Shown: positions 1-64,000 of the stretch, in pieces
Layout: each line of letters opens with the position of its first letter
Position numbering within the stretch: the first letter of the stretch is position 1
From: Sulfuricystis multivorans
GTDB taxonomy: Bacteria; Pseudomonadota; Gammaproteobacteria; Burkholderiales; Rhodocyclaceae
Direction: 5' to 3'
DNA: 64,000 nucleotides
Assembly: GCF_003966565.1 (NCBI RefSeq)
Contig: NZ_AP018718.1
Span: forward strand, 806,001-870,000
Translations under genes and position numbers: made by a program
The notes under the pieces: generated by a model
What the model was told of the DNA's origin: nothing
Databases searched by the model: none
The model's input: the letters and a program-made list of their open reading frames with translations, nothing else

Positions 1-241
1 TCGAGGGGATGCCATAGACGATGATCTGGCCCGACTGCCCCCCAGAACTGAACACCACGAATTCGTCCCGCCCCCCCGTCGGCACATAGGTCTTCGCCGC
101 CGCCAGCAAATCCTGCTGGCTCAATCCCCGCCGCTTCATCACGTCTTGCAGCGTCTCGGCACCCAACGCCGATCCCACTGCCGCTATCCCAAAACCTGCC
201 GCCAGCAACCACGGTACGGCTCGTTGGCTGAGTCTCTTCAT
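1..241 (-). CDS. nosZ: nitrous-oxide reductase NosZ, copy 1 (partial, 3' part outside the window)
   Basis: N-terminal 80 codons of a second NosZ, the periplasmic copper enzyme that reduces N2O to N2. The start ATG (239-241) follows a GGGAGG ribosome site. The first 27 residues (MKRLSQRAVPWLLAAG..) form a Sec-type signal peptide with no twin-arginine motif, as in clade II NosZ. From the predicted mature end (AETLQDVMKRRGLSQ) bases 1-160 are identical to 4714-4873 of the complete copy, while the signal-peptide codons differ at many sites. The gene lies downstream of the response-regulator gene, with 171 bp between them that hold a perfect 17-bp palindrome. No FNR box was seen in that gap. Whether the rest of the copy is intact cannot be judged here. 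Confidence 0.9.
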   Translation of the reverse strand, partial: MKRLSQRAVPWLLAAGFGIAAVGSALGAETLQDVMKRRGLSQQDLLAAAKTYVPTGGRDEFVVFSSGGQSGQIIVYGIPS

Positions 242-306
242 GATCTGCCTCCCGGTAAAAAAACGCACATGTCACGGCTCAACGCCCCATGCGGCATGCG
301 GCCGCA

Positions 307-323
307 TGCGACAACTTGTCGCA
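307..323. promoter_or_regulatory. 17-bp palindrome upstream of nosZ copy 1
   Basis: TGCGACAACTTGTCGCA is a perfect palindrome centred about 74 bp before the nosZ copy 1 start. A near-identical palindrome lies at the same distance before nosZ copy 2 (5022-5038). Another perfect palindrome, GCATGCGGCCGCATGC, lies next to it at 294-309. Shared sequence and position suggest a common operator, possibly for the neighbouring NarL-type regulator; the regulator assignment is a guess. Confidence 0.45.
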
Positions 324-412
324 CTGACAGCATACTAGTTTTCGCGTTCGGGAAACAGAATCGGCCCAGGCTGATTTGATGGGTAGGAAAATTCCTATCG
401 CAGCGATGACGA

Positions 413-1057
413 TCAGCCTTCCGGCAGCAAGCCCTGTCGCACTGCGTAGCGCACCAGCTCGGCGATGTTCTCGCAGCGCAGTTTTTCGAGGATATGCACT
501 TTGTGGGTGCTGACCGTCTTGACGCTCAGATTCAATCTTTCGGCGATTTCGGAGACGCTCTCGCCCGCCACCAGGGCCTGGAAAACCTGATACTCGCGAT
601 CGGAGAGGCGGGTGTGGGGCGGCGCATCCGTCTTTTCACCCTGCAGCATGTCGAGTGCCAGTTTCTCGGCGACGGTCGGCGTGATGTAGAGGCCGCCGGA
701 GGCAACCTTGCGCAATGCGGCGACCAGCTGGTCCTCGGCGTTGTCCTTGCACAGATAACCAGAGGCGCCGGCCTTGAGCGCTCGCACCGCATAGACGTCC
801 TCCTTGTGCATGCTGAGGATCAGGATCGGCAGGCGTGGAACGAGCTGCTTGAGCTGCTTGATCAACTCGATGCCGCTTCTGCCGGGCATCGTCATGTCCA
901 AGAGCAGCACGTCCCACGGCTCCGCCTGGGCCTTGGCGAGTGTTTCGTGGCCATTGGCGGCTTCGCCGCCGACGACGATGTCGGGGGTTTCGGAAAGAAT
1001 CTGTTTCAGACCGGCGCGCAGGATCGCGTGGTCGTCGGCGATCAGGACCTTGATCAT
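413..1057 (-). CDS. NarL/FixJ-type response regulator
   Basis: A 214-residue response regulator. The receiver domain (residues 1-120) has the acidic pair in IADDHAI (residues 8-9), phospho-acceptor Asp54 in LLLDMTMPG, and the conserved Lys of the CKDNAE segment. A LuxR-type helix-turn-helix (about 145-207) carries LSDREYQVFQAL and the recognition segment SVKTVSTHKVHILEKL. The start overlaps the upstream kinase stop by 4 bp (ATGA), so the two form one translation-coupled operon. Its place between two nosZ genes suggests control of N2O or nitrogen-oxide respiration, which is inference. DNA target unknown; the palindromes at 307-323 and 5022-5038 are candidates. Confidence 0.9.
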   Translation of the reverse strand: MIKVLIADDHAILRAGLKQILSETPDIVVGGEAANGHETLAKAQAEPWDVLLLDMTMPGRSGIELIKQLKQLVPRLPILILSMHKEDVYAVRALKAGASGYLCKDNAEDQLVAALRKVASGGLYITPTVAEKLALDMLQGEKTDAPPHTRLSDREYQVFQALVAGESVSEIAERLNLSVKTVSTHKVHILEKLRCENIAELVRYAVRQGLLPEG

Positions 1058-2583
1058 GAAAGGGACTCCTCGGGGATGGGCAGCCAGCCGTCGATGCGCG
1101 TGCCTTTGCCCGGTTGACTTTCGATGTCGAGATGACCGCCCAGGATCGCGGCGCGTTCGCGCATGCCGATCACGCCGAAATGCTTCTTGCCGTCGCCGCC
1201 TTGCAAGTTCTCGCAGCCGCGTCCGTCATCTTCGACAGTCAGCCGGATCCCCCTATCGTTTTGCTCGATGACAACGGTCACGGTATGGGCTTGGGCATGG
1301 CGGGCGACGTTGGTCAGCGCTTCCTGGACGATGCGGAACACGGCGGTGGCGATCTCGCCCGGCAGATCGAACTCTTCGCGGTTCATCCGCAGCCGGCAAG
1401 GAATACCGGTGCGCTCGGTAAATTGCGCGACATGGTGCTCGATCGCGGCGGCCAGCCCCAGGCTGTCGAGCATCGCCGGCCGCAGGTCTTCCGAAATTCG
1501 CCGTAGCGAGACGATGCTCTGCTCGACGACGGACAACGCCTTGCCGACGCGTTCCGCCGCCGGGCTGCCCAAATTCGAGGCGCTGCACTTGTTGCGCAGC
1601 CAGCCGAGATCGAAACGCAAGGCGGTGAGGGCCTGGCCCAGCTCATCGTGGAGCTCGCGGGCGATGCGCGTGCGCTCTTCCTCGCGCACGGTCTGCAAAA
1701 ACGCGGCCAGCTCGCGCAGGCGCGCTTCGGAAGCTTCCAGCCGCTCCTTGTGCTTCTTCAATATATCTTCATTGGCGCGCCGTTCCATCTCCAGTGCGAC
1801 ATGTTCCGCGGCGCGCCGGCGCAGGAAGATCCAGTAGGCGAACAGCGTCGTGATGCCGGCCAGCCAGATGCCGATGTGCCAATACTGGATCGTGCGCCAG
1901 GTCGGCTCCTGCGCGTTCCAGTAGGCATTGAGGTCGATCGACACTACGGCGCCGCCGCGCAACCCGCCGACCGGGACGAGCGTGTCGCGGTGGCATTCGA
2001 GGCATTCCTCGTCCATGCGCATCGGGATCATCACGCGCATCAGGCCGTGGCCTTTTTTCTTCGGCATCGCCTCGGCGACGATTTGTGTGCCGCTTTGCAG
2101 GGTCCTCAGTGCCTCGGCTTCCCATTCGTCTGGCGCATTGTCGCGGTTGGCGAGCTGCAGCGAGGTCAGGCGTTCCTTGCTGCCGTAGAGCTTGTTGCTG
2201 ACTTCCTGGATGCCCATCAGGATGTGAATCGGGGTCAGCGAAATCAGCTTGTCCATTTCACCCGTCGAATGCAGCGCCAGCAGACGCTCTTGTTCGCTCA
2301 AGCGGTCGACGCTGGGCGCGCGGTTTTCCCGGATGAATACGCCGCCGACTTCCGAAGCCCATTTGCGAATCGCCATGTCCTTCTTCAAATTGGCGATCGC
2401 ATCGATGCGCGCCAGCTCCTGGGCGGTATGGTTCAGCTGTTCGCGCTGCGTCCATAGCGAAAACAGCACCAGCAGGGTCCAGACGATGCCGGTCAGGATG
2501 AAGGCGAGCGGGTGTGTGACCAGCGACAACGGGTTGGCGCGGGTCGCCGTGGGAGTCTCGGCAATCGGTTTGCTGTCCTGCAT
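1054..2583 (-). CDS. NarX-type sensor histidine kinase with DUF3365 c-haem sensor domain
   Basis: A 509-residue membrane kinase. The predicted order is: TM helix about 25-44; periplasmic domain about 65-228 resembling DUF3365 (Tll0287-like), with WASEVGGVFI, the NAPDEWEAEAL segment and a covalent-haem motif CLECH at 194-198; TM helix about 232-253; a coiled-coil linker 255-300; a HisKA_3 dimerisation domain with the phospho-acceptor His312 in ARELHDELGQAL; and a HATPase domain (NVARHAQAH, DDGRG, GVIGMRERA). The combination implies a redox- or gas-responsive haem sensor passing phosphate to the adjacent NarL-type regulator. The start lies just after the terminator of nosZ copy 2, so the kinase gene may have its own promoter or depend on read-through. 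Confidence 0.88.
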   Translation of the reverse strand: MQDSKPIAETPTATRANPLSLVTHPLAFILTGIVWTLLVLFSLWTQREQLNHTAQELARIDAIANLKKDMAIRKWASEVGGVFIRENRAPSVDRLSEQERLLALHSTGEMDKLISLTPIHILMGIQEVSNKLYGSKERLTSLQLANRDNAPDEWEAEALRTLQSGTQIVAEAMPKKKGHGLMRVMIPMRMDEECLECHRDTLVPVGGLRGGAVVSIDLNAYWNAQEPTWRTIQYWHIGIWLAGITTLFAYWIFLRRRAAEHVALEMERRANEDILKKHKERLEASEARLRELAAFLQTVREEERTRIARELHDELGQALTALRFDLGWLRNKCSASNLGSPAAERVGKALSVVEQSIVSLRRISEDLRPAMLDSLGLAAAIEHHVAQFTERTGIPCRLRMNREEFDLPGEIATAVFRIVQEALTNVARHAQAHTVTVVIEQNDRGIRLTVEDDGRGCENLQGGDGKKHFGVIGMRERAAILGGHLDIESQPGKGTRIDGWLPIPEESLS

Positions 2584-2605
2584 GAAACGCTATTTTCCTC
2601 TGATC

Positions 2606-2634
2606 AAAAAAAAGAGGGGCGGTTGCCCGCCCCT
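2606..2634 (-). terminator. rho-independent terminator of nosZ copy 2
   Basis: On the minus strand an 8-bp stem (AGGGGCGG at 615-622 paired with 627-634, numbered from 2000; loop of 4) is followed by a run of eight T. It starts 26 bp after the nosZ stop codon and ends just before the kinase start codon. Confidence 0.85.
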
Positions 2635-2659
2635 TTGATTGACCTCGGATCGCTTCTCT

Positions 2660-4951
2660 TTACTTGACCTTTTTGGCGCCTTTTTGTTCGAGATAGGTTT
2701 TGGCTCTGAGGCCGAGGTCGGCGGCCTTGACCTGGTATTGCCAGACCTGTTCGGCCCAGAGGGTGGCCTGTTCCCAATCCTTCTTGGCGGCGGCTTCCTC
2801 GTGTTTCTTCTTGGCATCGGGGATCTTGTTGAGCTGGTCGGTGGCATCCTCGACCATCGCGACGGCATCCGGGAAGTCCTTGTAATTGACCGAGGTGATG
2901 AAGGCGACGACGGAGTCGATGACGGCCTGGGTGTCGGCGATCTTCTTCAACTGGGCCTTATAGTCGGCTTCCGTATAAGCCTGGGCGGCGAGGGTGGTCT
3001 TGGACGGCTTCCAGCCCTTCGGCTTGACCAAGAGGTAACCCTGCATTTCGAGGTGCAGCGCCGAGCAGAACTCCGTGCAGTAGTAGGGATAGACGCCTTC
3101 CTTGTCGGCCTTGAACTTGACCGTGACGGTCTTGCCGGGCTCGACCGAGGCATGGACGTTGTAGGTCGAGATCGTGAAGCCGTGGGTTTCGTCCTCGGCG
3201 CGTTCGAGGTTGGTCAGGTGGATCGTCACTTCGTCGCCGACTTCCGTCTCGATGGTTTCCGGCGTGATGTGCGAGCGGATCAGGGTACCGAACACCTCGA
3301 CCTTGTTGCCCTTTCTGACGGTCTTTTCCTCACCGGCCCTGACGGCGCCCGGATGCGGATTGTCGGTGCGGCTGTTGGTGCCGAGCTTGTAGCGGATCGC
3401 CGGCTTGAGCTTCTTGGCGTCGATGGCCACCGCGTAGTGGGGTTCGCCCAGCGGCAACGGCATGTCGTAGAGCAGCTGCATCTTGTCGTTGGAGATATCG
3501 ATCAGCTGGTGGTTCTGCGGATGCAGCGGGCCCACCGGCACGAAGCGGTCGATCGCCAGCTTGTTCAGTGCGACCAGATAGTGGCCCTTCGGCTTCGCCG
3601 TATCGCCTTCCATCGTCATCAGGTGGCCGATGTTGTAATGGACGGAGATCTTGTCGAGCACCTTGCCTTCGCAGAAGTCCCACTTCGCGACCTGCGAATC
3701 GACATACAGCGAGGTGTAGGCCACGCAGGGCTTGGAGTCATACTGCGTGTGCAGCGGGCCTAAGCCCAGCGAGACCTGGGTGTGCAGCGTGTCCTTCATG
3801 GACAGCACCGGGATGCCGTAGGGGTCCTTGGACTCGAACTTGCCGGCCTTGATGGCGGCCATGATCTTCTCGAAGGAATAGACGGACACGTGCGTATCGA
3901 GCTTGCCGGCGACGATGATCTTGGTGCCGTCCGGGGTGACATCGACGCCGTGCGGGCTCTTCGGCTCGGGAATCAGGAACAGGATGCCTTCCTTGACGGC
4001 GACGTCGATCGGCAGCACGTTGTGGCCGTTGATCTTCTTCGCCTTGCCGGCCTTGACCAGTTCGGCGGCGCGCTTCCAGTTGATCACGTGCAGGTAGTCG
4101 GTGTCCTTCGCGGAGCAGCCGGCTTCATAAGGCGGACGGCCCTTCTCGATGCCGCCCACATAGCGCTCGGAGCAGAACGAGTTGGTGAAGCTCCAGCCAT
4201 CCGACGGGCCCTTGCCGGCATCCGACAAGTCCTGCGAATAGGGCGGCAGCTCGACGGAGAAGGATTCCTCCGGCTTGATGCGGCCTTCCTTGCGGTCGAA
4301 CTTCCAGTAGGTCATGCCGCCGCGGTATTTCTCGTTGAACTCTTCGAGCGGATAGAACTTGCGCGGTTCGAGCGGCGCGGCGTATTGCGAGGCTTCGAAG
4401 ACGTAGTCGGTGTTCGGGGTGACGAAGGCGCCGCCGTGCTCGGACTTGAAGACCGGGTTGACGACGATCTGCTTGGTCTCGAAATCGCGCAGGTCGATCA
4501 CCGCGATGCGCGGGTTGGCCTTGTCGTTGATGAACAGGAACTGGCCATCGGTCTCGCCGTTGGTCTCGGAGATCGCCGGGTGGTGGGTGTCGCCCCAGGT
4601 GATGTCCTTGCCATCGATGCGACCACCGGCCAATACCGCCTTTGACTCCTCGTCATAGCCATAGCCCTGCCAGGGCTCGGGGGTGAACACCGCGATGTAT
4701 TTGAGGATGCGCATCGAGGGGATGCCATAGACGATGATCTGGCCCGACTGCCCCCCAGAACTGAACACCACGAATTCGTCCCGCCCCCCCGTCGGCACAT
4801 AGGTCTTCGCCGCCGCCAGCAAATCCTGCTGGCTCAATCCCCGCCGCTTCATCACGTCTTGCAGCGTCTCGGCGGACCAGGCGGTCGCCGCTGCGAGACC
4901 CATGCCGGCGGCCAGTAACAGCGGCACGGTTCGCTGGGTGAGTTTTTTCAT
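2660..4951 (-). CDS. nosZ: nitrous-oxide reductase NosZ, copy 2 (clade II, Sec-type signal)
   Basis: A 763-residue periplasmic multicopper enzyme that catalyses N2O + 2e- + 2H+ to N2 + H2O. A Sec signal peptide (residues 1-26, no RR motif) marks the clade II type. The beta-propeller carries candidate CuZ histidines in GDTHHPAIS, SEHGGAF, SPHGVDV, GPLHTQYD, NIGHLMT, GPLHPQNH and GEPHYAV. The cupredoxin domain holds the CuA ligands in YCTEFCSALHLEMQG (Cys625, Cys629, His633, Met636). About 119 mostly charged, helical residues follow the CuA domain and contain no haem motif. Upstream lie a palindrome (5022-5038) and an FNR/Dnr box (5068-5081); downstream lies a strong terminator. No nosR, nosD, nosF, nosY or nosL gene lies within the window. 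Confidence 0.97.
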   Translation of the reverse strand: MKKLTQRTVPLLLAAGMGLAAATAWSAETLQDVMKRRGLSQQDLLAAAKTYVPTGGRDEFVVFSSGGQSGQIIVYGIPSMRILKYIAVFTPEPWQGYGYDEESKAVLAGGRIDGKDITWGDTHHPAISETNGETDGQFLFINDKANPRIAVIDLRDFETKQIVVNPVFKSEHGGAFVTPNTDYVFEASQYAAPLEPRKFYPLEEFNEKYRGGMTYWKFDRKEGRIKPEESFSVELPPYSQDLSDAGKGPSDGWSFTNSFCSERYVGGIEKGRPPYEAGCSAKDTDYLHVINWKRAAELVKAGKAKKINGHNVLPIDVAVKEGILFLIPEPKSPHGVDVTPDGTKIIVAGKLDTHVSVYSFEKIMAAIKAGKFESKDPYGIPVLSMKDTLHTQVSLGLGPLHTQYDSKPCVAYTSLYVDSQVAKWDFCEGKVLDKISVHYNIGHLMTMEGDTAKPKGHYLVALNKLAIDRFVPVGPLHPQNHQLIDISNDKMQLLYDMPLPLGEPHYAVAIDAKKLKPAIRYKLGTNSRTDNPHPGAVRAGEEKTVRKGNKVEVFGTLIRSHITPETIETEVGDEVTIHLTNLERAEDETHGFTISTYNVHASVEPGKTVTVKFKADKEGVYPYYCTEFCSALHLEMQGYLLVKPKGWKPSKTTLAAQAYTEADYKAQLKKIADTQAVIDSVVAFITSVNYKDFPDAVAMVEDATDQLNKIPDAKKKHEEAAAKKDWEQATLWAEQVWQYQVKAADLGLRAKTYLEQKGAKKVK

Positions 4952-5021
4952 GCTTGGACTCCCATGTCAGATTGATCGACGACACCCAAATGCGCAGCGG
5001 CAGGGTGCGACAAAGCGCCGC

Positions 5022-5038
5022 TGCGACAATTTGCCGCA
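5022..5038. promoter_or_regulatory. palindrome upstream of nosZ copy 2
   Basis: TGCGACAATTTGCCGCA, an imperfect version of the palindrome at 307-323, centred about 79 bp before the nosZ copy 2 start. A further half-site TGCGACAA lies at 5006-5013, 16 bp away in direct orientation. If the FNR box at 5068-5081 acts at -41.5, the transcription start would fall near 5033, inside this palindrome, which would suit a repressor or local modulator. Confidence 0.4.
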
Positions 5039-5067
5039 CAATCTATGCGCGGGCAAAAGGCCTTACC

Positions 5068-5081
5068 TTGATCGGAATCAA
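5068..5081. promoter_or_regulatory. FNR/Dnr/NNR-type binding site
   Basis: TTGATCGGAATCAA matches the FNR/Dnr consensus TTGAT-N4-ATCAA exactly. It lies between nosZ copy 2 (117 bp away, leftward) and the small membrane-protein operon (rightward), so it could serve either or both. A site at -41.5 would place leftward transcription start near 5033, with an ATAGAT-like -10 element at 5041-5046 on the minus strand, and rightward start near 5116. Confidence 0.75.
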
Positions 5082-5127
5082 GTGATCATGCATTCTTTTT
5101 CCGCCCGGCGTGATACCTTTGGGGCCG

Positions 5128-5598
5128 ATGCCGCCCTGCAAATCCCTCCTCGTCGATTCTGCGATGATTCTCGCCCTGATCCTGATCGGGGCGATCGGAT
5201 ACAAGCTCTCGCCGCTATTGCTGCCGAAGGCGGATCTGTTCGTCCAGCCCGATGTCGGCTGCGATCTGCATAGGACGCCGTGCACCGCCCGTCTGCCCGG
5301 CGGCGGACGCCTCAGCTTCTCGCTTTCACCGCGGCCGATTCCGGTGGCGAGGCCACTCGAGGTCGAGGTAGCGCTCGAAGGGCTCGATGCCGAGCGGGTG
5401 AAGGTCGATTTCGCCGGGGTGGAGATGAGCATGGGGTACAACCGGCCGACGCTGCGGGCGATCACGGCGCAACGCCACCTCGGACAGGCGACGCTGCCGG
5501 TGTGTGTGACCGGCCGGATGTTGTGGCAGGCGACCGTGCTGGTTGAAACCGACGGCAAGCGGATTGCGGTGCCTTTCAGGTTCGAGGCGGGGCATTAG
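5128..5598 (+). CDS. membrane-anchored periplasmic protein of unknown function
   Basis: About 156 residues from ATG 5128 (144 if ATG 5164 is used). ATG 5128 is preferred because it follows a GGGG stretch and lies downstream of a transcription start predicted from the FNR box; a GTG at 5110 would fall before that start. A single hydrophobic segment (MILALILIGAIGYKL) anchors the protein. The exported part looks like a small beta-sandwich, with two cysteines in VGCDLHRTPC, a motif SMGYNRPTL and a conserved-looking LPVCVTGRMLWQATV. The layout recalls FixH/YtkA-type or copper-related periplasmic proteins, but the family was not recognised. It is followed without a gap by a 49-codon membrane gene. 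Confidence 0.7.
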   Translation: MPPCKSLLVDSAMILALILIGAIGYKLSPLLLPKADLFVQPDVGCDLHRTPCTARLPGGGRLSFSLSPRPIPVARPLEVEVALEGLDAERVKVDFAGVEMSMGYNRPTLRAITAQRHLGQATLPVCVTGRMLWQATVLVETDGKRIAVPFRFEAGH

Positions 5599-5748
5599 AT
5601 GCGGCTCTTTCTGATCCTGCTCAACATCGCACTCATCATTGCGATCGTCTTCGTGATCTTTTTCTGGAATCCGCAGCTCCAGGAAGCACCATTGCCGGGC
5701 ACGCACGATGCGCGGCTGGGGGGTGACGTGATGGCGCCGGGCAGGTAA
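5599..5748 (+). CDS. small single-span membrane protein (49 aa)
   Basis: ATG 5599 follows directly on the TAG stop of the gene before it, and the frame runs to TAA 5746-5748. The product starts MRLFLILLNIALIIAIVFV, one strongly hydrophobic helix ending in FFWNP, then a short polar tail. The close spacing points to co-translation with the preceding gene. Function is unknown; such peptides are often assembly or stability partners of membrane complexes. It ends immediately before the convergent rsgA stop codon. Confidence 0.6.
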   Translation: MRLFLILLNIALIIAIVFVIFFWNPQLQEAPLPGTHDARLGGDVMAPGR

Positions 5749-6630
5749 TCAGAATGCGCGGGCGGCTTCGTTTTCGCGCGCGATGGCGAGAAAGTGCGTA
5801 AGCCGCCGTGGGTCGATCCAGCCAGCGGTAACCGCGGCGCGGATTGCGCAATCGGGTTCGTTTTCATGACGGCAATCGCGGAAACGGCACTGTTCGAGAT
5901 ACGGCAAGAACTCGACGAAGCCCAGCTCGATCTCGCCGCGCTCTAGATGGGCGAGCCCAAAGGCTTGCAGACCGGGCGAATCGATCAGCGCGCCATCGCC
6001 TTCGGGCAGGAAATAAAGACGGGTATGGGTGGTGGTGTGCTTGCCGGAATCGAGTGCGGTGGAGATTTCGCGCGTCGCGGCAGCGGCTTCGGGAATCAGC
6101 GCATTGACGAGCGTCGATTTGCCCATGCCGCTTTGGCCGACCAGCACCGACACCTGCCCGGCCAGCCAGGGTTTCAGGGGGGAAGCGTCGAGACGGGCGG
6201 AGAGTTCGACGATCGGCAGACCGAGCCGGGCGAAGGGTTCGAGTTCGGCGCGCGCCTTGGAAAGCCCGGCGGTGAGGTCGCATTTGTTGAGGACGATCAC
6301 GCAGCGCAGCTTTTCATGCGCGCAGGCGACGAGCGCGCGGGAGATCAGTTCAGGCGCAAAGCTCGGCTCCGTCGCGACGACCAGAACGATTTGGCTGGCA
6401 TTGGCGGCGATCAGTTTCTGCTTCCATTGATCGCTGCGATAGAGCAAGGAGGTTCTCGGCTCATGGGCGAGGATCGGCGCCTCGTTGCCGAGCAGTTGGC
6501 CTAGGCTGACGCGGTCGCCGCAGGCATAGATGCTTTTCTTGCCGCGCGGAATGCCGATGACGATGCGGCCGTCGGGGAGCGTGACTTCGTAATGACGGCC
6601 AAAGGTGGCAGTAACGACGCCGTTACTCAT
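5749..6630 (-). CDS. rsgA: ribosome small-subunit-dependent GTPase RsgA
   Basis: Circularly permuted GTPase that checks and helps mature the 30S subunit. An N-terminal OB fold (GVVTATFGRHYEVTLPDG) is followed by the permuted GTPase, where NKCDL (G4) comes before GQSGMGKST (G1) and DSPGLQ (G3). A C-terminal zinc site has the pattern CRFRDCRHENEPDC. ATG 6630 gives 293 residues and starts just before the OB fold. An upstream GTG at 6687, touching the stop of the preceding gene, is also possible and would add 19 residues. The gene is third in a minus-strand run after the M48 peptidase and pterin dehydratase genes. Confidence 0.93.
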   Translation of the reverse strand: MSNGVVTATFGRHYEVTLPDGRIVIGIPRGKKSIYACGDRVSLGQLLGNEAPILAHEPRTSLLYRSDQWKQKLIAANASQIVLVVATEPSFAPELISRALVACAHEKLRCVIVLNKCDLTAGLSKARAELEPFARLGLPIVELSARLDASPLKPWLAGQVSVLVGQSGMGKSTLVNALIPEAAAATREISTALDSGKHTTTHTRLYFLPEGDGALIDSPGLQAFGLAHLERGEIELGFVEFLPYLEQCRFRDCRHENEPDCAIRAAVTAGWIDPRRLTHFLAIARENEAARAF

Positions 6631-6686
6631 GTCTGCGGCGGCAACGACGCCTTCAACGGCCTTTGTGGCAGCGACTTTCCTGCCGC

Positions 6687-6968
6687 TCACGGCGCGAAGA
6701 ACAGCGCGTCGATGCGCGCTGCATTGGCGAAATCCCTGTCGGTCATGCCGCCGGCGCTGTGGGTGCTGAAACTCACGCGGCAATGGCCGTATCCGACTTC
6801 GAGGTCGGGGTGATGGTCGCTGCGGTGGGCGATCCAGGCGAGAGCATTCACGAAGGCCAGCGTTTCATGGTAATTGGCGAAACGGTAGGTCTTGACGATG
6901 GCATTGCCTTGACGCGTCCAGCCTTCGAGCGCGGCAAGGCGGGATGCGATCTCCTGGTCGTTCAGCAT
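6687..6968 (-). CDS. phhB: pterin-4a-carbinolamine dehydratase
   Basis: A 93-residue single-domain protein of the PCD/DCoH family, which dehydrates 4a-hydroxytetrahydropterin. The family signature is visible in IAHRSDHHPDLEVGYGHCRVSFSTHSAGGMTDRD (quoted here in parts: HRSDHHPDLEV; STHSAGGMTDRD). Its first 7 bp overlap the end of the M48 peptidase gene, so translation is probably coupled. No phenylalanine hydroxylase gene lies nearby, so the substrate in this organism (pterin recycling or molybdopterin-related) is open. Confidence 0.9.
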   Translation of the reverse strand: MLNDQEIASRLAALEGWTRQGNAIVKTYRFANYHETLAFVNALAWIAHRSDHHPDLEVGYGHCRVSFSTHSAGGMTDRDFANAARIDALFFAP

Positions 6969-8269
6969 GGTGCGGACTCCTTGCGGACTAACGATTCGAG
7001 ATGGGCGATGCGCTGGCTCGCCGGCGGATGCGAGTCGTGAAACAGCGAATGGAGCGGATCCGGCGTCAAGGTCGCCGCGTTGTCGCGGTAGAGCTTGACG
7101 AGCGCACTGATCAGCGCCCGGGCATCAGACTGCTGCGCGGCGAAGGCATCCGCCTCGAATTCATGCCGACGCGACAGCCATGAGAACAATGGCGTGAGCG
7201 GAAAGGAGAAAACCGGCAACACCAGCGTAAAGAGGATCAGCGCCAGCGCACTCTTGCGTGCCGTGTCGCCAGCGCCGACTACCGGCGCCGTCCCGCCGGT
7301 TCCGACATGCAGGCCCTCATAGAACCACGGCTCATCGATGAGCTGGCCGAGCAGCCAGAGCAGGGCGAGCGACAGAACGGCCATCACGGCGATGCGCTTG
7401 GCGATGTGGCGGCGTTTGTAATGACCGAGCTCGTGGGCGAGTACGGCTTCGGTTTCGGTCGGCGTGAGTTTGTCGAGCAGCGTGTCGAAGAAGACGATGC
7501 GCTTCGATTTGCCGAAGCCGGTGAAGTAGGCATTGCCATGTGCGGAGCGTTTCGACCCATCCATCACGAACAGCCCTGCGCTGGTAAAGCCGCAACGTTC
7601 GAGCAGCGCGGCGACACGCTGCTTCACCTCACCTTCGGCGAGCGGCGTGAACTTGTTGAACAGCGGCGCGATGAAGGTCGGATAGACGAGCAGCACCAGC
7701 AGGTTGAAGATAAGCCAGGTCAGCCAGACATCAAGCCACCAAAAGCGCCCCATTGCCTCCATCAGCCAGAGCACGAGCGCGATGAGCGGCGCGCCGATCA
7801 GGACCGTCAGCACGAGCTGCTTGAGCAGATCGGTGACGAAGAGCACCGGGGTCATCTTGTTGAAGCCGAAGCGCGCCTCGATGCCGAAGATGCGCCAGAG
7901 CGTGAAGGGCAGGCCGACGAGGAAGCCCGTCAGACCGACGCTGGCGAACAGCGCGAGACCGTAGGCGTCGTCCGCCGCCGGGAAAAAGTCGCGCCAGAAA
8001 CGGTCGAAAGCCGCCAGCAGGCCACCGAAAGTGAATGCCAACAGCAGCAGGGTATCGGCAGCCAGCTCGACCAGGCCGAGACGAAGCTTGGCCGTGGTGT
8101 AGTCGGCGGCTTTCTGATGATCGGCGAGCGTGATGCGTTCAGCGAAGGCGGGCGGGAGCGCATGCCGATGGGCGGCGACATGGCGCATCTGGCGCAGACT
8201 CAGCCAGACGCGCAGCGTGCTGGTCAAAGCTAGCATGGCAAGGAAAACGGCGGAGAACAACGCGGCCAT
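6962..8269 (-). CDS. M48 family zinc metallopeptidase (Ste24/CAAX-type)
   Basis: A 435-residue integral membrane protease. The N-terminal half holds several hydrophobic spans (residues 1-20, about 60-85, 100-125, 150-175, 180-200), as in the M48 N-terminal domain. The catalytic zinc motif is HELGH in [12 protein letters not shown], with a downstream EADAFAAQ segment that supplies the third ligand. [20 protein letters not shown] precedes the active site as in Ste24 enzymes. It is the first gene of a run with the pterin dehydratase and rsgA genes and is divergent from orn. Likely role: membrane protein quality control. Confidence 0.92.
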
Positions 8270-8330
8270 GGAGCGAAAAATGGGTCAGGTATGCAAGAAT
8301 GCAAGCCGTTCGAAACTTCGGAAGCGCAGT

Positions 8331-8876
8331 ATGGCACAAGACCAAAACGCTCTCGTCTGGCTCGACATGGAGATGACCGGGCTCGATCCGGAACGCGATC
8401 GCATTCTCGAGCTGGCGATGGTGATCACCAATTCCCAGCTCGAGGTGATCGCCGAAAGCGCCGTCTGGGCAGTGCATCAGGACGATGCGGTGCTGGAGGC
8501 GATGGACGAGTGGAACAAGAAGACCCACGGCAAATCCGGACTGATCGAGCGGGTGCGGGCCTCGGTGCTCGCCGAGGCCGATGTCGAGGCACAGGCGCTC
8601 GATTTCCTGAAACGCTATGTGCCGGCGGGCAAGTCGCCGATCTGTGGTAATTCGATCTGCCAGGATCGGCGCTTCATGGCACGGTACATGCCGAAACTCG
8701 AGGCCTGGTTTCATTACCGCAACCTCGATGTCTCGACGCTCAAGGAGTTGTGTCGGCGCTGGGCTCCGGCGATCGCCAAGGGGGTCAAGAAAGGCGGCAA
8801 GCACGAGGCCTTGGCCGACATCTACGAGTCGATCGAAGAGCTCAAGTATTACCGGGCGAATCTGCTGAAAATCTGA
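8331..8876 (+). CDS. orn: oligoribonuclease
   Basis: A 181-residue DEDDh 3'-5' exonuclease that degrades 2-5-mer RNA and linear di-nucleotides such as pGpG. The motifs are [16 protein letters not shown] (first D and E), NSICQDRRF (Exo II Asp) and the terminal [11 protein letters not shown] (His and Asp of Exo III). ATG 8331 gives the usual family length; longer in-frame extensions overlap the divergent M48 gene and were discounted. It converges on a glycosyltransferase gene with only 3 bp between their stop codons. Confidence 0.96.
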
Positions 8877-8879
8877 TCA

Positions 8880-10457
8880 CTAGCGGATACGCTGTTCGAG
8901 ATACCAGCGCTCCTTGCGATCGCCGGCACGATGGCCTTGCCAGACTTCCTGCCAGCCATTGGGTATCACCCGGTCGCGCTGGTCGACGACGAGCCGCAAA
9001 GAGCAGCGCCGGCCGGCGGCAGGATCGACGGTGCGGATGCCGGTGTAGTAATCGAGCACGGCGCGGTGGGCGTCGCCGAGACTGATTCGCTCGATGCAGT
9101 CGATGCTGGCGGGTAGCATAGCCTGCAGCGACTGAACCACCGGGCGGTAGGATTTGTAATGATCGAGCCAAGATGACCAGAGGCTCATGATCAGTGCCCA
9201 CATCAGCGTCAGACCGCTTGCCCAGCGCAGCGTGGGACGCCAGCTGGCGCGTCGCAATCCCCAGAACAGCAGCCAGAGGAGCGTCAGCAAGGCGGCGAAC
9301 CCCAGGGTGGCGTACGAATACTCGACGGTATGGCCTGGCGCGAGACGGGCGAAGTTGCGCGCGATCTTGGCTGGCCAGCCGAGTGCTTGGGCGCTGGCAC
9401 CGAGCCAGATCAGCACGGCGAAGAAGGTGAAGGTCAGCCAGCCGAACCAATCGAAGGCATTCGCCGCGCCGCGGCGCAGCCGGTCGGCGCCTGCCGCCGC
9501 GACGAGCAGCAGGGGTAGAAGCAGCGGCAACAGCGCGAGGCTGCGTGGCGGACCGGAAAGAAACCAGAGAAGCCCGAAGAATACACCGAGGAGAGGGATC
9601 GCCAGCTTGACCGGCTCACGGCGACTCACCCATAGACTCCAAAGCGCGAGCGGCCAGACCGGCCATGCCACCCAGCCCAGGTACTCCAAGTGTTGCGCAG
9701 CGGGCCAATTTCGCCCACGGGTGACTTCGGCGAGCTCGTTTTGCCACCACTGCGTCCAGAATTCCGGTGAGGAGTGCAGGAGCGCCCAGGGCCAAGCAGC
9801 AGCGAGCGGGACAGCGATCAGCAGCGCAAGCCCAAGCCCGATCCAGTCGCGGCGCAAAATCGGCGCTGGCAGAGCGGCAAGGGCGATTACCAGCCCCGCA
9901 AGGCCATGAGCGGGAAAGGTCAGACCCAAACCCAGGCCGATCAGGACGGCGCCACGCCGATCCCCTTGCAGACTCAGCCCGGCGCCCCACCAAGCCAAGG
10001 CGGCAAACGCCAGGCCGGCAATGCCTGGCTGCGCTTCGTGCAGCGGCAGGAGCAGACCCAGTGCGCCCAAGGCCAGCAGGACGGCGATCCGGCCATTGTC
10101 GCGGCCGTGAAAGCTCTGCGCGGCGCGGGAGAGCACGACGAGGAACAATGCGCCGAACAGCGTCGTCGCCAGCCGTGCGGCGACATGAAAGCCGAGCAGC
10201 CCACCAAGCAGTTTGCCCAGCAGGGCAGCCACCCAGTGATAGAGCGGTGCGGTATGCGGCCAGGGCTCGCCGGCGATCATTGGGGCGAGCCAATGGCCCT
10301 CTTTGACGAAACCCCAAATGATGCCGATGTGGATCGCATCCTCATGCTTCCACGGATCATGCTGAAGTCCCGTCAGCAGATAGAGCGCAGCCAGCACGAC
10401 GACGACCGCGAGCGGCAGGCGGGGCGAGAGCGGCTGGGTGGGAACGGTGAAATTCAT
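8880..10457 (-). CDS. ArnT/PMT-like membrane glycosyltransferase
   Basis: A 525-residue protein with about eleven to twelve hydrophobic segments. The early loop with KHEDAIHIGIIWGFVKEGHWLAPMIAG (parts: KHEDAIH; GHWLAPMIAG) resembles the acidic catalytic loop of GT39/GT83 (PMT/ArnT) enzymes, which use polyprenyl-phosphate sugars. A C-terminal soluble part has paired cysteines. The likely role is adding a sugar to a lipid or envelope acceptor in the periplasm; the substrate is unknown. It is a monocistronic minus-strand gene, ending back to back with orn. Confidence 0.75.
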   Translation of the reverse strand: MNFTVPTQPLSPRLPLAVVVVLAALYLLTGLQHDPWKHEDAIHIGIIWGFVKEGHWLAPMIAGEPWPHTAPLYHWVAALLGKLLGGLLGFHVAARLATTLFGALFLVVLSRAAQSFHGRDNGRIAVLLALGALGLLLPLHEAQPGIAGLAFAALAWWGAGLSLQGDRRGAVLIGLGLGLTFPAHGLAGLVIALAALPAPILRRDWIGLGLALLIAVPLAAAWPWALLHSSPEFWTQWWQNELAEVTRGRNWPAAQHLEYLGWVAWPVWPLALWSLWVSRREPVKLAIPLLGVFFGLLWFLSGPPRSLALLPLLLPLLLVAAAGADRLRRGAANAFDWFGWLTFTFFAVLIWLGASAQALGWPAKIARNFARLAPGHTVEYSYATLGFAALLTLLWLLFWGLRRASWRPTLRWASGLTLMWALIMSLWSSWLDHYKSYRPVVQSLQAMLPASIDCIERISLGDAHRAVLDYYTGIRTVDPAAGRRCSLRLVVDQRDRVIPNGWQEVWQGHRAGDRKERWYLEQRIR

Positions 10458-10469
10458 GATCCCAAACTA

Positions 10470-10500
10470 TGAAAAGCAAAGGGCAGCCGCGGCTGCCCTC
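10470..10500 (-). terminator. rho-independent terminator after rpmE
   Basis: AGGGCAGCC-GC-GGCTGCCCT at 10480-10499 forms a 9-bp stem. On the minus strand it is followed by a T-rich tail (TTGCTTTTC). It lies about 90 bp after the rpmE stop codon and upstream of the glycosyltransferase gene. Confidence 0.65.
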
Positions 10501-10589
10501 GAAAATATCGGGCAGGGACGACTGCCCTGGTCATGACGCCAACGCAGGAAGCCTGCCTTTGCCTGGGTGCGGCGTCAGGCAGCCGCGCG

Positions 10590-10805
10590 TCAGGAAGCCG
10601 CGCCGGCGCGCTTGTATTTCTGCTTGAAGCGTTCGACGCGGCCCGCAGTGTCGACGATCTTCTGCTTGCCGGTGTAGAACGGGTGGCAGGCCGAGCAGAC
10701 TTCGATGTGCAGTGGCTTGCCGACGGTCGAGCGCGTCTTGAAGCTGTTGCCGCAGCTGCAAGTCACCTCGATCTCGGTGTATTTCGGGTGGATGCCTTCT
10801 TTCAT
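10590..10805 (-). CDS. rpmE: 50S ribosomal protein bL31 (zinc-binding form)
   Basis: 71 residues, the usual bL31 size. The zinc ligands are present (CSCGNSF, then [13 protein letters not shown]), marking the C+ paralogue that stores zinc. The conserved end [16 protein letters not shown] is intact. It follows rho on the same strand with an 81-bp gap, a common order in proteobacteria, and is followed by a hairpin terminator. Confidence 0.96.
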
Positions 10806-10886
10806 TTCACTGTCCTTTGTGCTGTCCGGTGGGGGCCGCAGAGTTTGCTGAAAAGCCGCGCATTATCCTCGAAACCGGACGGTAGA

Positions 10887-12149
<1,263 letters not shown>

Positions 12150-12282
12150 GGTTGTGCGTGAGCGCGGATGCGCTGGGCTCGGAAAAAACGACTGGGGTGT
12201 GGAAAGATGCGCCGGAGGAGGACCGGCTGCCCGGAATCGGTGAGCGCAGGCGCCGCGCGACTCCGGGCGGACAGTAACGGGA

Positions 12283-12609
12283 TCAGAGATTGCTGTCAAT
12301 GAAGGCGGTGAGCTGCGACTTCGAGAGCGCACCGACCTTGGTGGCCTCGACGTTGCCGTTCTTGAACAGGATCAGCGTCGGAATGCCGCGGATGCCATAT
12401 TCGCCCGGCGTCTTGGGGTTCTCGTCGATGTTCAGCTTGGCGACCTTGAGACGGCCGCTGTATTCCTTGGCCACTTCGTCGAGAATCGGCGCGATCATCT
12501 TGCACGGGCCGCACCATTCGGCCCAGTAATCGACCAGCACTGGAATCGGGGATTCCAGCACGTCGCTCTTGAAACTGGCGTCGGTGACGTAATGGATGTG
12601 CTCGCTCAT
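12283..12609 (-). CDS. trxA: thioredoxin 1
   Basis: 108 residues with the redox-active WCGPCK motif, the buried Asp and cis-Pro segment ([11 protein letters not shown]), and the usual length. It reduces cytoplasmic disulfides using NADPH through thioredoxin reductase. The gene lies upstream of rho (133 bp gap) and just after panC-panB-folK-pcnB on the same strand; whether it shares a transcript with either is not clear. Confidence 0.97.
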
Positions 12610-12646
12610 GGCAATGCCTCGAGATGGAGTATGGAAAGGAGGGGGA

Positions 12647-14303
<1,657 letters not shown>

Positions 14304-14348
14304 GGCGTCGTTTGCTGCTGAAGGCTATCAAGCATACACCGCCTTGGC

Positions 14349-14831
14349 TTACGAAAGCCTTTCGATGCGCTGGTCGGCAACCTGCGGCAACAAGGCGGCA
14401 AGCGGGCCGCGGCCTGGAATGACCAGATCGGGTGCGATTTCGGCAAGCGGCGCCAAGACGAAGGCGCGTTCGGCCATGCGCGGATGGGGCAGGGTCAGTT
14501 CGGGCAGGTCGAGCACCGCTTCACCGCACAACAACAGATCGAGATCGAGCGTGCGCGGGGCGTTTTTGACGCTGCGCACACGGCCGAAGGCGGCCTCGAT
14601 GGCGAGCAGGCGGGTGAGCAGGTCGGCGGGAGCGAGTCCGGTTTCGAGCTTGACGACGGCGTTGATGAAGTCCGGCTGATGTTTGAGTCCGATCGGCGCG
14701 GTGCGATAGAGCGAGGAACCGGCAATGAAGCGGGCATCGGCCATCTCCTGCAAGGCGGTGATCGCGGCGCGCACGGTGGTCAGCGGATCGCCGAGGTTTG
14801 CGCCGAGCGCGATATAGGCGAAGGCCGTCAT
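14349..14831 (-). CDS. folK: 2-amino-4-hydroxy-6-hydroxymethyldihydropteridine pyrophosphokinase
   Basis: A 160-residue HPPK of folate synthesis, transferring pyrophosphate from ATP to the pterin. Conserved elements are ALGANLGDPLTTV, SSLYRTAPIG, FINAVVKLET, RTLDLDLLL (metal-binding Asp pair) and LTLPHPRMAERAFVLAPL. It starts 7 bp after the pcnB stop codon, in the conserved pcnB-folK-panB-panC order. Confidence 0.96.
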   Translation of the reverse strand: MTAFAYIALGANLGDPLTTVRAAITALQEMADARFIAGSSLYRTAPIGLKHQPDFINAVVKLETGLAPADLLTRLLAIEAAFGRVRSVKNAPRTLDLDLLLCGEAVLDLPELTLPHPRMAERAFVLAPLAEIAPDLVIPGRGPLAALLPQVADQRIERLS

Positions 14832-14838
14832 GGCATGC

Positions 14839-16194
14839 TCACTCGTTCAAACTCGGCGCTGGTGAAACGGCACTGGCTGGGCATTCGGCGGGCTTTTTGG
14901 CGCGCCGGCGGCGGCGCTTCTTGGTGCCGGCGGTCTCGGGTTTCAGCATCGCTTCGCGGGTGGCATGGTCGGCCTCGGCAAAGCGCGCCCACCAATCGAC
15001 GATTTCTTCGGGCAGCTCGCCGCTTTCCGCTCGCAGACGCAAAAAATCCCAGGCGGCACGGAAGCGCGGTTGCTCGATGAGGCGCAGCGGCGCACGGCCG
15101 CCGCGCTTTTCGAAGCGCGGCTGCAAGAGCCAGATTTCCTTGATGTCGCCGATGATGCGGCGGGTGATGGCAAGTTTTTCGCCTTGAGTGTCGAGCACTT
15201 CGTCCATCGCCGCGTGCAAGGCCGGCACCGGAAGCTCACCCTGGTTCTTGCGCGCTTCCCAGTTGGCGAGCACCTCGTGCCACAGCAACGTGGCGAACAG
15301 AAAGCCCGGCGAGGTGCGTTTGCCTTCGCGCACCCGCCGATCGGTGTCGGCAAGCGCCAGCATGACGAATTTTTCGCCCAACGGTTGTTCGAGGATCACA
15401 TCGAGCAGCGGCAGCAGACCGTGGTGCAGACCTTCTTCGCGCAGGCGTTTTACGCATTCGACGGCATGGCCGGAAAACAAGAGCTTCAACATCTCGTCGA
15501 ACAGACGCGCGGCCGGCACGTTCTCGATCAGTTCGGCCATCTCGCGGATCGGCGCCTCGACGGTCGGGTCCATGCGCAAATCGAGCTTTGCGGACAGGCG
15601 TACCGCGCGCAGCATGCGCACCGGGTCTTCGCGGTAGCGGGCACGCGGGTCCCCGATCATGCGCAGGGTCTTGTGCTGCAGATCGCGCACGCCGTGGTGG
15701 TAATCGAAGACCTGTTGCGTGGCCGGATCGTAGTAGAGCGCATTGATCGTGAAATCGCGGCGCGCGGCGTCCTCCTCCATCGTGCCCCAGACGTTGTCGC
15801 GCAGCACGCGGCCGTGCTCGTCTTTCAGCGTGTTTTCGTCGTGGGCGGCGCGGAATGTCGACACCTCGATGGTTTCCTGACCGAACATCACATGCACGAT
15901 CTGGAAACGCCGGCCGATGATGCGCGCGCGGCGGAAGAGATTGCGCACCTGCTCGGGCGTGGCGTCAGTGGCGACGTCGAAATCCTTAGGATCGATGCCG
16001 GCGATCAGATCCCGTACCGCGCCGCCGACGACATAGGCCTTGAAGCCGGCCTGCTGCAGGGTATCAACGGTGCGGCGCGCAGCCGCCGACACTTGTTCAG
16101 GACGGATGCCGTGCTGCTCGGGGCCGATGATCTCGACCGGGCGCGGGGTGGGTTCGCCGCGCCTGAAGACGCGGCGCAGGAGCTTGCGGATCAT
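14839..16194 (-). CDS. pcnB: poly(A) polymerase I
   Basis: A 451-residue nucleotidyltransferase that adds A-tails to RNA 3' ends and promotes decay. The catalytic core is AYVVGGAVRDLI-GIDPKDFDVATDA (two carboxylates of DFD), then GRRFQIVHVMFG and RRDFTINALYYD, where RRDFTIN is the polymerase/CCA family motif. The arginine-rich N-terminus and basic C-terminus (KKRRRRRAKKP) suit RNA binding. The last codons (ASAVSPAPSLNE) are encoded by a degenerate half-copy of the REP-like repeat found elsewhere in the window, so the C-terminal end may have been replaced by it. Confidence 0.95.
   Translation of the reverse strand: MIRKLLRRVFRRGEPTPRPVEIIGPEQHGIRPEQVSAAARRTVDTLQQAGFKAYVVGGAVRDLIAGIDPKDFDVATDATPEQVRNLFRRARIIGRRFQIVHVMFGQETIEVSTFRAAHDENTLKDEHGRVLRDNVWGTMEEDAARRDFTINALYYDPATQQVFDYHHGVRDLQHKTLRMIGDPRARYREDPVRMLRAVRLSAKLDLRMDPTVEAPIREMAELIENVPAARLFDEMLKLLFSGHAVECVKRLREEGLHHGLLPLLDVILEQPLGEKFVMLALADTDRRVREGKRTSPGFLFATLLWHEVLANWEARKNQGELPVPALHAAMDEVLDTQGEKLAITRRIIGDIKEIWLLQPRFEKRGGRAPLRLIEQPRFRAAWDFLRLRAESGELPEEIVDWWARFAEADHATREAMLKPETAGTKKRRRRRAKKPAECPASAVSPAPSLNE
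14850..14872. repeat. REP-like half-unit, pcnB 3' end
   Basis: AACTCGGCGCTGGTGAAACGGC, a degenerate arm of the family (consensus TCGGCGCTGGCGGGACGGC on this strand). It codes for the last residues of PcnB. Confidence 0.5.
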
Positions 16195-16221
16195 TGCCGG
16201 GCGTATGGGTTCATGAGGCGA

Positions 16222-16608
16222 TCAGACCGGAATTACCATGTCGCCATAGCGCGCGATGTCGCGATCGCGGCTGAGCAAACGCATCGGTTCCGTGATGGCT
16301 TGCGCGATCAAGAGACGATCGAAAGGATCGCCATGCAAGCCGGGCAAATGCTCGATGGCCTCGGTGTGACGCCAGCCGACCGGCAGCTCGCGATAGCCTG
16401 CTTGCGCACACAGCTCAGCAGCGCGCGCGCCGGAAATCGGCATGTCGCCGCGGCCCAGGGCATGCTTGATCGCAATCTCCCAGATCGTGACGCTGCTGAC
16501 ATGGATCTCATTGGCCGGATCGCGGATCAGTGCTTCGGCGCGCGTGCCCAGGCACGGCGAGCCGACCAAGGCCCACAGCACGATCTGGGTATCGAGCAGC
16601 AGTCTCAC
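16222..16608 (-). CDS. PIN-domain toxin (VapC-like)
   Basis: 128 residues with the PIN-nuclease acidic residues: LLLDTQIVLWAL (Asp), EIAIKHALGRG (Glu), GDPFDRLLIAQA (Asp) and the end SRDRDIARYGDMVI. It probably cleaves RNA (often initiator tRNA) when freed from its antitoxin. The start overlaps the upstream antitoxin stop by 4 bp, the usual coupling in such pairs. It is downstream of a MITE-like insertion that lies 18 bp before the antitoxin start. Confidence 0.9.
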   Translation of the reverse strand: MRLLLDTQIVLWALVGSPCLGTRAEALIRDPANEIHVSSVTIWEIAIKHALGRGDMPISGARAAELCAQAGYRELPVGWRHTEAIEHLPGLHGDPFDRLLIAQAITEPMRLLSRDRDIARYGDMVIPV

Positions 16609-16850
16609 GTGCCGGCCCGCTCGGAAAACAATGCCGCGATTTCTGCATTTGCAGCGTCGATGTCGTCCGGCACTTCGAATTCACCCCGCGCGATGCCGAT
16701 GCGTCGGCTCGTGTCGTTCTGGATCGGCAGCATGCGCGCAACCGGCTTGCCATTGCGGCAAATGATGATCTCGGTCTGTGCGCCGGTGGCGATCTGGTCG
16801 ACAAGGCGCGACAGGTGGGTTTTGGCATCGAAGAGGCTGACGATTTGCAT
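16605..16850 (-). CDS. Phd/YefM-type antitoxin
   Basis: 81 residues beginning MQIVSLFDAKTHLSRLVDQI, the Phd/YefM DNA-binding and dimerisation fold, with IIICRNGKPVARMLPI typical of the family. The C-terminal part is acidic and likely wraps the PIN toxin. ATG 16850 is the family-typical start. Only 18 bp separate it from the end of the insertion element at 16869-17070, so its native promoter or operator has probably been displaced and transcription may start within the element. Confidence 0.88.
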   Translation of the reverse strand: MQIVSLFDAKTHLSRLVDQIATGAQTEIIICRNGKPVARMLPIQNDTSRRIGIARGEFEVPDDIDAANAEIAALFSERAGT

Positions 16851-16868
16851 AGAGTATTCTTTCGTAAA

Positions 16869-17070
16869 CCCAGATTGTCCATTAGGGCGCGAGGCGATTT
16901 CGAGGCGAGGGCGAGGCGATTTGCGACCGCGCGACGAGCCAATAACGGTGTCTGGCGATACGCGCGGGCGCGAAGGGCCCGCCCGCAGATGATGCGCGCC
17001 CGCGCAGTCCAGCATGGCAAGGTTTGCTCACGCTCATCCGATGACAGGACGGTCTAATGGACAATCTGGG
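16869..17070. mobile_element. MITE-like element A (202 bp, 17-bp TIRs, 5-bp TSD)
   Basis: Perfect 17-bp terminal inverted repeats CCCAGATTGTCCATTAG (16869-16885) and CTAATGGACAATCTGGG (17054-17070). Both ends are flanked by the direct repeat GTAAA (16864-16868 and 17071-17075), a 5-bp target-site duplication. The interior is GC-rich with no convincing reading frame, so the element is non-autonomous. It is inserted just before the antitoxin gene of the PIN toxin pair. Confidence 0.85.
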
Positions 17071-17089
17071 GTAAAGACCAGACTAGTTT

Positions 17090-17205
17090 AGCAGGCCGTT
17101 GTAAAGCGTTGTAAAGCGTTGTAAAGCGTTGTAAAGCGTTGTAAAGCGTTGTAAAGCGGTGAGCATTCTTCGGCGTTGCGCGGTGGCGGGCTCCCTCGCC
17201 CCTAT
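17090..17205. repeat. degenerate copy of the GTTGAAAAAC-ended repeat with a 10-bp tandem array
   Basis: TTAGCAGGCCGTTG at 17088-17101 matches the end of the repeats at 41461 and 45457. The segment from 17159 (GGTGAGCATTCTTCGGCGTTGCG and following CTCCCTCGCC) matches their interior. In between, the unit GTAAAGCGTT occurs five times and a variant sixth time (17101-17160). The right end of the element is missing near the stop of the HAD gene. Confidence 0.75.
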
Positions 17206-17215
17206 TAACAAGCGC

Positions 17216-17878
17216 TCAGCGCAGGCTCAGGATCGGCCAGCCGCGGTGGGCGGCATGGGCGCGCAGCGTGTCGTCGGGGTCGACTGCGACCGGATGGGTC
17301 ACGCGCTCCAGCAAAGGCAGGTCGTTGTGGGAGTCGCTGTAAAAGGTGCTGCGCTCGAAAGCGCCCCACCACAGGCCCATTGCTTCGAGCCAGAGATTCA
17401 GGCGCTCGACTTTGCCTTCCTTGAAGGCGGGGATGCCGCGCGGTGCGCCGGTGAAGTGCCCGTCCGCGCAGGCCGGCACGGTGGCGACGAGGTGCGGGAT
17501 GCCGAATTCGCGGCAGATCGGGCCGGTGACGAAACTGTTGGTCGCAGTGACCATCACGCACAGATCCCCGTCGTCCAGATGGCGTTTGACGAGCCGTCGC
17601 GCGCTATCGCCGATCAGCGGCTGGATGCGTGTGTCCATGAACTCGCGATGCCAGGCGTCGAGCTGACGGCGATCGTGGCGTGATAGCGGCGCGAGCTGGA
17701 ATTTCAGGAAGGCGTGGATGTCGAGGGTGCCAGCCTTGTAGTCCTCGTAGAAGGCCTGATTCTTCGCCTCATGCACTTCGCGGTCGAGCACGCCCTTCGA
17801 AATCAGGAACTGCGCCCATTCGAAGTCGGAGTCGCCGGAAAGCAGGGTGTTGTCGAGATCAAATAGGGCGAGATTCAT
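17216..17878 (-). CDS. HAD-superfamily hydrolase, subfamily IB (SerB-like phosphatase)
   Basis: A 220-residue HAD phosphatase. Motif I is FDLDNTLL, motif II is MVTATNSF, and motif III is the Lys of FKEGKVERL with FYSDSHNDLPLLE. The cap is small (C1 type). It resembles the HAD-IB proteins encoded next to hda in many betaproteobacteria. Its first 20 bp overlap the end of hda, so the two are probably co-translated. The substrate is not predictable; phosphoserine and histidinol-phosphate phosphatases are related. Confidence 0.88.
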   Translation of the reverse strand: MNLALFDLDNTLLSGDSDFEWAQFLISKGVLDREVHEAKNQAFYEDYKAGTLDIHAFLKFQLAPLSRHDRRQLDAWHREFMDTRIQPLIGDSARRLVKRHLDDGDLCVMVTATNSFVTGPICREFGIPHLVATVPACADGHFTGAPRGIPAFKEGKVERLNLWLEAMGLWWGAFERSTFYSDSHNDLPLLERVTHPVAVDPDDTLRAHAAHRGWPILSLR

Positions 17879-18560
17879 CGTCTTCTGGAACGAGGGTGAG
17901 TTGGATGGCTTGCTTGAGTAGCGGCAGGGTGGCCTGCTGCTTGCGTTCGAGCGTGGTGCGATCGAGGTGGTCGAGCACGGCCATCAGGGAGGGAAGATCG
18001 CGCCGGCCATGCGCGAGCAGGTACCGGACGAGACCGTCATCGACCTTGAGGCCACGCTCGAGCGCATGGCGGCGCAGGGCAGCGGCCTTCTCCTCGTCGT
18101 TGAGCGTCTTGACCGCATAGATCAGCGTCTGGCCGATGCGGGTGCGCAAGTCCTCGCGCAGCTCGAGCTTCGTCGGCGGCTTGCCGCCAGCCAACAGCAG
18201 CCCGAGACCGATCAGCCGCGCGGTGTTGAAGATGCGGAACAGCGCCACTTGTGCGTCTGCATCGAGGGCATCGACGTCGTCGACGATCAACAGGCCGCCC
18301 GGCGGCGCGTGGAAATCGGCGCTGGCGGAACGGCACCCCGACAGCAACAACACCGGCCGTCGCCGCAGGGCGCCTCCAGCCGTCGCGCTCAACAGATGGC
18401 TCTTGCCGCAGCCTTTCGCGCCCCACAGGTAAATCGCATCGAAGCAGCCTGGTTCGGCGAGCAGACGCAGCCGCGCCAGCAGCTCGGCATTTTCGCCGAC
18501 GATGAAATTGTCGAAGGAAGGCGGCTGATTGGGCCGCAGATCGAGCAGCAGTTGGGTCAA
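17859..18560 (-). CDS. hda: DnaA regulatory inactivator Hda
   Basis: A 233-residue AAA+ protein related to DnaA domain III that, bound to the sliding clamp, stimulates ATP hydrolysis by DnaA after initiation. The N-terminus QLLLDLRP is a clamp-binding motif. Walker A is GAKGCGKSH, Walker [11 protein letters not shown], and a sensor 2-like end follows. Between the two Walker motifs the segment [13 protein letters not shown] is encoded by a half-copy of the window's REP-like repeat (18312-18336). The gene is divergent from purM and overlaps the HAD gene. Confidence 0.92.
18312..18336. repeat. REP-like half-unit inside hda
   Basis: ATCGGCGCTGGCGGAACGGC within 18312-18336, one mismatch from the consensus arm. 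It codes for CRSASADF between the Walker motifs of Hda. Confidence 0.7.
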
Positions 18561-18670
18561 GGCAGCGTGGGCAATGGAACGTTTCCGGTAGAATCCGCGC
18601 GCAACTTCTTTGCGGCAATGCGAATTATCGCCGCAAATCCTCCCGTTTCGTTCTCAGCCGGCCTTCGACC

Positions 18671-19708
18671 ATGAATTCCTCTTCCCCCTTGACCTATCGC
18701 GACGCGGGTGTCGATATCGATGCCGGCGACGCGCTGGTGGAACGCATCAAGCCGCTTGCCAAGCGCACACTGCGTCCCGAGGTGCTCGGCGGCATCGGCG
18801 GCTTCGGTGCGCTGTGCGATCTGCCGAAGAAGTATCGCGAGCCGGTGCTGGTCTCGGGCACGGACGGCGTCGGCACGAAGCTCAAGCTCGCCTTCCAGCT
18901 CAACCGCCACGACACCGTGGGGCAGGATCTGGTCGCGATGAGCGTCAATGACATCCTCGTGCAAGGGGCGGAGCCTTTGTTTTTTCTCGACTACTTCGCC
19001 TGCGGCAGGCTCGACGTCGGCACCGCGGCATGGGTGATCGGAGGCATCGCGAAAGGCTGTGAGCTCGCCGGCTGTGCGCTGATCGGCGGCGAGACGGCCG
19101 AGATGCCCGACATGTATCCCCCCGGCGAATACGATCTGGCCGGCTTCGCCGTCGGCGTCGTCGAGAAAGCGAAGATCATCGATGGCCGCTCGATCGTGCC
19201 TGGCGACGTCGTGCTGGGCCTGGCTTCGTCCGGGGCGCATTCGAACGGCTATTCGCTGATCCGCCGCATCGTCGAGCGCGCGCAGCCGGACATGGCGGCC
19301 GATTTCCACGGCCGGCCGTTCGCCGATGCGCTCATCGCCCCGACGCGCATCTATGTGAAGTCTCTGCTCGCCTTGATGGAGCGGCTCACGGTGAAGGGCA
19401 TGGCGCATATCACCGGCGGCGGCATCACCGGCAACGTGCCGCGCGTCCTGCCGGAGAACGTGACGGCCGTCATCGAAAGAACGGCATGGCCGCTGCCGCC
19501 ACTGTTTGAGTGGCTGCAGCGCGAAGGCAATGTCGCCGACGACGAGATGCATCGCGTCTTCAACTGCGGCATCGGCATGGTGGTGATCGTCGCCGCCGAG
19601 GATGCCGAGCCGGCCGCGGAATTCCTCATTGCCGCCGGCGAGACCGTTTATCGGCTGGGCCGTATCGAAGCGCGCCGGCCGGGGCAGGCGCAGACGCTGA
19701 TCATCTGA
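18671..19708 (+). CDS. purM: phosphoribosylformylglycinamidine cyclo-ligase (AIR synthetase)
   Basis: A 345-residue PurM. It starts [22 protein letters not shown] and carries [10 protein letters not shown], the ATP-binding [72 protein letters not shown] and [16 protein letters not shown], all family hallmarks (each quoted in part only). It catalyses the fifth step of purine synthesis, closing the imidazole ring. It is divergent from hda and ends 1 bp before the stop codon of the convergent PilZ gene. Confidence 0.98.
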
Positions 19709-20452
19709 TCAGCTGCCGCCGAGCCGGGCGCGTTCCTCGCGCTGCTCCTCGGTGATGAAGTGCTGGAGCAGATGTTCGTCCTGACGGGGCAGATCGACGA
19801 AACGGCAGCCGATACGCCCCACCACCTTGTTGCCGCGTTCGAGCGGTCCGACGTTGCGCACTTCCAGATTCACGACGAGCCGCTGGCCGTCGCGGAATTC
19901 GATCAAGGCGCCCGGCAGCATCTGGCCGACTTCGAAGGGTGGGTGCGGATCGGGCATTTCCATCGCCAGCCCGCCGACGCTGATGTCGATCACGGGCAGT
20001 TGCAGCGGCGTCTGACCCTCCGGTGCAGGCAGCGTGCAAGTCGGGCGTCGGGTGATCGGCAGCACAAGGCGGAAGAACTCGCGCCGCTGCAGGCGGGTAT
20101 AGCGCTGCGGCAACTGGGTGACGAAGGCGCGCCGGCCCTGAAAGACGGTCTCATGAACCGCGCCAGTCATGAACTGGTTTTTCACTCCATGCGGCGCGCA
20201 GACGAAAAAGTTGCGCTCGCTCTTGAGTAGTTTCTGGTTGGTTTCTTCGCTGCCGCCCCAGTCGAAGATCAGCCGGTCGTGGTCCTCATCCACCGCGAGC
20301 AGCACGGTGAGGAACATGTCCTTGCCCTCGTTGAACACGACGCTGACCCGTTCCCCGTCCATGATCAGCTGATGCAGATAGAAGAGGATTTCGCGACGAT
20401 GGTTCGTGCTGTATCTTTCGAGCTCTTCGGCCGGAATGGACTGAACGGTCAT
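19709..20452 (-). CDS. YcgR-family PilZ c-di-GMP effector
   Basis: 247 residues: an N-terminal YcgR domain (about 10-120) and a C-terminal PilZ domain (about 122-240). The c-di-GMP motifs are visible as [11 protein letters not shown] (RxxxR) and [10 protein letters not shown] (D/NxSxxG). Such proteins slow flagellar motors or affect other surface behaviour when c-di-GMP is high. No flagellar genes lie in the window. Its start overlaps the end of miaA by 4 bp. Confidence 0.88.
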
Positions 20453-21462
20453 GGGTTGGGACGGGGCGCTTGTTCCAGATGGGTTTCGATTGCCGACAGT
20501 ATTCTGGCAGTCGTCAGCGCATCGCTGAAGGCCGATTCGAGGTCGAATTCATGGTCAATTACACCCGCATCCCGGAAGGCGCGCAGCCAGGTGAGCTGCC
20601 GCTTGGCGAACTGTCGCGTGGCGAAGATGCCGCGCTCGGCGAGTTCCCGGGCGGGTAGCCGTCCCTCCAGCATTTCCCAGACCTGGCGGTAGCCGACGCA
20701 GCGCATCGAAGGCAAGTCGGCGCAAAGCCGGTAGCGCGCACGCAATGCCTCGACCTCGCCGATGAGACCCGCGGCGAGCATCGCGCGAAAGCGCCGGGCG
20801 ATGCGCTCGTGGAGGACATGCCGTTGCGGTGGGACGAGTGCGATCGTCAACAGCCGGAAGGGCAGGGCATCCCTCTCCTGCCGTTGCCAGAAGTCGCTCA
20901 AAGGCCGGCCGGTGATCCGCAGCACTTCGAGCGCGCGCTGGATGCGCTGGCTGTCGGTGGGCGCCAGCCGTGCGGCGGTTGCCGGATCGTATTTCGCCAA
21001 TTCGGCATGGAGCGCCGGCCAGCCTCGACGTGCGGCCTCCTGATCGATCGCGGCGCGCAATCCCAGATCGGCCTGGGGCAAGTCGGCGAGCCCTTCGCTC
21101 AAGGCCTTGAAATAGAGCATCGTGCCGCCGACCAGCAAGGGCACCTTGCCGCGCGCGACGATCCCGGTCATCACGCGCAACGCATCGCTACGGAACTGTG
21201 CGGCCGAGTAGCGTTCCTCGGGGGTGATCAGGTCGATCAGATGATGCGGAAAATGTGCCAGCGTCTCGCGGTCCGGCTTCGCGGTGCCGATGTCCATGCC
21301 GATGAACACCTGCGCCGAGTCGAGGCTGACGATCTCGACCGGAAAGCGGCGGGCGATTTCCAGCGCCAGCTCGGTCTTGCCGCTCGCAGTCGGGCCGATC
21401 AGGGCGATGACGGCAGGCAGGGCGGGATGCGTCGCGGTTGAAATCGTCACGTCGATGCCCAT
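20449..21462 (-). CDS. miaA: tRNA dimethylallyltransferase
   Basis: A 337-residue MiaA, which isopentenylates A37 of tRNAs reading UNN codons. It shows Walker [13 protein letters not shown], the [19 protein letters not shown] region, [25 protein letters not shown], and [13 protein letters not shown] near the C-terminus (each quoted in part). It lies between mutL and the PilZ gene on the same strand, but a small plus-strand gene interrupts the usual mutL-miaA junction. Confidence 0.97.
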
Positions 21463-21492
21463 TTACGAGACAAGCGTTCTGAAGGAGGTCGT

Positions 21493-21726
21493 ATGAACAT
21501 CCTGTTCAACAATCCGCAGCTGTATCTGATCGATTATCCGGGCATCGATGCGCTCGAAATCCTCGACAAGCGCAATGGCCGGATCGGATTGCTGCGCGGC
21601 GCGGTCGCAAAGCGCATGCGCGAGGAATTCAGGGAGTTCCTGACCCGGCCGCATGATGAAGAAGAATACGAAGACTTCCTCGCCGCTCATGATGCCATCC
21701 TCTTCCAGCCGGTTTCGCTGCATTGA
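21493..21726 (+). CDS. small conserved protein, DUF3567-like
   Basis: 77 residues starting MNILFNNPQLYLIDYPGID, with a charged helical second half (VAKRMREEFREF, HDEEEYEDFLAAHDAI). The N-terminus resembles the betaproteobacterial DUF3567 family of unknown function; this is from memory of the pattern, not a search. A good GGAGG ribosome site precedes the ATG. It is a lone plus-strand gene between miaA and mutL, divergent from miaA and convergent with mutL. Confidence 0.65.
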   Translation: MNILFNNPQLYLIDYPGIDALEILDKRNGRIGLLRGAVAKRMREEFREFLTRPHDEEEYEDFLAAHDAILFQPVSLH

Positions 21727-21736
21727 CACTTGAGAA

Positions 21737-23590
21737 TCAGCGACCGCGCATGAACAGCCGGTCCAGATCGGCAAGCGTTAGCTGCACCCAGGTCGGGCGG
21801 CCGTGATTGCATTGGTCGGCGCGTTCGGTTTGCTCCATCGCGCGTAACAGCGCATCCATTTCCGGCAGAGAAAGCTGCCGGTGGGCGCGCACTGCGCCAT
21901 GACAGGCAAGCCGGGCGAGGATTTCGTTGCGATGCTGCTCCGACACCTGGCTGGCCGGATGTTCGGCGAGATCATGGAGCAGCGCGCGCACCAGTGCCAC
22001 GATGTCGCCGTCGGCAAGAATCTGCGGCACGGCCCGCACCGCGAGCTGTTGCGGGCCGGCGGGCGCGATTTCGAAGCCGAGTCGATCGAGTGTCGCCGCA
22101 TGTTCCTCGACGCAGGCAAGCTCGGCCGCGCTGGCAAAGATCAGCACTGGCACGAGCAGCATTTGCGTGGCTGGCCGGGCATCGGCGGCCGCCTTCAGTT
22201 TCTCATAGAGGATGCGTTCGTGGGCGGCGTGCATATCGACGATCACGAGCCCCTTGGCGTTCTGCGCCAGGATGTAGATGCCGGATAGCTGGGCGAGCGC
22301 ATGGCCGAGTGGGGGAGCGGTGATATCGACGGTCGAGGCTGGATGAGCGGTAGCTGCAAACGCCCGTTGCACGAATTCGAGATAGGCGGCCGGGGAAGGT
22401 TCGCGTACGGAGAAACTCGTCTGCTGCGGCATGAATGTCGGCGCTGGCGGAAATGAGGGCGTCCCGCCGGGCGCCGACTCGCTCCGGAAAGTCGGCGCTG
22501 GCGGAAATGAAGACGTCCCGCCGGGCGCCGACTCGCTTCGGAAAGTCGGCGCTGGCGGGACGGCACGCATCGGGGCTTTAGCGCCAGCCAGCGGTTCGGC
22601 CAGCGCACGCTCGAGGGCATGGAAGACGAACCGATGCACAGCCTGGCCGTCGCGGAAGCGCACTTCCGTCTTCGCCGGGTGGACATTGACGTCGACTTGC
22701 GCCGGATCGATGTCGAGGAACAACACCCAGGCCGGCTGCAGCGCGCCATGCAGCACGTCGGCATAGGCGGCACGTGCCGCATGGGAAAGCAGCTTGTCGC
22801 GCACGAAGCGGCCATTGACGAAGAAGAGCTGCTCGGCGCGCGTATTTTTCGCATAGGCAGGCAGCGCGGCGAAACCGGTCAGCCGCAGCGGCCCGGCCTG
22901 GGCATCGAGCTTTCGCGCGTGAGCGAAGAACGCCTCTCCCATCAGATCGCGGGTGCGACGCGAAAGATCGGTCGGCGGCAGGCGGCGGCGCATCTGGCCG
23001 TTGTGGGCGAGGGTGAAGCCGACCTCGGGACGTGCCTGGGCCATACGCGCCAGCACCTCGTCGCAGTGCGCGAACTCGGTGGCCGTGCTCTTCAAGAACT
23101 TGCGCCGCGCGGGGGTGCTGAAGTAGAGGTCGGCGACCATCACCACCGTGCCGGCGGAAAGCGCCGCCGGTTTTGGGGCGCCGCCCCGAGCGAGCGTCTC
23201 GGTATCGAGCTGCCAGGCGTGCGGGGCCTCTGCCGTACGGCTGGTGAGGTTCACCCTGGCGACCGAGGCGATCGAGGCCAGCGCCTCGCCACGGAAACCG
23301 TAGCTTCCGACGCGCTCGAGATCATCGAGCGTGGCGATCTTGCTCGTCGCATGGCGGGCGAAGGCGAGCGGCAAGTCGTCGGCTGCGATGCCGCAACCGT
23401 CGTCGGCGACGCGGATTAGCTTGACGCCACCTTCTTCGAGCTCGACGGCGATTTTCGTCGCGCCGGCATCGAGGCTGTTCTCGATCAGCTCCTTGAGCAC
23501 CGAGGCGGGCCGCTCGACGACTTCGCCGGCGGCGATCTGGCTGATCAGGAGATCGGGTAGGGGATGAATGCGGGCCATGAGCCTGCGCAT
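21737..23590 (-). CDS. mutL: DNA mismatch repair protein MutL with repeat-derived linker insertion
   Basis: About 617 residues (ATG 23590; an in-frame ATG at 23578 gives the more usual MARIHPLPDLL start). The GHKL ATPase domain has IAAGEVVERPASVLKEL, ENSLDAGAT, DDGCGI, HATSK, GFRGEAL. The C-terminal dimerisation domain has QLSGIYILAQNAKGLVIVDMHAAHERILYE (in part) and CHGAVRAH. It links MutS mismatch recognition to strand repair. The linker between the domains contains two copies of an 18-residue unit, FPPAPTFRSESAPGGT(S/P)S, plus partial ends, encoded by a 54-bp tandem repeat at 22434-22566 that belongs to the window's REP-like family. Confidence 0.96.
   Translation of the reverse strand: MRRLMARIHPLPDLLISQIAAGEVVERPASVLKELIENSLDAGATKIAVELEEGGVKLIRVADDGCGIAADDLPLAFARHATSKIATLDDLERVGSYGFRGEALASIASVARVNLTSRTAEAPHAWQLDTETLARGGAPKPAALSAGTVVMVADLYFSTPARRKFLKSTATEFAHCDEVLARMAQARPEVGFTLAHNGQMRRRLPPTDLSRRTRDLMGEAFFAHARKLDAQAGPLRLTGFAALPAYAKNTRAEQLFFVNGRFVRDKLLSHAARAAYADVLHGALQPAWVLFLDIDPAQVDVNVHPAKTEVRFRDGQAVHRFVFHALERALAEPLAGAKAPMRAVPPAPTFRSESAPGGTSSFPPAPTFRSESAPGGTPSFPPAPTFMPQQTSFSVREPSPAAYLEFVQRAFAATAHPASTVDITAPPLGHALAQLSGIYILAQNAKGLVIVDMHAAHERILYEKLKAAADARPATQMLLVPVLIFASAAELACVEEHAATLDRLGFEIAPAGPQQLAVRAVPQILADGDIVALVRALLHDLAEHPASQVSEQHRNEILARLACHGAVRAHRQLSLPEMDALLRAMEQTERADQCNHGRPTWVQLTLADLDRLFMRGR
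22434..22566. repeat. REP-like palindromic array inside mutL (54-bp period)
   Basis: GTCGGCGCTGGCGG begins at 22437, 22491 and 22545, a period of exactly 54 bp. Each unit pairs an arm like GTCGGCGCTGGCGGAA with an inverted arm CGTCCCGCCGGGCGCCGACT. 54 bp is 18 codons, so the array keeps the mutL frame. The same units occur at 25968-26150 and at many other sites in the window. Confidence 0.9.
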
Positions 23591-23607
23591 TGTAAACTGC
23601 GCCGATC

Positions 23608-24258
23608 ATGGAGATCCTCGGACAATTCCTCGACATCGTCCTGCATCTGGATCGGCATCTCGCACTACTGGTGGCGGAATACGGCGTGTGGATCTATGCG
23701 CTGTTGTTCGCGATCGTCTTCTGCGAGACCGGCCTGGTGGTGACGCCCTTCCTGCCGGGCGACTCATTGCTGTTCGTCGCCGGTGCGCTCGCGGCGGCCG
23801 GCGGCATGGACATCGCGGTCCTGATCGCCGCATTGCTGTCGGCTGCGGTGCTCGGCGACAACACCAATTACTGGATCGGCCGCTGGGTCGGCAGCCGCAT
23901 CCTGCGCTGGGGCGAGGGCTCGCGCTTCTTCAACCGCGCTGCCTACGAGAAGACGCACGCTTTCTACGAGCGCTATGGCCCGCTGACGATGACGATGGCC
24001 CGCTTCGTGCCGCTGGTGCGCACCTTTGCGCCGTTCGTCGCCGGCGTCGCGCGGATGACCTATGCACGCTATTTCGCGTTCGACCTGCTCGGCGCCGTGC
24101 TGTGGGTGTTTTCGCTGACGCTGGCCGGCTACTGGTTCGGCAACCTGCCGCTGGTGAAGAACAACCTGTCGCTAGTGATCGTCGGCATCATCCTCGTCTC
24201 GGTGATGCCGATGGCGATCGGCTGGCTGCGCGCGCGGCTTGCCGCGGCCCGCCAATGA
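23608..24258 (+). CDS. DedA-family membrane protein
   Basis: 216 residues with four to five hydrophobic segments. The DedA (SNARE-associated) motifs are FCETGLVVTPFLPGDSLLF and, later, ERYGPLTMTMARFVPLVRTFAPFVAG (both in part), with the conserved acidic residue and arginines. These proteins are linked to membrane lipid scrambling and proton-motive-force homeostasis. It is divergent from mutL, and its stop overlaps the start of the following lipoprotein gene. Confidence 0.9.
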   Translation: MEILGQFLDIVLHLDRHLALLVAEYGVWIYALLFAIVFCETGLVVTPFLPGDSLLFVAGALAAAGGMDIAVLIAALLSAAVLGDNTNYWIGRWVGSRILRWGEGSRFFNRAAYEKTHAFYERYGPLTMTMARFVPLVRTFAPFVAGVARMTYARYFAFDLLGAVLWVFSLTLAGYWFGNLPLVKNNLSLVIVGIILVSVMPMAIGWLRARLAAARQ

Positions 24259-24944
24259 AACGACGCAGTTTGTTGCTGGCCATTTCGTGCGCGACGCTTT
24301 CCGGCTGCCTGTCGAGTCCGGGACAGCTCGTCAAGACCGATGTCGATCGCGTCGCCGACCTGCATCGGCGCGAGGTGTTTGCCAGCCTTAGCCGTCTGGC
24401 CGACAAGCTCTACCGGCGCAATCCGCGCGAGTGGAAGAAGGGCGGCCATTTGAGTCGCGAGGCGGCGCTGGCGAAATTGATGGATCGAGAGCGGCTGGGG
24501 CAGTCTCCGGAGCCGGAAGGTCGGCGCGGCACGGCGCTGCTGCTCGCGGGCCTGCGCGAGGATTATCCGCATGACCGCGTCGCTGCGTTCATCGGCGGAC
24601 TGAACACGATGCTCTTCGACGCCTTCGACGGCAAGACCGAATTTTTCATTCTCGACGAGCTCGATGCCCAGCGGCTCTACAATGCGGCCCGCAACGTCGA
24701 GATCGCTGCCTGGAAGCTCGCCCAGGCGCGCCGTAGCCAGCCCGAGGGCGAGCTGCCGGCAGGCACGCCGCTTCTGCTGTCGAACGAGATGGGGCCGATC
24801 CAGAATCTCAGTTTCGAACGCGAATTCGGCCGCCTGATCGGCAGCCTCGACATCCTGGCGCAAATCGTCGCCGACAAGACCAACCGCACCGTCGTCAAGG
24901 TGGTGCACAGTTTCGCCACCGCCGTCTTCCTTCCCGTCAAGTGA
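24255..24944 (+). CDS. putative outer-membrane or periplasmic lipoprotein
   Basis: 229 residues from ATG 24255, which overlaps the DedA stop (ATGA). The N-terminus MKRRSLLLAISCATLSGC has a lipobox (LSGC). The mature part is mostly helical and charged, with HRREVFASLSRLADKLYRRN near its start, and has no motif recognised here. Position in a dedA-purN run suggests co-transcription. Function unknown. Confidence 0.75.
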   Translation: MKRRSLLLAISCATLSGCLSSPGQLVKTDVDRVADLHRREVFASLSRLADKLYRRNPREWKKGGHLSREAALAKLMDRERLGQSPEPEGRRGTALLLAGLREDYPHDRVAAFIGGLNTMLFDAFDGKTEFFILDELDAQRLYNAARNVEIAAWKLAQARRSQPEGELPAGTPLLLSNEMGPIQNLSFEREFGRLIGSLDILAQIVADKTNRTVVKVVHSFATAVFLPVK

Positions 24945-24951
24945 AGCGCTC

Positions 24952-25587
24952 ATGAAACCTTATGTGATCCTCATCTCCGGCCGCGGCAGCAACATGCAGG
25001 CGCTCCTCCAAGCCAGGTTGCCCGGTCAATGCGTTGCCGTGATCAGCAACCGTCCGGAGGCGGCCGGCCTTGCCTGGGCCGCCGACCGGGGCGTGCCGAC
25101 GCGCATCGTCGATCATCGGCGATTCCCTGCCCGTGAAGCCTTCGATGCGACGCTGGCCGAGGAAATCGAAGGCGTGGGCGGCGAGCTGGTGTTGCTCGCC
25201 GGCTTCATGCGCATCCTGACACCGGGCTTCGTCGAACGCTTCGCCGGTCGCTTGCTCAACATCCATCCCTCGCTGTTGCCCGCCTTCCCCGGTCTCAATA
25301 CCCACGAGGCGGCGCTGGCCGCCGGCGTGCGCCTGCATGGCTGCACGGTGCATTTCGTCACCTCCGCACTCGATAGCGGGCCGATCATCATCCAGGCCGC
25401 CGTGCCGGTGCTGGCGGGAGATACGCCGGACAGTCTCGCCGCGCGCGTGCTCCAACAGGAACACATCATCTACCCGCAGGCCGCGCGAGCGGTGCTCGAC
25501 GGTCGTTGCCGGCTCGAAAGCGGCCGAGTCGTCTGGGATGACGATGCCACCTCCGCCGATCTCGCCCTGCGGGTTCCCGCACAGTAG
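24952..25587 (+). CDS. purN: phosphoribosylglycinamide formyltransferase
   Basis: A 211-residue GART that formylates GAR using 10-formyl-THF, third step of purine synthesis. It has ISGRGSNMQALL, the IVDHRRFPAREAFD segment, LAGFMRILTPGFVERFAGRLLNIHPSLLPAF (in part; the catalytic Asn and His are in NIHPSLLP), HGCTVHFVT and DSGPIIIQAAVPV. It is the usual first gene of the purN-DUF3108-rsmB-like block of betaproteobacteria. Confidence 0.96.
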   Translation: MKPYVILISGRGSNMQALLQARLPGQCVAVISNRPEAAGLAWAADRGVPTRIVDHRRFPAREAFDATLAEEIEGVGGELVLLAGFMRILTPGFVERFAGRLLNIHPSLLPAFPGLNTHEAALAAGVRLHGCTVHFVTSALDSGPIIIQAAVPVLAGDTPDSLAARVLQQEHIIYPQAARAVLDGRCRLESGRVVWDDDATSADLALRVPAQ

Positions 25588-25594
25588 TCCTTCG

Positions 25595-26815
25595 ATGCTG
25601 CCGTTCTGGCTGGCGCTGGCCGCCTCGCTGATACTGCATGTCGGCGCCTTGCTTGCGCCGGGGTGGTCCTTGCCGGAGGAAGGCGAGAACGAACTACCTC
25701 GCCTCGAGGCGACCTTGGTGTCGGCGCCCATGACGCCAGCGTCACCCCGGGCGGCGCCGTCTGCCAAGAAACGCCCGCGCCCGAAAGCACAGCCCCCCGC
25801 CGCACCGGCTGCATCGACCCAGCCGCAGGCAAGTCCGCCGGCCGCCCATCTGCCGGAGCCTGAGCCGGCCCCTGCAGCGCCTCCAGCGCCCAGCGAACCG
25901 GAAATCCTGCCCGCCGACACTGCCACGGCAGCACCGGTCACCGAGCCTCTTTCGCCTGCCGGGGGTGCCGTCCCGCCAGCGCCGACTTTTCGGGATGAGT
26001 CGGCGCCCGGCGGGACGTCTTCATTTCCGCCAGCGCCGACTTTCCGGGACGAGTCGGCGCCCGGCGGGACGTCTTCATTTCCGCCAGCGCCGACTTTTCG
26101 GGATGAGTCGGCGCCCGGCGGGACGTCTTCATTTCCGCCAGCGCCGACTCATCTGATTCGCTGGCCCGAAAGCGGCCGCATCGTCTATCAGGTGACGCGC
26201 GGCGAGCAGGGGTTCGTCATCGGTCAGACCGAGCAACGCTGGGAGTGGGGCGATGCTCGCTATTCTCTGCAAACCATCGCCGAAACCACCGGCCTCGTCG
26301 CGTTGTTCCGGCCGGTGAAGGTCGTGCAGACCAGCCGCGGTGGTTTCGATGCCGCCGGCGTGCGGCCAATGGAGTTTACGGTCGAGCGCGAGGGGCGTGA
26401 GAGCGAGCGTGTAACATTCGAGCCAGAGGCGGGGCGCGTCGTGTTCAGCCGTGGCGGCAGCGCCCCGTTCGTGGCGGGGGCACAGGATCTGCTCTCGGTC
26501 TTCTTTCAGCTCGCCGGACTGCCGCTCGATACGCCGGAATATGCCGTCAGCGTGGCGACGACACGCAAGCTGGCGAACTACCAGGTCAGGGTGGATGAGG
26601 CGTCCCAGCTCGAAACGCCGCTGGGAACAAGGCCGGTGCGCCATCTGACGGTGCTGGGCCGCCCCAATGAAGATGTCACCGAGCTGTGGCTGGATGAGCA
26701 AACGCGCCTGCCGCTGAAAATCCGCCATCGCGACCGCAAGGGCGAGGTCTTCGACCAGGTCGTCATTGCCATCGAACCTGGATTCCCCTTTGCCGACACG
26801 GACCTGCCACGATGA
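25595..26815 (+). CDS. DUF3108 protein with TonB-like N-terminus and repeat-derived linker
   Basis: 406 residues from ATG 25595. A membrane anchor (MLPFWLALAASLILHVGALL) is followed by a long Pro/Ala-rich region as in TonB-type proteins, then a C-terminal beta-rich DUF3108 domain (from about residue 190; RWPESGRIVYQVTRGEQGF). Between the two sits an array of three 18-residue units, FPPAPTFRDESAPGGTSS, encoded by 54-bp repeats at 25968-26150. The function is unknown; DUF3108 proteins are periplasmic. The last 4 bp overlap the methyltransferase gene. Confidence 0.8.
   Translation: MLPFWLALAASLILHVGALLAPGWSLPEEGENELPRLEATLVSAPMTPASPRAAPSAKKRPRPKAQPPAAPAASTQPQASPPAAHLPEPEPAPAAPPAPSEPEILPADTATAAPVTEPLSPAGGAVPPAPTFRDESAPGGTSSFPPAPTFRDESAPGGTSSFPPAPTFRDESAPGGTSSFPPAPTHLIRWPESGRIVYQVTRGEQGFVIGQTEQRWEWGDARYSLQTIAETTGLVALFRPVKVVQTSRGGFDAAGVRPMEFTVEREGRESERVTFEPEAGRVVFSRGGSAPFVAGAQDLLSVFFQLAGLPLDTPEYAVSVATTRKLANYQVRVDEASQLETPLGTRPVRHLTVLGRPNEDVTELWLDEQTRLPLKIRHRDRKGEVFDQVVIAIEPGFPFADTDLPR
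25968..26150. repeat. REP-like palindromic array inside the DUF3108 gene (54-bp period)
   Basis: Three full 54-bp units plus a terminal half. In each, CGTCCCGCCAGCGCCGACT (or CCGCCAGCGCCGACT) is followed by a loop such as TTTCGGGATG and the inverted arm AGTCGGCGCCCGGCGGGACG. Starts of CGCCAGCGCCGAC lie at 25974, 26028, 26082 and 26136. Period and sequence match the mutL array, which codes for nearly the same peptide in the same frame. Confidence 0.92.
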
Positions 26816-28074
26816 GCCCCCTCTCTTTTCGCCTGATCGACCTGACGGTCGAAGCCTGCCGCGAGTTGCGGCAATTCCGCCAGCCAGCCGATATCGTGCT
26901 GTCGGCGTTTTTCCGCGCCCACCATTGTGGGTCGCGCGAACGCGCCTTCATCGCCGAGGCGGCCTATGCGCTGTTGCGCCGCCTGCGTTCGCTTTCGGCC
27001 TGGGTCGGCCCGCAAGCCGATGCCCGGCAACTCGCGCTCGCGGCGCTGGTGCGCCATCGCGGCATCAGCCTGCGCATGCTGGAGGCGGCGCTGCCGAAAC
27101 AGGACGCTGAATGGCTCGCTGCCTTGAAGGCGCAGCCGGAGCCGGCGCTGACGCTCGGCGAACAGACCGATCTACCCGACTGGCTGATCGAGCGGTTGAG
27201 CGCCCTGATCTCGCAGCCCGAACTCATTGCGATCGCCCGCGCGCTGAATCAGCCGGCACCGCTCGATCTGCGGGTAAACATCCTCAAGGCGCGGCGTGAC
27301 GATGTGCTGGCGCGTTTGGCGACGGAAGGCATCGCGGCAAAGCCCTGTCCTTTTGCGCCGCACGGCATCCGCCTCGAGGCCAAGCCGGCGCTGGCCAAGC
27401 ACCCGCTGTTCCTCGACGGCAGCATCGAGGTGCAGGACGAAGGCAGCCAGCTGATCGGCCATCTCGTCGCACCGAAGCGTGGCGAGATGGTCGTCGACTT
27501 CTGTGCCGGCGCCGGCGGCAAGACGCTGCTCATGGGCGCGCTGATGCGCTCGACGGGGCGGCTGTATGCCTTCGATGTTTCAGAAAGGCGCCTGGCGAAA
27601 CTCAAGCCGCGGCTTTCGCGCTCGGGGCTTACCAACGTCCATCCGATCGCGATCGCGCACGAAAACGACGTGCATGTGAAGCGGCTGGCCGGCAAGTGCG
27701 ACCGCGTGCTGGTCGATGCGCCCTGCTCGGGCCTGGGCACGCTGCGGCGCAATCCCGATCTGAAATGGCGGCAGACGCCGCAGGACATCCTCGAGCTGAC
27801 CGCCAAGCAAGCGGCGATCCTGGCGGCCGCGGCGCGACTCGTCAAGCCCGGCGGGCGGCTCGTCTATGCCACCTGCAGCCTGCTGCCCGAAGAGAACGAA
27901 GCCATCGTCGATGCTTTTCTCGCCAAGGAGCCGCAATACTCACGGCGCCCTGCCGGCGAGATTCTCGCCGCACAGGGCATCCACATCGAACTTGCCGGTG
28001 CCGACCTGCAGCTTATGCCTCACGTTCATGGCACCGACGGCTTTTATGCCGCAGTGCTGGAGCGGGCGAAGTGA
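26812..28074 (+). CDS. RsmB/NOP-family rRNA (cytosine-C5) methyltransferase
   Basis: 420 residues. A helical N-terminal region (about 1-140) resembles the degenerate NusB-like domain of RsmB. The SAM-dependent C-terminal part has VVDFCAGAGGKTLLMGA, DVSERRLAKLKPRL, the catalytic DAPCSGLGTLRRNPDLKW (in part) and YATCSLLPEENE, whose two cysteines mark m5C RNA methyltransferases. It probably modifies 16S rRNA; whether it is the true RsmB (C967) or a betaproteobacterial paralogue cannot be decided here. It overlaps both neighbours by 4 bp. Confidence 0.9.
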   Translation: MSPLSFRLIDLTVEACRELRQFRQPADIVLSAFFRAHHCGSRERAFIAEAAYALLRRLRSLSAWVGPQADARQLALAALVRHRGISLRMLEAALPKQDAEWLAALKAQPEPALTLGEQTDLPDWLIERLSALISQPELIAIARALNQPAPLDLRVNILKARRDDVLARLATEGIAAKPCPFAPHGIRLEAKPALAKHPLFLDGSIEVQDEGSQLIGHLVAPKRGEMVVDFCAGAGGKTLLMGALMRSTGRLYAFDVSERRLAKLKPRLSRSGLTNVHPIAIAHENDVHVKRLAGKCDRVLVDAPCSGLGTLRRNPDLKWRQTPQDILELTAKQAAILAAAARLVKPGGRLVYATCSLLPEENEAIVDAFLAKEPQYSRRPAGEILAAQGIHIELAGADLQLMPHVHGTDGFYAAVLERAK

Positions 28075-28619
28075 AGGCGTGGCTCATCATTACCCTATGG
28101 CTGCTGGCACCGGTGGTCGCCGCGGTCGAAGTGCCGGCGACAGGCCGCATCGAGGTGTTGTTTACGCCCTGGGACGACGCCGAAGGCGCGCTGCTGCGGG
28201 TGATCGATGCGGCGCAGCGCAGTTTGCACGTGCAGATGTTCTTGCTCAGCAGCCGCAGCATCGCCCGGTCGCTCATCGCCGCCCATGGGCGCGGCGTCAA
28301 TGTCGAGGTGCTCGCCGACTACGAGATGGCCATGAAAGGCGAGAATTCGCAGGTGGCGAAGCTCGCTGCCGCCGGCATCGCGGTCTATCTGGAAACCCGC
28401 TATGCTGCTGCACACAATAAAATCCTACTCATCGACGTCGACAGTGATCATCCCGTGGTCATTACCGGCAGCTACAACCTCACCTGGTCGGCACAGGCGC
28501 GCAATGCCGAGAATCTCTTGATCCTGCGCGACAATCCGGCGCTGGCGCGGGTCTATTTCGCCAACTGGCGGCGCCATCGCGCCGATGCGCTGCCCTTCGA
28601 AGCAAAGGTATTTCCATGA
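28071..28619 (+). CDS. secreted phospholipase D-like endonuclease (Nuc-type)
   Basis: 182 residues from GTG 28071, which overlaps the preceding stop (GTGA). A signal peptide (VKAWLIITLWLLAPVVAAV) precedes a single PLD domain with the HKD signature HNKILLIDVD-(x)-VITGSYNLTWSAQ. One-HKD proteins of this size, like plasmid Nuc, act as dimers and cut nucleic acids in the periplasm. The gene overlaps the MscS gene start by 4 bp, so it is part of the purN to mscS run. Confidence 0.85.
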   Translation: MKAWLIITLWLLAPVVAAVEVPATGRIEVLFTPWDDAEGALLRVIDAAQRSLHVQMFLLSSRSIARSLIAAHGRGVNVEVLADYEMAMKGENSQVAKLAAAGIAVYLETRYAAAHNKILLIDVDSDHPVVITGSYNLTWSAQARNAENLLILRDNPALARVYFANWRRHRADALPFEAKVFP

Positions 28620-29899
28620 GCGCCCCCCTCGCAGAACCCTTCGGCAAGCTGCTGTTGGATCTCTGGGACGATCTGCAGCAGCCCGAGGTCGGCTGGCAGA
28701 TCGCCGTGTTGGCCGGCTGTTTCTTGCTCGCCTGGCTGTTCGATCGTTGGGTGCATGCGCGCTTTGCACATTCGGGCGCGATCGAAAACGTCGCGCGCCG
28801 CTTCGGCCAGCGGGGATTGAAGCGCATCGGCCTACCCGCGGCGATGCTGCTGCTGGTGCTCGCCGCGCGCCCGCTGCTCGCGCACTGGCATCACGTGAAT
28901 CTGCTCAACCTGGCGGTGCCATTGCTCCTCTCGCTGCTCATCATCCGCGCGGTGATGTTCGTGCTGCGCCACACATTCTCGGCGGCGGCCCCTTGGTTGG
29001 CGGGCTTCGAACGCAGCTTTGCGCTGCTGGTGTGGACCGTGGTGGCGCTGCACATCCTCGGTCTGCTGCCGCAATTGGTCGCGCTCCTCGAAGACGTCGG
29101 CTTCACGCTCGGCAGCACGCGGCTCAATCTCTGGCTGATCCTGCAAGGGGCTGGCGCGGTACTGACGACGCTGCTGGTCGCCTTGTGGGCCGGGGGATTG
29201 ATCGAAGCGCGGCTGATGGGTGCGCAAAGCCTCGATGGCAATCTGCGGCTGGTGCTGGCGCGGCTGGCGCGGGCGCTCCTGGCCGTGCTCGCGGTGTTGA
29301 TCGCCTTGCCGATGGTCGGCATCGATCTGACCGCGCTGTCGGTGTTCGGTGGCGCCTTGGGCGTCGGTTTGGGCTTCGGTCTGCAGAAGATCGCCGCGAA
29401 TTACGTCTCCGGCTTCATCATCTTGCTCGATCGCTCGATCAAGATCGACAACCTGATCGAGGTCGATGGCCGGCGCGGCGTGGTCAGCCGTATTACGACG
29501 CGTTACACGGTATTGCGCGGCATGACCGGCATCGAAACGATCGTGCCCAACGAGATGCTGGTCAGCTCGGTGATCAACAACGAAACCTTCAGCGATCCGA
29601 AGGTGCGCATCAGTACCCAGGTGCAGGTCGCCTACGACAGCGATCTGGAAAAAGCGCTCATGATCCTCGTCGAGGCGGCGCAGGCCCAGCCGCGCGTGAT
29701 CACTGATCCGCCGCCGAAGGCCTTCGTGGTGCGCTTTGCCGATTCGGGCATCGATCTCGAACTGGGTTTCTGGATCGCCGATCCCGCCGAGGGCACGCTG
29801 CAGATCAAATCGGACATCCATCGCGCCATTTGGCAAGCCTTCAAGGAAGCCGGCATCGAAATTCCCTTCCCGCAGCGCGAGGTGCGGCTGCTGCAATGA
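28616..29899 (+). CDS. MscS-family mechanosensitive channel
   Basis: 427 residues with about five membrane spans; the pore-lining helix is recognisable in FGGALGVGLGFGLQKIAANYVSGFIILL (in part) and is followed by the MscS beta domain (DNLIEVDGRRGVVSRI, RGMTGIETIVPNEMLVSSVINN). It releases small solutes on hypo-osmotic shock. Its length is between MscS (286) and the large MscK/MscM types. It closes the run that starts at dedA. Confidence 0.9.
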   Translation: MSAPLAEPFGKLLLDLWDDLQQPEVGWQIAVLAGCFLLAWLFDRWVHARFAHSGAIENVARRFGQRGLKRIGLPAAMLLLVLAARPLLAHWHHVNLLNLAVPLLLSLLIIRAVMFVLRHTFSAAAPWLAGFERSFALLVWTVVALHILGLLPQLVALLEDVGFTLGSTRLNLWLILQGAGAVLTTLLVALWAGGLIEARLMGAQSLDGNLRLVLARLARALLAVLAVLIALPMVGIDLTALSVFGGALGVGLGFGLQKIAANYVSGFIILLDRSIKIDNLIEVDGRRGVVSRITTRYTVLRGMTGIETIVPNEMLVSSVINNETFSDPKVRISTQVQVAYDSDLEKALMILVEAAQAQPRVITDPPPKAFVVRFADSGIDLELGFWIADPAEGTLQIKSDIHRAIWQAFKEAGIEIPFPQREVRLLQ

Positions 29900-29929
29900 A
29901 ACTCGACGCTCGTCGGACGGCACCCGCTC

Positions 29930-30913
29930 TCATTCGGGCACGCAGATCTCGCCGCGCATCACCGCCAACGCGGTACGCAATGTCAATAGCAGCAGCACCA
30001 GGCTCAATACGATCAAGAGCAGCCAGGACAGGCCGACGAAAAATCCCGAACCGTGTTCGGCCATGATCAGCGTGGCGATGGTGATCGCGGCGAGCGGGAA
30101 GGAATAAGCCCAGGTCGAAAGAAAGAAGCGCAGGCGGAAGAAACGCAGCGCATTGCTGGCGAGCAGCAGCGTCAGAAACAAGGCGACGCTGTAGAGGATC
30201 TGGGCGAACGCGTCGATCTGGCCACCGGTAAGTTTCAACCAGGCGATGAAGCCGACCGCCGGCGGCGCGATCAGGATGAACAGCGTCGGTGTCAGGCGCT
30301 CGGGCAGCGGCTCATGGAAGAACAGCCGGTTCATCACGATGGTCAGCAGCACGACCCAGAACACGAGGCCGATGCTGAAAAAGAACCACGAGATCGCCGC
30401 TGGCGCGAAAGTGACGCCACCCACCGGCACGATCACATTGCCGACGATGGGAATGAACCAGGCGGGGTTGACATGCTTGATCTCATAGCGGGTGTGGTGG
30501 ATCCAGCTGCTCATCACGAACAGCGTGAATGCCAGGTGCAAGACGGCGCCGACGCTCCAAAACCCAAGCGCTAGGCTTGCTTGCGATTCGGTAAAGGTGA
30601 CGGCGAGCAGCAGCAAGGAAATCGAGATCGCCGGAAAGAAATTGAGCCGGATCGGATTCGAGAATTCCTTCTTCACGGCCTCCCAATGCGAGACCATCTT
30701 GGCCAGATAGCCGAGTCCGACCATCACGAACAGGACGAGCGCCCACCATTGCAGGGAAATACCGATCCCGGCCGGCAGGCCGAGCACGTGGCCGGCCTTC
30801 TTCCAGGCGATGGCGAGGCCGCTGGTGCCCATTACCGTGGCGAACAGGGGGATCGGATAGTGGGCGAGGCGGGAGTGGGGCGCGGAAGGGGTTGCAGGGC
30901 TGGGGTTCGTCAT
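29930..30913 (-). CDS. TDT/SLAC1-family anion channel or exporter (TehA-like)
   Basis: 327 residues with about ten hydrophobic segments and the TDT/SLAC1 pattern (PIPLFATVMGTSGLAIAWKKAG, WIHHTRYEIKHVNPAWFIPIVGN, GFIAWLKLTGG, each in part). Family members carry chloride, nitrate, malate, tellurite-related or sulfite anions. The promoter region contains a near-perfect sigma-54 site at 30992-31008, and a sigma-54 activator gene starts divergently 185 bp away, so the channel is probably the target of that activator. Confidence 0.85.
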   Translation of the reverse strand: MTNPSPATPSAPHSRLAHYPIPLFATVMGTSGLAIAWKKAGHVLGLPAGIGISLQWWALVLFVMVGLGYLAKMVSHWEAVKKEFSNPIRLNFFPAISISLLLLAVTFTESQASLALGFWSVGAVLHLAFTLFVMSSWIHHTRYEIKHVNPAWFIPIVGNVIVPVGGVTFAPAAISWFFFSIGLVFWVVLLTIVMNRLFFHEPLPERLTPTLFILIAPPAVGFIAWLKLTGGQIDAFAQILYSVALFLTLLLASNALRFFRLRFFLSTWAYSFPLAAITIATLIMAEHGSGFFVGLSWLLLIVLSLVLLLLTLRTALAVMRGEICVPE

Positions 30914-30991
30914 TGGCTTTTTCCCTTTTGATTTTGTAGCGACTTCGATGGGGGGATCGAATTATATTAGCGAATGCTTAAGCACGCTTGA

Positions 30992-31008
30992 GCAAGTTGT
31001 GTTCCAGC
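30992..31008 (-). promoter_or_regulatory. sigma-54 (-24/-12) promoter for the TDT channel gene
   Basis: On the minus strand CTGGAACACAACTTGCT has GG and GC separated by exactly 10 bp and fits TGGCAC(A/G)-N4-TTGC(A/T) with one mismatch. It would start transcription near 30980, about 70 bp before the channel start codon. The only sigma-54 activator gene in the window is the divergent neighbour. Confidence 0.75.
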
Positions 31009-31048
31009 GGAAAAAAGCTTTCCCAATCGGCGCACAGAGCAGCGCTGC

Positions 31049-31085
31049 TGTCATTCATGGCACAATGGGCAATGAATCGCTGACA
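31049..31085. promoter_or_regulatory. candidate upstream activator site (inverted repeat)
   Basis: TGTCATTCAT at 31049-31058 and ATGAATCGCTGACA at 31072-31085 form an imperfect inverted repeat, about 45-75 bp upstream of the -24 element. Position and symmetry suit the binding site of a sigma-54 activator, and it also lies just before the activator's own start codon. Assignment is inferred. Confidence 0.35.
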
Positions 31086-31097
31086 GATTGACATGCC

Positions 31098-32432
31098 ATG
31101 ATTTCGCATCCGCTCGCCGAGTTGATTTCCTATCTCGATACCTTGCCCGAGCCGCACATCCTCTGCGACCGGGATTACCGCATCCTGGCGGCGAACAAGG
31201 CCTATCGTCGCAATTATGGCGGCGGGCATGCGATCGTCGGTCAAACCTGCTATGCCGTTTCCCATCGCTATCCAGCCCCATGCGACAAGGCGGGTGAGAC
31301 CTGCCCGCTCAAGCAGAGCCTCGCCTCTGGCCAGCGCGAACGCGTGCTGCATCTACACCATACGCCGGAAGGCGAAGCCTATGTGAATATCGAACTTGCA
31401 CCGGTGCGCAACGCGCAGGGCGAGATCGCCTATTTCGTCGAGAAGATGGAAACGCTCGGCGTGTCTCAGGGCTTGCCCGATGCGCGCGCGCTGGTTGGGC
31501 GAGCGCCGGCGTTCCGGCGCATGCTCGAGCTCGTGGCGCGGGTGGCGCCTTCCGATGCGACGGTGATGTTGCAGGGCGAATCCGGCACGGGCAAGGAACT
31601 GGTGGCCAAAGCGATCCACGATGCCAGCCGGCGCGCCAGCCGGCCTTTCGTCGCGGTGGATTGCTCCGGTTTGACCGAAACCTTGTTCGAGAGCGAATTG
31701 TTCGGCCACGAGAAGGGCTCCTTCACCGGTGCCGCGTCGCGGCGCATCGGTTTGGTCGAGGCGGCTTCCGGCGGGACCTTGTTTCTCGACGAGCTCGGGG
31801 ACATCCCGCTGGGGCTCCAGGTCAAATTGTTGCGATTGCTGGAAACCGGTACCTTCCGTCGCGTCGGCGCGAGCGATTTCCTCAAGGCGGATGTGCGGCT
31901 GATTTCCGCGACCCACCGGAACCTGCGCGCGATGATCAGTGAGGGACGTTTCCGCCAGGATTTGTATTACCGGTTGAATACCTTCCCGATCCATCTGCCG
32001 GCGCTGCGGGAGCGGATCGAGGACGTGCCGCTGCTTGTCGAAGCCTTGTTGGCGCGCGTGGCGCCCGGGCGCAGCCTGCACCTCTCGGAGGAGGCGCTTG
32101 CCTGCCTGATGGCCTACGACTATCCCGGCAACGTACGCGAACTGCGTAACGTGCTCGAACGCGCGACCCTGCTGTGTGATGGCGATGTGATTCTGCCGGA
32201 ACATTTGCCGCCCGAGCTGATCCACGGTGGCGATCCGGCCACGCGCTCCGGCGGCCCTGTCGTTGTCGCCCGGACTCTGGAAGACATCGAAGACGAGGCC
32301 TTGCGGCGGCGGCTGGCGGCTCACCACGGCAACCGGAAGTCGCTGGCGGCCGAGCTGGGGATCAGCGAGCGAACGCTGTATCGCCGTCTGCAAAGGATCC
32401 GCGAGAAGAACGAGATTGGCAGTGTGACATGA
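31098..32432 (+). CDS. sigma-54-dependent PAS-AAA-Fis transcriptional activator
   Basis: 444 residues. The N-terminal PAS domain (about 10-125) has a cysteine-bearing insert, PAPCDKAGETCPLKQ, likely redox- or metal-sensitive. The AAA+ domain (about 130-370) has Walker A GESGTGKE, the sigma-54 contact loop GSFTGA, Walker B GTLFLDELGD and YRLNTFPIHLP. A Fis-type HTH (about 395-440) ends in RKSLAAELGISERTLYRRLQRI (in part). With no receiver domain it is probably controlled by the PAS ligand. It is divergent from the TDT channel gene that has a sigma-54 promoter. Confidence 0.92.
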   Translation: MISHPLAELISYLDTLPEPHILCDRDYRILAANKAYRRNYGGGHAIVGQTCYAVSHRYPAPCDKAGETCPLKQSLASGQRERVLHLHHTPEGEAYVNIELAPVRNAQGEIAYFVEKMETLGVSQGLPDARALVGRAPAFRRMLELVARVAPSDATVMLQGESGTGKELVAKAIHDASRRASRPFVAVDCSGLTETLFESELFGHEKGSFTGAASRRIGLVEAASGGTLFLDELGDIPLGLQVKLLRLLETGTFRRVGASDFLKADVRLISATHRNLRAMISEGRFRQDLYYRLNTFPIHLPALRERIEDVPLLVEALLARVAPGRSLHLSEEALACLMAYDYPGNVRELRNVLERATLLCDGDVILPEHLPPELIHGGDPATRSGGPVVVARTLEDIEDEALRRRLAAHHGNRKSLAAELGISERTLYRRLQRIREKNEIGSVT

Positions 32433-32756
32433 ATTGGCAGTCATCGCTGCCAAAATGGCATGAGCGATCGGCTCTTTTTCTTCGGCTTCTGCAGGCTCGT
32501 TTCTTTATCTATCTGTTTTTAAGTCAATTATCTTGACGAGAGCCGATCTGGCACGCCTTTTGATATAGAAAGCAGTGAAGCGGTGCTTTGCATTGGGTCG
32601 CTGGTAAGTTAGAGCGCCAAGTCCCCCCTGATCTTGGTTTCTCTTGACGAACCTCCTCCTCCTCCAATGTGCTTGTCGGGATCTTCCCTCAGGCTCGACA
32701 AGCAGGTAATCCAGCGACTCGCACCGCTTCTTTTTTTCCTGCCCAGAAAACAAAAA
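32433..32756. other. non-coding region between the sigma-54 activator gene and the rpmG terminator
   Basis: No convincing reading frame or RNA gene. A hairpin TTGGCAG-TCATCG-CTGCCAA (32434-32453) directly follows the activator stop codon and may end its transcript. A TGGCACGCCTTTTGAT sequence near 32549 only partly fits a sigma-54 promoter. Confidence 0.5.
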
Positions 32757-32809
32757 CGCCAGCGATGGTTCGCTGGAAGAAAAAACGCCAGCGGTGGTTC
32801 GCTGGCGTT
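32757..32809 (-). terminator. tandem rho-independent terminators after rpmB-rpmG
   Basis: On the minus strand AACGCCAGCG-AACCAC-CGCTGGCGTT (32784-32809) is followed by six T. A near-copy, CCAGCG-AACCAT-CGCTGG with a T run, follows at 32757-32776. Two consecutive, almost identical hairpins form a double terminator for the ribosomal-protein operon. Confidence 0.85.
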
Positions 32810-32861
32810 GTGGCCTTCCATTCCGCGCGCCCGGCAGGGGAGCGGACTGTCCGGGAATGGC

Positions 32862-33032
32862 TTACTTGAGCTTCACTTCCTTGTAAAGCACGTGCTTGCG
32901 TGCCTTCGGGTCATATTTCATGAACTCGAGCTTTTCCGGCGTGGTGCGCTTGTTCTTGCTAGTGGTGTAAAAGTGCCCCGTGCCCGCAGTGGATTCGAGC
33001 TTGATTTTTTCACGTCCGCCCTTGGCTGCCAT
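32862..33032 (-). CDS. rpmG: 50S ribosomal protein bL33
   Basis: 56 residues from ATG 33032 ([19 protein letters not shown]..), the zinc-free bL33 form (no CxxC pairs), with [22 protein letters not shown] typical (in part). An upstream ATG at 33053 overlaps the rpmB stop and is less likely. It is the second gene of the rpmB-rpmG operon, 17 bp after rpmB. Confidence 0.97.
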
Positions 33033-33049
33033 GATTGCTGACTCCTGTC

Positions 33050-33286
33050 TCAAACGGCCTCGCCGCGTTCGCGCAGCTCGGCGAGAACGACGTCGATGCC
33101 TTTCTTGTCGATGGTGCGCAAACCCGCGTTCGAGACGCGCAGGCGCACCCAGCGGTTTTCGGATTCGACCCAGAACCTGCGATTCTGCAGGTTGGGTAGA
33201 TAGCGACGCTTGGTCTTGTTGTTGGCGTGGGAAACGTGGTTACCCACCATCGGGGCCTTGCCCGTCACTTGGCAAACGCGGGACAT
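33050..33286 (-). CDS. rpmB: 50S ribosomal protein bL28
   Basis: 78 residues from ATG 33286 ([20 protein letters not shown]..), the family length, including [20 protein letters not shown] (family core). A longer in-frame start would add 13 unrelated residues and was not used. First gene of the rpmB-rpmG operon. radC lies upstream on the same strand, 85 bp away. Confidence 0.97.
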
Positions 33287-33371
33287 GGTTGTCTCCAGAA
33301 AACATCGATTGCTTAAAAGCCGCACATTTTAGCCGACCGGCGGGGGGCGGGCAAGTGTTTTTTACGGAAAT

Positions 33372-34052
33372 TCAGAGGAGTCCCCGCTCGGCAAAGGAAA
33401 GCGGCGGCGCGTGGCCGGCGACGATGAAGTGATCGACGAGGCGGACATCGACCAGCGCGAGCGCCTGCTTGAGGTTGCGCGTCAACACCTCGTCCGCGGC
33501 CGAGGGCTCGGCAACACCCGAAGGATGGTTGTGGGCGAGGATCACGGCGGCGGCATTGCGTGCCAGGGCGCGCTTGACGACTTCGCGTGGATAAACCGAA
33601 GTCTGGGTGAGGGTGCCACGGAACAGTTCCTCATCGGCGATCAGCCGGTTCTGGGCATCGAGCCAGAGGGCCAGAAAAACTTCATGCTGCAATGGCGATA
33701 GCGCCAGACGCAACCAGTCGCGCACGGCATTGGGGGTGGCAAGGGCCGGACGTTGGCGTAGCTCCTCGCGCAAGCCGCGGCGCGCGAGCTCGAGGGTGGC
33801 GACGAGCTGTGCCGCCTTGGCTGGTCCGATGCCATTGACGGCGGTCAGCTCCACTGCCGAAGCGGCACACAGCCGCGTCAGGCTGTTATCGAAATGGGCG
33901 AGCAGTCGCCGGGCGAGATCGACCGCGCTCACGCCCTTGACGCCGACACGCAGGAAGATCGCCAGCAGTTCCGCATCCGAAAGCGCAGCGGCGCCCTGCG
34001 AAAGCAGCCTTTCGCGCGGGCGCTCGTCGTCGGGCCAGTCGGTGATCGCCAT
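33372..34052 (-). CDS. radC: RadC family JAB/MPN-domain protein
   Basis: 226 residues. An N-terminal helix-hairpin-helix (about 30-90; [23 protein letters not shown], in part) precedes a JAB metalloprotease-like domain with [21 protein letters not shown] (HxH...D metal motif, in part). The biochemical role is unsettled; it is usually labelled a DNA repair protein. The radC-rpmB-rpmG order, divergent from coaBC-dut, is common in proteobacteria. Confidence 0.95.
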
Positions 34053-34093
34053 GAGCTAGAATCTCCCAATCCGTTTCCATCATTCTATCTGTC

Positions 34094-35278
34094 ATGAACG
34101 ACTTGCAGGGTAGGCGCATCGTGCTGGGAGTCACCGGCGGCATCGCGGCTTACAAGGCCTGCGAACTGGCACGGCTGATCGGCAAGGCGGGAGCCGATGT
34201 CGATGTCGTCATGACCGAGGCGGCGACGCATTTCGTGGCGCCGCTGACCTTTCAGGCGCTCACCGGCCGGCCGGTGCATGTCTCGCTGTGGGAAACCGAT
34301 CAAGCCAACGGCATGGCTCATATCGACCTCGTGCGCGGCGCGGCTGCCGTGCTGATCGCCCCGGCGACGGCCGATTTCATCGCCAAGCTGGCACATGGTT
34401 TTGCCGATGATCTACTTTCTTCCCTTTGCCTTGCGCGCGAATGCCCGCTGCTGGTCGCGCCGGCGATGAATCGCCAGATGTGGGCCCATCCGGCCACGCA
34501 GCGCAACGTCGCGCAATTGCGCAACGATGGTGTCGAAATCCTCGGCCCAGCCAGCGGCGAGCAGGCTTGTGGCGAGATGGGTGAAGGGCGCATGCTCGAA
34601 GCAGAGGAACTTTGCGACGCGCTGATCGCTCATCTCCAGCCGAAGCTGCTCGCTGGCAAGCGTGTCGTGCTGACGGCCGGGCCGACCCACGAACCCCTCG
34701 ATCCGGTGCGCGTGCTGACGAATATGAGCTCCGGCAAGATGGGATTTGCTTTGGCGCGCGCCTGCGCGGAGGCTGGGGCATCGGTGACGCTGGTGGCCGG
34801 GCCGGTGTGCCTGCCGACGCCTGCTGGGGTCACACGCATCGATGTGCGCAGCGCGTTCGAGATGCGCGATGCGGTCCTGGCCGCCTTGCCGACCGATATC
34901 TTCGTCAGTGTCGCGGCGGTGGCCGATTACCGCCCCGCCGCCCCCGCTACTCACAAGATCAAGAAAGGTGCTGAGCGGCTTACCCTCGAACTCGTCGCCA
35001 ACCCCGACATCCTGGCCGAGATTGCCGCGCGGCCGGATGCGCCGTTGTGCGTCGGCTTCGCCGCCGAGAGTCAGAATCTCGCCGAGTATGCCGAAGCCAA
35101 GCGGCGGGCAAAGAAACTGCCACTCATCGTCGGCAACCTCGTCCAGGACGGACTGGGCGGCGAGACGAACCAGATTACCCTGTTCGATGCTGCCGGCAGT
35201 CATCCGCTGCCGGCCGGCGACAAACTGACCCTGGCGCGCGCGATCGTGCGCCATATCGCGGAGATGATTCATGCCTAA
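34094..35278 (+). CDS. coaBC: bifunctional phosphopantothenoylcysteine decarboxylase / phosphopantothenate-cysteine ligase
   Basis: 394 residues. The flavin-dependent CoaC half begins [17 protein letters not shown], has the catalytic His in [10 protein letters not shown], and PAMNRQMW. The CoaB half has [23 protein letters not shown] and the nucleotide-binding KIKK motif. It makes 4'-phosphopantetheine in CoA synthesis. dut starts 8 bp before its end, a usual pairing. Confidence 0.97.
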
Positions 35279-35738
35279 GCCGACCATCGATGTGCGCATC
35301 CTCGATCCGCGTCTCAAGGACGAGAAAGGCGGCTACGCGCCGCATTACGCGACACCGGGTGCGGCAGGGATGGATCTGCGCGCCTGCATCGAGGCGCCGA
35401 TCCGCTTGCATCCGAACGAGACGATGCTGGTGCCGTCAGGCATCGCGATCCATATCGCCGATCCGGGCATGGCGGCATTGATCCTGCCCCGCTCTGGACT
35501 TGGCCACAAACACGGCATCGTGCTCGGCAACCTGGTCGGCCTGATCGATTCGGATTACCAGGGCGAGATTTTCGTTTCCCTGTGGAATCGCGGTCACGAG
35601 GTCTTCGCCCTCAACCCTCTCGACCGCGTCGCGCAGCTGGTGATCGTTCCGGTACTGCAGGTCGCCTTCAACATCGTCGACAGCTTCGAAGATTCACAGC
35701 GCGGAGCAGGGGGATTTGGCAGCACCGGTCAGCGCTGA
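35271..35738 (+). CDS. dut: dUTP pyrophosphatase
   Basis: 155-residue trimeric dUTPase with the five motifs: [26 protein letters not shown] (Ser of motif 2), [10 protein letters not shown] (motif 3, catalytic Asp), [10 protein letters not shown] and the C-terminal arm [12 protein letters not shown]. It removes dUTP and supplies dUMP for thymidylate. A half-copy of the REP-like repeat (35758-35778) follows its stop codon. Confidence 0.97.
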
Positions 35739-35757
35739 AACGCGTCGGATCGGTGCC

Positions 35758-35778
35758 GTTATGCCAGCGCCGAGTTTC
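35758..35778. repeat. REP-like half-unit after dut
   Basis: GCCGTTATGCCAGCGCCGAG, two mismatches from the consensus arm, 20 bp after the dut stop codon. Confidence 0.6.
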
Positions 35779-35785
35779 GCACGAC

Positions 35786-35815
35786 AAAAAAAGAACCCCG
35801 CGCGAGGCGGGGTTC
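35786..35815 (-). terminator. rho-independent terminator of the cytochrome/flavocytochrome operon
   Basis: On the minus strand GAACCCCGC-CTCGC-GCGGGGTTC is followed by seven T. The stem is 9 bp (35793-35801 with 35807-35815). It begins 24 bp after the stop of the flavoprotein gene. Confidence 0.9.
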
Positions 35816-35838
35816 GTCGAGTTGAATAAAACGTGGGA

Positions 35839-37146
35839 TCAGGTCGACATCTCGGTGAGGATGTTCCTGAGCCAACTCTTGGCATAGATCGCTTCGGTCT
35901 TGACCATTGACCAGTCCTTCGGCGAGACGCCGCCGGAATTCGGCACCGAGACGATCTTGCCGTCTTTCAGCATGTAGACGGCCGCCACGCTGATCGCCTC
36001 GTCGTCGGTGATGTAGCTGTAGCAGGTGTTGATGCCGGACAGCGGCACCACCGGCTTGCCATTCATCAGTGCGACGACGTTGGCTGCACAGATCTTGGCT
36101 TCCGAGTTCGCCGAGTAGCCTGACTTCGGCATCGCGCCGGCGATCGAGGCATCGCCGATGACGTGGATGTCCTCGTGCAGCGTGGATTCGAAGGTCGCCT
36201 GATTGACCGGGCACCACTTCTTGTCGTCGCCAACCAGACCGGCCTGCACCGCGATGTTCGCGGCGCGTTGCGGCGGGATCAGGTTGATGACGTCGCCCTT
36301 GACCTCGTCGAGACCCTCGATCAGCACCGACTTATTCGCGGCATTGATCGCGGTGACCTTCGATGCCTTGAGGTAGTCGATGATGCCCTTGTAGTGCATG
36401 TCCCAGCCCTTGCGGAACAACGGGCCTTTCGAGGCGATGTCCGGGTTGGCATCTACGACGATGATCTTCGACTTCGGCTTGTGCTTCTTCAGATAGCGGG
36501 CGATCATGCTGGTGCGCTCATAGGGGCCGGGCGGGCAGCGGAACGGCGAGAGCGGCACGGCGAGCACCACGGTGCCGCCATCCTTCATCGCTTCGAGCTG
36601 CTTGCGCAGCAACACGGTCTGTGGGCCGGCCTTCCAGGCGTGCGGCATGATCTCGGGAGTTTGTGCGTTGTAGCCCTCGATCTCCTCGGTGCGGAAGTCG
36701 ATGCCCGGGGAGATGACCAGACGGTCGTATTTCAGTGTGCCTTTCGAGGTGACGACGGTATGCGCGGCAGGATCGATCGCGGTGACCTCGGCCTGCACGA
36801 ACTTGATGCCGTGATTGGCGATCAGTTTGTCGTATTTGATGGTCAGCGACGACAGATCCGGCAGGATGCCGCCGATGTAGAGGTTCGAGAACGGGCAGGA
36901 GACGAAATGGTCATTGCGCTCGACCAGTACCACCTCGATGCTCGGATCCATCATGCGGATGTATTTGGCGGCGATCGTGCCGCCGTATCCGCCGCCGACG
37001 ACGACGACGCGGCGCGCTGCGCCCTTGGGCATGATTTCGGCCGCCGAGCCGCTCGACACGGCCGGGCCTTGGCTAGCGCAGCCAGCCAGCGCGAGGCTTC
37101 CGGCGCCACCAACGAGTTTGATGAAATTTCTGCGATCCAGTGTCAT
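35839..37146 (-). CDS. fccB: flavocytochrome c sulfide dehydrogenase, flavoprotein subunit (FccB/SoxF-like)
   Basis: 435 residues. A twin-arginine signal (DRRNFIKLVGG) with a lipobox-like LAGC precedes the FAD fold VVVVGGGYGGTIAAKYI. Candidate redox cysteines are in FVSCPFSNLYIGG and INTCYSY, the pair that forms the active-site disulfide in this family. The second half has IHVIGDASIAGAMPKSGYSAN (in part). It oxidises sulfide in the periplasm and passes electrons to a c-type cytochrome, here most likely the dihaem protein encoded 12 bp upstream. The substrate assignment is by family. Confidence 0.9.
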   Translation of the reverse strand: MTLDRRNFIKLVGGAGSLALAGCASQGPAVSSGSAAEIMPKGAARRVVVVGGGYGGTIAAKYIRMMDPSIEVVLVERNDHFVSCPFSNLYIGGILPDLSSLTIKYDKLIANHGIKFVQAEVTAIDPAAHTVVTSKGTLKYDRLVISPGIDFRTEEIEGYNAQTPEIMPHAWKAGPQTVLLRKQLEAMKDGGTVVLAVPLSPFRCPPGPYERTSMIARYLKKHKPKSKIIVVDANPDIASKGPLFRKGWDMHYKGIIDYLKASKVTAINAANKSVLIEGLDEVKGDVINLIPPQRAANIAVQAGLVGDDKKWCPVNQATFESTLHEDIHVIGDASIAGAMPKSGYSANSEAKICAANVVALMNGKPVVPLSGINTCYSYITDDEAISVAAVYMLKDGKIVSVPNSGGVSPKDWSMVKTEAIYAKSWLRNILTEMST

Positions 37147-37158
37147 GTCTCGTCCCCC

Positions 37159-37740
37159 TTATTTATTCACGCTGGCGTAGAAGTGGAGCAGGGCGTCCAG
37201 GTCTTCCTTGGACAAGGGCTTCACCTTCTCGGCCATCTTGTCCGGCATCTTGCGCTTGCCAGATTGATAGAGCTCCATCTGCATCTGTAAGTAGGGTAGC
37301 CACTGGCTCGCCACCACCGGCGTGTCGTCCTTGCCATCCGTGCCATCGTCGAGATGGCAGCGGGAGCAGTTGGCTTCCTGCAGCTCGGCGCCTTTCTTCG
37401 CCTTGGCCATATCGACTTGCTGATGGGTGAAATGCAGCTTTTGCTTGGAGAAGAACTCACCGAGCTGGTCGATCTGCTGATCGGTATAGCCCTTGGCTAG
37501 GCGGCCCATGATGCTGGAGGGGCGCTCGCCGCTCCTGAATTTCTTCATCGCTTCGACGATCGCCGTCTTCGATTGCGCGGCCAGGCTCGGCATCGTCAAA
37601 CCGGCGCTGCCCCCGTGCGTGCCATGACAGCCGGCGCAGGCATTGGCGAGCATCGCCGTGTATGGGTCGGCGGCAAAGGCCGTCGCCGAGATCGTCAGGG
37701 CACCTGCGGTCAGTGCCCAACTGCTCCATCGTTGCTTCAT
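37159..37740 (-). CDS. dihaem cytochrome c (c4/FccA-like)
   Basis: 193 residues with a signal peptide and two covalent-haem motifs, CAGCH (about residue 35) and CSRCH (about 130), each followed by a class I c-type fold with a downstream Met (RPSSIMGRLA; KRKMPDKMAEK). It belongs to the c4 / flavocytochrome c haem-subunit group. Position directly before the flavoprotein gene suggests the haem partner of sulfide dehydrogenase. Confidence 0.88.
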   Translation of the reverse strand: MKQRWSSWALTAGALTISATAFAADPYTAMLANACAGCHGTHGGSAGLTMPSLAAQSKTAIVEAMKKFRSGERPSSIMGRLAKGYTDQQIDQLGEFFSKQKLHFTHQQVDMAKAKKGAELQEANCSRCHLDDGTDGKDDTPVVASQWLPYLQMQMELYQSGKRKMPDKMAEKVKPLSKEDLDALLHFYASVNK

Positions 37741-37791
37741 CGTTTTCTCCTCCTGTGACGAAAAAGTGAACTGCCGGTGCTGCTTCCCCTG

Positions 37792-38715
37792 TTACTGCTT
37801 CACGACGTTGTAGTAATACTTGACGCCCTCGACCGCCTTGTCGAGGCCGAATTGGTAATTGAGCGAGACATAGTGGTAACGCGCCTCGGCGCCACCATCA
37901 TGCAAGGCAAAACCGAAGTCGTAGATTTTCCCCGGCTCGATCTTGTGGTCGCCCGTGCCGCCGCCGGCCAACGCCCGCGTGAAGGTGACGACCCATTTGT
38001 TGCCGTCCTTCTTCCCCTCGGCCTTGACGAGCCCTTTGCCGCCTTCCATCACGCGCTTGTCGGCAATAAAGCCATCGACCGGTTTTTCGCCCTTGCCACT
38101 GCGCCATTGGATCAGGTCCATGAACTTGCCGCCGTCGAGCGCCGCGCCTTTGATGTACTTGGTCTTCTTGTCGTCCTTGGCCTCTTTCATCGAACGCAGG
38201 TCGTTGTGACAAGTGACCCAGCAGCCGGCGCGCTCGGCCAAGTCGATCGCCGGCGTGCCACCGTCACTGATGCCGCCGTCGAACATCATCGCCAGCTTGA
38301 CCTCGTTTTTCTTGTCCATGCCGAAGCTGCCGCCCTTGGGCTGCTCCCACTCGACGCGCACATAGAGATTCTGTCCGTCGTGGGCCATCTTGAAGCTCGC
38401 TGGCACCCAGCCGGCACGGTCGGCAATCGGCTTCGGTTCGAGTTGCGTCTTCGAGTTGCCGACAGGATTGCCTTTGATGATCTTGTCGCCGACTTCGTTG
38501 GCGTCGCCCTCGTGGCACTTCGAACAGGCGCGCTTCTTGTTGACGATATCGGGCACCGCCGAATGGTCGGCCTTATTCAAGATCCATTCCAGGCCGGACT
38601 GGCCGGGATAGAACAGCTTGATCTTGCGTTCGGTAACCTTGCTCCAGTCGGGCTCGCCGGCGAACACGCCGCCAGCGGCGAATACACCCATGAAAGCCCA
38701 AGCGATCTTTTTCAT
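37792..38715 (-). CDS. periplasmic cytochrome of the ethylbenzene-dehydrogenase haem-subunit type
   Basis: About 307 residues from ATG 38715 (preceded by GGAG), with a signal peptide. A c-type haem motif CSKCH is followed by a beta-sandwich region typical of EB_dh-type haem subunits (WVPASFKMAHDGQNLYVRVEW, in part), containing the segment GCWVTCHNDLRSM, a C-x3-CH site. Such proteins occur beside NapC/NirT-like genes in denitrifiers and are often named cytochrome c-552. It probably relays electrons between the NapC-like membrane protein and the dihaem cytochrome. Confidence 0.8.
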   Translation of the reverse strand: MKKIAWAFMGVFAAGGVFAGEPDWSKVTERKIKLFYPGQSGLEWILNKADHSAVPDIVNKKRACSKCHEGDANEVGDKIIKGNPVGNSKTQLEPKPIADRAGWVPASFKMAHDGQNLYVRVEWEQPKGGSFGMDKKNEVKLAMMFDGGISDGGTPAIDLAERAGCWVTCHNDLRSMKEAKDDKKTKYIKGAALDGGKFMDLIQWRSGKGEKPVDGFIADKRVMEGGKGLVKAEGKKDGNKWVVTFTRALAGGGTGDHKIEPGKIYDFGFALHDGGAEARYHYVSLNYQFGLDKAVEGVKYYYNVVKQ

Positions 38716-38753
38716 CTGTGACTCCATTCAGTTGGTCTCCGGGAAAATCGTGG

Positions 38754-39398
38754 TCAGCCTTCCGCCTTCTCGCCACCCTGCTTCTTCAGCTCTTCGAGAT
38801 ATTCCTTCGGCAGGTGGTGGGAAACACCCTTGTGGCATTCGATACAGGTCTTGCCGTCCTCGACCGCGCCTTCATGCTTCACCGCCGAGCGGTCTTTCTG
38901 CTTGTCGGGGTCCATGTACTTGAAGTCGTGGCAGTTGCGGCATTCCTTCGAGTCGCGTTCCTTCAGACGCTGCCAAACGCGCTTGGCCATCGTGTAGCGG
39001 TGCGCCTCGAATTTCTCCGGGGTGTCGACCGTGCCCTTGATATGGCCGATCACGTCGCGGGCGGCGAGAATCTTCTGGAACGCCTTGAACATGTAGTCGG
39101 TCGGCGTCTTGCTGCTGGCGACATGGCAGTCGGCGCATTGCGCCGCGGCGCCGCTGCGGTTCTTGTAGTGGACAGTCTGCTTGAGCTCGTTGAAGGGAAT
39201 CTGCATTTCGTGGCAGGAGGTGCAGAACTCCGAGCGGTTGGTGTATTCCATGCCCATATTGAGTCCACCCCAGATGATGATGCCGCCCAGCACGCCGATG
39301 ACGATCATGCGCAGCATCGAACATTTCGGCGGATTCTTCAACCGCTCGATCAGGCCCAACTTTTCTTTGGGGGGTGGGTCGTTTTGGATCTCAGCCAT
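38754..39398 (-). CDS. NapC/NirT-family membrane tetrahaem cytochrome
   Basis: 214 residues from ATG 39398. One N-terminal membrane helix (MIVIGVLGGIIIWGG) precedes four haem motifs: CTSCH, CADCH, CRNCH and CIECH. NapC/NirT proteins exchange electrons between the quinone pool and periplasmic cytochromes. First gene of the four-gene operon ending with the flavocytochrome flavoprotein; an FNR-like box lies 190 bp upstream. Direction of electron flow (from quinol, or from sulfide to quinone) cannot be read from sequence. Confidence 0.9.
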   Translation of the reverse strand: MAEIQNDPPPKEKLGLIERLKNPPKCSMLRMIVIGVLGGIIIWGGLNMGMEYTNRSEFCTSCHEMQIPFNELKQTVHYKNRSGAAAQCADCHVASSKTPTDYMFKAFQKILAARDVIGHIKGTVDTPEKFEAHRYTMAKRVWQRLKERDSKECRNCHDFKYMDPDKQKDRSAVKHEGAVEDGKTCIECHKGVSHHLPKEYLEELKKQGGEKAEG

Positions 39399-39720
39399 CG
39401 TCAATTCTTCCTCCTCATGTCGTCGCTCGATCTCTGGAAGAGGGATTCGAACCGACGGGATGGGGCGGACATCTACGACCTTCCCGGCCATACGACCCGG
39501 AAACGCTTCCCGACACTGAAACCTCCTCCGCTTCTTCTTCTCTGCGCCTAGCGCATGGCTTATGTCGAGAAATTATTACAGCGATCGCTGATTTGAATCA
39601 AGAGGTTTTATCGAACAATTTTTTAGGTGAATATATCCGAATCTTCTAATACTTGAGGGGTGGGAACGAGCTGCCGTCTTCCCAGCGCCGAATTTGGCTG
39701 CGGCGCTGGGATAGGCGGAG
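39399..39720. other. promoter region between the cytochrome operon and aceB
   Basis: Holds the leader of the NapC-like gene, the FNR-like box at 39588-39601, and, close to the aceB stop codon, a hairpin TCCCAGCGCC/GGCGCTGGGA (39684-39712) whose left arm is a half-copy of the REP-like family. No reading frame is convincing. Confidence 0.6.
39588..39601. promoter_or_regulatory. FNR/Dnr-like site upstream of the cytochrome operon
   Basis: CTGATTTGAATCAA differs from TTGAT-N4-ATCAA at one base. Acting at -41.5 it would start leftward transcription near 39553, with a leader of about 155 bases before the NapC-like gene. It suggests oxygen or NO control together with nosZ. Confidence 0.55.
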
Positions 39721-41331
39721 TTATTCCATCGCCTCGTAGAGCGGCAGGGTGAGGAATTCGGGAAACTCTTCGGCGAGCGACATCTGCTCGAAGATCTTCG
39801 CCGCCTGGTCATAGCTGTCGGTCTTTTCGCCGTTGGCGCTGACAACCGCCTTCACCTTGGCGAGTTCTTCCGGAATCATCGCCTTGACCATCTCGGCGGT
39901 GATCTTCTCGCCGGCGCGCGGGCCTTCGGAAATCACCCCTTTGGGCGAGCGTACCCACTGCCAGACCTGCGAGCGGGAGATTTCGGCGGTGGCGGCATCT
40001 TCCATCAGGTTGTGAATCGGCACACAGCCGTTGCCGGCGAGCCACGAGCCGAGGTAATGGATGCCGACGTTGATGTTGTTCCTCAGACCGGCTTCGGTGA
40101 TGGGCTTTTCGGGGCCGAAATCAAGCCAGTCCTTCGGCCCGAAGTGGCCTTCGACCTGTTTGTCCCACTGGTTCGGCCGATCGCCCAGCACCTTGACGAA
40201 TTCCTCCATCGCGATCGGGACTAGGCCCGGGTGGGCGACCCAGCCGCCGTCATAGCCGTCGTTGGCATCGCGCCGCTTGTCGTGGCGAATGCCGGAAAGC
40301 GCCTTTTCGTTGGCTTCGGGATCGTTCTTGATTGGGATGAGCGCGCTCATGCCGCCGATCGCCGGTGCGCCGCGCTTGTGGCAAGCCTGCACCAAGGCCA
40401 AGGCGTAGGCGCGCATGAACGGCACTTCCATCGTGATCGCGCTGCGGTTGGCGAGACAAAAATCCTTGTTGCGCTTGAATTTCTTGATCGCGCTGAAGAT
40501 ATAGTCCCAGCGACCTGCGTTGAGCCCGGCCGAATGTTCGCGCAGCTCGTAAAGAATCTCTTCCATCTCGAAGGTGGCGAGGATGGTCTCGATCAGCACC
40601 GTGGCCTTGATCGTGCCGCGCGGCAGACCGATGTGATCCTGCGCCATGCAGAAGATGTCGTTCCACAGGCGTGCTTCGAGGTGAGATTCCATCTTCGGCA
40701 GGTAGTAGAAGGGGCCGGCACCGCGTGCGACTTGCTCCTTGGCGTTGTGGAAAAACACCAGCGCGAAGTCGAAGATGCCGCCACTGACTCGCTGGCCATC
40801 GACGGTGACGTGCTTCTCATCCAGGTGCCAGCCGCGCGGGCGGATCTGCAAAGTCGCGATCTTGTCGTTGAGTTTGTATTCCTTGCCGGCCTCGTTGGTG
40901 AAAGTGATCTGGCGGCGGATCGCGTCGTAGAGATTCACCTGGCCCTGGATCTGGTTGTACCAGTTCGGGCTGTTGGAATCCTCGAAGTCGGTCATGTAGG
41001 AATCCGCCCCCGAGTTGAAGGCGTTGATGATCATCTTGCGCTCGACCGGGCCGGTAATCTCGACGCGGCGGCAGTGGAGCGCCGGCGGCAGCGGCGCGAT
41101 CTTCCAGTCGCCTTCGCGGATATGCTTCGTCTCGGGCAGAAAGTCGGGCATCTGGCCGGCATCGATGCGCGCTTGGCGTTCGACACGCTTTTTCAGCAAT
41201 TCCTGACGGCGTGGCTCGAAGGCGCGGTGCAGCTTGGCGACGAATTCGAGTGCCTCCTTGGTGAGGATTTCGTCGAAACGCGGATGGATCGGGGCGTGGA
41301 TTTCTACGCCGGCGGGTAGATCGAGGTTCAT
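39721..41331 (-). CDS. aceB: malate synthase A
   Basis: A 536-residue MSA, which condenses glyoxylate with acetyl-CoA to malate. Typical segments are TGPVERKMIINAFNSGADSYMTDFEDSNSPNW (in part), RPRGWHLDEKHV, PRGTIKATVLIETILATFEM (in part) and NINVGIHYLGSWLAGNGCVPI (in part). It is transcribed alone, 50 bp downstream of a TCTTATATAAGA palindrome that also precedes aceA. A palindrome-ended repeat lies further upstream. Confidence 0.97.
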   Translation of the reverse strand: MNLDLPAGVEIHAPIHPRFDEILTKEALEFVAKLHRAFEPRRQELLKKRVERQARIDAGQMPDFLPETKHIREGDWKIAPLPPALHCRRVEITGPVERKMIINAFNSGADSYMTDFEDSNSPNWYNQIQGQVNLYDAIRRQITFTNEAGKEYKLNDKIATLQIRPRGWHLDEKHVTVDGQRVSGGIFDFALVFFHNAKEQVARGAGPFYYLPKMESHLEARLWNDIFCMAQDHIGLPRGTIKATVLIETILATFEMEEILYELREHSAGLNAGRWDYIFSAIKKFKRNKDFCLANRSAITMEVPFMRAYALALVQACHKRGAPAIGGMSALIPIKNDPEANEKALSGIRHDKRRDANDGYDGGWVAHPGLVPIAMEEFVKVLGDRPNQWDKQVEGHFGPKDWLDFGPEKPITEAGLRNNINVGIHYLGSWLAGNGCVPIHNLMEDAATAEISRSQVWQWVRSPKGVISEGPRAGEKITAEMVKAMIPEELAKVKAVVSANGEKTDSYDQAAKIFEQMSLAEEFPEFLTLPLYEAME

Positions 41332-41380
41332 GGCGTCTCCTATCTGGGTTGAGCTGGAAGAATGATGCGGTGCAGAAATA

Positions 41381-41392
41381 TCTTATATAAGA
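41381..41392. promoter_or_regulatory. TCTTATATAAGA palindrome upstream of aceB
   Basis: Perfect 12-bp palindrome inside TATCTTATATAAGACA, 50 bp before the aceB start. The identical core, with matching flanks, lies upstream of aceA at 45640-45651. Very AT-rich against a GC-rich background, it looks like a shared operator; the regulator is not identified. Confidence 0.65.
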
Positions 41393-41460
41393 CACATGAA
41401 AAAACAAGCTTGGATTACACACATTTTGGTCAATAATGTCTTGACTAGAGGCGCCCATCT

Positions 41461-41672
41461 AACAGGCTGTTGAAAAACTACTGCGGTGGGCGTTCTTCCG
41501 CGTTGCGCGGTGTTGGCTTCGGCCGCTTCGCTTAACCTCGGCAAAGCCAAAGTGAGCCTTCGCCGCAACTTCGTTGTCGCTCCCTCGCCTATCTTATTGA
41601 TAGACTTCGGTCGCTGCGCACCAAACGCCTTGCATCTGGCCATCCTCGTGACGTTTTTCAACGGCCTGCTAA
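41461..41672. repeat. GTTGAAAAAC-ended palindromic repeat, copy 1
   Basis: About 210 bp with inverted ends ACAGGCTGTTGAAAAAC (41462-41478) and GTTTTTCAACGGCCTGCT (41653-41670). The interior includes CTCCCTCGCCTATCTTATTG and CATCTGGCCATCCTCGTGAC, shared with copy 2. It carries about 60 bp more than copy 2. Its right end supplies the stop codon of the glycerate kinase gene. Confidence 0.85.
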
Positions 41673-42946
41673 GTACGGGGAAGGTAAATCGCACGAAAAT
41701 CGTTGACGTTGGTGCGTGTCGGCCCGGTAACGATCAGCTGGCCAAGGGCGGCGAAAAAGCCATAGCCGTCGTTGTTCGCCAGAAAGTCGGCGCTGGCGAG
41801 ACGGCACGCCGCGGCGCGTTCATGCACATCGGGCCCGAACCAGGCGCCGGCGTTGTCTTCGGTGCCGTCGATGCCATCGGTATCGCAGGCGAGTGCCCAG
41901 GCCGGGACGTCGAGTACATGGGCGAGCGCGAGCAGGAATTCGGCGTTGCGGCCGCCGCGGCCATTGCCGCGCACGGTGACGGTCGTCTCGCCGCCGGAAA
42001 GGATCACACAGGGCTTGGCAATGGGTTCGTCGTAACGATGGATCTGGCGGGCGATCGCGGCATGGACATAGGCCACGTCGCGCGCCTCGCCTTCGATCGT
42101 GTCGCCCAGCACCAGCGGTGTGACGCCTTGACAGCGGGCAAAGGTAGCCGCGGCCTGCAACGCCTGCTGCGCAGTGGCGATGATGCGGGTTTCGCAGTGC
42201 GCTAATCGCGGATCGCCTGGTTTCGGCGTCTCGCATTCTGCGCTTCCGAGCCAGGCGCGAACGTGCGGCGGCACCTCGATCCGGTATTTGGCGAGAATGC
42301 CGAGCGCGTCGCTGCACGTGGTCGGATCGGCCACCGTCGGCCCCGAGGCGAGCGCGGACGGGTCGTCGCCTGGGATGTCCGAGATGCCCAAGGTCACCAC
42401 CCGTGCAGGCGCGCAGGCGAGTGCCAGTCGCCCGCCTTTGATCGCCGACAGGTGCTTTCTGACGCAATTCATCTCGTGGATGTTCGCACCGCTTTTCAAC
42501 AAGGCTTTGCTCACCGCCTGCTTGTCGGCCAGCCGCAGGCCCGGGGCGGGCAGGGCCAGCAGCGCCGAGCCGCCGCCCGAGATCAAGCACAGCACCAGAT
42601 CGTCGGCCGTCAGCCCTCTGACGCGTTCGAATATCAGGCGCGCCGCCTGCTCGCCGGCGGCGTCTGGCAACGGGTGGGCGGCTTCGACCACTTCGACGCG
42701 TCGCGTCGGAACGCCGTGGCCGTAGCGCGTCACGACCAGGCCGGAAAGCGGCGCGTCGCTTGGCCAATGCGCCTCGACCGCCGCCGCCATCGCCGCTGCG
42801 GCCTTGCCGGCGCCGATCACGACGGTGCGTCCCCGCGGTGGGGTAGGTAGACGACCAGGCACGCAAATGGCCGGATCGACTGCAGCGAGTGCCGCGTCGA
42901 ACAGGTCGCGCAGAAAGATTTCCGGATTGTCGATCGATGCCATCAT
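41669..42946 (-). CDS. glycerate 2-kinase (GckA/TtuD, MOFRL family)
   Basis: A 425-residue DUF4147/MOFRL protein. It shows VVIGAGKAAAAMAAAVEAHW, LCLISGGGSALLALPAPG, KHLSAIKGGRLA, ILSGGETTVTVRGNGRGGRN and the end TNVNDFRAIYLPRT (each in part). It phosphorylates glycerate to 2-phosphoglycerate, a step that suits a glyoxylate/glycerate route near aceA and aceB. Near the C-terminus CRLASADFL is encoded by a half-copy of the REP-like family (41783-41807), and the stop codon lies in the adjoining repeat. Confidence 0.88.
   Translation of the reverse strand: MMASIDNPEIFLRDLFDAALAAVDPAICVPGRLPTPPRGRTVVIGAGKAAAAMAAAVEAHWPSDAPLSGLVVTRYGHGVPTRRVEVVEAAHPLPDAAGEQAARLIFERVRGLTADDLVLCLISGGGSALLALPAPGLRLADKQAVSKALLKSGANIHEMNCVRKHLSAIKGGRLALACAPARVVTLGISDIPGDDPSALASGPTVADPTTCSDALGILAKYRIEVPPHVRAWLGSAECETPKPGDPRLAHCETRIIATAQQALQAAATFARCQGVTPLVLGDTIEGEARDVAYVHAAIARQIHRYDEPIAKPCVILSGGETTVTVRGNGRGGRNAEFLLALAHVLDVPAWALACDTDGIDGTEDNAGAWFGPDVHERAAACRLASADFLANNDGYGFFAALGQLIVTGPTRTNVNDFRAIYLPRT
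41783..41807. repeat. REP-like half-unit inside the glycerate kinase gene
   Basis: AAAGTCGGCGCTGGCGAGAC, then GGCAC, one mismatch from the consensus arm. It codes for CRLASADF near the C-terminus. Confidence 0.7.
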
Positions 42947-43051
42947 CGCAGAAATAAAAGACGTGACGATCGCAGTCTACAGATTATCGGCGGGCAAAAA
43001 AATTGGTTGATCGGCAATTGATTGTTGCAAAATAAACAAAGGAGAGGGCAG

Positions 43052-43951
43052 ATGGACAGGCTTAAGTTGATGGAAACCTTCGTCGCCGTCAGTCAACGCG
43101 GCAGCCTGACGGCGGCTGCAGCAGCCGAGGGCGTGGCGCCTGCCGTGATCAGCCGACGGCTGGATGCACTCGAGGAACGGCTCGGCGTCAAGTTGCTGGT
43201 ACGCACGACCCGGAAGATCACGCTGACCTTCGAAGGCAACGCCTATCTCGAAGATTGCCAGCGTATCCTGCGTGACCTCGAAGATGCCGAAGCGGCCGTC
43301 ACCGAGGGAAGCGCGCGTGCCAGTGGCTTTCTTCGCGTCACCGCGCCGGCGGGGTTTGGCCGAAAGCATGTCGCCCCGCTGTTGATGGGCTTCCTGCGGG
43401 CTCACCCAGAGGTGAGCGCCAGTCTCGATTTGTCGGACCGCACGGTCGATCTGGTCAATGAAGGCGTCGACTGCGCGGTACGGCTTGGCGGACTCGTCGA
43501 TTCGAGCCTCGTCGCCGTGCGGCTCGGCGAGATGAGACGCGTCGTGGTCGGCAGCCCGGCCTATTTCCGCGCACGTGGCGTGCCGCGCAGTCTGGACGAT
43601 TTATCGCGCCACGATTGTCTCAGTCTGGTCGCTCAATCGGGTTGGGATTTCTTCGTCGATGGCAAGCCGGTGCTCTTCAAGCCAGGCGGTCGTTTCGCCT
43701 GTAACGATGGAGCGGTGCTGCATGACTGGGCGTTGGCCGGCATGGGGCTCGCCTGGCGCTCGCTCTGGGAAGTGGGCGAGGATCTGCGCTGGGGGCGTCT
43801 CGTATCGGTGCTCGACGAATTCGCCGCGCCGCCGGTGGGCATCCATGCGGTTTTTCCGCAGCGCCGCCATTTGCCCTTGCGTGTGCGACTGTTCATCGAA
43901 CTGCTGAAAGAACATTACAGCCGGCCCGATTACTGGGATAAGAGCGAGTAG
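43052..43951 (+). CDS. LysR-family transcriptional regulator
   Basis: 299 residues from ATG 43052, preceded by GGAGAGGG. The winged HTH (about 1-60) reads METFVAVSQRGSLTAAAAAEGVAPAVISRRLDALEERLG (in part), followed by a LysR effector domain. It is divergent from the glycerate kinase gene, a typical place for its regulator, and lies between aceB and aceA. Its effector is unknown. A complete unit of the REP-like palindrome follows its stop codon. Confidence 0.88.
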   Translation: MDRLKLMETFVAVSQRGSLTAAAAAEGVAPAVISRRLDALEERLGVKLLVRTTRKITLTFEGNAYLEDCQRILRDLEDAEAAVTEGSARASGFLRVTAPAGFGRKHVAPLLMGFLRAHPEVSASLDLSDRTVDLVNEGVDCAVRLGGLVDSSLVAVRLGEMRRVVVGSPAYFRARGVPRSLDDLSRHDCLSLVAQSGWDFFVDGKPVLFKPGGRFACNDGAVLHDWALAGMGLAWRSLWEVGEDLRWGRLVSVLDEFAAPPVGIHAVFPQRRHLPLRVRLFIELLKEHYSRPDYWDKSE

Positions 43952-43954
43952 CTG

Positions 43955-44036
43955 CCGTCCCGCCAACGCCGAGTATTCGAAATGACTCGGCGCCCGGCGG
44001 GACGTCGAAATTTCCGCCAGCGCCGAATTTCGATGG
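43955..44036. repeat. complete REP-like palindromic unit between lysR and aceA
   Basis: CCGTCCCGCCAACGCCGAGT, a loop ATTCGAAATG, the inverted arm ACTCGGCGCCCGGCGGGACG, then a further arm TTTCCGCCAGCGCCGAATTT. Same organisation as the arrays inside mutL and the DUF3108 gene, but between genes. It lies directly downstream of lysR and beyond the aceA terminator. Confidence 0.9.
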
Positions 44037-44040
44037 ATGC

Positions 44041-44070
44041 AAAAAAGCCCCGCGGGTTTCCCCGCGAGGC
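44041..44070 (-). terminator. rho-independent terminator of aceA
   Basis: On the minus strand GCCTCGCGGG-GAAA-CCCGCGGGGC is followed by six T. It starts about 30 bp after the aceA stop codon. Confidence 0.85.
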
Positions 44071-44101
44071 CTCTTCGCTCCACTCCCTCTGTTTCGAGGG
44101 A

Positions 44102-45412
44102 TCAGTGAAACTGCTCCTCCTCCGTCGAGCCGGTGAGCGCCTTGACGCTCGATGAGCCACCCTGGATCACCGTGGTGACGTCGTCGAAATAGCCGGCACC
44201 GACTTCCTGCTGGTGGGCGACGAAGGTGTAGCCCAATTCGCGCGCGGCAAACTCGGGTTCCTGCACCATCTCGACATAATGCTTCATGCCCTCGCCGCGG
44301 GCGTAGTGATAGGCGAACTTGAAAGTGTTGAACCAGTTGATGTGGATACCTGCGAGCGTGATGAATTGGTATTTGTAGCCCAGCGCCGAGAGCTCGTCCT
44401 GGAACCTGGCGATGGTTTTTTCGTCGAGATTCTTTTTCCAGTTGAATGACGGCGAGCAGTTGTAGGCCAGCAGTTTGCCCGGGCATTCCTCGAGCACCGC
44501 CTGCGCGAACTCGCGCGCGAAACCGAGGTCGGGCGTGCCGGTCTCGCACCAGACCAGATCGGCATAGGGCGCATAGGAAACACCGCGGGAAATGGCTTGC
44601 TCGAGGCCATTCTTGACGCGGAAAAAACCTTCCTGGGTGCGTTCCCCGGTCAGGAACGGCCGGTCGCGCTCGTCGTGATCCGAAGTCAGCAGATTCGCCG
44701 CTTCGGCGTCGGTGCGGGCGAGCACGATGGTGGGAACATTCATCACGTCGGCGGCGAAACGCGCGGCGATCAACTTCTCGATCGCTTCCTGAGTCGGCAC
44801 CAGCACCTTGCCGCCCATGTGGCCGCACTTCTTGACCGCGGCGAGCTGATCCTCGAAGTGCACGCCGGCAGCACCGGCGGCGATCATGTTTTTCATCAGC
44901 TCGAAGGCGTTCAACACGCCGCCGAAGCCGGCCTCGGCATCGGCCACGATCGGCAGGAAGTAGTCGATATAGTCCTTGTCGCCGGGGCCGATGCCGCGGC
45001 TCCACTGGATCTCGTCGGCGCGCTTGAAGGTGTTGTTGATACGGCGCACCATGGTCGGCACCGAGTCATAGGCGTAGAGCGACTGGTCCGGATACATCGT
45101 CTCCGAGGTATTGCCGTCGGCGGCGACCTGCCAGCCGGACAGATACACCGCTTCGAGGCCAGCCTTGGCCTGCTGCATCGCCTGGCCGGCGGTGATCGCG
45201 CCGAAGGCGTTCACATAGCCTTTCTTCGCCTCGCCATTGATCAGGCGCCAGAGCTTTTCGGCGCCGCGCTTGGCGAGCGTGTATTCGATCTGCACCGAGC
45301 CGCGCAGACGCACGACGTCGGCGGCAGAATAAGTGCGCCTGACGTTCTTCCAGCGCGGATTTTCGGCCCAGTCTTTTTCCAAGATGGCGATTTGGGTCTG
45401 TCGATCGATCAT
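44102..45412 (-). CDS. aceA: isocitrate lyase
   Basis: A 436-residue ICL, which splits isocitrate to glyoxylate and succinate. The catalytic loop is [14 protein letters not shown]; other family segments are [37 protein letters not shown] and [15 protein letters not shown] (each in part). A REP-like unit and a terminator follow it. Upstream, the repeat at 45457-45602 separates the gene from a TCTTATATAAGA palindrome shared with aceB. Confidence 0.98.
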
Positions 45413-45456
45413 GTTTGAGTCCTCTCTCGCTAGGGTTCGGGGAAAGCGTTACGCTT

Positions 45457-45602
45457 AGCAGGCTGTTGAAAAACTACTGCGGTGGCCATCTGCGGCGTTG
45501 CGCGGTGCTCGCTCCCTCGCCTATCTTATTGATATGTCTCGGTCGCTGCGCTCCGTGCGCCTTACATCTGGCCATCCTCGTGACGTTTTTCAACGGCCTG
45601 TT
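45457..45602. repeat. GTTGAAAAAC-ended palindromic repeat, copy 2
   Basis: 146 bp with inverted ends AGCAGGCTGTTGAAAAAC (45457-45474) and GTTTTTCAACGGCCTGTT (45585-45602). Its interior closely matches copy 1 (41461-41672) minus a 60-bp stretch. It lies 45 bp before the aceA start codon, between aceA and its probable operator. Confidence 0.88.
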
Positions 45603-45639
45603 GGACAACTATAATGGTAATATTGCAAAGCAACAAGTA

Positions 45640-45651
45640 TCTTATATAAGA
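45640..45651. promoter_or_regulatory. TCTTATATAAGA palindrome upstream of aceA
   Basis: Perfect palindrome, identical to that before aceB and with the same flanks (TATCTTATATAAGACA-YATG). It lies 228 bp from the aceA start because the 146-bp repeat is in between; without the repeat the distance would be about 80 bp. Confidence 0.65.
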
Positions 45652-45713
45652 CATATGTTAGAAATTTTTGATGCTGGTCATGGGCAGGCTTATCGCCTTC
45701 TTATGGATGGGGG

Positions 45714-46192
45714 TCAGTGGAGGCGTTCGGCCGCAACGATCAAGCCGTCGGCGTCGGCATAGAGCCAGTCGCCGGGACGAAATTCAATGCCGGCGAAACA
45801 GACGGGCACCCCTGCCTCGCCGAGGTTCTTTTTCACCGTCTTTTGCGGATGGGTGGCCAGCGCGAGCACGCCGAGATCCATCGCGGCAATGGCGGCGGAA
45901 TCACGGATGCAACCCCAGACGACGACGCCGGCCCAGCCGTTCTTGACGGCAAGCGCGGCGAGCTGGTCGCCCAGGAGCGCGCAGCGCAGACTGCCGCCAC
46001 CGTCGATCACCAGGACGCGCTCCGCGCCCGGGGTTTCGAGGGCCTGACGCACCAGGCCGTTGTCCTCGAAGAGTTTCAGCGTGGCGATCTGGCCGTGGAA
46101 AGCCTTGCGCCCGCCAAAGGAGCGAAAGATCGGCGCGGCAACGCGCACTTTGCCTTCGTGTGCATCGCACAGATCGCTGGTCGCGTATTGCA

Positions 46193-46196
<4 letters not shown>
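45714..46196 (-). CDS. RraA-family protein (RNase E inhibitor / HMG aldolase-like)
   Basis: 160 residues of the RraA fold: [15 protein letters not shown] at the start, [45 protein letters not shown] and [11 protein letters not shown] (each in part). The GDQLA and RDS elements that bind the metal and substrate in aldolase members are kept, so it could be either an RNase E regulator or a 4-hydroxy-4-methyl-2-oxoglutarate aldolase. Its start overlaps the end of clpA (ATGA). Confidence 0.85.
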
Positions 46197-48475
<2,279 letters not shown>

Positions 48476-48485
48476 TGCTTTCCTT

Positions 48486-48806
48486 TCAGTTCTCTTCCAT
48501 CACGCAGGCCAGCGGATGCTGGTGTTGCCGGGCGAAGGCAGTCACCTGCTCGACCTTGGTGCTGGCGACGTCGCGCGGATACACGCCGCAGACGGCGCGG
48601 CCGCGGTGATGGACCGTCAGCATCACGCGCGTGGCCTTTTCGCGGCTCATGCGAAAAAACTTCTCGAGCACGACGACGACGAAATCCATCGGCGTGTAGT
48701 CGTCGTTGAGCAGCACCACCTTATATAGAGGCGGCGGGTTGACTTTCTGCTGCTCCGGTTCGAGGACGACGTTGCCATTCGGTTGAATCTTCTTGCGGGT
48801 GACCAT
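48486..48806 (-). CDS. clpS: ClpS adaptor protein
   Basis: 106 residues. The N-end-rule pocket is visible in [24 protein letters not shown] (in part; the N-D-D-x-T-x-M-D-F motif), with the His of the pocket in [18 protein letters not shown] (in part). It hands N-degron substrates to ClpA and blocks SsrA-tagged ones. The ATG lies at the edge of a 350-bp region shared with the divergent cold-shock gene. Confidence 0.97.
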
Positions 48807-48942
48807 GAAATGATTGTAATGCGAATCGTCGCGGCAACAACCCGCTGGCCATTGGGGAATCAGCGGGGGAAAACCCGGTCTGTGCCTCTGTTGGCTGAAC
48901 TCATCGAGGTTCTGGCGATGTTGTCATGCAGCATCGAAACTG

Positions 48943-48971
48943 CTTGACGGGAATGGTGAACTTCAGTAAAA
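48943..48971 (+). promoter_or_regulatory. probable promoter of the first cold-shock gene
   Basis: TTGACG (48943-48948) and TAAAAG (48966-48971) are 17 bp apart. The transcript would begin about 175 bases before the ATG, a long leader like that of cspA-type genes. The rest of the 348-bp region between clpS and this gene shows no reading frame. Confidence 0.4.
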
Positions 48972-49154
48972 GGCTGCCGTGTTTGGTGCAAGCTTCATCC
49001 CAGCAATACCGAGTCACCGTGCTTCTCCGTGCGTTTGCCTCTGATCCACCGGCCTGACTCCTTCCTGCCGTCGAGAAACTTGTTACACAAACATGTCGCC
49101 GGTGATGCGCTGCATGGCCGGATATATGTAACGTCGTTTTAGGAAAGAGGTTTT

Positions 49155-49358
49155 ATGGCAACGGGTACCGTCAAGTGGTTCAACGACTCCAAGGGTTTTG
49201 GCTTCATCACCCCGGACGATGGCAGCGAAGATCTGTTCGCGCACTTCTCCGCGATCAACATGCAGGGTTTCAAGACCCTGAAAGAGGGCGAGAAGGTCAG
49301 TTTCGACGTCGTCCAAGGCCCCAAGGGCAAGCAGGCTTCGAATATCCAGAAGACCTGA
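49155..49358 (+). CDS. cold-shock protein, CspA family
   Basis: 67 residues: [20 protein letters not shown] contains RNP1 (KGFGFI), and DLFAHFSAI holds RNP2-like aromatic residues. Single-stranded nucleic-acid chaperone. An AGGAAAGAGG ribosome site precedes the ATG. A second, close paralogue lies at 55594-55800. A bidirectional terminator follows. Confidence 0.95.
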
Positions 49359-49375
49359 TTTAGACGGTAGCTGTG

Positions 49376-49410
49376 CCGTCCCGCCAGCGCCGATTTTCGA
49401 GGGCGCTGAC
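49376..49410. repeat. REP-like half-unit after the cold-shock gene
   Basis: GCCGTCCCGCCAGCGCCGA, the family's consensus arm, at 49376-49394, followed by TTTTCGAGGGCGCTG. It sits between the stop codon and the terminator, and reads in the same direction as the gene. Confidence 0.75.
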
Positions 49411-49413
49411 GAC

Positions 49414-49440
49414 GAAAAACCCGGCATTGCCGGGTTTTTC
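49414..49440. terminator. bidirectional terminator between the cold-shock gene and icd
   Basis: GAAAAACCCGGCA-TTGCCGGGTTTTTC is symmetric: an 8-bp GC-rich stem with T runs on both strands. It lies between the convergent stop codons of the cold-shock gene (49358) and icd (49450). Confidence 0.9.
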
Positions 49441-49449
49441 GTTGCATCG

Positions 49450-50694
<1,245 letters not shown>

Positions 50695-50818
50695 GATGGC
50701 TCCACTGACGGTTGCAATCGTTTCATTATCCATGATTGATCGCCGGCTCGCCAGCGAATGGGCAATGGTGGCAGGCAAGGTCTAGAATCGCTCGCTTTTG
50801 CATCAAGGTCTTCCGAAC

Positions 50819-52615
50819 ATGGGCATTCCCTCGAGCCTGGCGTCCGGCACGTCCTCACTTGAACGACGGGCGCTGGCGATCGCGCAGACTTTGCTGGCCG
50901 GCTTCGACAAGCATTACCGCTTGTTTCGTGAGATTTCGGCAGCGGCCAAAGAGTACTTCGAGGCCGGTGACTGGTCCGCCGTGCAGCGGGCCGTTCGCGA
51001 GCGCATCCAGTTCTACGACGACCGGGTCGCCGAAACCGTCGCACAAGTGCACCGCGCATTCGGCTCGGATGCCCTGGATACCGACATTTGGCGCCAAGCC
51101 AAGCTCTACTACATCGGCATGTTGACCGAACACGCCCAGCCGGAGCTGGCGGAAACCTTTTTCAACTCGGTGTTCTGCAAGATCCTGCACCGCACCTATT
51201 TCCACAACGAATTCATCTTCGTGCGGCCGGCGATCTCGACGGAGTACATCGAGTCCGATCCGCCCGCCTATCGCTTTTACTACCTGCGCGAAGCCGACTG
51301 GCGCGCAGCACTTGGCCGCATCTTTCTCGATTTCGGCTGGCGGCGCCCGTTTGCCGATCTCGACCGCGATGTCGCTTGGCTGCTACTTGCGGTGCGCGAA
51401 CGCTATCCGGAGCTACCGCCGCGCGAGGACAACTTCCAGATCCAGGTGCTGTCCTCGGCCTTTTATCGCAACAAGGCCGCTTATGTGATCGGCAAGGTGA
51501 TCAACGGTGCGAACGAGTATCCGTTCGCGATCCCGGTGCTCCATGATGCTTCCGGCAGGCTCTATCTCGATACGATCCTGCTCGATGCCGCGGACATCGG
51601 CGTGCTGTTCTCGCTGTCGCGCGCCTATTTCATGGTGGACATGCCGGTGCCGGCGAACACCGTGCAGTTTCTGCGCAGCCTGATGCCGAACAAGCCGCGC
51701 GCCGAGATCTATTCGATGCTCGGTTTGGGCAAGCAGGGCAAGACTTCTTTCTACCGTGGCCTGTTTTCCCATCTCCATCATTCGGATGACCAGTTCGTCA
51801 TCGCGCCCGGCATTCGCGGTCAGGTGATGCTGGTGTTCACGCTGCCGTCTTATCCTTATGTCTTCAAGGTGATCAAGGATCGCTTCGGCAGCAGCAAGGA
51901 AGTCGATCACGCCACGGTGAGAAGCAAATACCAGCTCGTCAAGCAGATCGATCGTGTCGGTCGCCTGGCCGATACGCTCGAATTTTCCTTGGTCGCCTTG
52001 CCGAAAGCGCGGCTCGCGCCCGAACTGATCGATGAGCTCTACCGCGAGATTCCTTCGCAGCTCGAGGAGGAAGCAGGCGACCTGATCATCAAACATCTCT
52101 ACATCGAACGGCGCATGCAACCGCTCAATCTCTATCTGGAACGGGCGCTCGCAACGGGTCGCGACGATCTCGTCGAGCAGGCGGTGATCGAATACGGCAA
52201 TGCGATCCGTGAGCTGGCGATCGCCAACATCTTTCCGGGCGATCTACTGTGGAAGAATTTCGGCATGACGCGTTACGGTCGCGTGGTGTTCTACGATTAC
52301 GACGAGATCGAATTCATGACCGACTGTCATTTCCGGCGTATTCCGCCACCACCCAACGAAGAAGCGGAATTGTCCGGCGAGCCCTGGTACGCGGTGGGCA
52401 AGAACGACGTCTTCCCGGAGGAATTCGCCACCTTCTTGCTCGGCGAACCACGCATACGCGCCGCGTTCCTGAAGCACCATGCCGATCTGCTCGACGTCGG
52501 CTTCTGGCTGCGCGCGCAGGAGGACATCCGCAGCGGAAAGATCCGCGACTTCTTCCCTTATCCAGAGGCCCTGCGCTTCTGCCACCGTTTCGCCGAAAGG
52601 AAGATCAACGCATGA
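50819..52615 (+). CDS. aceK: isocitrate dehydrogenase kinase/phosphatase
   Basis: A 598-residue AceK. ATG 50819 is preferred. The ATP-binding region APGIRGQVMLVFTLPSYPYVFKVIKDRF (in part) and the catalytic-like YDYDEIEFMTDCHFRRIPPP (in part) match the family. One protein both phosphorylates and dephosphorylates Icd. Unusually useful context: it is divergent from icd rather than placed after aceA, and its end overlaps the DUF192 gene (ATGA). Confidence 0.97.
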   Translation: MGIPSSLASGTSSLERRALAIAQTLLAGFDKHYRLFREISAAAKEYFEAGDWSAVQRAVRERIQFYDDRVAETVAQVHRAFGSDALDTDIWRQAKLYYIGMLTEHAQPELAETFFNSVFCKILHRTYFHNEFIFVRPAISTEYIESDPPAYRFYYLREADWRAALGRIFLDFGWRRPFADLDRDVAWLLLAVRERYPELPPREDNFQIQVLSSAFYRNKAAYVIGKVINGANEYPFAIPVLHDASGRLYLDTILLDAADIGVLFSLSRAYFMVDMPVPANTVQFLRSLMPNKPRAEIYSMLGLGKQGKTSFYRGLFSHLHHSDDQFVIAPGIRGQVMLVFTLPSYPYVFKVIKDRFGSSKEVDHATVRSKYQLVKQIDRVGRLADTLEFSLVALPKARLAPELIDELYREIPSQLEEEAGDLIIKHLYIERRMQPLNLYLERALATGRDDLVEQAVIEYGNAIRELAIANIFPGDLLWKNFGMTRYGRVVFYDYDEIEFMTDCHFRRIPPPPNEEAELSGEPWYAVGKNDVFPEEFATFLLGEPRIRAAFLKHHADLLDVGFWLRAQEDIRSGKIRDFFPYPEALRFCHRFAERKINA

Positions 52616-53046
52616 AAGCCCCTGTCATGCTGGCTGCCCTCCTACTCGCCCGCGCCGCTCTTGCGCAGTCGTTGCCGGTGATCGAACTCAACGCCGGCAT
52701 CCACCGTATCGAGGCCGAAGTGGCGGCCAGCCCAGCTGCGCGCATCCGCGGCCTGATGCAGCGCACGACGCTGCCTCCTGCGCGCGGCATGCTGTTCGTC
52801 TTCGACCAGGAGGCGCGCCATTGCATGTGGATGAAGAACACCTATCTACCACTCTCGGTCGCTTTTCTCGATGCCACGGGCCGGATCATCAACATCGAGG
52901 AGATGCAGCCGCAGACCCTCGACAATCACTGCGCGGCGCGGCCGGCGCGCTATGCGCTGGAAATGAATGCGGGGTGGTTTGCCCAGCGCGGCATTCGGGC
53001 TGGGGATGCCATCAGCGGCATCGGCCAAGTCCCGCCGGCGCATTGA
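52612..53046 (+). CDS. exported DUF192 protein
   Basis: 144 residues with a signal peptide (MKAPVMLAALLLARAALA). The DUF192 fold shows RIRGLMQRTTLPPARGMLFVF, CMWMKNTYLPLSVAFLD and ALEMNAGWFAQRGIRAGD (each in part). The family is widespread and of unknown function. It overlaps aceK by 4 bp, so it is co-translated, and a REP half-unit follows its stop (53046-53068). Confidence 0.85.
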   Translation: MKAPVMLAALLLARAALAQSLPVIELNAGIHRIEAEVAASPAARIRGLMQRTTLPPARGMLFVFDQEARHCMWMKNTYLPLSVAFLDATGRIINIEEMQPQTLDNHCAARPARYALEMNAGWFAQRGIRAGDAISGIGQVPPAH

Positions 53047-53068
53047 TGCCGTTCTGCCAGCGCCGAAT
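53046..53068. repeat. REP-like half-unit after the DUF192 gene
   Basis: GCCGTTCTGCCAGCGCCGAA, two mismatches from the consensus arm, directly after the DUF192 stop codon. Confidence 0.65.
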
Positions 53069-53110
53069 TTGTTAATCTGAAGGCCCATCAAAGCACACAA
53101 GGAGTTGCGC

Positions 53111-54244
53111 ATGCCCGGCTTGTTGCCCAACGTCGATCCGGAGGGTCTGCTCGAATACTCGGTCGTCTATACCGACCGCGCGCTCAATCACATGTCGGCG
53201 AAGTTCCAGAGCGCGATGCGCGAGATCGCGCGCGTACTCAAGGCCGTCTATCGTGCCGAGGCCGCGATCGTCGTGCCGGGCAGCGGCACCTTCGGCATGG
53301 AGGCGATCGCCCGTCAGTTCGCCACCGGTAAGAAATGCCTGGTGATCCGCAATGGCTGGTTCAGCTATCGCTGGAGCCAGATCTTCGAGATGGGCGCGAT
53401 CCCTGCCTCCACGACGGTCCTGAAGGCGCGGCGCATTGCCGCAGAATCGCATTCCCCTTTCGTGCCTGCGCCGATCGAAGAGGTCGTGGCCACGATCGAG
53501 GCGGAGCGCCCCGAGCTCGTCTTCGCACCGCATGTCGAAACATCTTCCGGCCTGCTGCTGCCGGATGATTATCTGCGCGCTGTTGCCGATGCAGTGCATG
53601 CGCAGGGGGGCTTGTTCGTGCTCGACTGCGTCGCCTCGGGTGCTCTGTGGGTGGACATGGCGGAGCTGGGGATCGACATCCTCGTCACCGCGCCACAGAA
53701 GGGCTGGAGCGGGCCGCCGGGCGCGGGATTGGTCTGCCTGGGCACGACGGCGCTGGAACGTCTCGAGACGACGACCAGCACCAGCTTCGCGCTGGATCTC
53801 AAGAAGTGGCTGCAGATCATGCAGGCCTATGAGAAGGGCGGCCACGCCTATCACGCGACGCCACCGACCGATGCGCTCGTCACCTTGTGCAACGTGATGC
53901 GCGAGGCCGAGGAGTACGGCTTCGAGAAATTGCGTGCCGCGCAAATCGAATTGGGCGCCAGGGTGCGCAAGGTGCTCGCCGATGCAGGCATCAAAAGTGT
54001 CGCCGCGCCGGGTTTCGAAGCGCCCGGCGTCATCGTCTGCTATACCGACGATGCCGAGCTCCAGTCGGGCAAGAAGTTCGCCGCCCAGGGGCTGCAAATC
54101 GCCGCGGGCGTGCCGTTGCAATGCGATGAGCCGGCGGATTTCCGCAGCTTTCGCATCGGCCTGTTCGGCCTCGACAAACTATATGCCGTCGACCGCACGG
54201 TAACCACTTTCGCCGCTGCGCTCGACAAGGTGTTGGGGCGTTGA
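53111..54244 (+). CDS. class V aminotransferase (alanine-glyoxylate / serine-pyruvate type)
   Basis: About 377 residues from ATG 53111, preceded by AAGGAG. Fold-type I PLP enzyme: PGSGTFGMEAIARQF near the cofactor site, APHVETSSGLLLP, VLDCVASGALWVDM (the PLP-ring Asp) and the Schiff-base Lys in TAPQKGWSGPPGAGL (each in part). Family members use glyoxylate as amino acceptor; beside aceA, aceB and icd it may convert glyoxylate to glycine. The exact donor is unknown. Confidence 0.88.
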   Translation: MPGLLPNVDPEGLLEYSVVYTDRALNHMSAKFQSAMREIARVLKAVYRAEAAIVVPGSGTFGMEAIARQFATGKKCLVIRNGWFSYRWSQIFEMGAIPASTTVLKARRIAAESHSPFVPAPIEEVVATIEAERPELVFAPHVETSSGLLLPDDYLRAVADAVHAQGGLFVLDCVASGALWVDMAELGIDILVTAPQKGWSGPPGAGLVCLGTTALERLETTTSTSFALDLKKWLQIMQAYEKGGHAYHATPPTDALVTLCNVMREAEEYGFEKLRAAQIELGARVRKVLADAGIKSVAAPGFEAPGVIVCYTDDAELQSGKKFAAQGLQIAAGVPLQCDEPADFRSFRIGLFGLDKLYAVDRTVTTFAAALDKVLGR

Positions 54245-54269
54245 CCGTGATCGGCAGCGTAGGGTAAGC

Positions 54270-55214
54270 GTGACGGAAAACTGGAAAGCCTCGATCGAAC
54301 GACAGCGCGCCGCGCTCGCCGCACAGCTGCATGCGCCGATGGCGCGGCTGGCTTCGCTGTGCCCGCCGGTGTGGGGCGAGCGTGAAAAGCTCGATGCCTT
54401 GCTGCGCGAGCATTTCGGCGAAGTGCCACACGTCAAGTATCTGTATTGCCTCGACCCGCAGGGGATCCAGATCTGCGACAACGTCGGCGCCGATCGTTTC
54501 TCGACGGTCCATTTCGGCCGCGACCGCTCGCACCGCTCTTATATGCGTGAGCCGATGCCGCCGTGGGGCTTTTTGCTCTCCGATGCCTACGTGAGCCAGT
54601 CGGGCCGGCCATCGATCACGGCGCTGCATGTCGTGTGCAAGGGAGATCAGCTGCTGGGCTATCTGGGCGCGGATTTCGATCTGCGCCATTTGCCGACGGC
54701 CACGACACTGCACGAAGAATCGCGGGCCTGGCGTCAGATCAAGGGGGATCCGTCGATCCGCGGCACCGTGTTCCTCCAGGAGCGTATCGACAGCCCGATG
54801 GATCGTCATATCGATCAGGCGCTGACGATCCTCGAAGAGCTGATCACCGACCGGGGCCTGTTTCAGGCGGTGATCCATTTTTCCAGTAGCCGGGTCACCG
54901 CCTGGTTTCTCGATGATCCTTACCGTTATCGTCTCATCGACGACGAGGCGCTCGGTGATCCGGATGTCTGTCTGCTCTACCCGCGCCAGCACTGGCCGGC
55001 CGACGCATCGATGCCACGCGAGGCGATCCGGCCGATTCTCGCCGGCATGCGTGAGCTGCGCCTGGCCGATCGCACCATTTATCTACGCTCGGCGTCGATC
55101 AACATCTTCAACGGCATGGTGAGCCTGACATTCTCCTGTGATGGCTCGCACTATCTGAGCTACGCGGATTTCCTCGACCGCAAGAGCGGCTTCTGGCTCG
55201 GCATCGGCGGCTAG
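54270..55214 (+). CDS. stand-alone PDC/Cache-type sensory domain protein
   Basis: 314 residues from GTG 54270. About residues 20-150 look like a PDC (Cache-like) sensor: FGEVPHVKYLYCLDPQGIQICDN, FGRDRSHRSYMREPMPPWGFLLSDAYVS (each in part) and LGYLGADFDLRHLP. No transmembrane segment, kinase, GGDEF or methyl-accepting domain follows, which is unusual because PDC domains normally feed an output module. The C-terminal half has no family recognised here. Confidence 0.7.
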   Translation: MTENWKASIERQRAALAAQLHAPMARLASLCPPVWGEREKLDALLREHFGEVPHVKYLYCLDPQGIQICDNVGADRFSTVHFGRDRSHRSYMREPMPPWGFLLSDAYVSQSGRPSITALHVVCKGDQLLGYLGADFDLRHLPTATTLHEESRAWRQIKGDPSIRGTVFLQERIDSPMDRHIDQALTILEELITDRGLFQAVIHFSSSRVTAWFLDDPYRYRLIDDEALGDPDVCLLYPRQHWPADASMPREAIRPILAGMRELRLADRTIYLRSASINIFNGMVSLTFSCDGSHYLSYADFLDRKSGFWLGIGG

Positions 55215-55243
55215 ACAGGCACGTGTGTCAAGCCGCGCTGCCG

Positions 55244-55504
55244 TCAATACTTCCGGCGGCGTGGCGCGGCAGGTGTTGCGCGTGCTTCGAGGTGACGGAA
55301 GATGATGCGTCCCTTGCTCAGGTCATAAGGCGACAGCTCCAGCGAGACCTTGTCGCCGGCCAGGATGCGGATGTGGTGCTTGCGCATCTTCCCGGCGCTG
55401 TAGGCCACCAGATCATGGCCGTTGTCGAGGGTGACGCGATAACGCGAATCGGGCAGCACTTCCATCACCACGCCGTTCATTTCGATGAGTTCTTCTTTGG
55501 CCAT
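55244..55504 (-). CDS. infA: translation initiation factor IF-1 (paralogue)
   Basis: 86 residues: the IF-1 OB fold [65 protein letters not shown] (each in part), plus about 14 extra residues [11 protein letters not shown] at the C-terminus. IF-1 helps place initiator tRNA on the 30S subunit. Its place next to a cold-shock gene rather than in a ribosomal-protein operon suggests an extra, possibly cold- or stress-linked copy. Confidence 0.93.
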
Positions 55505-55525
55505 CAGGGTTCTTTCATGGCGAGA

Positions 55526-55550
55526 AAAAAGCCCGGGAGGGCCCGGGCTC
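55526..55550 (-). terminator. rho-independent terminator of the second cold-shock gene
   Basis: On the minus strand AGCCCGGG-CCCT-CCCGGGCT (55530-55549) is followed by six T. It lies 44 bp after the csp stop codon, before the infA gene. Confidence 0.88.
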
Positions 55551-55593
55551 GGTAAGATCGCCGGCCAGCCGCTGAGACTGGCTGGGCAAGACC

Positions 55594-55800
55594 TTAGTCG
55601 ATCGGCCGAATGTTCGACGCCTGCTGACCCTTGGGGCCGCGGGTGACGTCGAAATTGACGCGCTGACCTTCGCGCAGCGTCTTGAAGCCGCTCGTCTGGA
55701 TTGCGGAAAAATGGGCGAAAAGATCATCGCCGCCGGCCTCCGGGGTGATGAAACCGAAGCCCTTGGAATCGTTGAACCACTTCACTGTACCTGTTGCCAT
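55594..55800 (-). CDS. cold-shock protein, CspA family (second copy)
   Basis: 68 residues from ATG 55800: [20 protein letters not shown] with the same RNP motifs as the first copy; the two diverge mainly after residue 20 ([24 protein letters not shown] against [21 protein letters not shown], in part). Its probable promoter lies about 155 bp upstream, giving a long leader with a GCCCC-containing hairpin. Confidence 0.95.
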
Positions 55801-55956
55801 GTCTTGAATATCCTGAAAAAACAAAAATTGGGGTTGCCCCCGTACTGGGGCGAAACTCAAGACAGCGGGTGGTGCAGGGGAAGGACGGCGACCGGGAACC
55901 GGTTCGCGAGTACAAGACCAGACAACAACGACACTACTTGAAAATCGCTGGATCGG

Positions 55957-55985
55957 ACTATGCGCGCTTTCGCAAGGAAATGCAA
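55957..55985 (-). promoter_or_regulatory. probable promoter of the second cold-shock gene
   Basis: On the minus strand TTGCAT (55980-55985) and CATAGT (55957-55962) are 17 bp apart, predicting a start near 55950 and a leader of about 150 bases, similar to the other cold-shock gene. Between here and the gene no reading frame is convincing. Confidence 0.45.
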
Positions 55986-56032
55986 CGAATAATTTGTAAC
56001 AGTGAGGTTCCCTCGGGTTTTCGTTTGCCAAT

Positions 56033-56229
56033 CGGCGCCCTTGAGTTCGGCATGGATGGCGCGGATCAGCGCCAGCATCCGCGCATCCGTCAGGCGCCTG
56101 CGCTGCGCCGATCTGCTCCGGCGTCGCCACCTTGGTCTGAGGCCCATTGAGCTTCCCGGCATCGAATGTCTTGACCCGGTTGCGCAGCGTCTGCTCGCTC
56201 AACCCCGGCTGTTCGGGGGAAGCCCACAA
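56033..56229 (-). pseudogene. IS3-family transposase remnant
   Basis: Two fragments in different frames. The first, [27 protein letters not shown] at 56229-56100 (in part), resembles an IS3-type OrfA helix-turn-helix. The second, [19 protein letters not shown] at 56090-56033, resembles the start of an IS3 OrfB. The join removes the middle of the element; no terminal repeats remain. Old insertion scar between sodB and the csp gene. Confidence 0.75.
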
Positions 56230-56232
56230 AAC

Positions 56233-56260
56233 GAAACGGGCGCCGCGGCGCCCGTTTTCT
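56233..56260 (-). terminator. rho-independent terminator of sodB
   Basis: AACGGGCGCC-GC-GGCGCCCGTT, a 10-bp stem 18 bp after the sodB stop codon, with a T-rich tail (TTTCGTTTTG) on the minus strand. It lies inside the IS3 remnant boundary. Confidence 0.8.
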
Positions 56261-56275
56261 CGAAGCTGCGTGGGA

Positions 56276-56860
56276 TTACGCGAAGTTCTTTTCGGCGAAT
56301 TCCCAGTTCACCAGATGGTTGAGGAAGGTCTCGACGAACTTCGGGCGCAGATTACGGTAATCGATGTAGTAGGCGTGTTCCCAGACGTCGATGCACAGCA
56401 GCGGCTTGTCGCCCGTGGTCAGCGGGGTACCCGCGGCGCCCATGTTCACGATATCGACCGAGCCATCGGCCTTTTTCACCAGCCAGGTCCAGCCCGAGCC
56501 GAAATTGCCGACCGCGGACGCCTGGAAGGCCTTCTTGAACTCGTCGACCGAACCCCACTTCTTGTTGATCGCCTCGAGCAGCGCACCGCTCGGGGCGCCG
56601 CCGCCGTTCGGCTTCATGCAGTTCCAGAAGAAGCTGTGGTTCCAGACCTGGGCGGCATTGTTGTAGATGCCGCCGGCAGGCGCTTTCTTGACGATCGATT
56701 CGAGGTCGAGGTTTTCGTATTCGGTGCCCTTGATCAGGTTGTTCAGATTGGTGACGTAAGCCTGATGGTGCTTGCCGTAGTGGTAGTCGAAGGTTTCCTC
56801 GGACATATACGGCGTCAGGGCGTTTTTCGGATAGGGCAGGGGGGGGAGGGTGTGTTCCAT
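56276..56860 (-). CDS. sodB: iron superoxide dismutase
   Basis: A 194-residue Fe/Mn-type SOD. The metal ligands are the His of [11 protein letters not shown], the His of WNHSFFW, and Asp and His of [26 protein letters not shown] favours the iron form. Cytoplasmic superoxide defence. Followed by a strong terminator. Confidence 0.97.
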
Positions 56861-56920
56861 GTCGTTCTCCTGTTCATTGGGGTTGAAGTCTCATGAGCCA
56901 TGTGGTGCTCGCACATGATT

Positions 56921-58207
56921 TTACAAGTCGCCGGCCGGCGTGATCGTCTCGATGCGGCCACTGGCCGAGCCGCGGGCGAACTGTAACTCGATACGTTCAC
57001 CAGGTGCGAGATGGCTGGCATCCCGCACGATGGCGCCATCGACCTGACGCACGATGCTGTAGCCGCGCGCGAGCGTGGAAAGCGGCGATAGCCCCGACAG
57101 CGCGCCCTGGCAGCGGGAGAGGCTTTTTTGGCAGCGGGAGAGCCTCTCGTTGATGGCTTGGCGGATGCGGTGTTCCAGCGAGCCGAGACGGGATTGCTGT
57201 GCCAAGCGTCGTTCGATCGCCGCGTGCAGGCGGTGGCCGAGCGATTCCAGCCGTTGGCGTCCGGCGGCGAGCCGCTGGGCCGGATGAATGAGGCGCAGGG
57301 CCAGCCGATCGACTGCCTGCATGCGGCCCTCCAGCGCCGTGCGCAATGTTCGCTGCAAGGTGGTGACGAGCGTGGCGAGCTCCCTGGCCGCTGCATGCCA
57401 GCCGGCGCTTGCCAGCTCGGCCGCGGCGGTGGGGGTTGCGGCCCGCTGGTCGGCGACGAGGTCGGCGATCGTCGTATCGGTCTCGTGGCCGATGCCGGCG
57501 ATGATGGGCATCGGCGCGGCGGCGATCTGCCGCGCCACCGTTTCGTCGTTGAAGGCCCAGAGGTCTTCGAGACTGCCGCCGCCGCGCACGAGCAGCAGCA
57601 GATCGCATTCGGCGCGGGCATACGCGGTGGAAAGCGCGGCGACGATCGCGGCCGGTGCCTCGGCGCCTTGGACCAGGGTCGGATAGACGATCAGCTCGAC
57701 ATGTCTTGCCCGCCGCGCGAAGGCGGCGAGCACATCGGACAGTGCCGCGGCCTGGGGGGAGGTGACGATGCCGACCCGGCGCGGATACGCTGGCACGGGT
57801 TTTTTCCGTGAAGCATCGAGCAGTCCTTCGCGGCCGAGCTTGTCGCGCAGCTGCAGGAAGCGTTCGTAGAGGCGGCCAAGGCCGGCGCGGCGCAGAGCTT
57901 CGACGTTGAGCTGGAATTCGCCACGTGCCTCGTAGAGTGTGACGAGTGCCTGGGCTTCGACCTGCTGGCCGTTTTCGAGACGCCAGGGCAACGATTGGGC
58001 ACGCGAGCGGAACATCACGCAGCGCACCTGCGCTCGATCGTCCTTCAGGGAGAAATACAGGTGCCCGGAGGCGGCGGACGTCAGGTTGGAAATCTCGCCG
58101 CTGACCCACAACAGCGGGAAATGCCGTTCGATCAGCTGACGGGCGGCGCGATTGAGCTCACTGACGGTGAGGATTTCTGCGTTCAATTGGCGCGAAAATG
58201 GGGTCAA
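56921..58207 (-). CDS. xseA: exodeoxyribonuclease VII large subunit
   Basis: A 428-residue XseA. The N-terminal OB domain (LTVSELNRAARQLIERHFPLLWVSGEISNL, in part) is followed by the catalytic region RVGIVTSPQAAALSDVL, ARAECDLLLLVRGGGSLEDLWAFNDE (in part) and GIGHETDTTIADLVADQRAATPTAAAE (in part), then a long helical part. It degrades single-stranded DNA with XseB; xseB is not in the window. Confidence 0.96.
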   Translation of the reverse strand: MTPFSRQLNAEILTVSELNRAARQLIERHFPLLWVSGEISNLTSAASGHLYFSLKDDRAQVRCVMFRSRAQSLPWRLENGQQVEAQALVTLYEARGEFQLNVEALRRAGLGRLYERFLQLRDKLGREGLLDASRKKPVPAYPRRVGIVTSPQAAALSDVLAAFARRARHVELIVYPTLVQGAEAPAAIVAALSTAYARAECDLLLLVRGGGSLEDLWAFNDETVARQIAAAPMPIIAGIGHETDTTIADLVADQRAATPTAAAELASAGWHAAARELATLVTTLQRTLRTALEGRMQAVDRLALRLIHPAQRLAAGRQRLESLGHRLHAAIERRLAQQSRLGSLEHRIRQAINERLSRCQKSLSRCQGALSGLSPLSTLARGYSIVRQVDGAIVRDASHLAPGERIELQFARGSASGRIETITPAGDL

Positions 58208-58516
58208 AATGGCAGATGCAGGCGCTTTGCGAATGCTACCTCATCCACAATCGCGTTTCGTCTCCGAAACATTTCCCGACAGGTGACCCAAGTGCCGCCC
58301 AAAACCCGGGGTATCCATATAAGTCATTGATTAATAACGATAAATATTTTGGTCAGTTTTGCGACGAAGTAACAAAAGTCCTTTTCCGTAGGCTACTTAG
58401 GAGCATGATGCGCAAACGATTCACAAAGTTATCCACAAATTTTGGGGATAATTCGAACAGCCGCCGTTTCCGGCCGCTGACTTCGTTCGGCGAGCCTTTC
58501 TGATTTTTTCCTGCCG
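58208..58516. other. intergenic region with DnaA boxes and an AT-rich stretch
   Basis: A perfect DnaA box TTATCCACA at 58429-58437 and an inverted near-box TGGGGATAA (TTATCCCCA) at 58443-58451 lie 5 bp apart. A weaker TCATCCACA is at 58241-58249. An AT-rich run (ATTGATTAATAACGATAAAT) lies at 58325-58344. No reading frame. It could be a DnaA-controlled promoter of the Sel1-repeat gene, a DnaA-titrating site, or part of an origin; dnaA and dnaN are not nearby. Confidence 0.5.
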
Positions 58517-60493
58517 ATGAACCTCGTCCCGCTGGAAACCCCTGCGCTGCTCGGCTTGTTTCGCGAAGCCCTCGATGGCAGCCTGATCGAGCGCGGCATC
58601 GCCGAAGGGCTCGATCTCATCGGGCATGCCGATACTTTCTGGCAGAGTGTCGAGGCGTCGGAATTGCAACGCATGGCGCAGGGCGGCAATCCTCACGCCC
58701 AAGCGGAGCTGGCCTGGCGTTGCGCGCTCGGCAAGGAAACGCCACCATCGGCGCAGGATGCGGTGCGCTGGGCGACACGCAGCGCGCAGCGCCAATGCCC
58801 GGCCGGCTACGCGGTTCTCGGTTGGCTGCTCTATCAGGGCATCGGGCTGCCGCGCGATTTCCGTGAAGCGGCGGCGCTCTTCGAGCGGGCCGCGCAGCAG
58901 CAGGATGGCCGCGGCGCGACCTGGTTCGCGCTCTGCCTGCTGCGCGGGCATGGCGTGGCTGCGGACAGCGAGCGCGGGCTGTCCTTGCTGCGTGAAACGG
59001 CCGAGCGCGGCAATCGCGAGGCGCAGTATTGGATGGGCAGATTGTCCTATTCGGGCGATTGCCTTCCCGTCGATTTCGCCGCGGCCGTGGCGTGGTTGCG
59101 CCGAGCCAGTGGGCAAGGCCATGCCGAAGCGTCCGATCTGCTTGCACGCTGCTGCTTTTTCGGTCGCGGCATCGCCCCAGACCGCGCCGAAGCCGTGCGA
59201 CTGTGGCGCGAAGCCGCCCAGGCGGGGGTGCCGACGGCGATGTTCAGCCTGGGCCTTTGTCTTTATGCGGGGGAAGGGGTGGCAGTCGATCATGCCGAAG
59301 CGGTGCGCTGGCTGCGTGCCGCGGCACGGCACGGGGTGGTCGAAGCGATGACCCTGCTCGGCCAATGCGCCACCTTTGGCTTCGGCCTGCCCGCCGACCC
59401 GGCTGCCGGCGTGGCCTGGTATCGTCGGGCGGCCGCGCTGGGCAGCCGCGAAGCGCAGTTCGAGCTCGCCGAAGCCCATGCGACCGGCTATGGGCTGGTC
59501 GAGCGCGATTTGACGCAAGCCGTGCATTGGTGGCGCGAGGCGGCGAGCCGCAATCATGCGCGCGCGCAGCTCAAGCTGGGCCATTGCTACCGTTGGGGCG
59601 AAGGCGTCGAGGAAGACAAGGCGCTGGCGCTCGCCTGGTATCGGCGGGCTGCGGCCGGTGGCGAGGCGAGCGCCCACGTCTGGCTCGGGGAATGTCACGA
59701 GCATGGCGAGGGCGTGGCGGCCGATCCGGTCGCGGCGCGTCGCCATTACCATGAGGCCGCCACGGCAGGGCTTGCGCATGGCAAGGCCGAGCTGGGACGT
59801 TGTCTGCTGTATGGGATCGGTGGCCAGGCCGACATCGAGCGCGGCGAGACCCTGTTGCGCGAAGCGGCCGAGCAGGGCTGGCAGCCGGCGCTGGACGAGC
59901 TGGAACGTTATTGGTTCAACGAGGGCGAGCGTCATTTCCACGGCCGCGGCACGATCGTCGATGCCGCGCGTGCGCGCGAGTGCTATCGCAAGGCGGGTGA
60001 GCTTGGCCACCGGCGCGCCGCCTGGATGCTGGCCGAATGCCTGCGGCATGGTCTGGGCGGCCCTGCCGATGTCGTGCAGGCGGTGACCTGGTATCGCCGT
60101 GCCGCGATCCTGTTCGACGCCAAGCTGGCGCTTGCGGATCTTTATTACCACGGCGAGGGGGTGGCGCAGAATTACCGCGAGGCCTATCGCTGGTTCGCGC
60201 AGGCGGTCGAGCAGCACGAGGATGCCTATGCGCTCTACAGCCTCGGTTTCATGCTGCTTCACGGCCAGGGGGTGCGCCGCGATGCGAAGCGTGCTCTGAA
60301 GTATTTGCGCCGCGCGGCATTGCTCGGCGATCCGAACGCGCAGTATGAGCTCGGCTGTGCCTGGTATCGCGGCGTCGGCGGCACGAAGAATCCAAAGCTG
60401 GCAATGAAGTGGCTGCGCATGGCCGCCGCGCATGGACACGAGGCCGCGCGCGCCTTCCTCGAACGCATCGGCGAGGGAAAGAAGCTCAATTGA
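58517..60493 (+). CDS. long Sel1-repeat (SLR) protein
   Basis: A 658-residue protein made almost entirely of Sel1-like helical repeats, about sixteen units of 36 residues with the pattern A-x2-Y/W-x-LG-x-CL-x2-G-x-GV-x2-D-x3-A-x2-W-x2-(K/R)AA. No signal peptide or membrane segment is seen, so it is probably cytoplasmic. Such proteins serve as protein-binding scaffolds, often in stress or envelope signalling. The start follows a DnaA-box region. Its end overlaps the convergent sensor kinase gene by 8 bp. Confidence 0.9.
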   Translation: MNLVPLETPALLGLFREALDGSLIERGIAEGLDLIGHADTFWQSVEASELQRMAQGGNPHAQAELAWRCALGKETPPSAQDAVRWATRSAQRQCPAGYAVLGWLLYQGIGLPRDFREAAALFERAAQQQDGRGATWFALCLLRGHGVAADSERGLSLLRETAERGNREAQYWMGRLSYSGDCLPVDFAAAVAWLRRASGQGHAEASDLLARCCFFGRGIAPDRAEAVRLWREAAQAGVPTAMFSLGLCLYAGEGVAVDHAEAVRWLRAAARHGVVEAMTLLGQCATFGFGLPADPAAGVAWYRRAAALGSREAQFELAEAHATGYGLVERDLTQAVHWWREAASRNHARAQLKLGHCYRWGEGVEEDKALALAWYRRAAAGGEASAHVWLGECHEHGEGVAADPVAARRHYHEAATAGLAHGKAELGRCLLYGIGGQADIERGETLLREAAEQGWQPALDELERYWFNEGERHFHGRGTIVDAARARECYRKAGELGHRRAAWMLAECLRHGLGGPADVVQAVTWYRRAAILFDAKLALADLYYHGEGVAQNYREAYRWFAQAVEQHEDAYALYSLGFMLLHGQGVRRDAKRALKYLRRAALLGDPNAQYELGCAWYRGVGGTKNPKLAMKWLRMAAAHGHEAARAFLERIGEGKKLN

Positions 60494-61814
60494 CGGGCAG
60501 CACGATCCGGGCAGCCAGGCCCCCGCCTTCGCGGGGCAGGAGTTCCAGACGCCCGCCGTGGGCGCGGGCGATGCGCTCGACGATCGCCAGTCCCAGTCCC
60601 GCGCCGGCGGCGCCGGTGCGTGCCGCCTCGCCGCGCGTGAAGGGCTGCTTCAGGCGCTCGGCGTCCTCTGGGGCGATGCCGGGTCCGCGGTCGAGCACCG
60701 CGATGACGAGCCGGCCGTCTTCCCGCTCGAGCGTCAATTCCACCGCTGCGGTGCCGCCGCCGTGACGCAGCGCATTTTCGATCAGATTGACGACCGCCCG
60801 CCTAAGAGGCTCACGCTGGATCGGGTGCAGAAACTCGGCGCTGGCGGGACGGCACTTCACCTTGTCGCCATAGCGCGCGGCGATCTCTCCAAGCCACGGA
60901 GCGAGATTGGTCGGCTCCAGCGCGACGCTCCGCTGCGCCTTATGGCGCGCGAAGTCGAGGAACTGGCCGATGGTGCGATCCATTTCGTCGATGTCGGCGG
61001 CCATGTCGGCGCGCGCCTGCGGATCGCTGACCGAAATCTCGATCTCCATGCGCAGGCGCGCGAGCGGCGTGCGCAGGTCGTGCGAAATGCCGGCGAGCAG
61101 CAGCCGGCGATCTTCTTCGAGACGTTTCAGGCTCTCGCTCATCTGGTTGAAGGCGTGGGTGACGGCGACGATCTCGTCTGGCCCTTTTTCGGGCAAAGGT
61201 GAGGGTGTTTCGCCCTGGCCGAGCTTGCCTGCCGCGGCTTCAAGCGCTTTGAGCGGGCGCGAGATGCGCAGCACGATCAGCCAGGCGCCGGCGAGTGCGA
61301 GGAGCAGTACCAGCGCGCCCCAACCGAGCCATTGCAGCGGAAAGCGGCCTTCGAGGCGTTCGCGCGGCAGGGCGAGCCAAAACACGCCATCTTCGCCGGG
61401 AAAGAGGCGGAAGCTGACGAACAGCCCCGGCTCATCGTTGAGCTCGAAGGCAAGCCTTGTTTCGGTGCCGAGCCGCTCGCGCAGATCGCTTTCCAGATGA
61501 CGCATCAGCGCTGTGGCTGGCGGTGGGACGATCCGGTCGTCGGCCTCGGCTGGATAGACATGCACGCCCTCGACGTCGGAGAGATCGGCGAGCACATCGA
61601 TGCGTCGCTCCGGCCGCGCAGCGAGCAATGCGGTGCGCGTCAGATTGCTGATGCTGACGATCGTCTGGGCCAGCGCGTGGGCGCGCGGCTCGATTTCGGC
61701 CTGACGGAAGATCGCCAGCCAAGCGCCGACCGCCGCGAGCATCAGCGTCGCGATCAGCAGGAAAGCGCGCCAGAGCAGGCTATGCGGCAGCAGGCGCGTC
61801 GGGGACGAAGACAT
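60486..61814 (-). CDS. EnvZ-type sensor histidine kinase
   Basis: 442 residues from ATG 61814. TM helices about 15-35 and 185-205 flank a periplasmic domain of about 145 residues. HAMP, then HisKA with the phospho-acceptor His in LLAGISHDLRTPLARLRMEIE (in part), then HATPase (NLIENALRHGG, DRGPGI, GAGLGLAIVERIA). It overlaps the regulator gene by 35 bp. Between HisKA and the N box, KCRPASAEFL is encoded by a half-copy of the REP-like family (60832-60856). Confidence 0.93.
   Translation of the reverse strand: MSSSPTRLLPHSLLWRAFLLIATLMLAAVGAWLAIFRQAEIEPRAHALAQTIVSISNLTRTALLAARPERRIDVLADLSDVEGVHVYPAEADDRIVPPPATALMRHLESDLRERLGTETRLAFELNDEPGLFVSFRLFPGEDGVFWLALPRERLEGRFPLQWLGWGALVLLLALAGAWLIVLRISRPLKALEAAAGKLGQGETPSPLPEKGPDEIVAVTHAFNQMSESLKRLEEDRRLLLAGISHDLRTPLARLRMEIEISVSDPQARADMAADIDEMDRTIGQFLDFARHKAQRSVALEPTNLAPWLGEIAARYGDKVKCRPASAEFLHPIQREPLRRAVVNLIENALRHGGGTAAVELTLEREDGRLVIAVLDRGPGIAPEDAERLKQPFTRGEAARTGAAGAGLGLAIVERIARAHGGRLELLPREGGGLAARIVLPVN
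60832..60856. repeat. REP-like half-unit inside the EnvZ-like gene
   Basis: AACTCGGCGCTGGCGGGACG followed by GCAC, an exact consensus arm. It codes for KCRPASAEF in the catalytic region of the kinase. Confidence 0.75.
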
Positions 61815-62532
61815 AGCCGAAGCCCCAGACCGTCTGGATGTGGCGTGGCTTGGAGGGATCTTCCTCGACGAGCTTGCGCAAGCGCGAGATCTGCACGTCG
61901 ATCGCGCGGTCGAACACGCCATGCTCACGGCCGCGGGCGAGCTCCATCAACTTGTCGCGCGAGAGCGGCTGGCGCGGATGCTTGAGCAGCACGGAAAGCA
62001 GGCTGAATTCGCCGGTGGTGAGCATCGTCGTGCTGCCGTTGCGCCTCAACTCACGGGTGGCGAGATTCACCTCGACCTTGCCGAAGCGGACGATTTCAGG
62101 CGTGGGCGCGGGCGCGCCCGCCGGTATCCCGCTGGTGCGTCGGCGCAGGATGGCATGGATGCGCGCGACCAGCTCGCGCGGGTTGAATGGCTTCCCCAGA
62201 TAATCGTCGGCGCCGAGCTCCAGGCCGATGATGCGATCGATGTCGTCACCCTTGGCGGTGAGCATCAGGATCGCGATGTCATGGTAAGCGTCGCGCTTCG
62301 CACGCAGCCGGCGGCAAATCGACAGACCATCCTCGCCGGGCAGCATCAGGTCGAGGACGATGAGATCATAGAGCTCGCGCTCGAGCTGGCGATCCATCTG
62401 CGGCGCATCACCCACTGCCTTGACGGTGAAACCCTGATCGCCGAGATAGCGCTCGAGCTGGCTGCGTAGCCGCACATCGTCATCGACGACGAGGATTTTC
62501 GGTTTGCGGGTCTCGGTGTTCATGAGGCGCAA
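61780..62532 (-). CDS. OmpR-type response regulator
   Basis: 250 residues. The receiver has DDDVRLR, phospho-acceptor Asp in LIVLDLMLPGEDGL, and Lys in ADDYLGKPF. The winged-helix DNA-binding domain (about 150-245) has LTTGEFSLLSVLLKHPRQPLSRDKLMELARGREHGVFDRAIDVQISRLRKLVE (in part). Together with the following kinase it is a close relative of OmpR/EnvZ. Targets unknown; the nearby small exported protein is one possibility. Confidence 0.93.
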   Translation of the reverse strand: MRLMNTETRKPKILVVDDDVRLRSQLERYLGDQGFTVKAVGDAPQMDRQLERELYDLIVLDLMLPGEDGLSICRRLRAKRDAYHDIAILMLTAKGDDIDRIIGLELGADDYLGKPFNPRELVARIHAILRRRTSGIPAGAPAPTPEIVRFGKVEVNLATRELRRNGSTTMLTTGEFSLLSVLLKHPRQPLSRDKLMELARGREHGVFDRAIDVQISRLRKLVEEDPSKPRHIQTVWGFGYVFVPDAPAAA

Positions 62533-62633
62533 GGATACCGCCTGAAATCTTTTCCGGATGTTGCCTGGGCTGCCACGGCAACGGATTGTTACAAAGGCAG
62601 GCTCGCCTGGGCAGTGCAGCGTCCTACAATGAT

Positions 62634-62864
62634 CCTAAAAACCTCGGTTGGACGCGCCCGATGGTGCGTGGCGGCGGGTGCATGGCGCGGCGCGACGACG
62701 CAGCAGGCTCATGCCTGCAAGGAGGAGCAACAAAGCCAGGCGCGCGCCGGCGCGTGCCAGCGGGTGCGTAGCGGGGTCACCGACTCGGTGAGCGGGGGGT
62801 GTAGCAATCTATGATTTTCAAAGGCATTTTTTGCCTACAGGAGCGGTCAACTGAGGTTTTTAGG
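62634..62864. mobile_element. MITE-like element B (231 bp, 17-bp TIRs, 5-bp TSD)
   Basis: Terminal inverted repeats CCTAAAAACCTCGGTTG (62634-62650) and CAACTGAGGTTTTTAGG (62848-62864) differ at one base. Both ends are flanked by ATGAT (62629-62633 and 62865-62869). No transposase frame. The right end supplies AGG(A), the apparent ribosome-binding site of the gene starting at 62874, so the element has become part of that gene's leader. Confidence 0.85.
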
Positions 62865-62873
62865 ATGATAGCC

Positions 62874-63149
62874 ATGAAAAAGCTCGCGGCTATTTTGCTG
62901 GGTTGGGCGGCAAGTGCGCTGGCGCAAGGCGTGCCGCCTGCACCGCCGCGTGCGCCCTGGCTCGATGAGGCGCCGCCCAGGATGCTGCGCGAACCCTCAG
63001 CGGAGCAGGCGCAGCGTTGGCAGCAGTGGCGTGACGAGCGTCATCGCGAGCACCGCGAAGCTTGGCGCGAGATGAGCCCTGAAGAACGCCGCGCATTACG
63101 CCACGACATCCGCGAGGCGGGCAGGATGTATCGGCGCGGCCCGCGCTGA
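62874..63149 (+). CDS. small exported basic protein, Spy/DUF3106-like
   Basis: 91 residues from ATG 62874. A signal peptide (MKKLAAILLGWAASALAQG) precedes a proline-rich stretch and a highly charged helical end: HREHREAWREMSPEERRALRHDI (in part), with the SPEERR element found in Spy/CpxP-like and DUF3106 proteins. It may act as a periplasmic chaperone or sensor accessory beside the EnvZ/OmpR-like pair. The upstream ATG at 62811 lies inside MITE B and would lengthen the protein by 21 odd residues. The element has replaced its leader. Confidence 0.7.
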   Translation: MKKLAAILLGWAASALAQGVPPAPPRAPWLDEAPPRMLREPSAEQAQRWQQWRDERHREHREAWREMSPEERRALRHDIREAGRMYRRGPR

Positions 63150-63245
63150 AACTTTCCCTTGACTTCCTGGGTTCCTGTGCTTGACTAAAAACATAGTAAA
63201 AAAGTCGGGTAAGCCGACCCGTTCCAAGCCAAAAAGGAGGTCATC

Positions 63246-63611
63246 ATGTACGACATCAACAAATTCATCGCCAATCCCTCGCTCGTCAATCACGATGTCG
63301 AAGGTTTCCTTGCCGATCTGCCGCACTGGTCGCCGCGTTTCGCCCACCAGCGCGCCGAAGAGGAAGGGCTGACGCTCACCGATGCCCATTGGGACGTGAT
63401 CGTCCGTCTGCGCGAGCTGTATCGCGCCGAGGGGCCCGGATGGAATGCGCGTGACGTGACCCGAGCACTCGAGAAGGATTTCGCCGCAGCCGGCGGCCGT
63501 CGCCATCTGTATGCGCTCTTCCCGGGCGGCCCGCTGGCTCAGGGCTGCAAATTGGCCGGCCTGCCGCTACCGGAAGGAACGCTCGATCCCTCGTTCGGCA
63601 GCGTGCATTGA
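63246..63611 (+). CDS. DsrC/TusE-family protein lacking the terminal cysteine
   Basis: 121 residues of the DsrC/TusE/RspA family: a compact N-terminal region (WSPRFAHQRAEEEGLTLTDAHWDVI, in part), NARDVTRALEKDF and the C-terminal arm GGPLAQGCKLAGLPLPEGT. Cys101 matches the inner arm cysteine (CysB), but where DsrC and TusE have the penultimate CysA the residue is Thr112, and ten residues follow. It therefore cannot form the CysA-CysB disulfide and may be regulatory. A strong AAAAGGAGG ribosome site precedes the ATG. No dsrAB, tusBCD or hdr genes are nearby. Confidence 0.88.
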   Translation: MYDINKFIANPSLVNHDVEGFLADLPHWSPRFAHQRAEEEGLTLTDAHWDVIVRLRELYRAEGPGWNARDVTRALEKDFAAAGGRRHLYALFPGGPLAQGCKLAGLPLPEGTLDPSFGSVH

Positions 63612-64000
63612 TCAGCTGCTTGCCCAATCGTGGGCGTGCAAATGGGAGTGCTGCGTGCCGCCGTGCCGATGACGATGGCGGTGCGCCAGATGCGCTTCAT
63701 CGAGTAGCGCGAGATTGCCTAGTGCCGCCTCGACCGGGCCGTCGAAGAGCATGCGACCCCGCTGACCCAGCACGATACAGCGGCTGCCGAGCTCGGCGGC
63801 GAGCGACAGATTGTGGGTCGCTGCGACTACCGTCACGCTCGATTCGATGATGAGATCGATCAGCCAGCCGACGCTGGCGGGATCCAGGCTCGCCGACGGC
63901 TCGTCGAGCAGCAAAAGTTTCGGCTCCAGCACCAGGATCGCGGCGAGCGCCACTTTCTGCTTTTCACCGCCGGAGAGCAGAAACGGCGGTTTGTCCAAGA
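63612..64000 (-). CDS. ABC transporter ATP-binding protein, CbiO/ECF metal type (partial)
   Basis: C-terminal part of an ABC ATPase; the 5' part lies beyond the window edge. Visible elements are the signature LSGGEKQKVALA, Walker B LLLLDEPSASLDP and the switch His in VVAATHNLSLA. It ends in a histidine-rich tail (AHRHRHRHGGTQHSHLHAHDW), suggesting binding of Ni2+, Co2+ or Zn2+ and pointing to a CbiO/NikO-type energy-coupling factor. It converges on the DsrC-like gene with no gap. Confidence 0.85.
   Translation of the reverse strand, partial: LDKPPFLLSGGEKQKVALAAILVLEPKLLLLDEPSASLDPASVGWLIDLIIESSVTVVAATHNLSLAAELGSRCIVLGQRGRMLFDGPVEAALGNLALLDEAHLAHRHRHRHGGTQHSHLHAHDWASS

Follow-up and report, generated by a model that had tools for sequence, protein, structure and literature searches.

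The window analysed here, 64 000 nucleotides from the genome of Sulfuricystis multivorans, carries a short repeat both between and inside its genes, and the question is what kind of element this repeat represents. An earlier note on the same DNA described it as a REP-like palindrome which, in several genes, resembled the elements inserted in frame in proteins of Rickettsia. Comparison with related genomes suggests instead that the repeat is mostly a 24-base tag whose hundreds of copies arose where they now stand, and not an inserted palindrome. In our view it is probably a DNA uptake sequence, that is, a self-tag of 24–25 bp. The DUS/USS class is favoured by the in-place origin of its sites, the excess conservation of its fixed bases, its copies in 18 of the 19 genomes of the genus and the clustering of its dialects on a tree.

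The motif and its copies

A logo of 162 sites shows the unit to be a non-palindromic bipartite motif, G-TGCCGT-NNN-GCCAGCGCCGA-N-TTT. TGCCGT and GCCAGCGCCGA-N-TTT are fixed, with position 21 free; the spacer (positions 7–9) is free but pyrimidine-rich and the flanks past position 0 are without signal. The arm from which the earlier note started has 14 matches in the window with up to three mismatches, compared with 0.14 expected (mean of 100 dinucleotide shuffles; maximum 3), and the refined 24-mer has 13 sites with up to two mismatches (Table 1). Ten of the 11 places first listed have the arm within about 12 nt at up to three mismatches. The other, 22434, marks the distal end of a tandem array; the arm is represented there by its constant part alone and is complete at 22546. 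The 24-mer sites at 7259–7282 and 9856–9879 were absent from that list.

The 14-mer core CCAGCGCCGANTTT occurs 214 times in the S. multivorans genome (122 forward, 92 reverse) versus once when the pattern is read backwards. A longer pattern is balanced between the strands, with 95 and 96 copies in S. multivorans and 156 and 157 in the congener G017. Extrapolation from the logo sample gives about 500 sites per genome, with a spacing of about one per 5–6 kb. The repeat is real and forms a large genome-wide family, and its motif is over-represented and dispersed on both strands, as are uptake sequences of the DUS/USS class.

Genic sites number 23 sense and 23 antisense in 424 kb of S. multivorans, and 33 sense and 29 antisense in 440 kb of G017, and they occupy more than one reading frame. 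The gene caller used for the genic and intergenic counts was crude: it missed the DUF3108 ORF, and the site at 25966 was therefore counted as intergenic. The earlier note placed the arm always on the coding strand. This is correct for all six genes that it named (pcnB, hda, mutL and the DUF3108, glycerate kinase-type and RisS/EnvZ-like genes), but not for the site at 7259 or for the 424 kb as a whole. An Rfam scan of the window returned no match, nor did a blastn search of the tandem array against plasmids.

Table 1. Motif sites in the 64 kb window of S. multivorans, with their context and their state in related genomes
Feature	Position	Strand	Context	Related genomes
Motif, 2 mismatches	7259..7282	+	Antisense in M48 peptidase gene (6962-8269, -); gene reads VVGAGDTA	Motif retained in G017 (1 mismatch)
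Motif, 1 mismatch	9856..9879	-	Sense in ORF 8880-10457, without Pfam match	
Motif, 1 mismatch	14849..14872	-	3' end of pcnB (14839-16194, -)	CGCCGT and TGCCGT versions in congeners
Motif	18312..18335	-	In hda (17859-18560, -); reads CRSASADF	Present in 7/14 and absent in 7/14 aligned genomes (S. multivorans among the 14)
Perfect motif (22542-22565), then two 54-nt hairpin units	22433..22566	-	Sense, MutL linker (21737-23590, -)	
Place in mutL without motif	22964..22987	-		Perfect motif in the same codons in G007, G009 and G011
Perfect motif (25966-25989), then three 54-nt hairpin units	25965..26150	+	In frame in DUF3108 ORF (25337-26815, +)	
Perfect motif	35754..35777	+	Intergenic, directly before a terminator-like hairpin (by eye)	
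Motif, 1 mismatch	39672..39695	+	Intergenic	
Perfect motif	41783..41806	-	Sense in DUF4147/MOFRL (glycerate kinase type) gene 41669-42946; reads CRLASADF	
Motif (2 mismatches), inverted arm and further half-motif, forming one hairpin unit	43953..44030	+	Intergenic	Common to G017
Perfect motif	49374..49397	+	Intergenic, adjoins a terminator-like hairpin (by eye)	Intact in G017
Perfect motif	53047..53070	+	Intergenic	Motif with 1 mismatch in G017, adjoining a private insert
Perfect motif	60831..60854	-	Sense in RisS/EnvZ-like sensor kinase gene (60486-61928, -); reads CRPASAEF	Ungapped and intact in G017

Conservation and origin of the sites

For 58 S. multivorans sites the G017 stretch contains the orthologous interval, and 54 of these face motif-like sequence there; 40 align without a gap inside the motif and 18 are gapped. 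At the 40 ungapped sites the identity between the two genomes is 770/800 (96%) for the fixed positions, 132/160 for the free positions and 2326/2709 (86%) for the flanks. The higher identity of the fixed bases holds separately for sense, antisense and intergenic sites, the excess being weakest for the intergenic sites of G017 (p = 0.02). This profile leaves out the sites lacking an orthologous interval (17 of 75 in S. multivorans, 18 of 87 in G017) and those gapped inside the motif (18 and 16, respectively). As in uptake sequences, the motif bases are kept beyond their flanks irrespective of coding.

The MutL codons at 22964–22987 form a series in 17 congeners, running from no motif through partial forms to the perfect motif. 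In 15 of the 17 congeners aligned the motif replaces conserved codons with no change in length, and in G012 and G015 there is a short insertion which ends in motif-like sequence. The sites thus evolve in place and not by transposition, again as uptake sequences do; the exceptions are the 18 gapped sites, the two MutL insertions and the hairpin arrays.

Species dialects

The constant half of the motif is present in 112–451 copies in 18 of the 19 genomes of the genus, S. multivorans included; G005 is the one genome without it. Among other genera, G019, G026, G055 and G063 have 92–439 copies. A de novo spaced-word search of 108.5 kb of G005 found nothing comparable, its top score being 19 compared with 43 and 73 in positive controls of 110 kb each from S. 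multivorans and G017. Plain 10-mer enrichment was too weak a method, as it did not rank even the known motif top.

The 6-base half varies between species, with TGCCGT, CGCCGT, CACCGT, CGCCGC or GGCCGT preceding the same second half; S. multivorans has the TGCCGT dialect and G016 the CGCCGC one. These dialects cluster on a MutL tree: all labels together need four changes, which is the minimum possible and was reached in none of 200 shuffles, and the TG group alone needs three, with 13 of 500 shuffles as low. The tree was built without G005, G015 and the Thauera row, and it does not resolve the base of the genus. We assigned the labels ourselves from small samples, of 1–11 sites per genome except in S. 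multivorans and G017, and G011, G001, G002 and G012 are mixed. As judged from few sites for most species, the dialects are clade-specific and congruent with phylogeny, which is a feature of uptake sequences.

A putative DNA uptake sequence

If the motif is an uptake sequence, the tag would be recognised during natural transformation by a type IV pilus receptor that binds DNA at the cell surface. We infer both that the reader of the motif is such a receptor and which protein it may be, the candidates being a minor pilin such as FimT or the ComP/PilE-type proteins found in these genomes. Tagged DNA would be taken up preferentially and then recombined, and tags would therefore accumulate genome-wide, on either strand, at any place where a protein or an intergenic region can accommodate them. 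They would arise by substitution and recombination rather than by transposition, and as the receptor evolved they would diverge into dialects of individual species. Transformation has not, to our knowledge, been reported in this genus.

ComEC and DprA are each present in 18 of the 19 genomes of the genus and a ComP_DUS-family pilin in 17. Three minor-pilin-like genes, located by a signature search and named by our own reading, lie side by side in eight of the nine carriers examined there, and two in G004. ComEC and ComP-family pilins are also present in most motif-free genomes and do not separate carriers from non-carriers; motif-free G005 likewise has ComEC and DprA, the latter being compared within the genus only. 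A stand-alone ComEA was not found in the 19 genomes, none of which reached the TIGR00426 cut-off. HHH_3 matches above the cut-off occur in 15 of the 19, all in frames of 620–1723 aa (that of S. multivorans was confirmed as Tex), and two weak matches, in frames of 234 and 382 aa, fall short of it.

The density of the motif is no lower in DNA without an alignment to the congener than in aligned DNA: S. multivorans has 16 sites in 77 kb and 59 in 347 kb, respectively, and G017 has 16 in 90 kb and 71 in 350 kb. Taken as a whole, the unaligned DNA gave no sign of the depletion that recently acquired DNA would show for an uptake sequence. Nine unaligned blocks of at least 3 kb together have 21 sites over 132 kb; only five, chosen after the fact as probable islands, are motif-poor, with two sites in 33 kb.

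The motif might instead be bound by an intracellular DNA protein unrelated to uptake, such as a nucleoid organiser or a factor for partition, recombination or repair. In that case the sites would equally evolve in place, with dialects and with fixed bases conserved in excess of their flanks; no canonical ComEA was found, and ComEC and the pilins do not track the motif. We nevertheless consider this explanation unlikely, since near-equal strands, scatter over coding and intergenic DNA and a 24 bp specificity at about 500 places fit no such system known to us: KOPS and Chi are short, polar sequences, and matS, parS and Noc sites are few. Uptake sequences, for their part, are known for dialects that differ between species.

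The DUS of the Neisseriaceae (also Betaproteobacteria), which are read by the minor pilin ComP, resemble the motif in having hundreds to thousands of genic and intergenic copies, clade-specific dialects around a constant part and inverted pairs at terminators. They differ in that the motif here has 24–25 bp, a bipartite form with a free 3-nt spacer and an extrapolated 500 or so copies per genome, its role in uptake and its receptor are putative and its carriers yielded no stand-alone ComEA. The USS of the Pasteurellaceae (a 9-nt core and two AT-rich blocks) are, like the motif, discontinuous with more than one dialect, and the TTT which ends the motif one base after the constant half is a USS-like feature. 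The core and the bacterial class are other ones, however, and the second half of the motif is GC-rich. USS occur at a higher density, and the motif is both longer and sparser than DUS or USS.

A passage of PMC3630211 describes DUS dialects as congruent with phylogeny, with two dialects in one genome and inverted pairs at terminators. DUS are too different from their orthologues for point mutation according to a passage of PMC2397512, and the sites here likewise diverge from their orthologues by more than point mutation. The USS motif can span about 30 nt, as stated in a 2025 paper (PMC12616744) in which the Neisseriaceae and Pasteurellaceae are given as the only families with uptake sequences. 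Our searches of open PMC papers found no report of a 'DNA uptake sequence' in Rhodocyclaceae and no match to the peptide string CRPASA. Among the matches listed there was no report of an uptake sequence outside the two families (one in print elsewhere is possible) and, in the palindromic-repeat literature, nothing on a Rhodocyclaceae motif family; the matches to the strings GCCAGCGCCGA and TCGGCGCTGGC were judged from the listing to be unrelated. As the earlier note had supposed of the family, we did not find a description of several hundred 24 bp sites under constraint in these genomes in the literature searched.

If the motif is an uptake sequence, the Rhodocyclaceae would become the third family in which DNA uptake is known to discriminate between self and foreign DNA. 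With 18 carriers in the genus, further ones in other genera and several dialects, the receptor should be findable by co-variation, and one could ask how tags arise, spread and change. Even with another reader protein, several hundred constrained 24 bp sites, some of them in mutL and hda, amount to a strong constraint on these genomes.

The GAAGC variant

A variant of the motif with the block GAAGC, TGCCGTNNNGAAGCCGCCGANTTT, has 13 exact copies in S. multivorans and is absent from the 72 further genomes searched. We examined 15 loci of the variant type, nine of which have a spanning orthologue in the G017 stretches used and six of which do not. Eight of the nine orthologues are the ordinary or near-ordinary motif (0–2 mismatches) with no gap inside it, and the variant loci therefore differ by a block of 4–5 bases; the ninth orthologue has no motif. 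No intermediates between the two blocks were present among 48 sites in 424 kb. Single substitutions do not explain a block variant of about four bases, and this is a point against the uptake reading.

These observations are what would be expected if the motif were written or copied en bloc, by some machinery, into sites that already resemble it (ectopic short-tract conversion); one route would be the annealing of short single strands, either imported or displaced. Introgression would account for the same facts, if a lineage not sampled here had that dialect and passed it on through ordinary recombination. The intermediates at the MutL site show that change is also stepwise, and the six loci without a spanning orthologue and the motif-free orthologue count against conversion too, which we regard as distinctly improbable as the source of the repeat. 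Returning to the uptake reading, we suggest tentatively, and with some doubt, that this could be a third independent uptake-sequence system, outside the Neisseriaceae and Pasteurellaceae. Its long bipartite tag would have a constant half common to several Rhodocyclaceae genera and another half serving as a species password. Block conversion would help to keep its copies alike, perhaps through the annealing of short single strands that carry the tag and were imported, and the 13-locus GAAGC variant would show this process under way.

Hairpin units

The 'full units' with an inverted arm described in the earlier note are the exception, accounting for three of the 13 window sites, four of 75 in the 424 kb of S. 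multivorans and five of 87 in G017. The two hairpin units tested fold strongly (z scores of −5.60 and −6.43), and the two lone 24-mers tested do not (+1.41 and +1.85). The 54-nt unit corresponds to 18 codons. In both mutL and the DUF3108 gene it is in frame, and it was rightly regarded there as extra sequence: the orthologues in G017 lack it and have a single motif only. The tandem units are confined to a few sites and represent a secondary expansion.

Strongly folding units, tandem 54-nt arrays and more than 100 copies recall REP or BIME elements moved by a RAYT transposase, and this likeness is confined to few sites. The RAYT search which the earlier note proposed found no Y1_Tnp match in S. 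multivorans, nor is there one in the single-contig G017 (within the genus, five of 19 genomes do have a match). Most sites are single and without a palindrome, and many lie in genes without an insertion gap, having evolved in place. We reject this origin for the single sites and consider it very improbable for the repeat as a whole. Less credible still is an in-frame Rickettsia-type palindromic element, which the 54-nt units in mutL and the DUF3108 gene and the short MutL insertions of G012 and G015 do resemble, but which is contradicted, and for most single sites rejected, by 40 of 58 orthologous sites without a gap inside the motif, by codon replacement without insertion in 15 of 17 MutL orthologues and by the antisense half of the genic sites in more than one frame, the common form here being neither an insertion nor strand-specific and only the hairpin arrays being insertions.

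The tandem 54-nt units may act as terminators, as inverted pairs of DUS and USS often do according to a passage of PMC12616744.

Form and number of the motif

The genome under study (G000, Sulfuricystis multivorans) comprises 2.81 Mb in three contigs, with the window at C1:806001-870000, and the nearest matches to its MutL are from Rhodocyclaceae MAGs, with 69% identity in a search that may omit records very near the window. The recurrence of the arm described in the earlier note is real: there are 14 matches in the window compared with 0.14 expected by chance. We re-derived the motif from G000 (424 kb) and G017 (440 kb), a syntenic congener whose pieces mostly align to G000 with 84-91% identity; the 162 sites gave the consensus G-TGCCGT-NNN-GCCAGCGCCGA-N-TTT. 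Pyrimidines are favoured at NNN, position 21 is free and there is almost no information outside the motif. At two or fewer mismatches, the G000 stretch has 75 sites and that of G017 has 87, which extrapolates to about 500 copies per genome. The palindrome highlighted in the earlier note is exceptional, as an inverted arm follows the motif at only four of the 75 and five of the 87 sites. Tandem hairpin units of 54 nt, two or three in number, occur at two places in the window, in mutL and in the DUF3108 gene, and each of these arrays is a single motif in G017.

Origin in place

An orthologous interval is present in the G017 stretch for 58 of the 75 G000 sites, of which 40 have no gap inside the motif and 18 do. 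Motif-like sequence (three or fewer mismatches) lies opposite 54 of the 58. The mirror comparison, starting from the 87 G017 sites, gave 69 intervals, with 53 ungapped and 58 containing motif-like sequence. Y1 transposases are present in five of the 19 genomes of the genus, but none was found in G000 or in single-contig G017; together with the many ungapped, motif-like orthologous sites, this led us to reject a transposed or inserted element.

The clearest in-place case is in MutL (see the table), where 17 congeners were aligned and the length is unchanged in 15. When scored against the motif with dialect letters permitted, this site is perfect in G007, G009 and G011 (CGCCGTCTCGCCAGCGCCGACTTT, which reads RRLASADF), has one mismatch in G001, G006 and G016, two in G013, three in G002 and G018, four in G010, five in G004 and G008, and seven or eight in G017, G003 and G005; G000 itself lacks the motif here. 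Insertion does happen, since G012 and G015 have a short insertion at this position which ends in motif-like sequence. In hda the motif, with a 6-base half beginning TG or CG, is present in seven of 14 genomes, including G000, and missing from the other seven.

Conservation and level of recognition

At the 40 ungapped G000 sites, the fixed motif positions are identical in G017 in 770 of 800 cells, compared with 132 of 160 for free positions and 2326 of 2709 for the flanks. The excess of fixed over flank identity is seen separately in the 16 sense, 15 antisense and nine intergenic or edge sites, and also at the 53 ungapped G017 sites, where it is least for the intergenic class (p 0.02). Genic sites use more than one reading frame and are divided between strands: G000 has 23 in each orientation, and G017 has 33 sense and 29 antisense. 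Intergenic sites make up 26 of 75 in G000 and 22 of 87 in G017, against 13% and 10% non-coding bases according to a crude gene caller. The excess in every class, on both strands, in more than one frame and at intergenic sites places recognition at the level of DNA. The data establish a recognition motif under constraint, read as DNA and not as peptide.

Dialects and distribution

Of the 121 genomes searched, 18 of the 19 in the genus, G000 included, carry the constant half, CCAGCGCCGANTTT, 112-451 times each, and it is absent from G005. Among 54 other genera of the family, each represented by one genome, G019, G026, G055 and G063 have 92-439 copies and the others have 12 or fewer. When TGCCGT is demanded before the constant half, G016 retains no copies and G004 two, but G000 retains 191, G017 313 and G003 379. 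The counts collapse in some congeners because their 6-base half differs. With 1-11 sites inspected for most genomes, the dialect is CGCCGC in G016, CACCGT in G004, CGCCGT in G007, G009, G010, G026 and G055, mainly GGCCGT in G006, and mixed in G011, G001, G002, G012, G019, G063 and G285. On a MutL tree of 16 genomes of the genus, which has no resolution at its base, the full set of dialect labels requires four changes, the minimum possible (none of 200 shuffles was as low), and the TGCCGT group by itself requires three (13 of 500 shuffles were as low).

Uptake-sequence interpretation

The tags occur by the hundreds, are scattered and nearly strand-balanced, evolve in place and have clade dialects, which is the signature of the DNA uptake sequences (DUS) and makes this the most likely reading. 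The reader of the motif is rather more probably a DNA-uptake receptor than anything else. G000 encodes ComEC, DprA and a ComP_DUS-family pilin, and its minor-pilin-like genes are clustered. Several observations count against this interpretation: transformation machinery is also found outside the carriers of the motif, a search of the genus (19 genomes) found no stand-alone ComEA, the length of the motif is great and its density low, and G000 and G017 DNA unaligned to the congener, taken as a whole, showed no motif depletion. According to a 2025 paper (PMC12616744), uptake sequences are known only from Neisseriaceae and Pasteurellaceae. In open PMC papers we found no link of uptake sequences to Rhodocyclaceae and, judging by search listings, no printing of the motif as an uptake sequence.

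G005, which carries the same genus label as the others and has a MutL 60% identical, has no motif at all; it has either lost the system or never acquired it. Among viral contigs (IMG/VR, L314-L393), at least 120 stretches carry GCCGTNNNGCCAGCGCCGANTTT, and one contig has five copies, mostly 316 nt apart among the matches listed. Phages of motif hosts may have acquired the tag.

A block variant

A variant with AAGC in place of CCAG, TGCCGTNNNGAAGCCGCCGANTTT, has 13 exact copies in G000, on contig C1, and is absent from 72 other genomes searched. One of these sites (L274) is in a gene that by eye resembles pheT. Adding two near-matches from the sampled G000 stretch gives 15 loci; for nine of them the G017 stretches include an orthologue that spans the locus, and for the other six there is none to compare. 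Eight of the nine orthologues are ordinary or near-ordinary motifs with no internal gap, and the ninth (L271) has no motif. It is unlikely that the variant arose by many independent single substitutions, and no intermediates between the two blocks were found among 48 sites. Very short fragments integrate in transformation. Either motif copies have converted one another across a few bases, or G000 has imported the sites from an unsampled lineage having that dialect. Imported sites would resemble the 'peregrine' DUS of Neisseria, as portrayed in passages of PMC3630211. In the relevant passages of Treangen et al. (PMC2397512), some DUS are too unlike the facing orthologues for point mutation, and recombination was inferred.

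Other repeats

Positions of individual motif sites and other repeats (G000 coordinates are those of the window)
Feature	Stretch	Position	Description
MutL site	G000	22964-22987	in-place case
hda site	G000	18312-18335	motif
Second repeat family	G000	41577-41668; 45509-45600	92 nt, 90% alike
Tandem repeat CGTTGTAAAG	G000	17087-17166	10 bp, about six copies
Duplication	G000	1-181; 4714-4894	181 nt, 94% identical
ATGCGCAAAAATAAACGCCCGCCC insert	G017, L156	~15006	
ATGCGCAAAAATAAACGCCCGCCC insert	G017, L157	~11331	
ATGCGCAAAAATAAACGCCCGCCC insert	G017, L177	~3728	

The tail of the second repeat family, ACGTTTTTCAACGGCCTG, occurs five times in G000 (424 kb) and has no exact match in G017 (440 kb); the tandem repeat was likewise not found in the G017 stretch. 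An insert of about 170-180 nt with ATGCGCAAAAATAAACGCCCGCCC is present in three copies in the G017 stretch and in none in that of G000. Two of the three adjoin motif sites, the orthologues of window position 53047 and of approximately 870890 on G000 C1.
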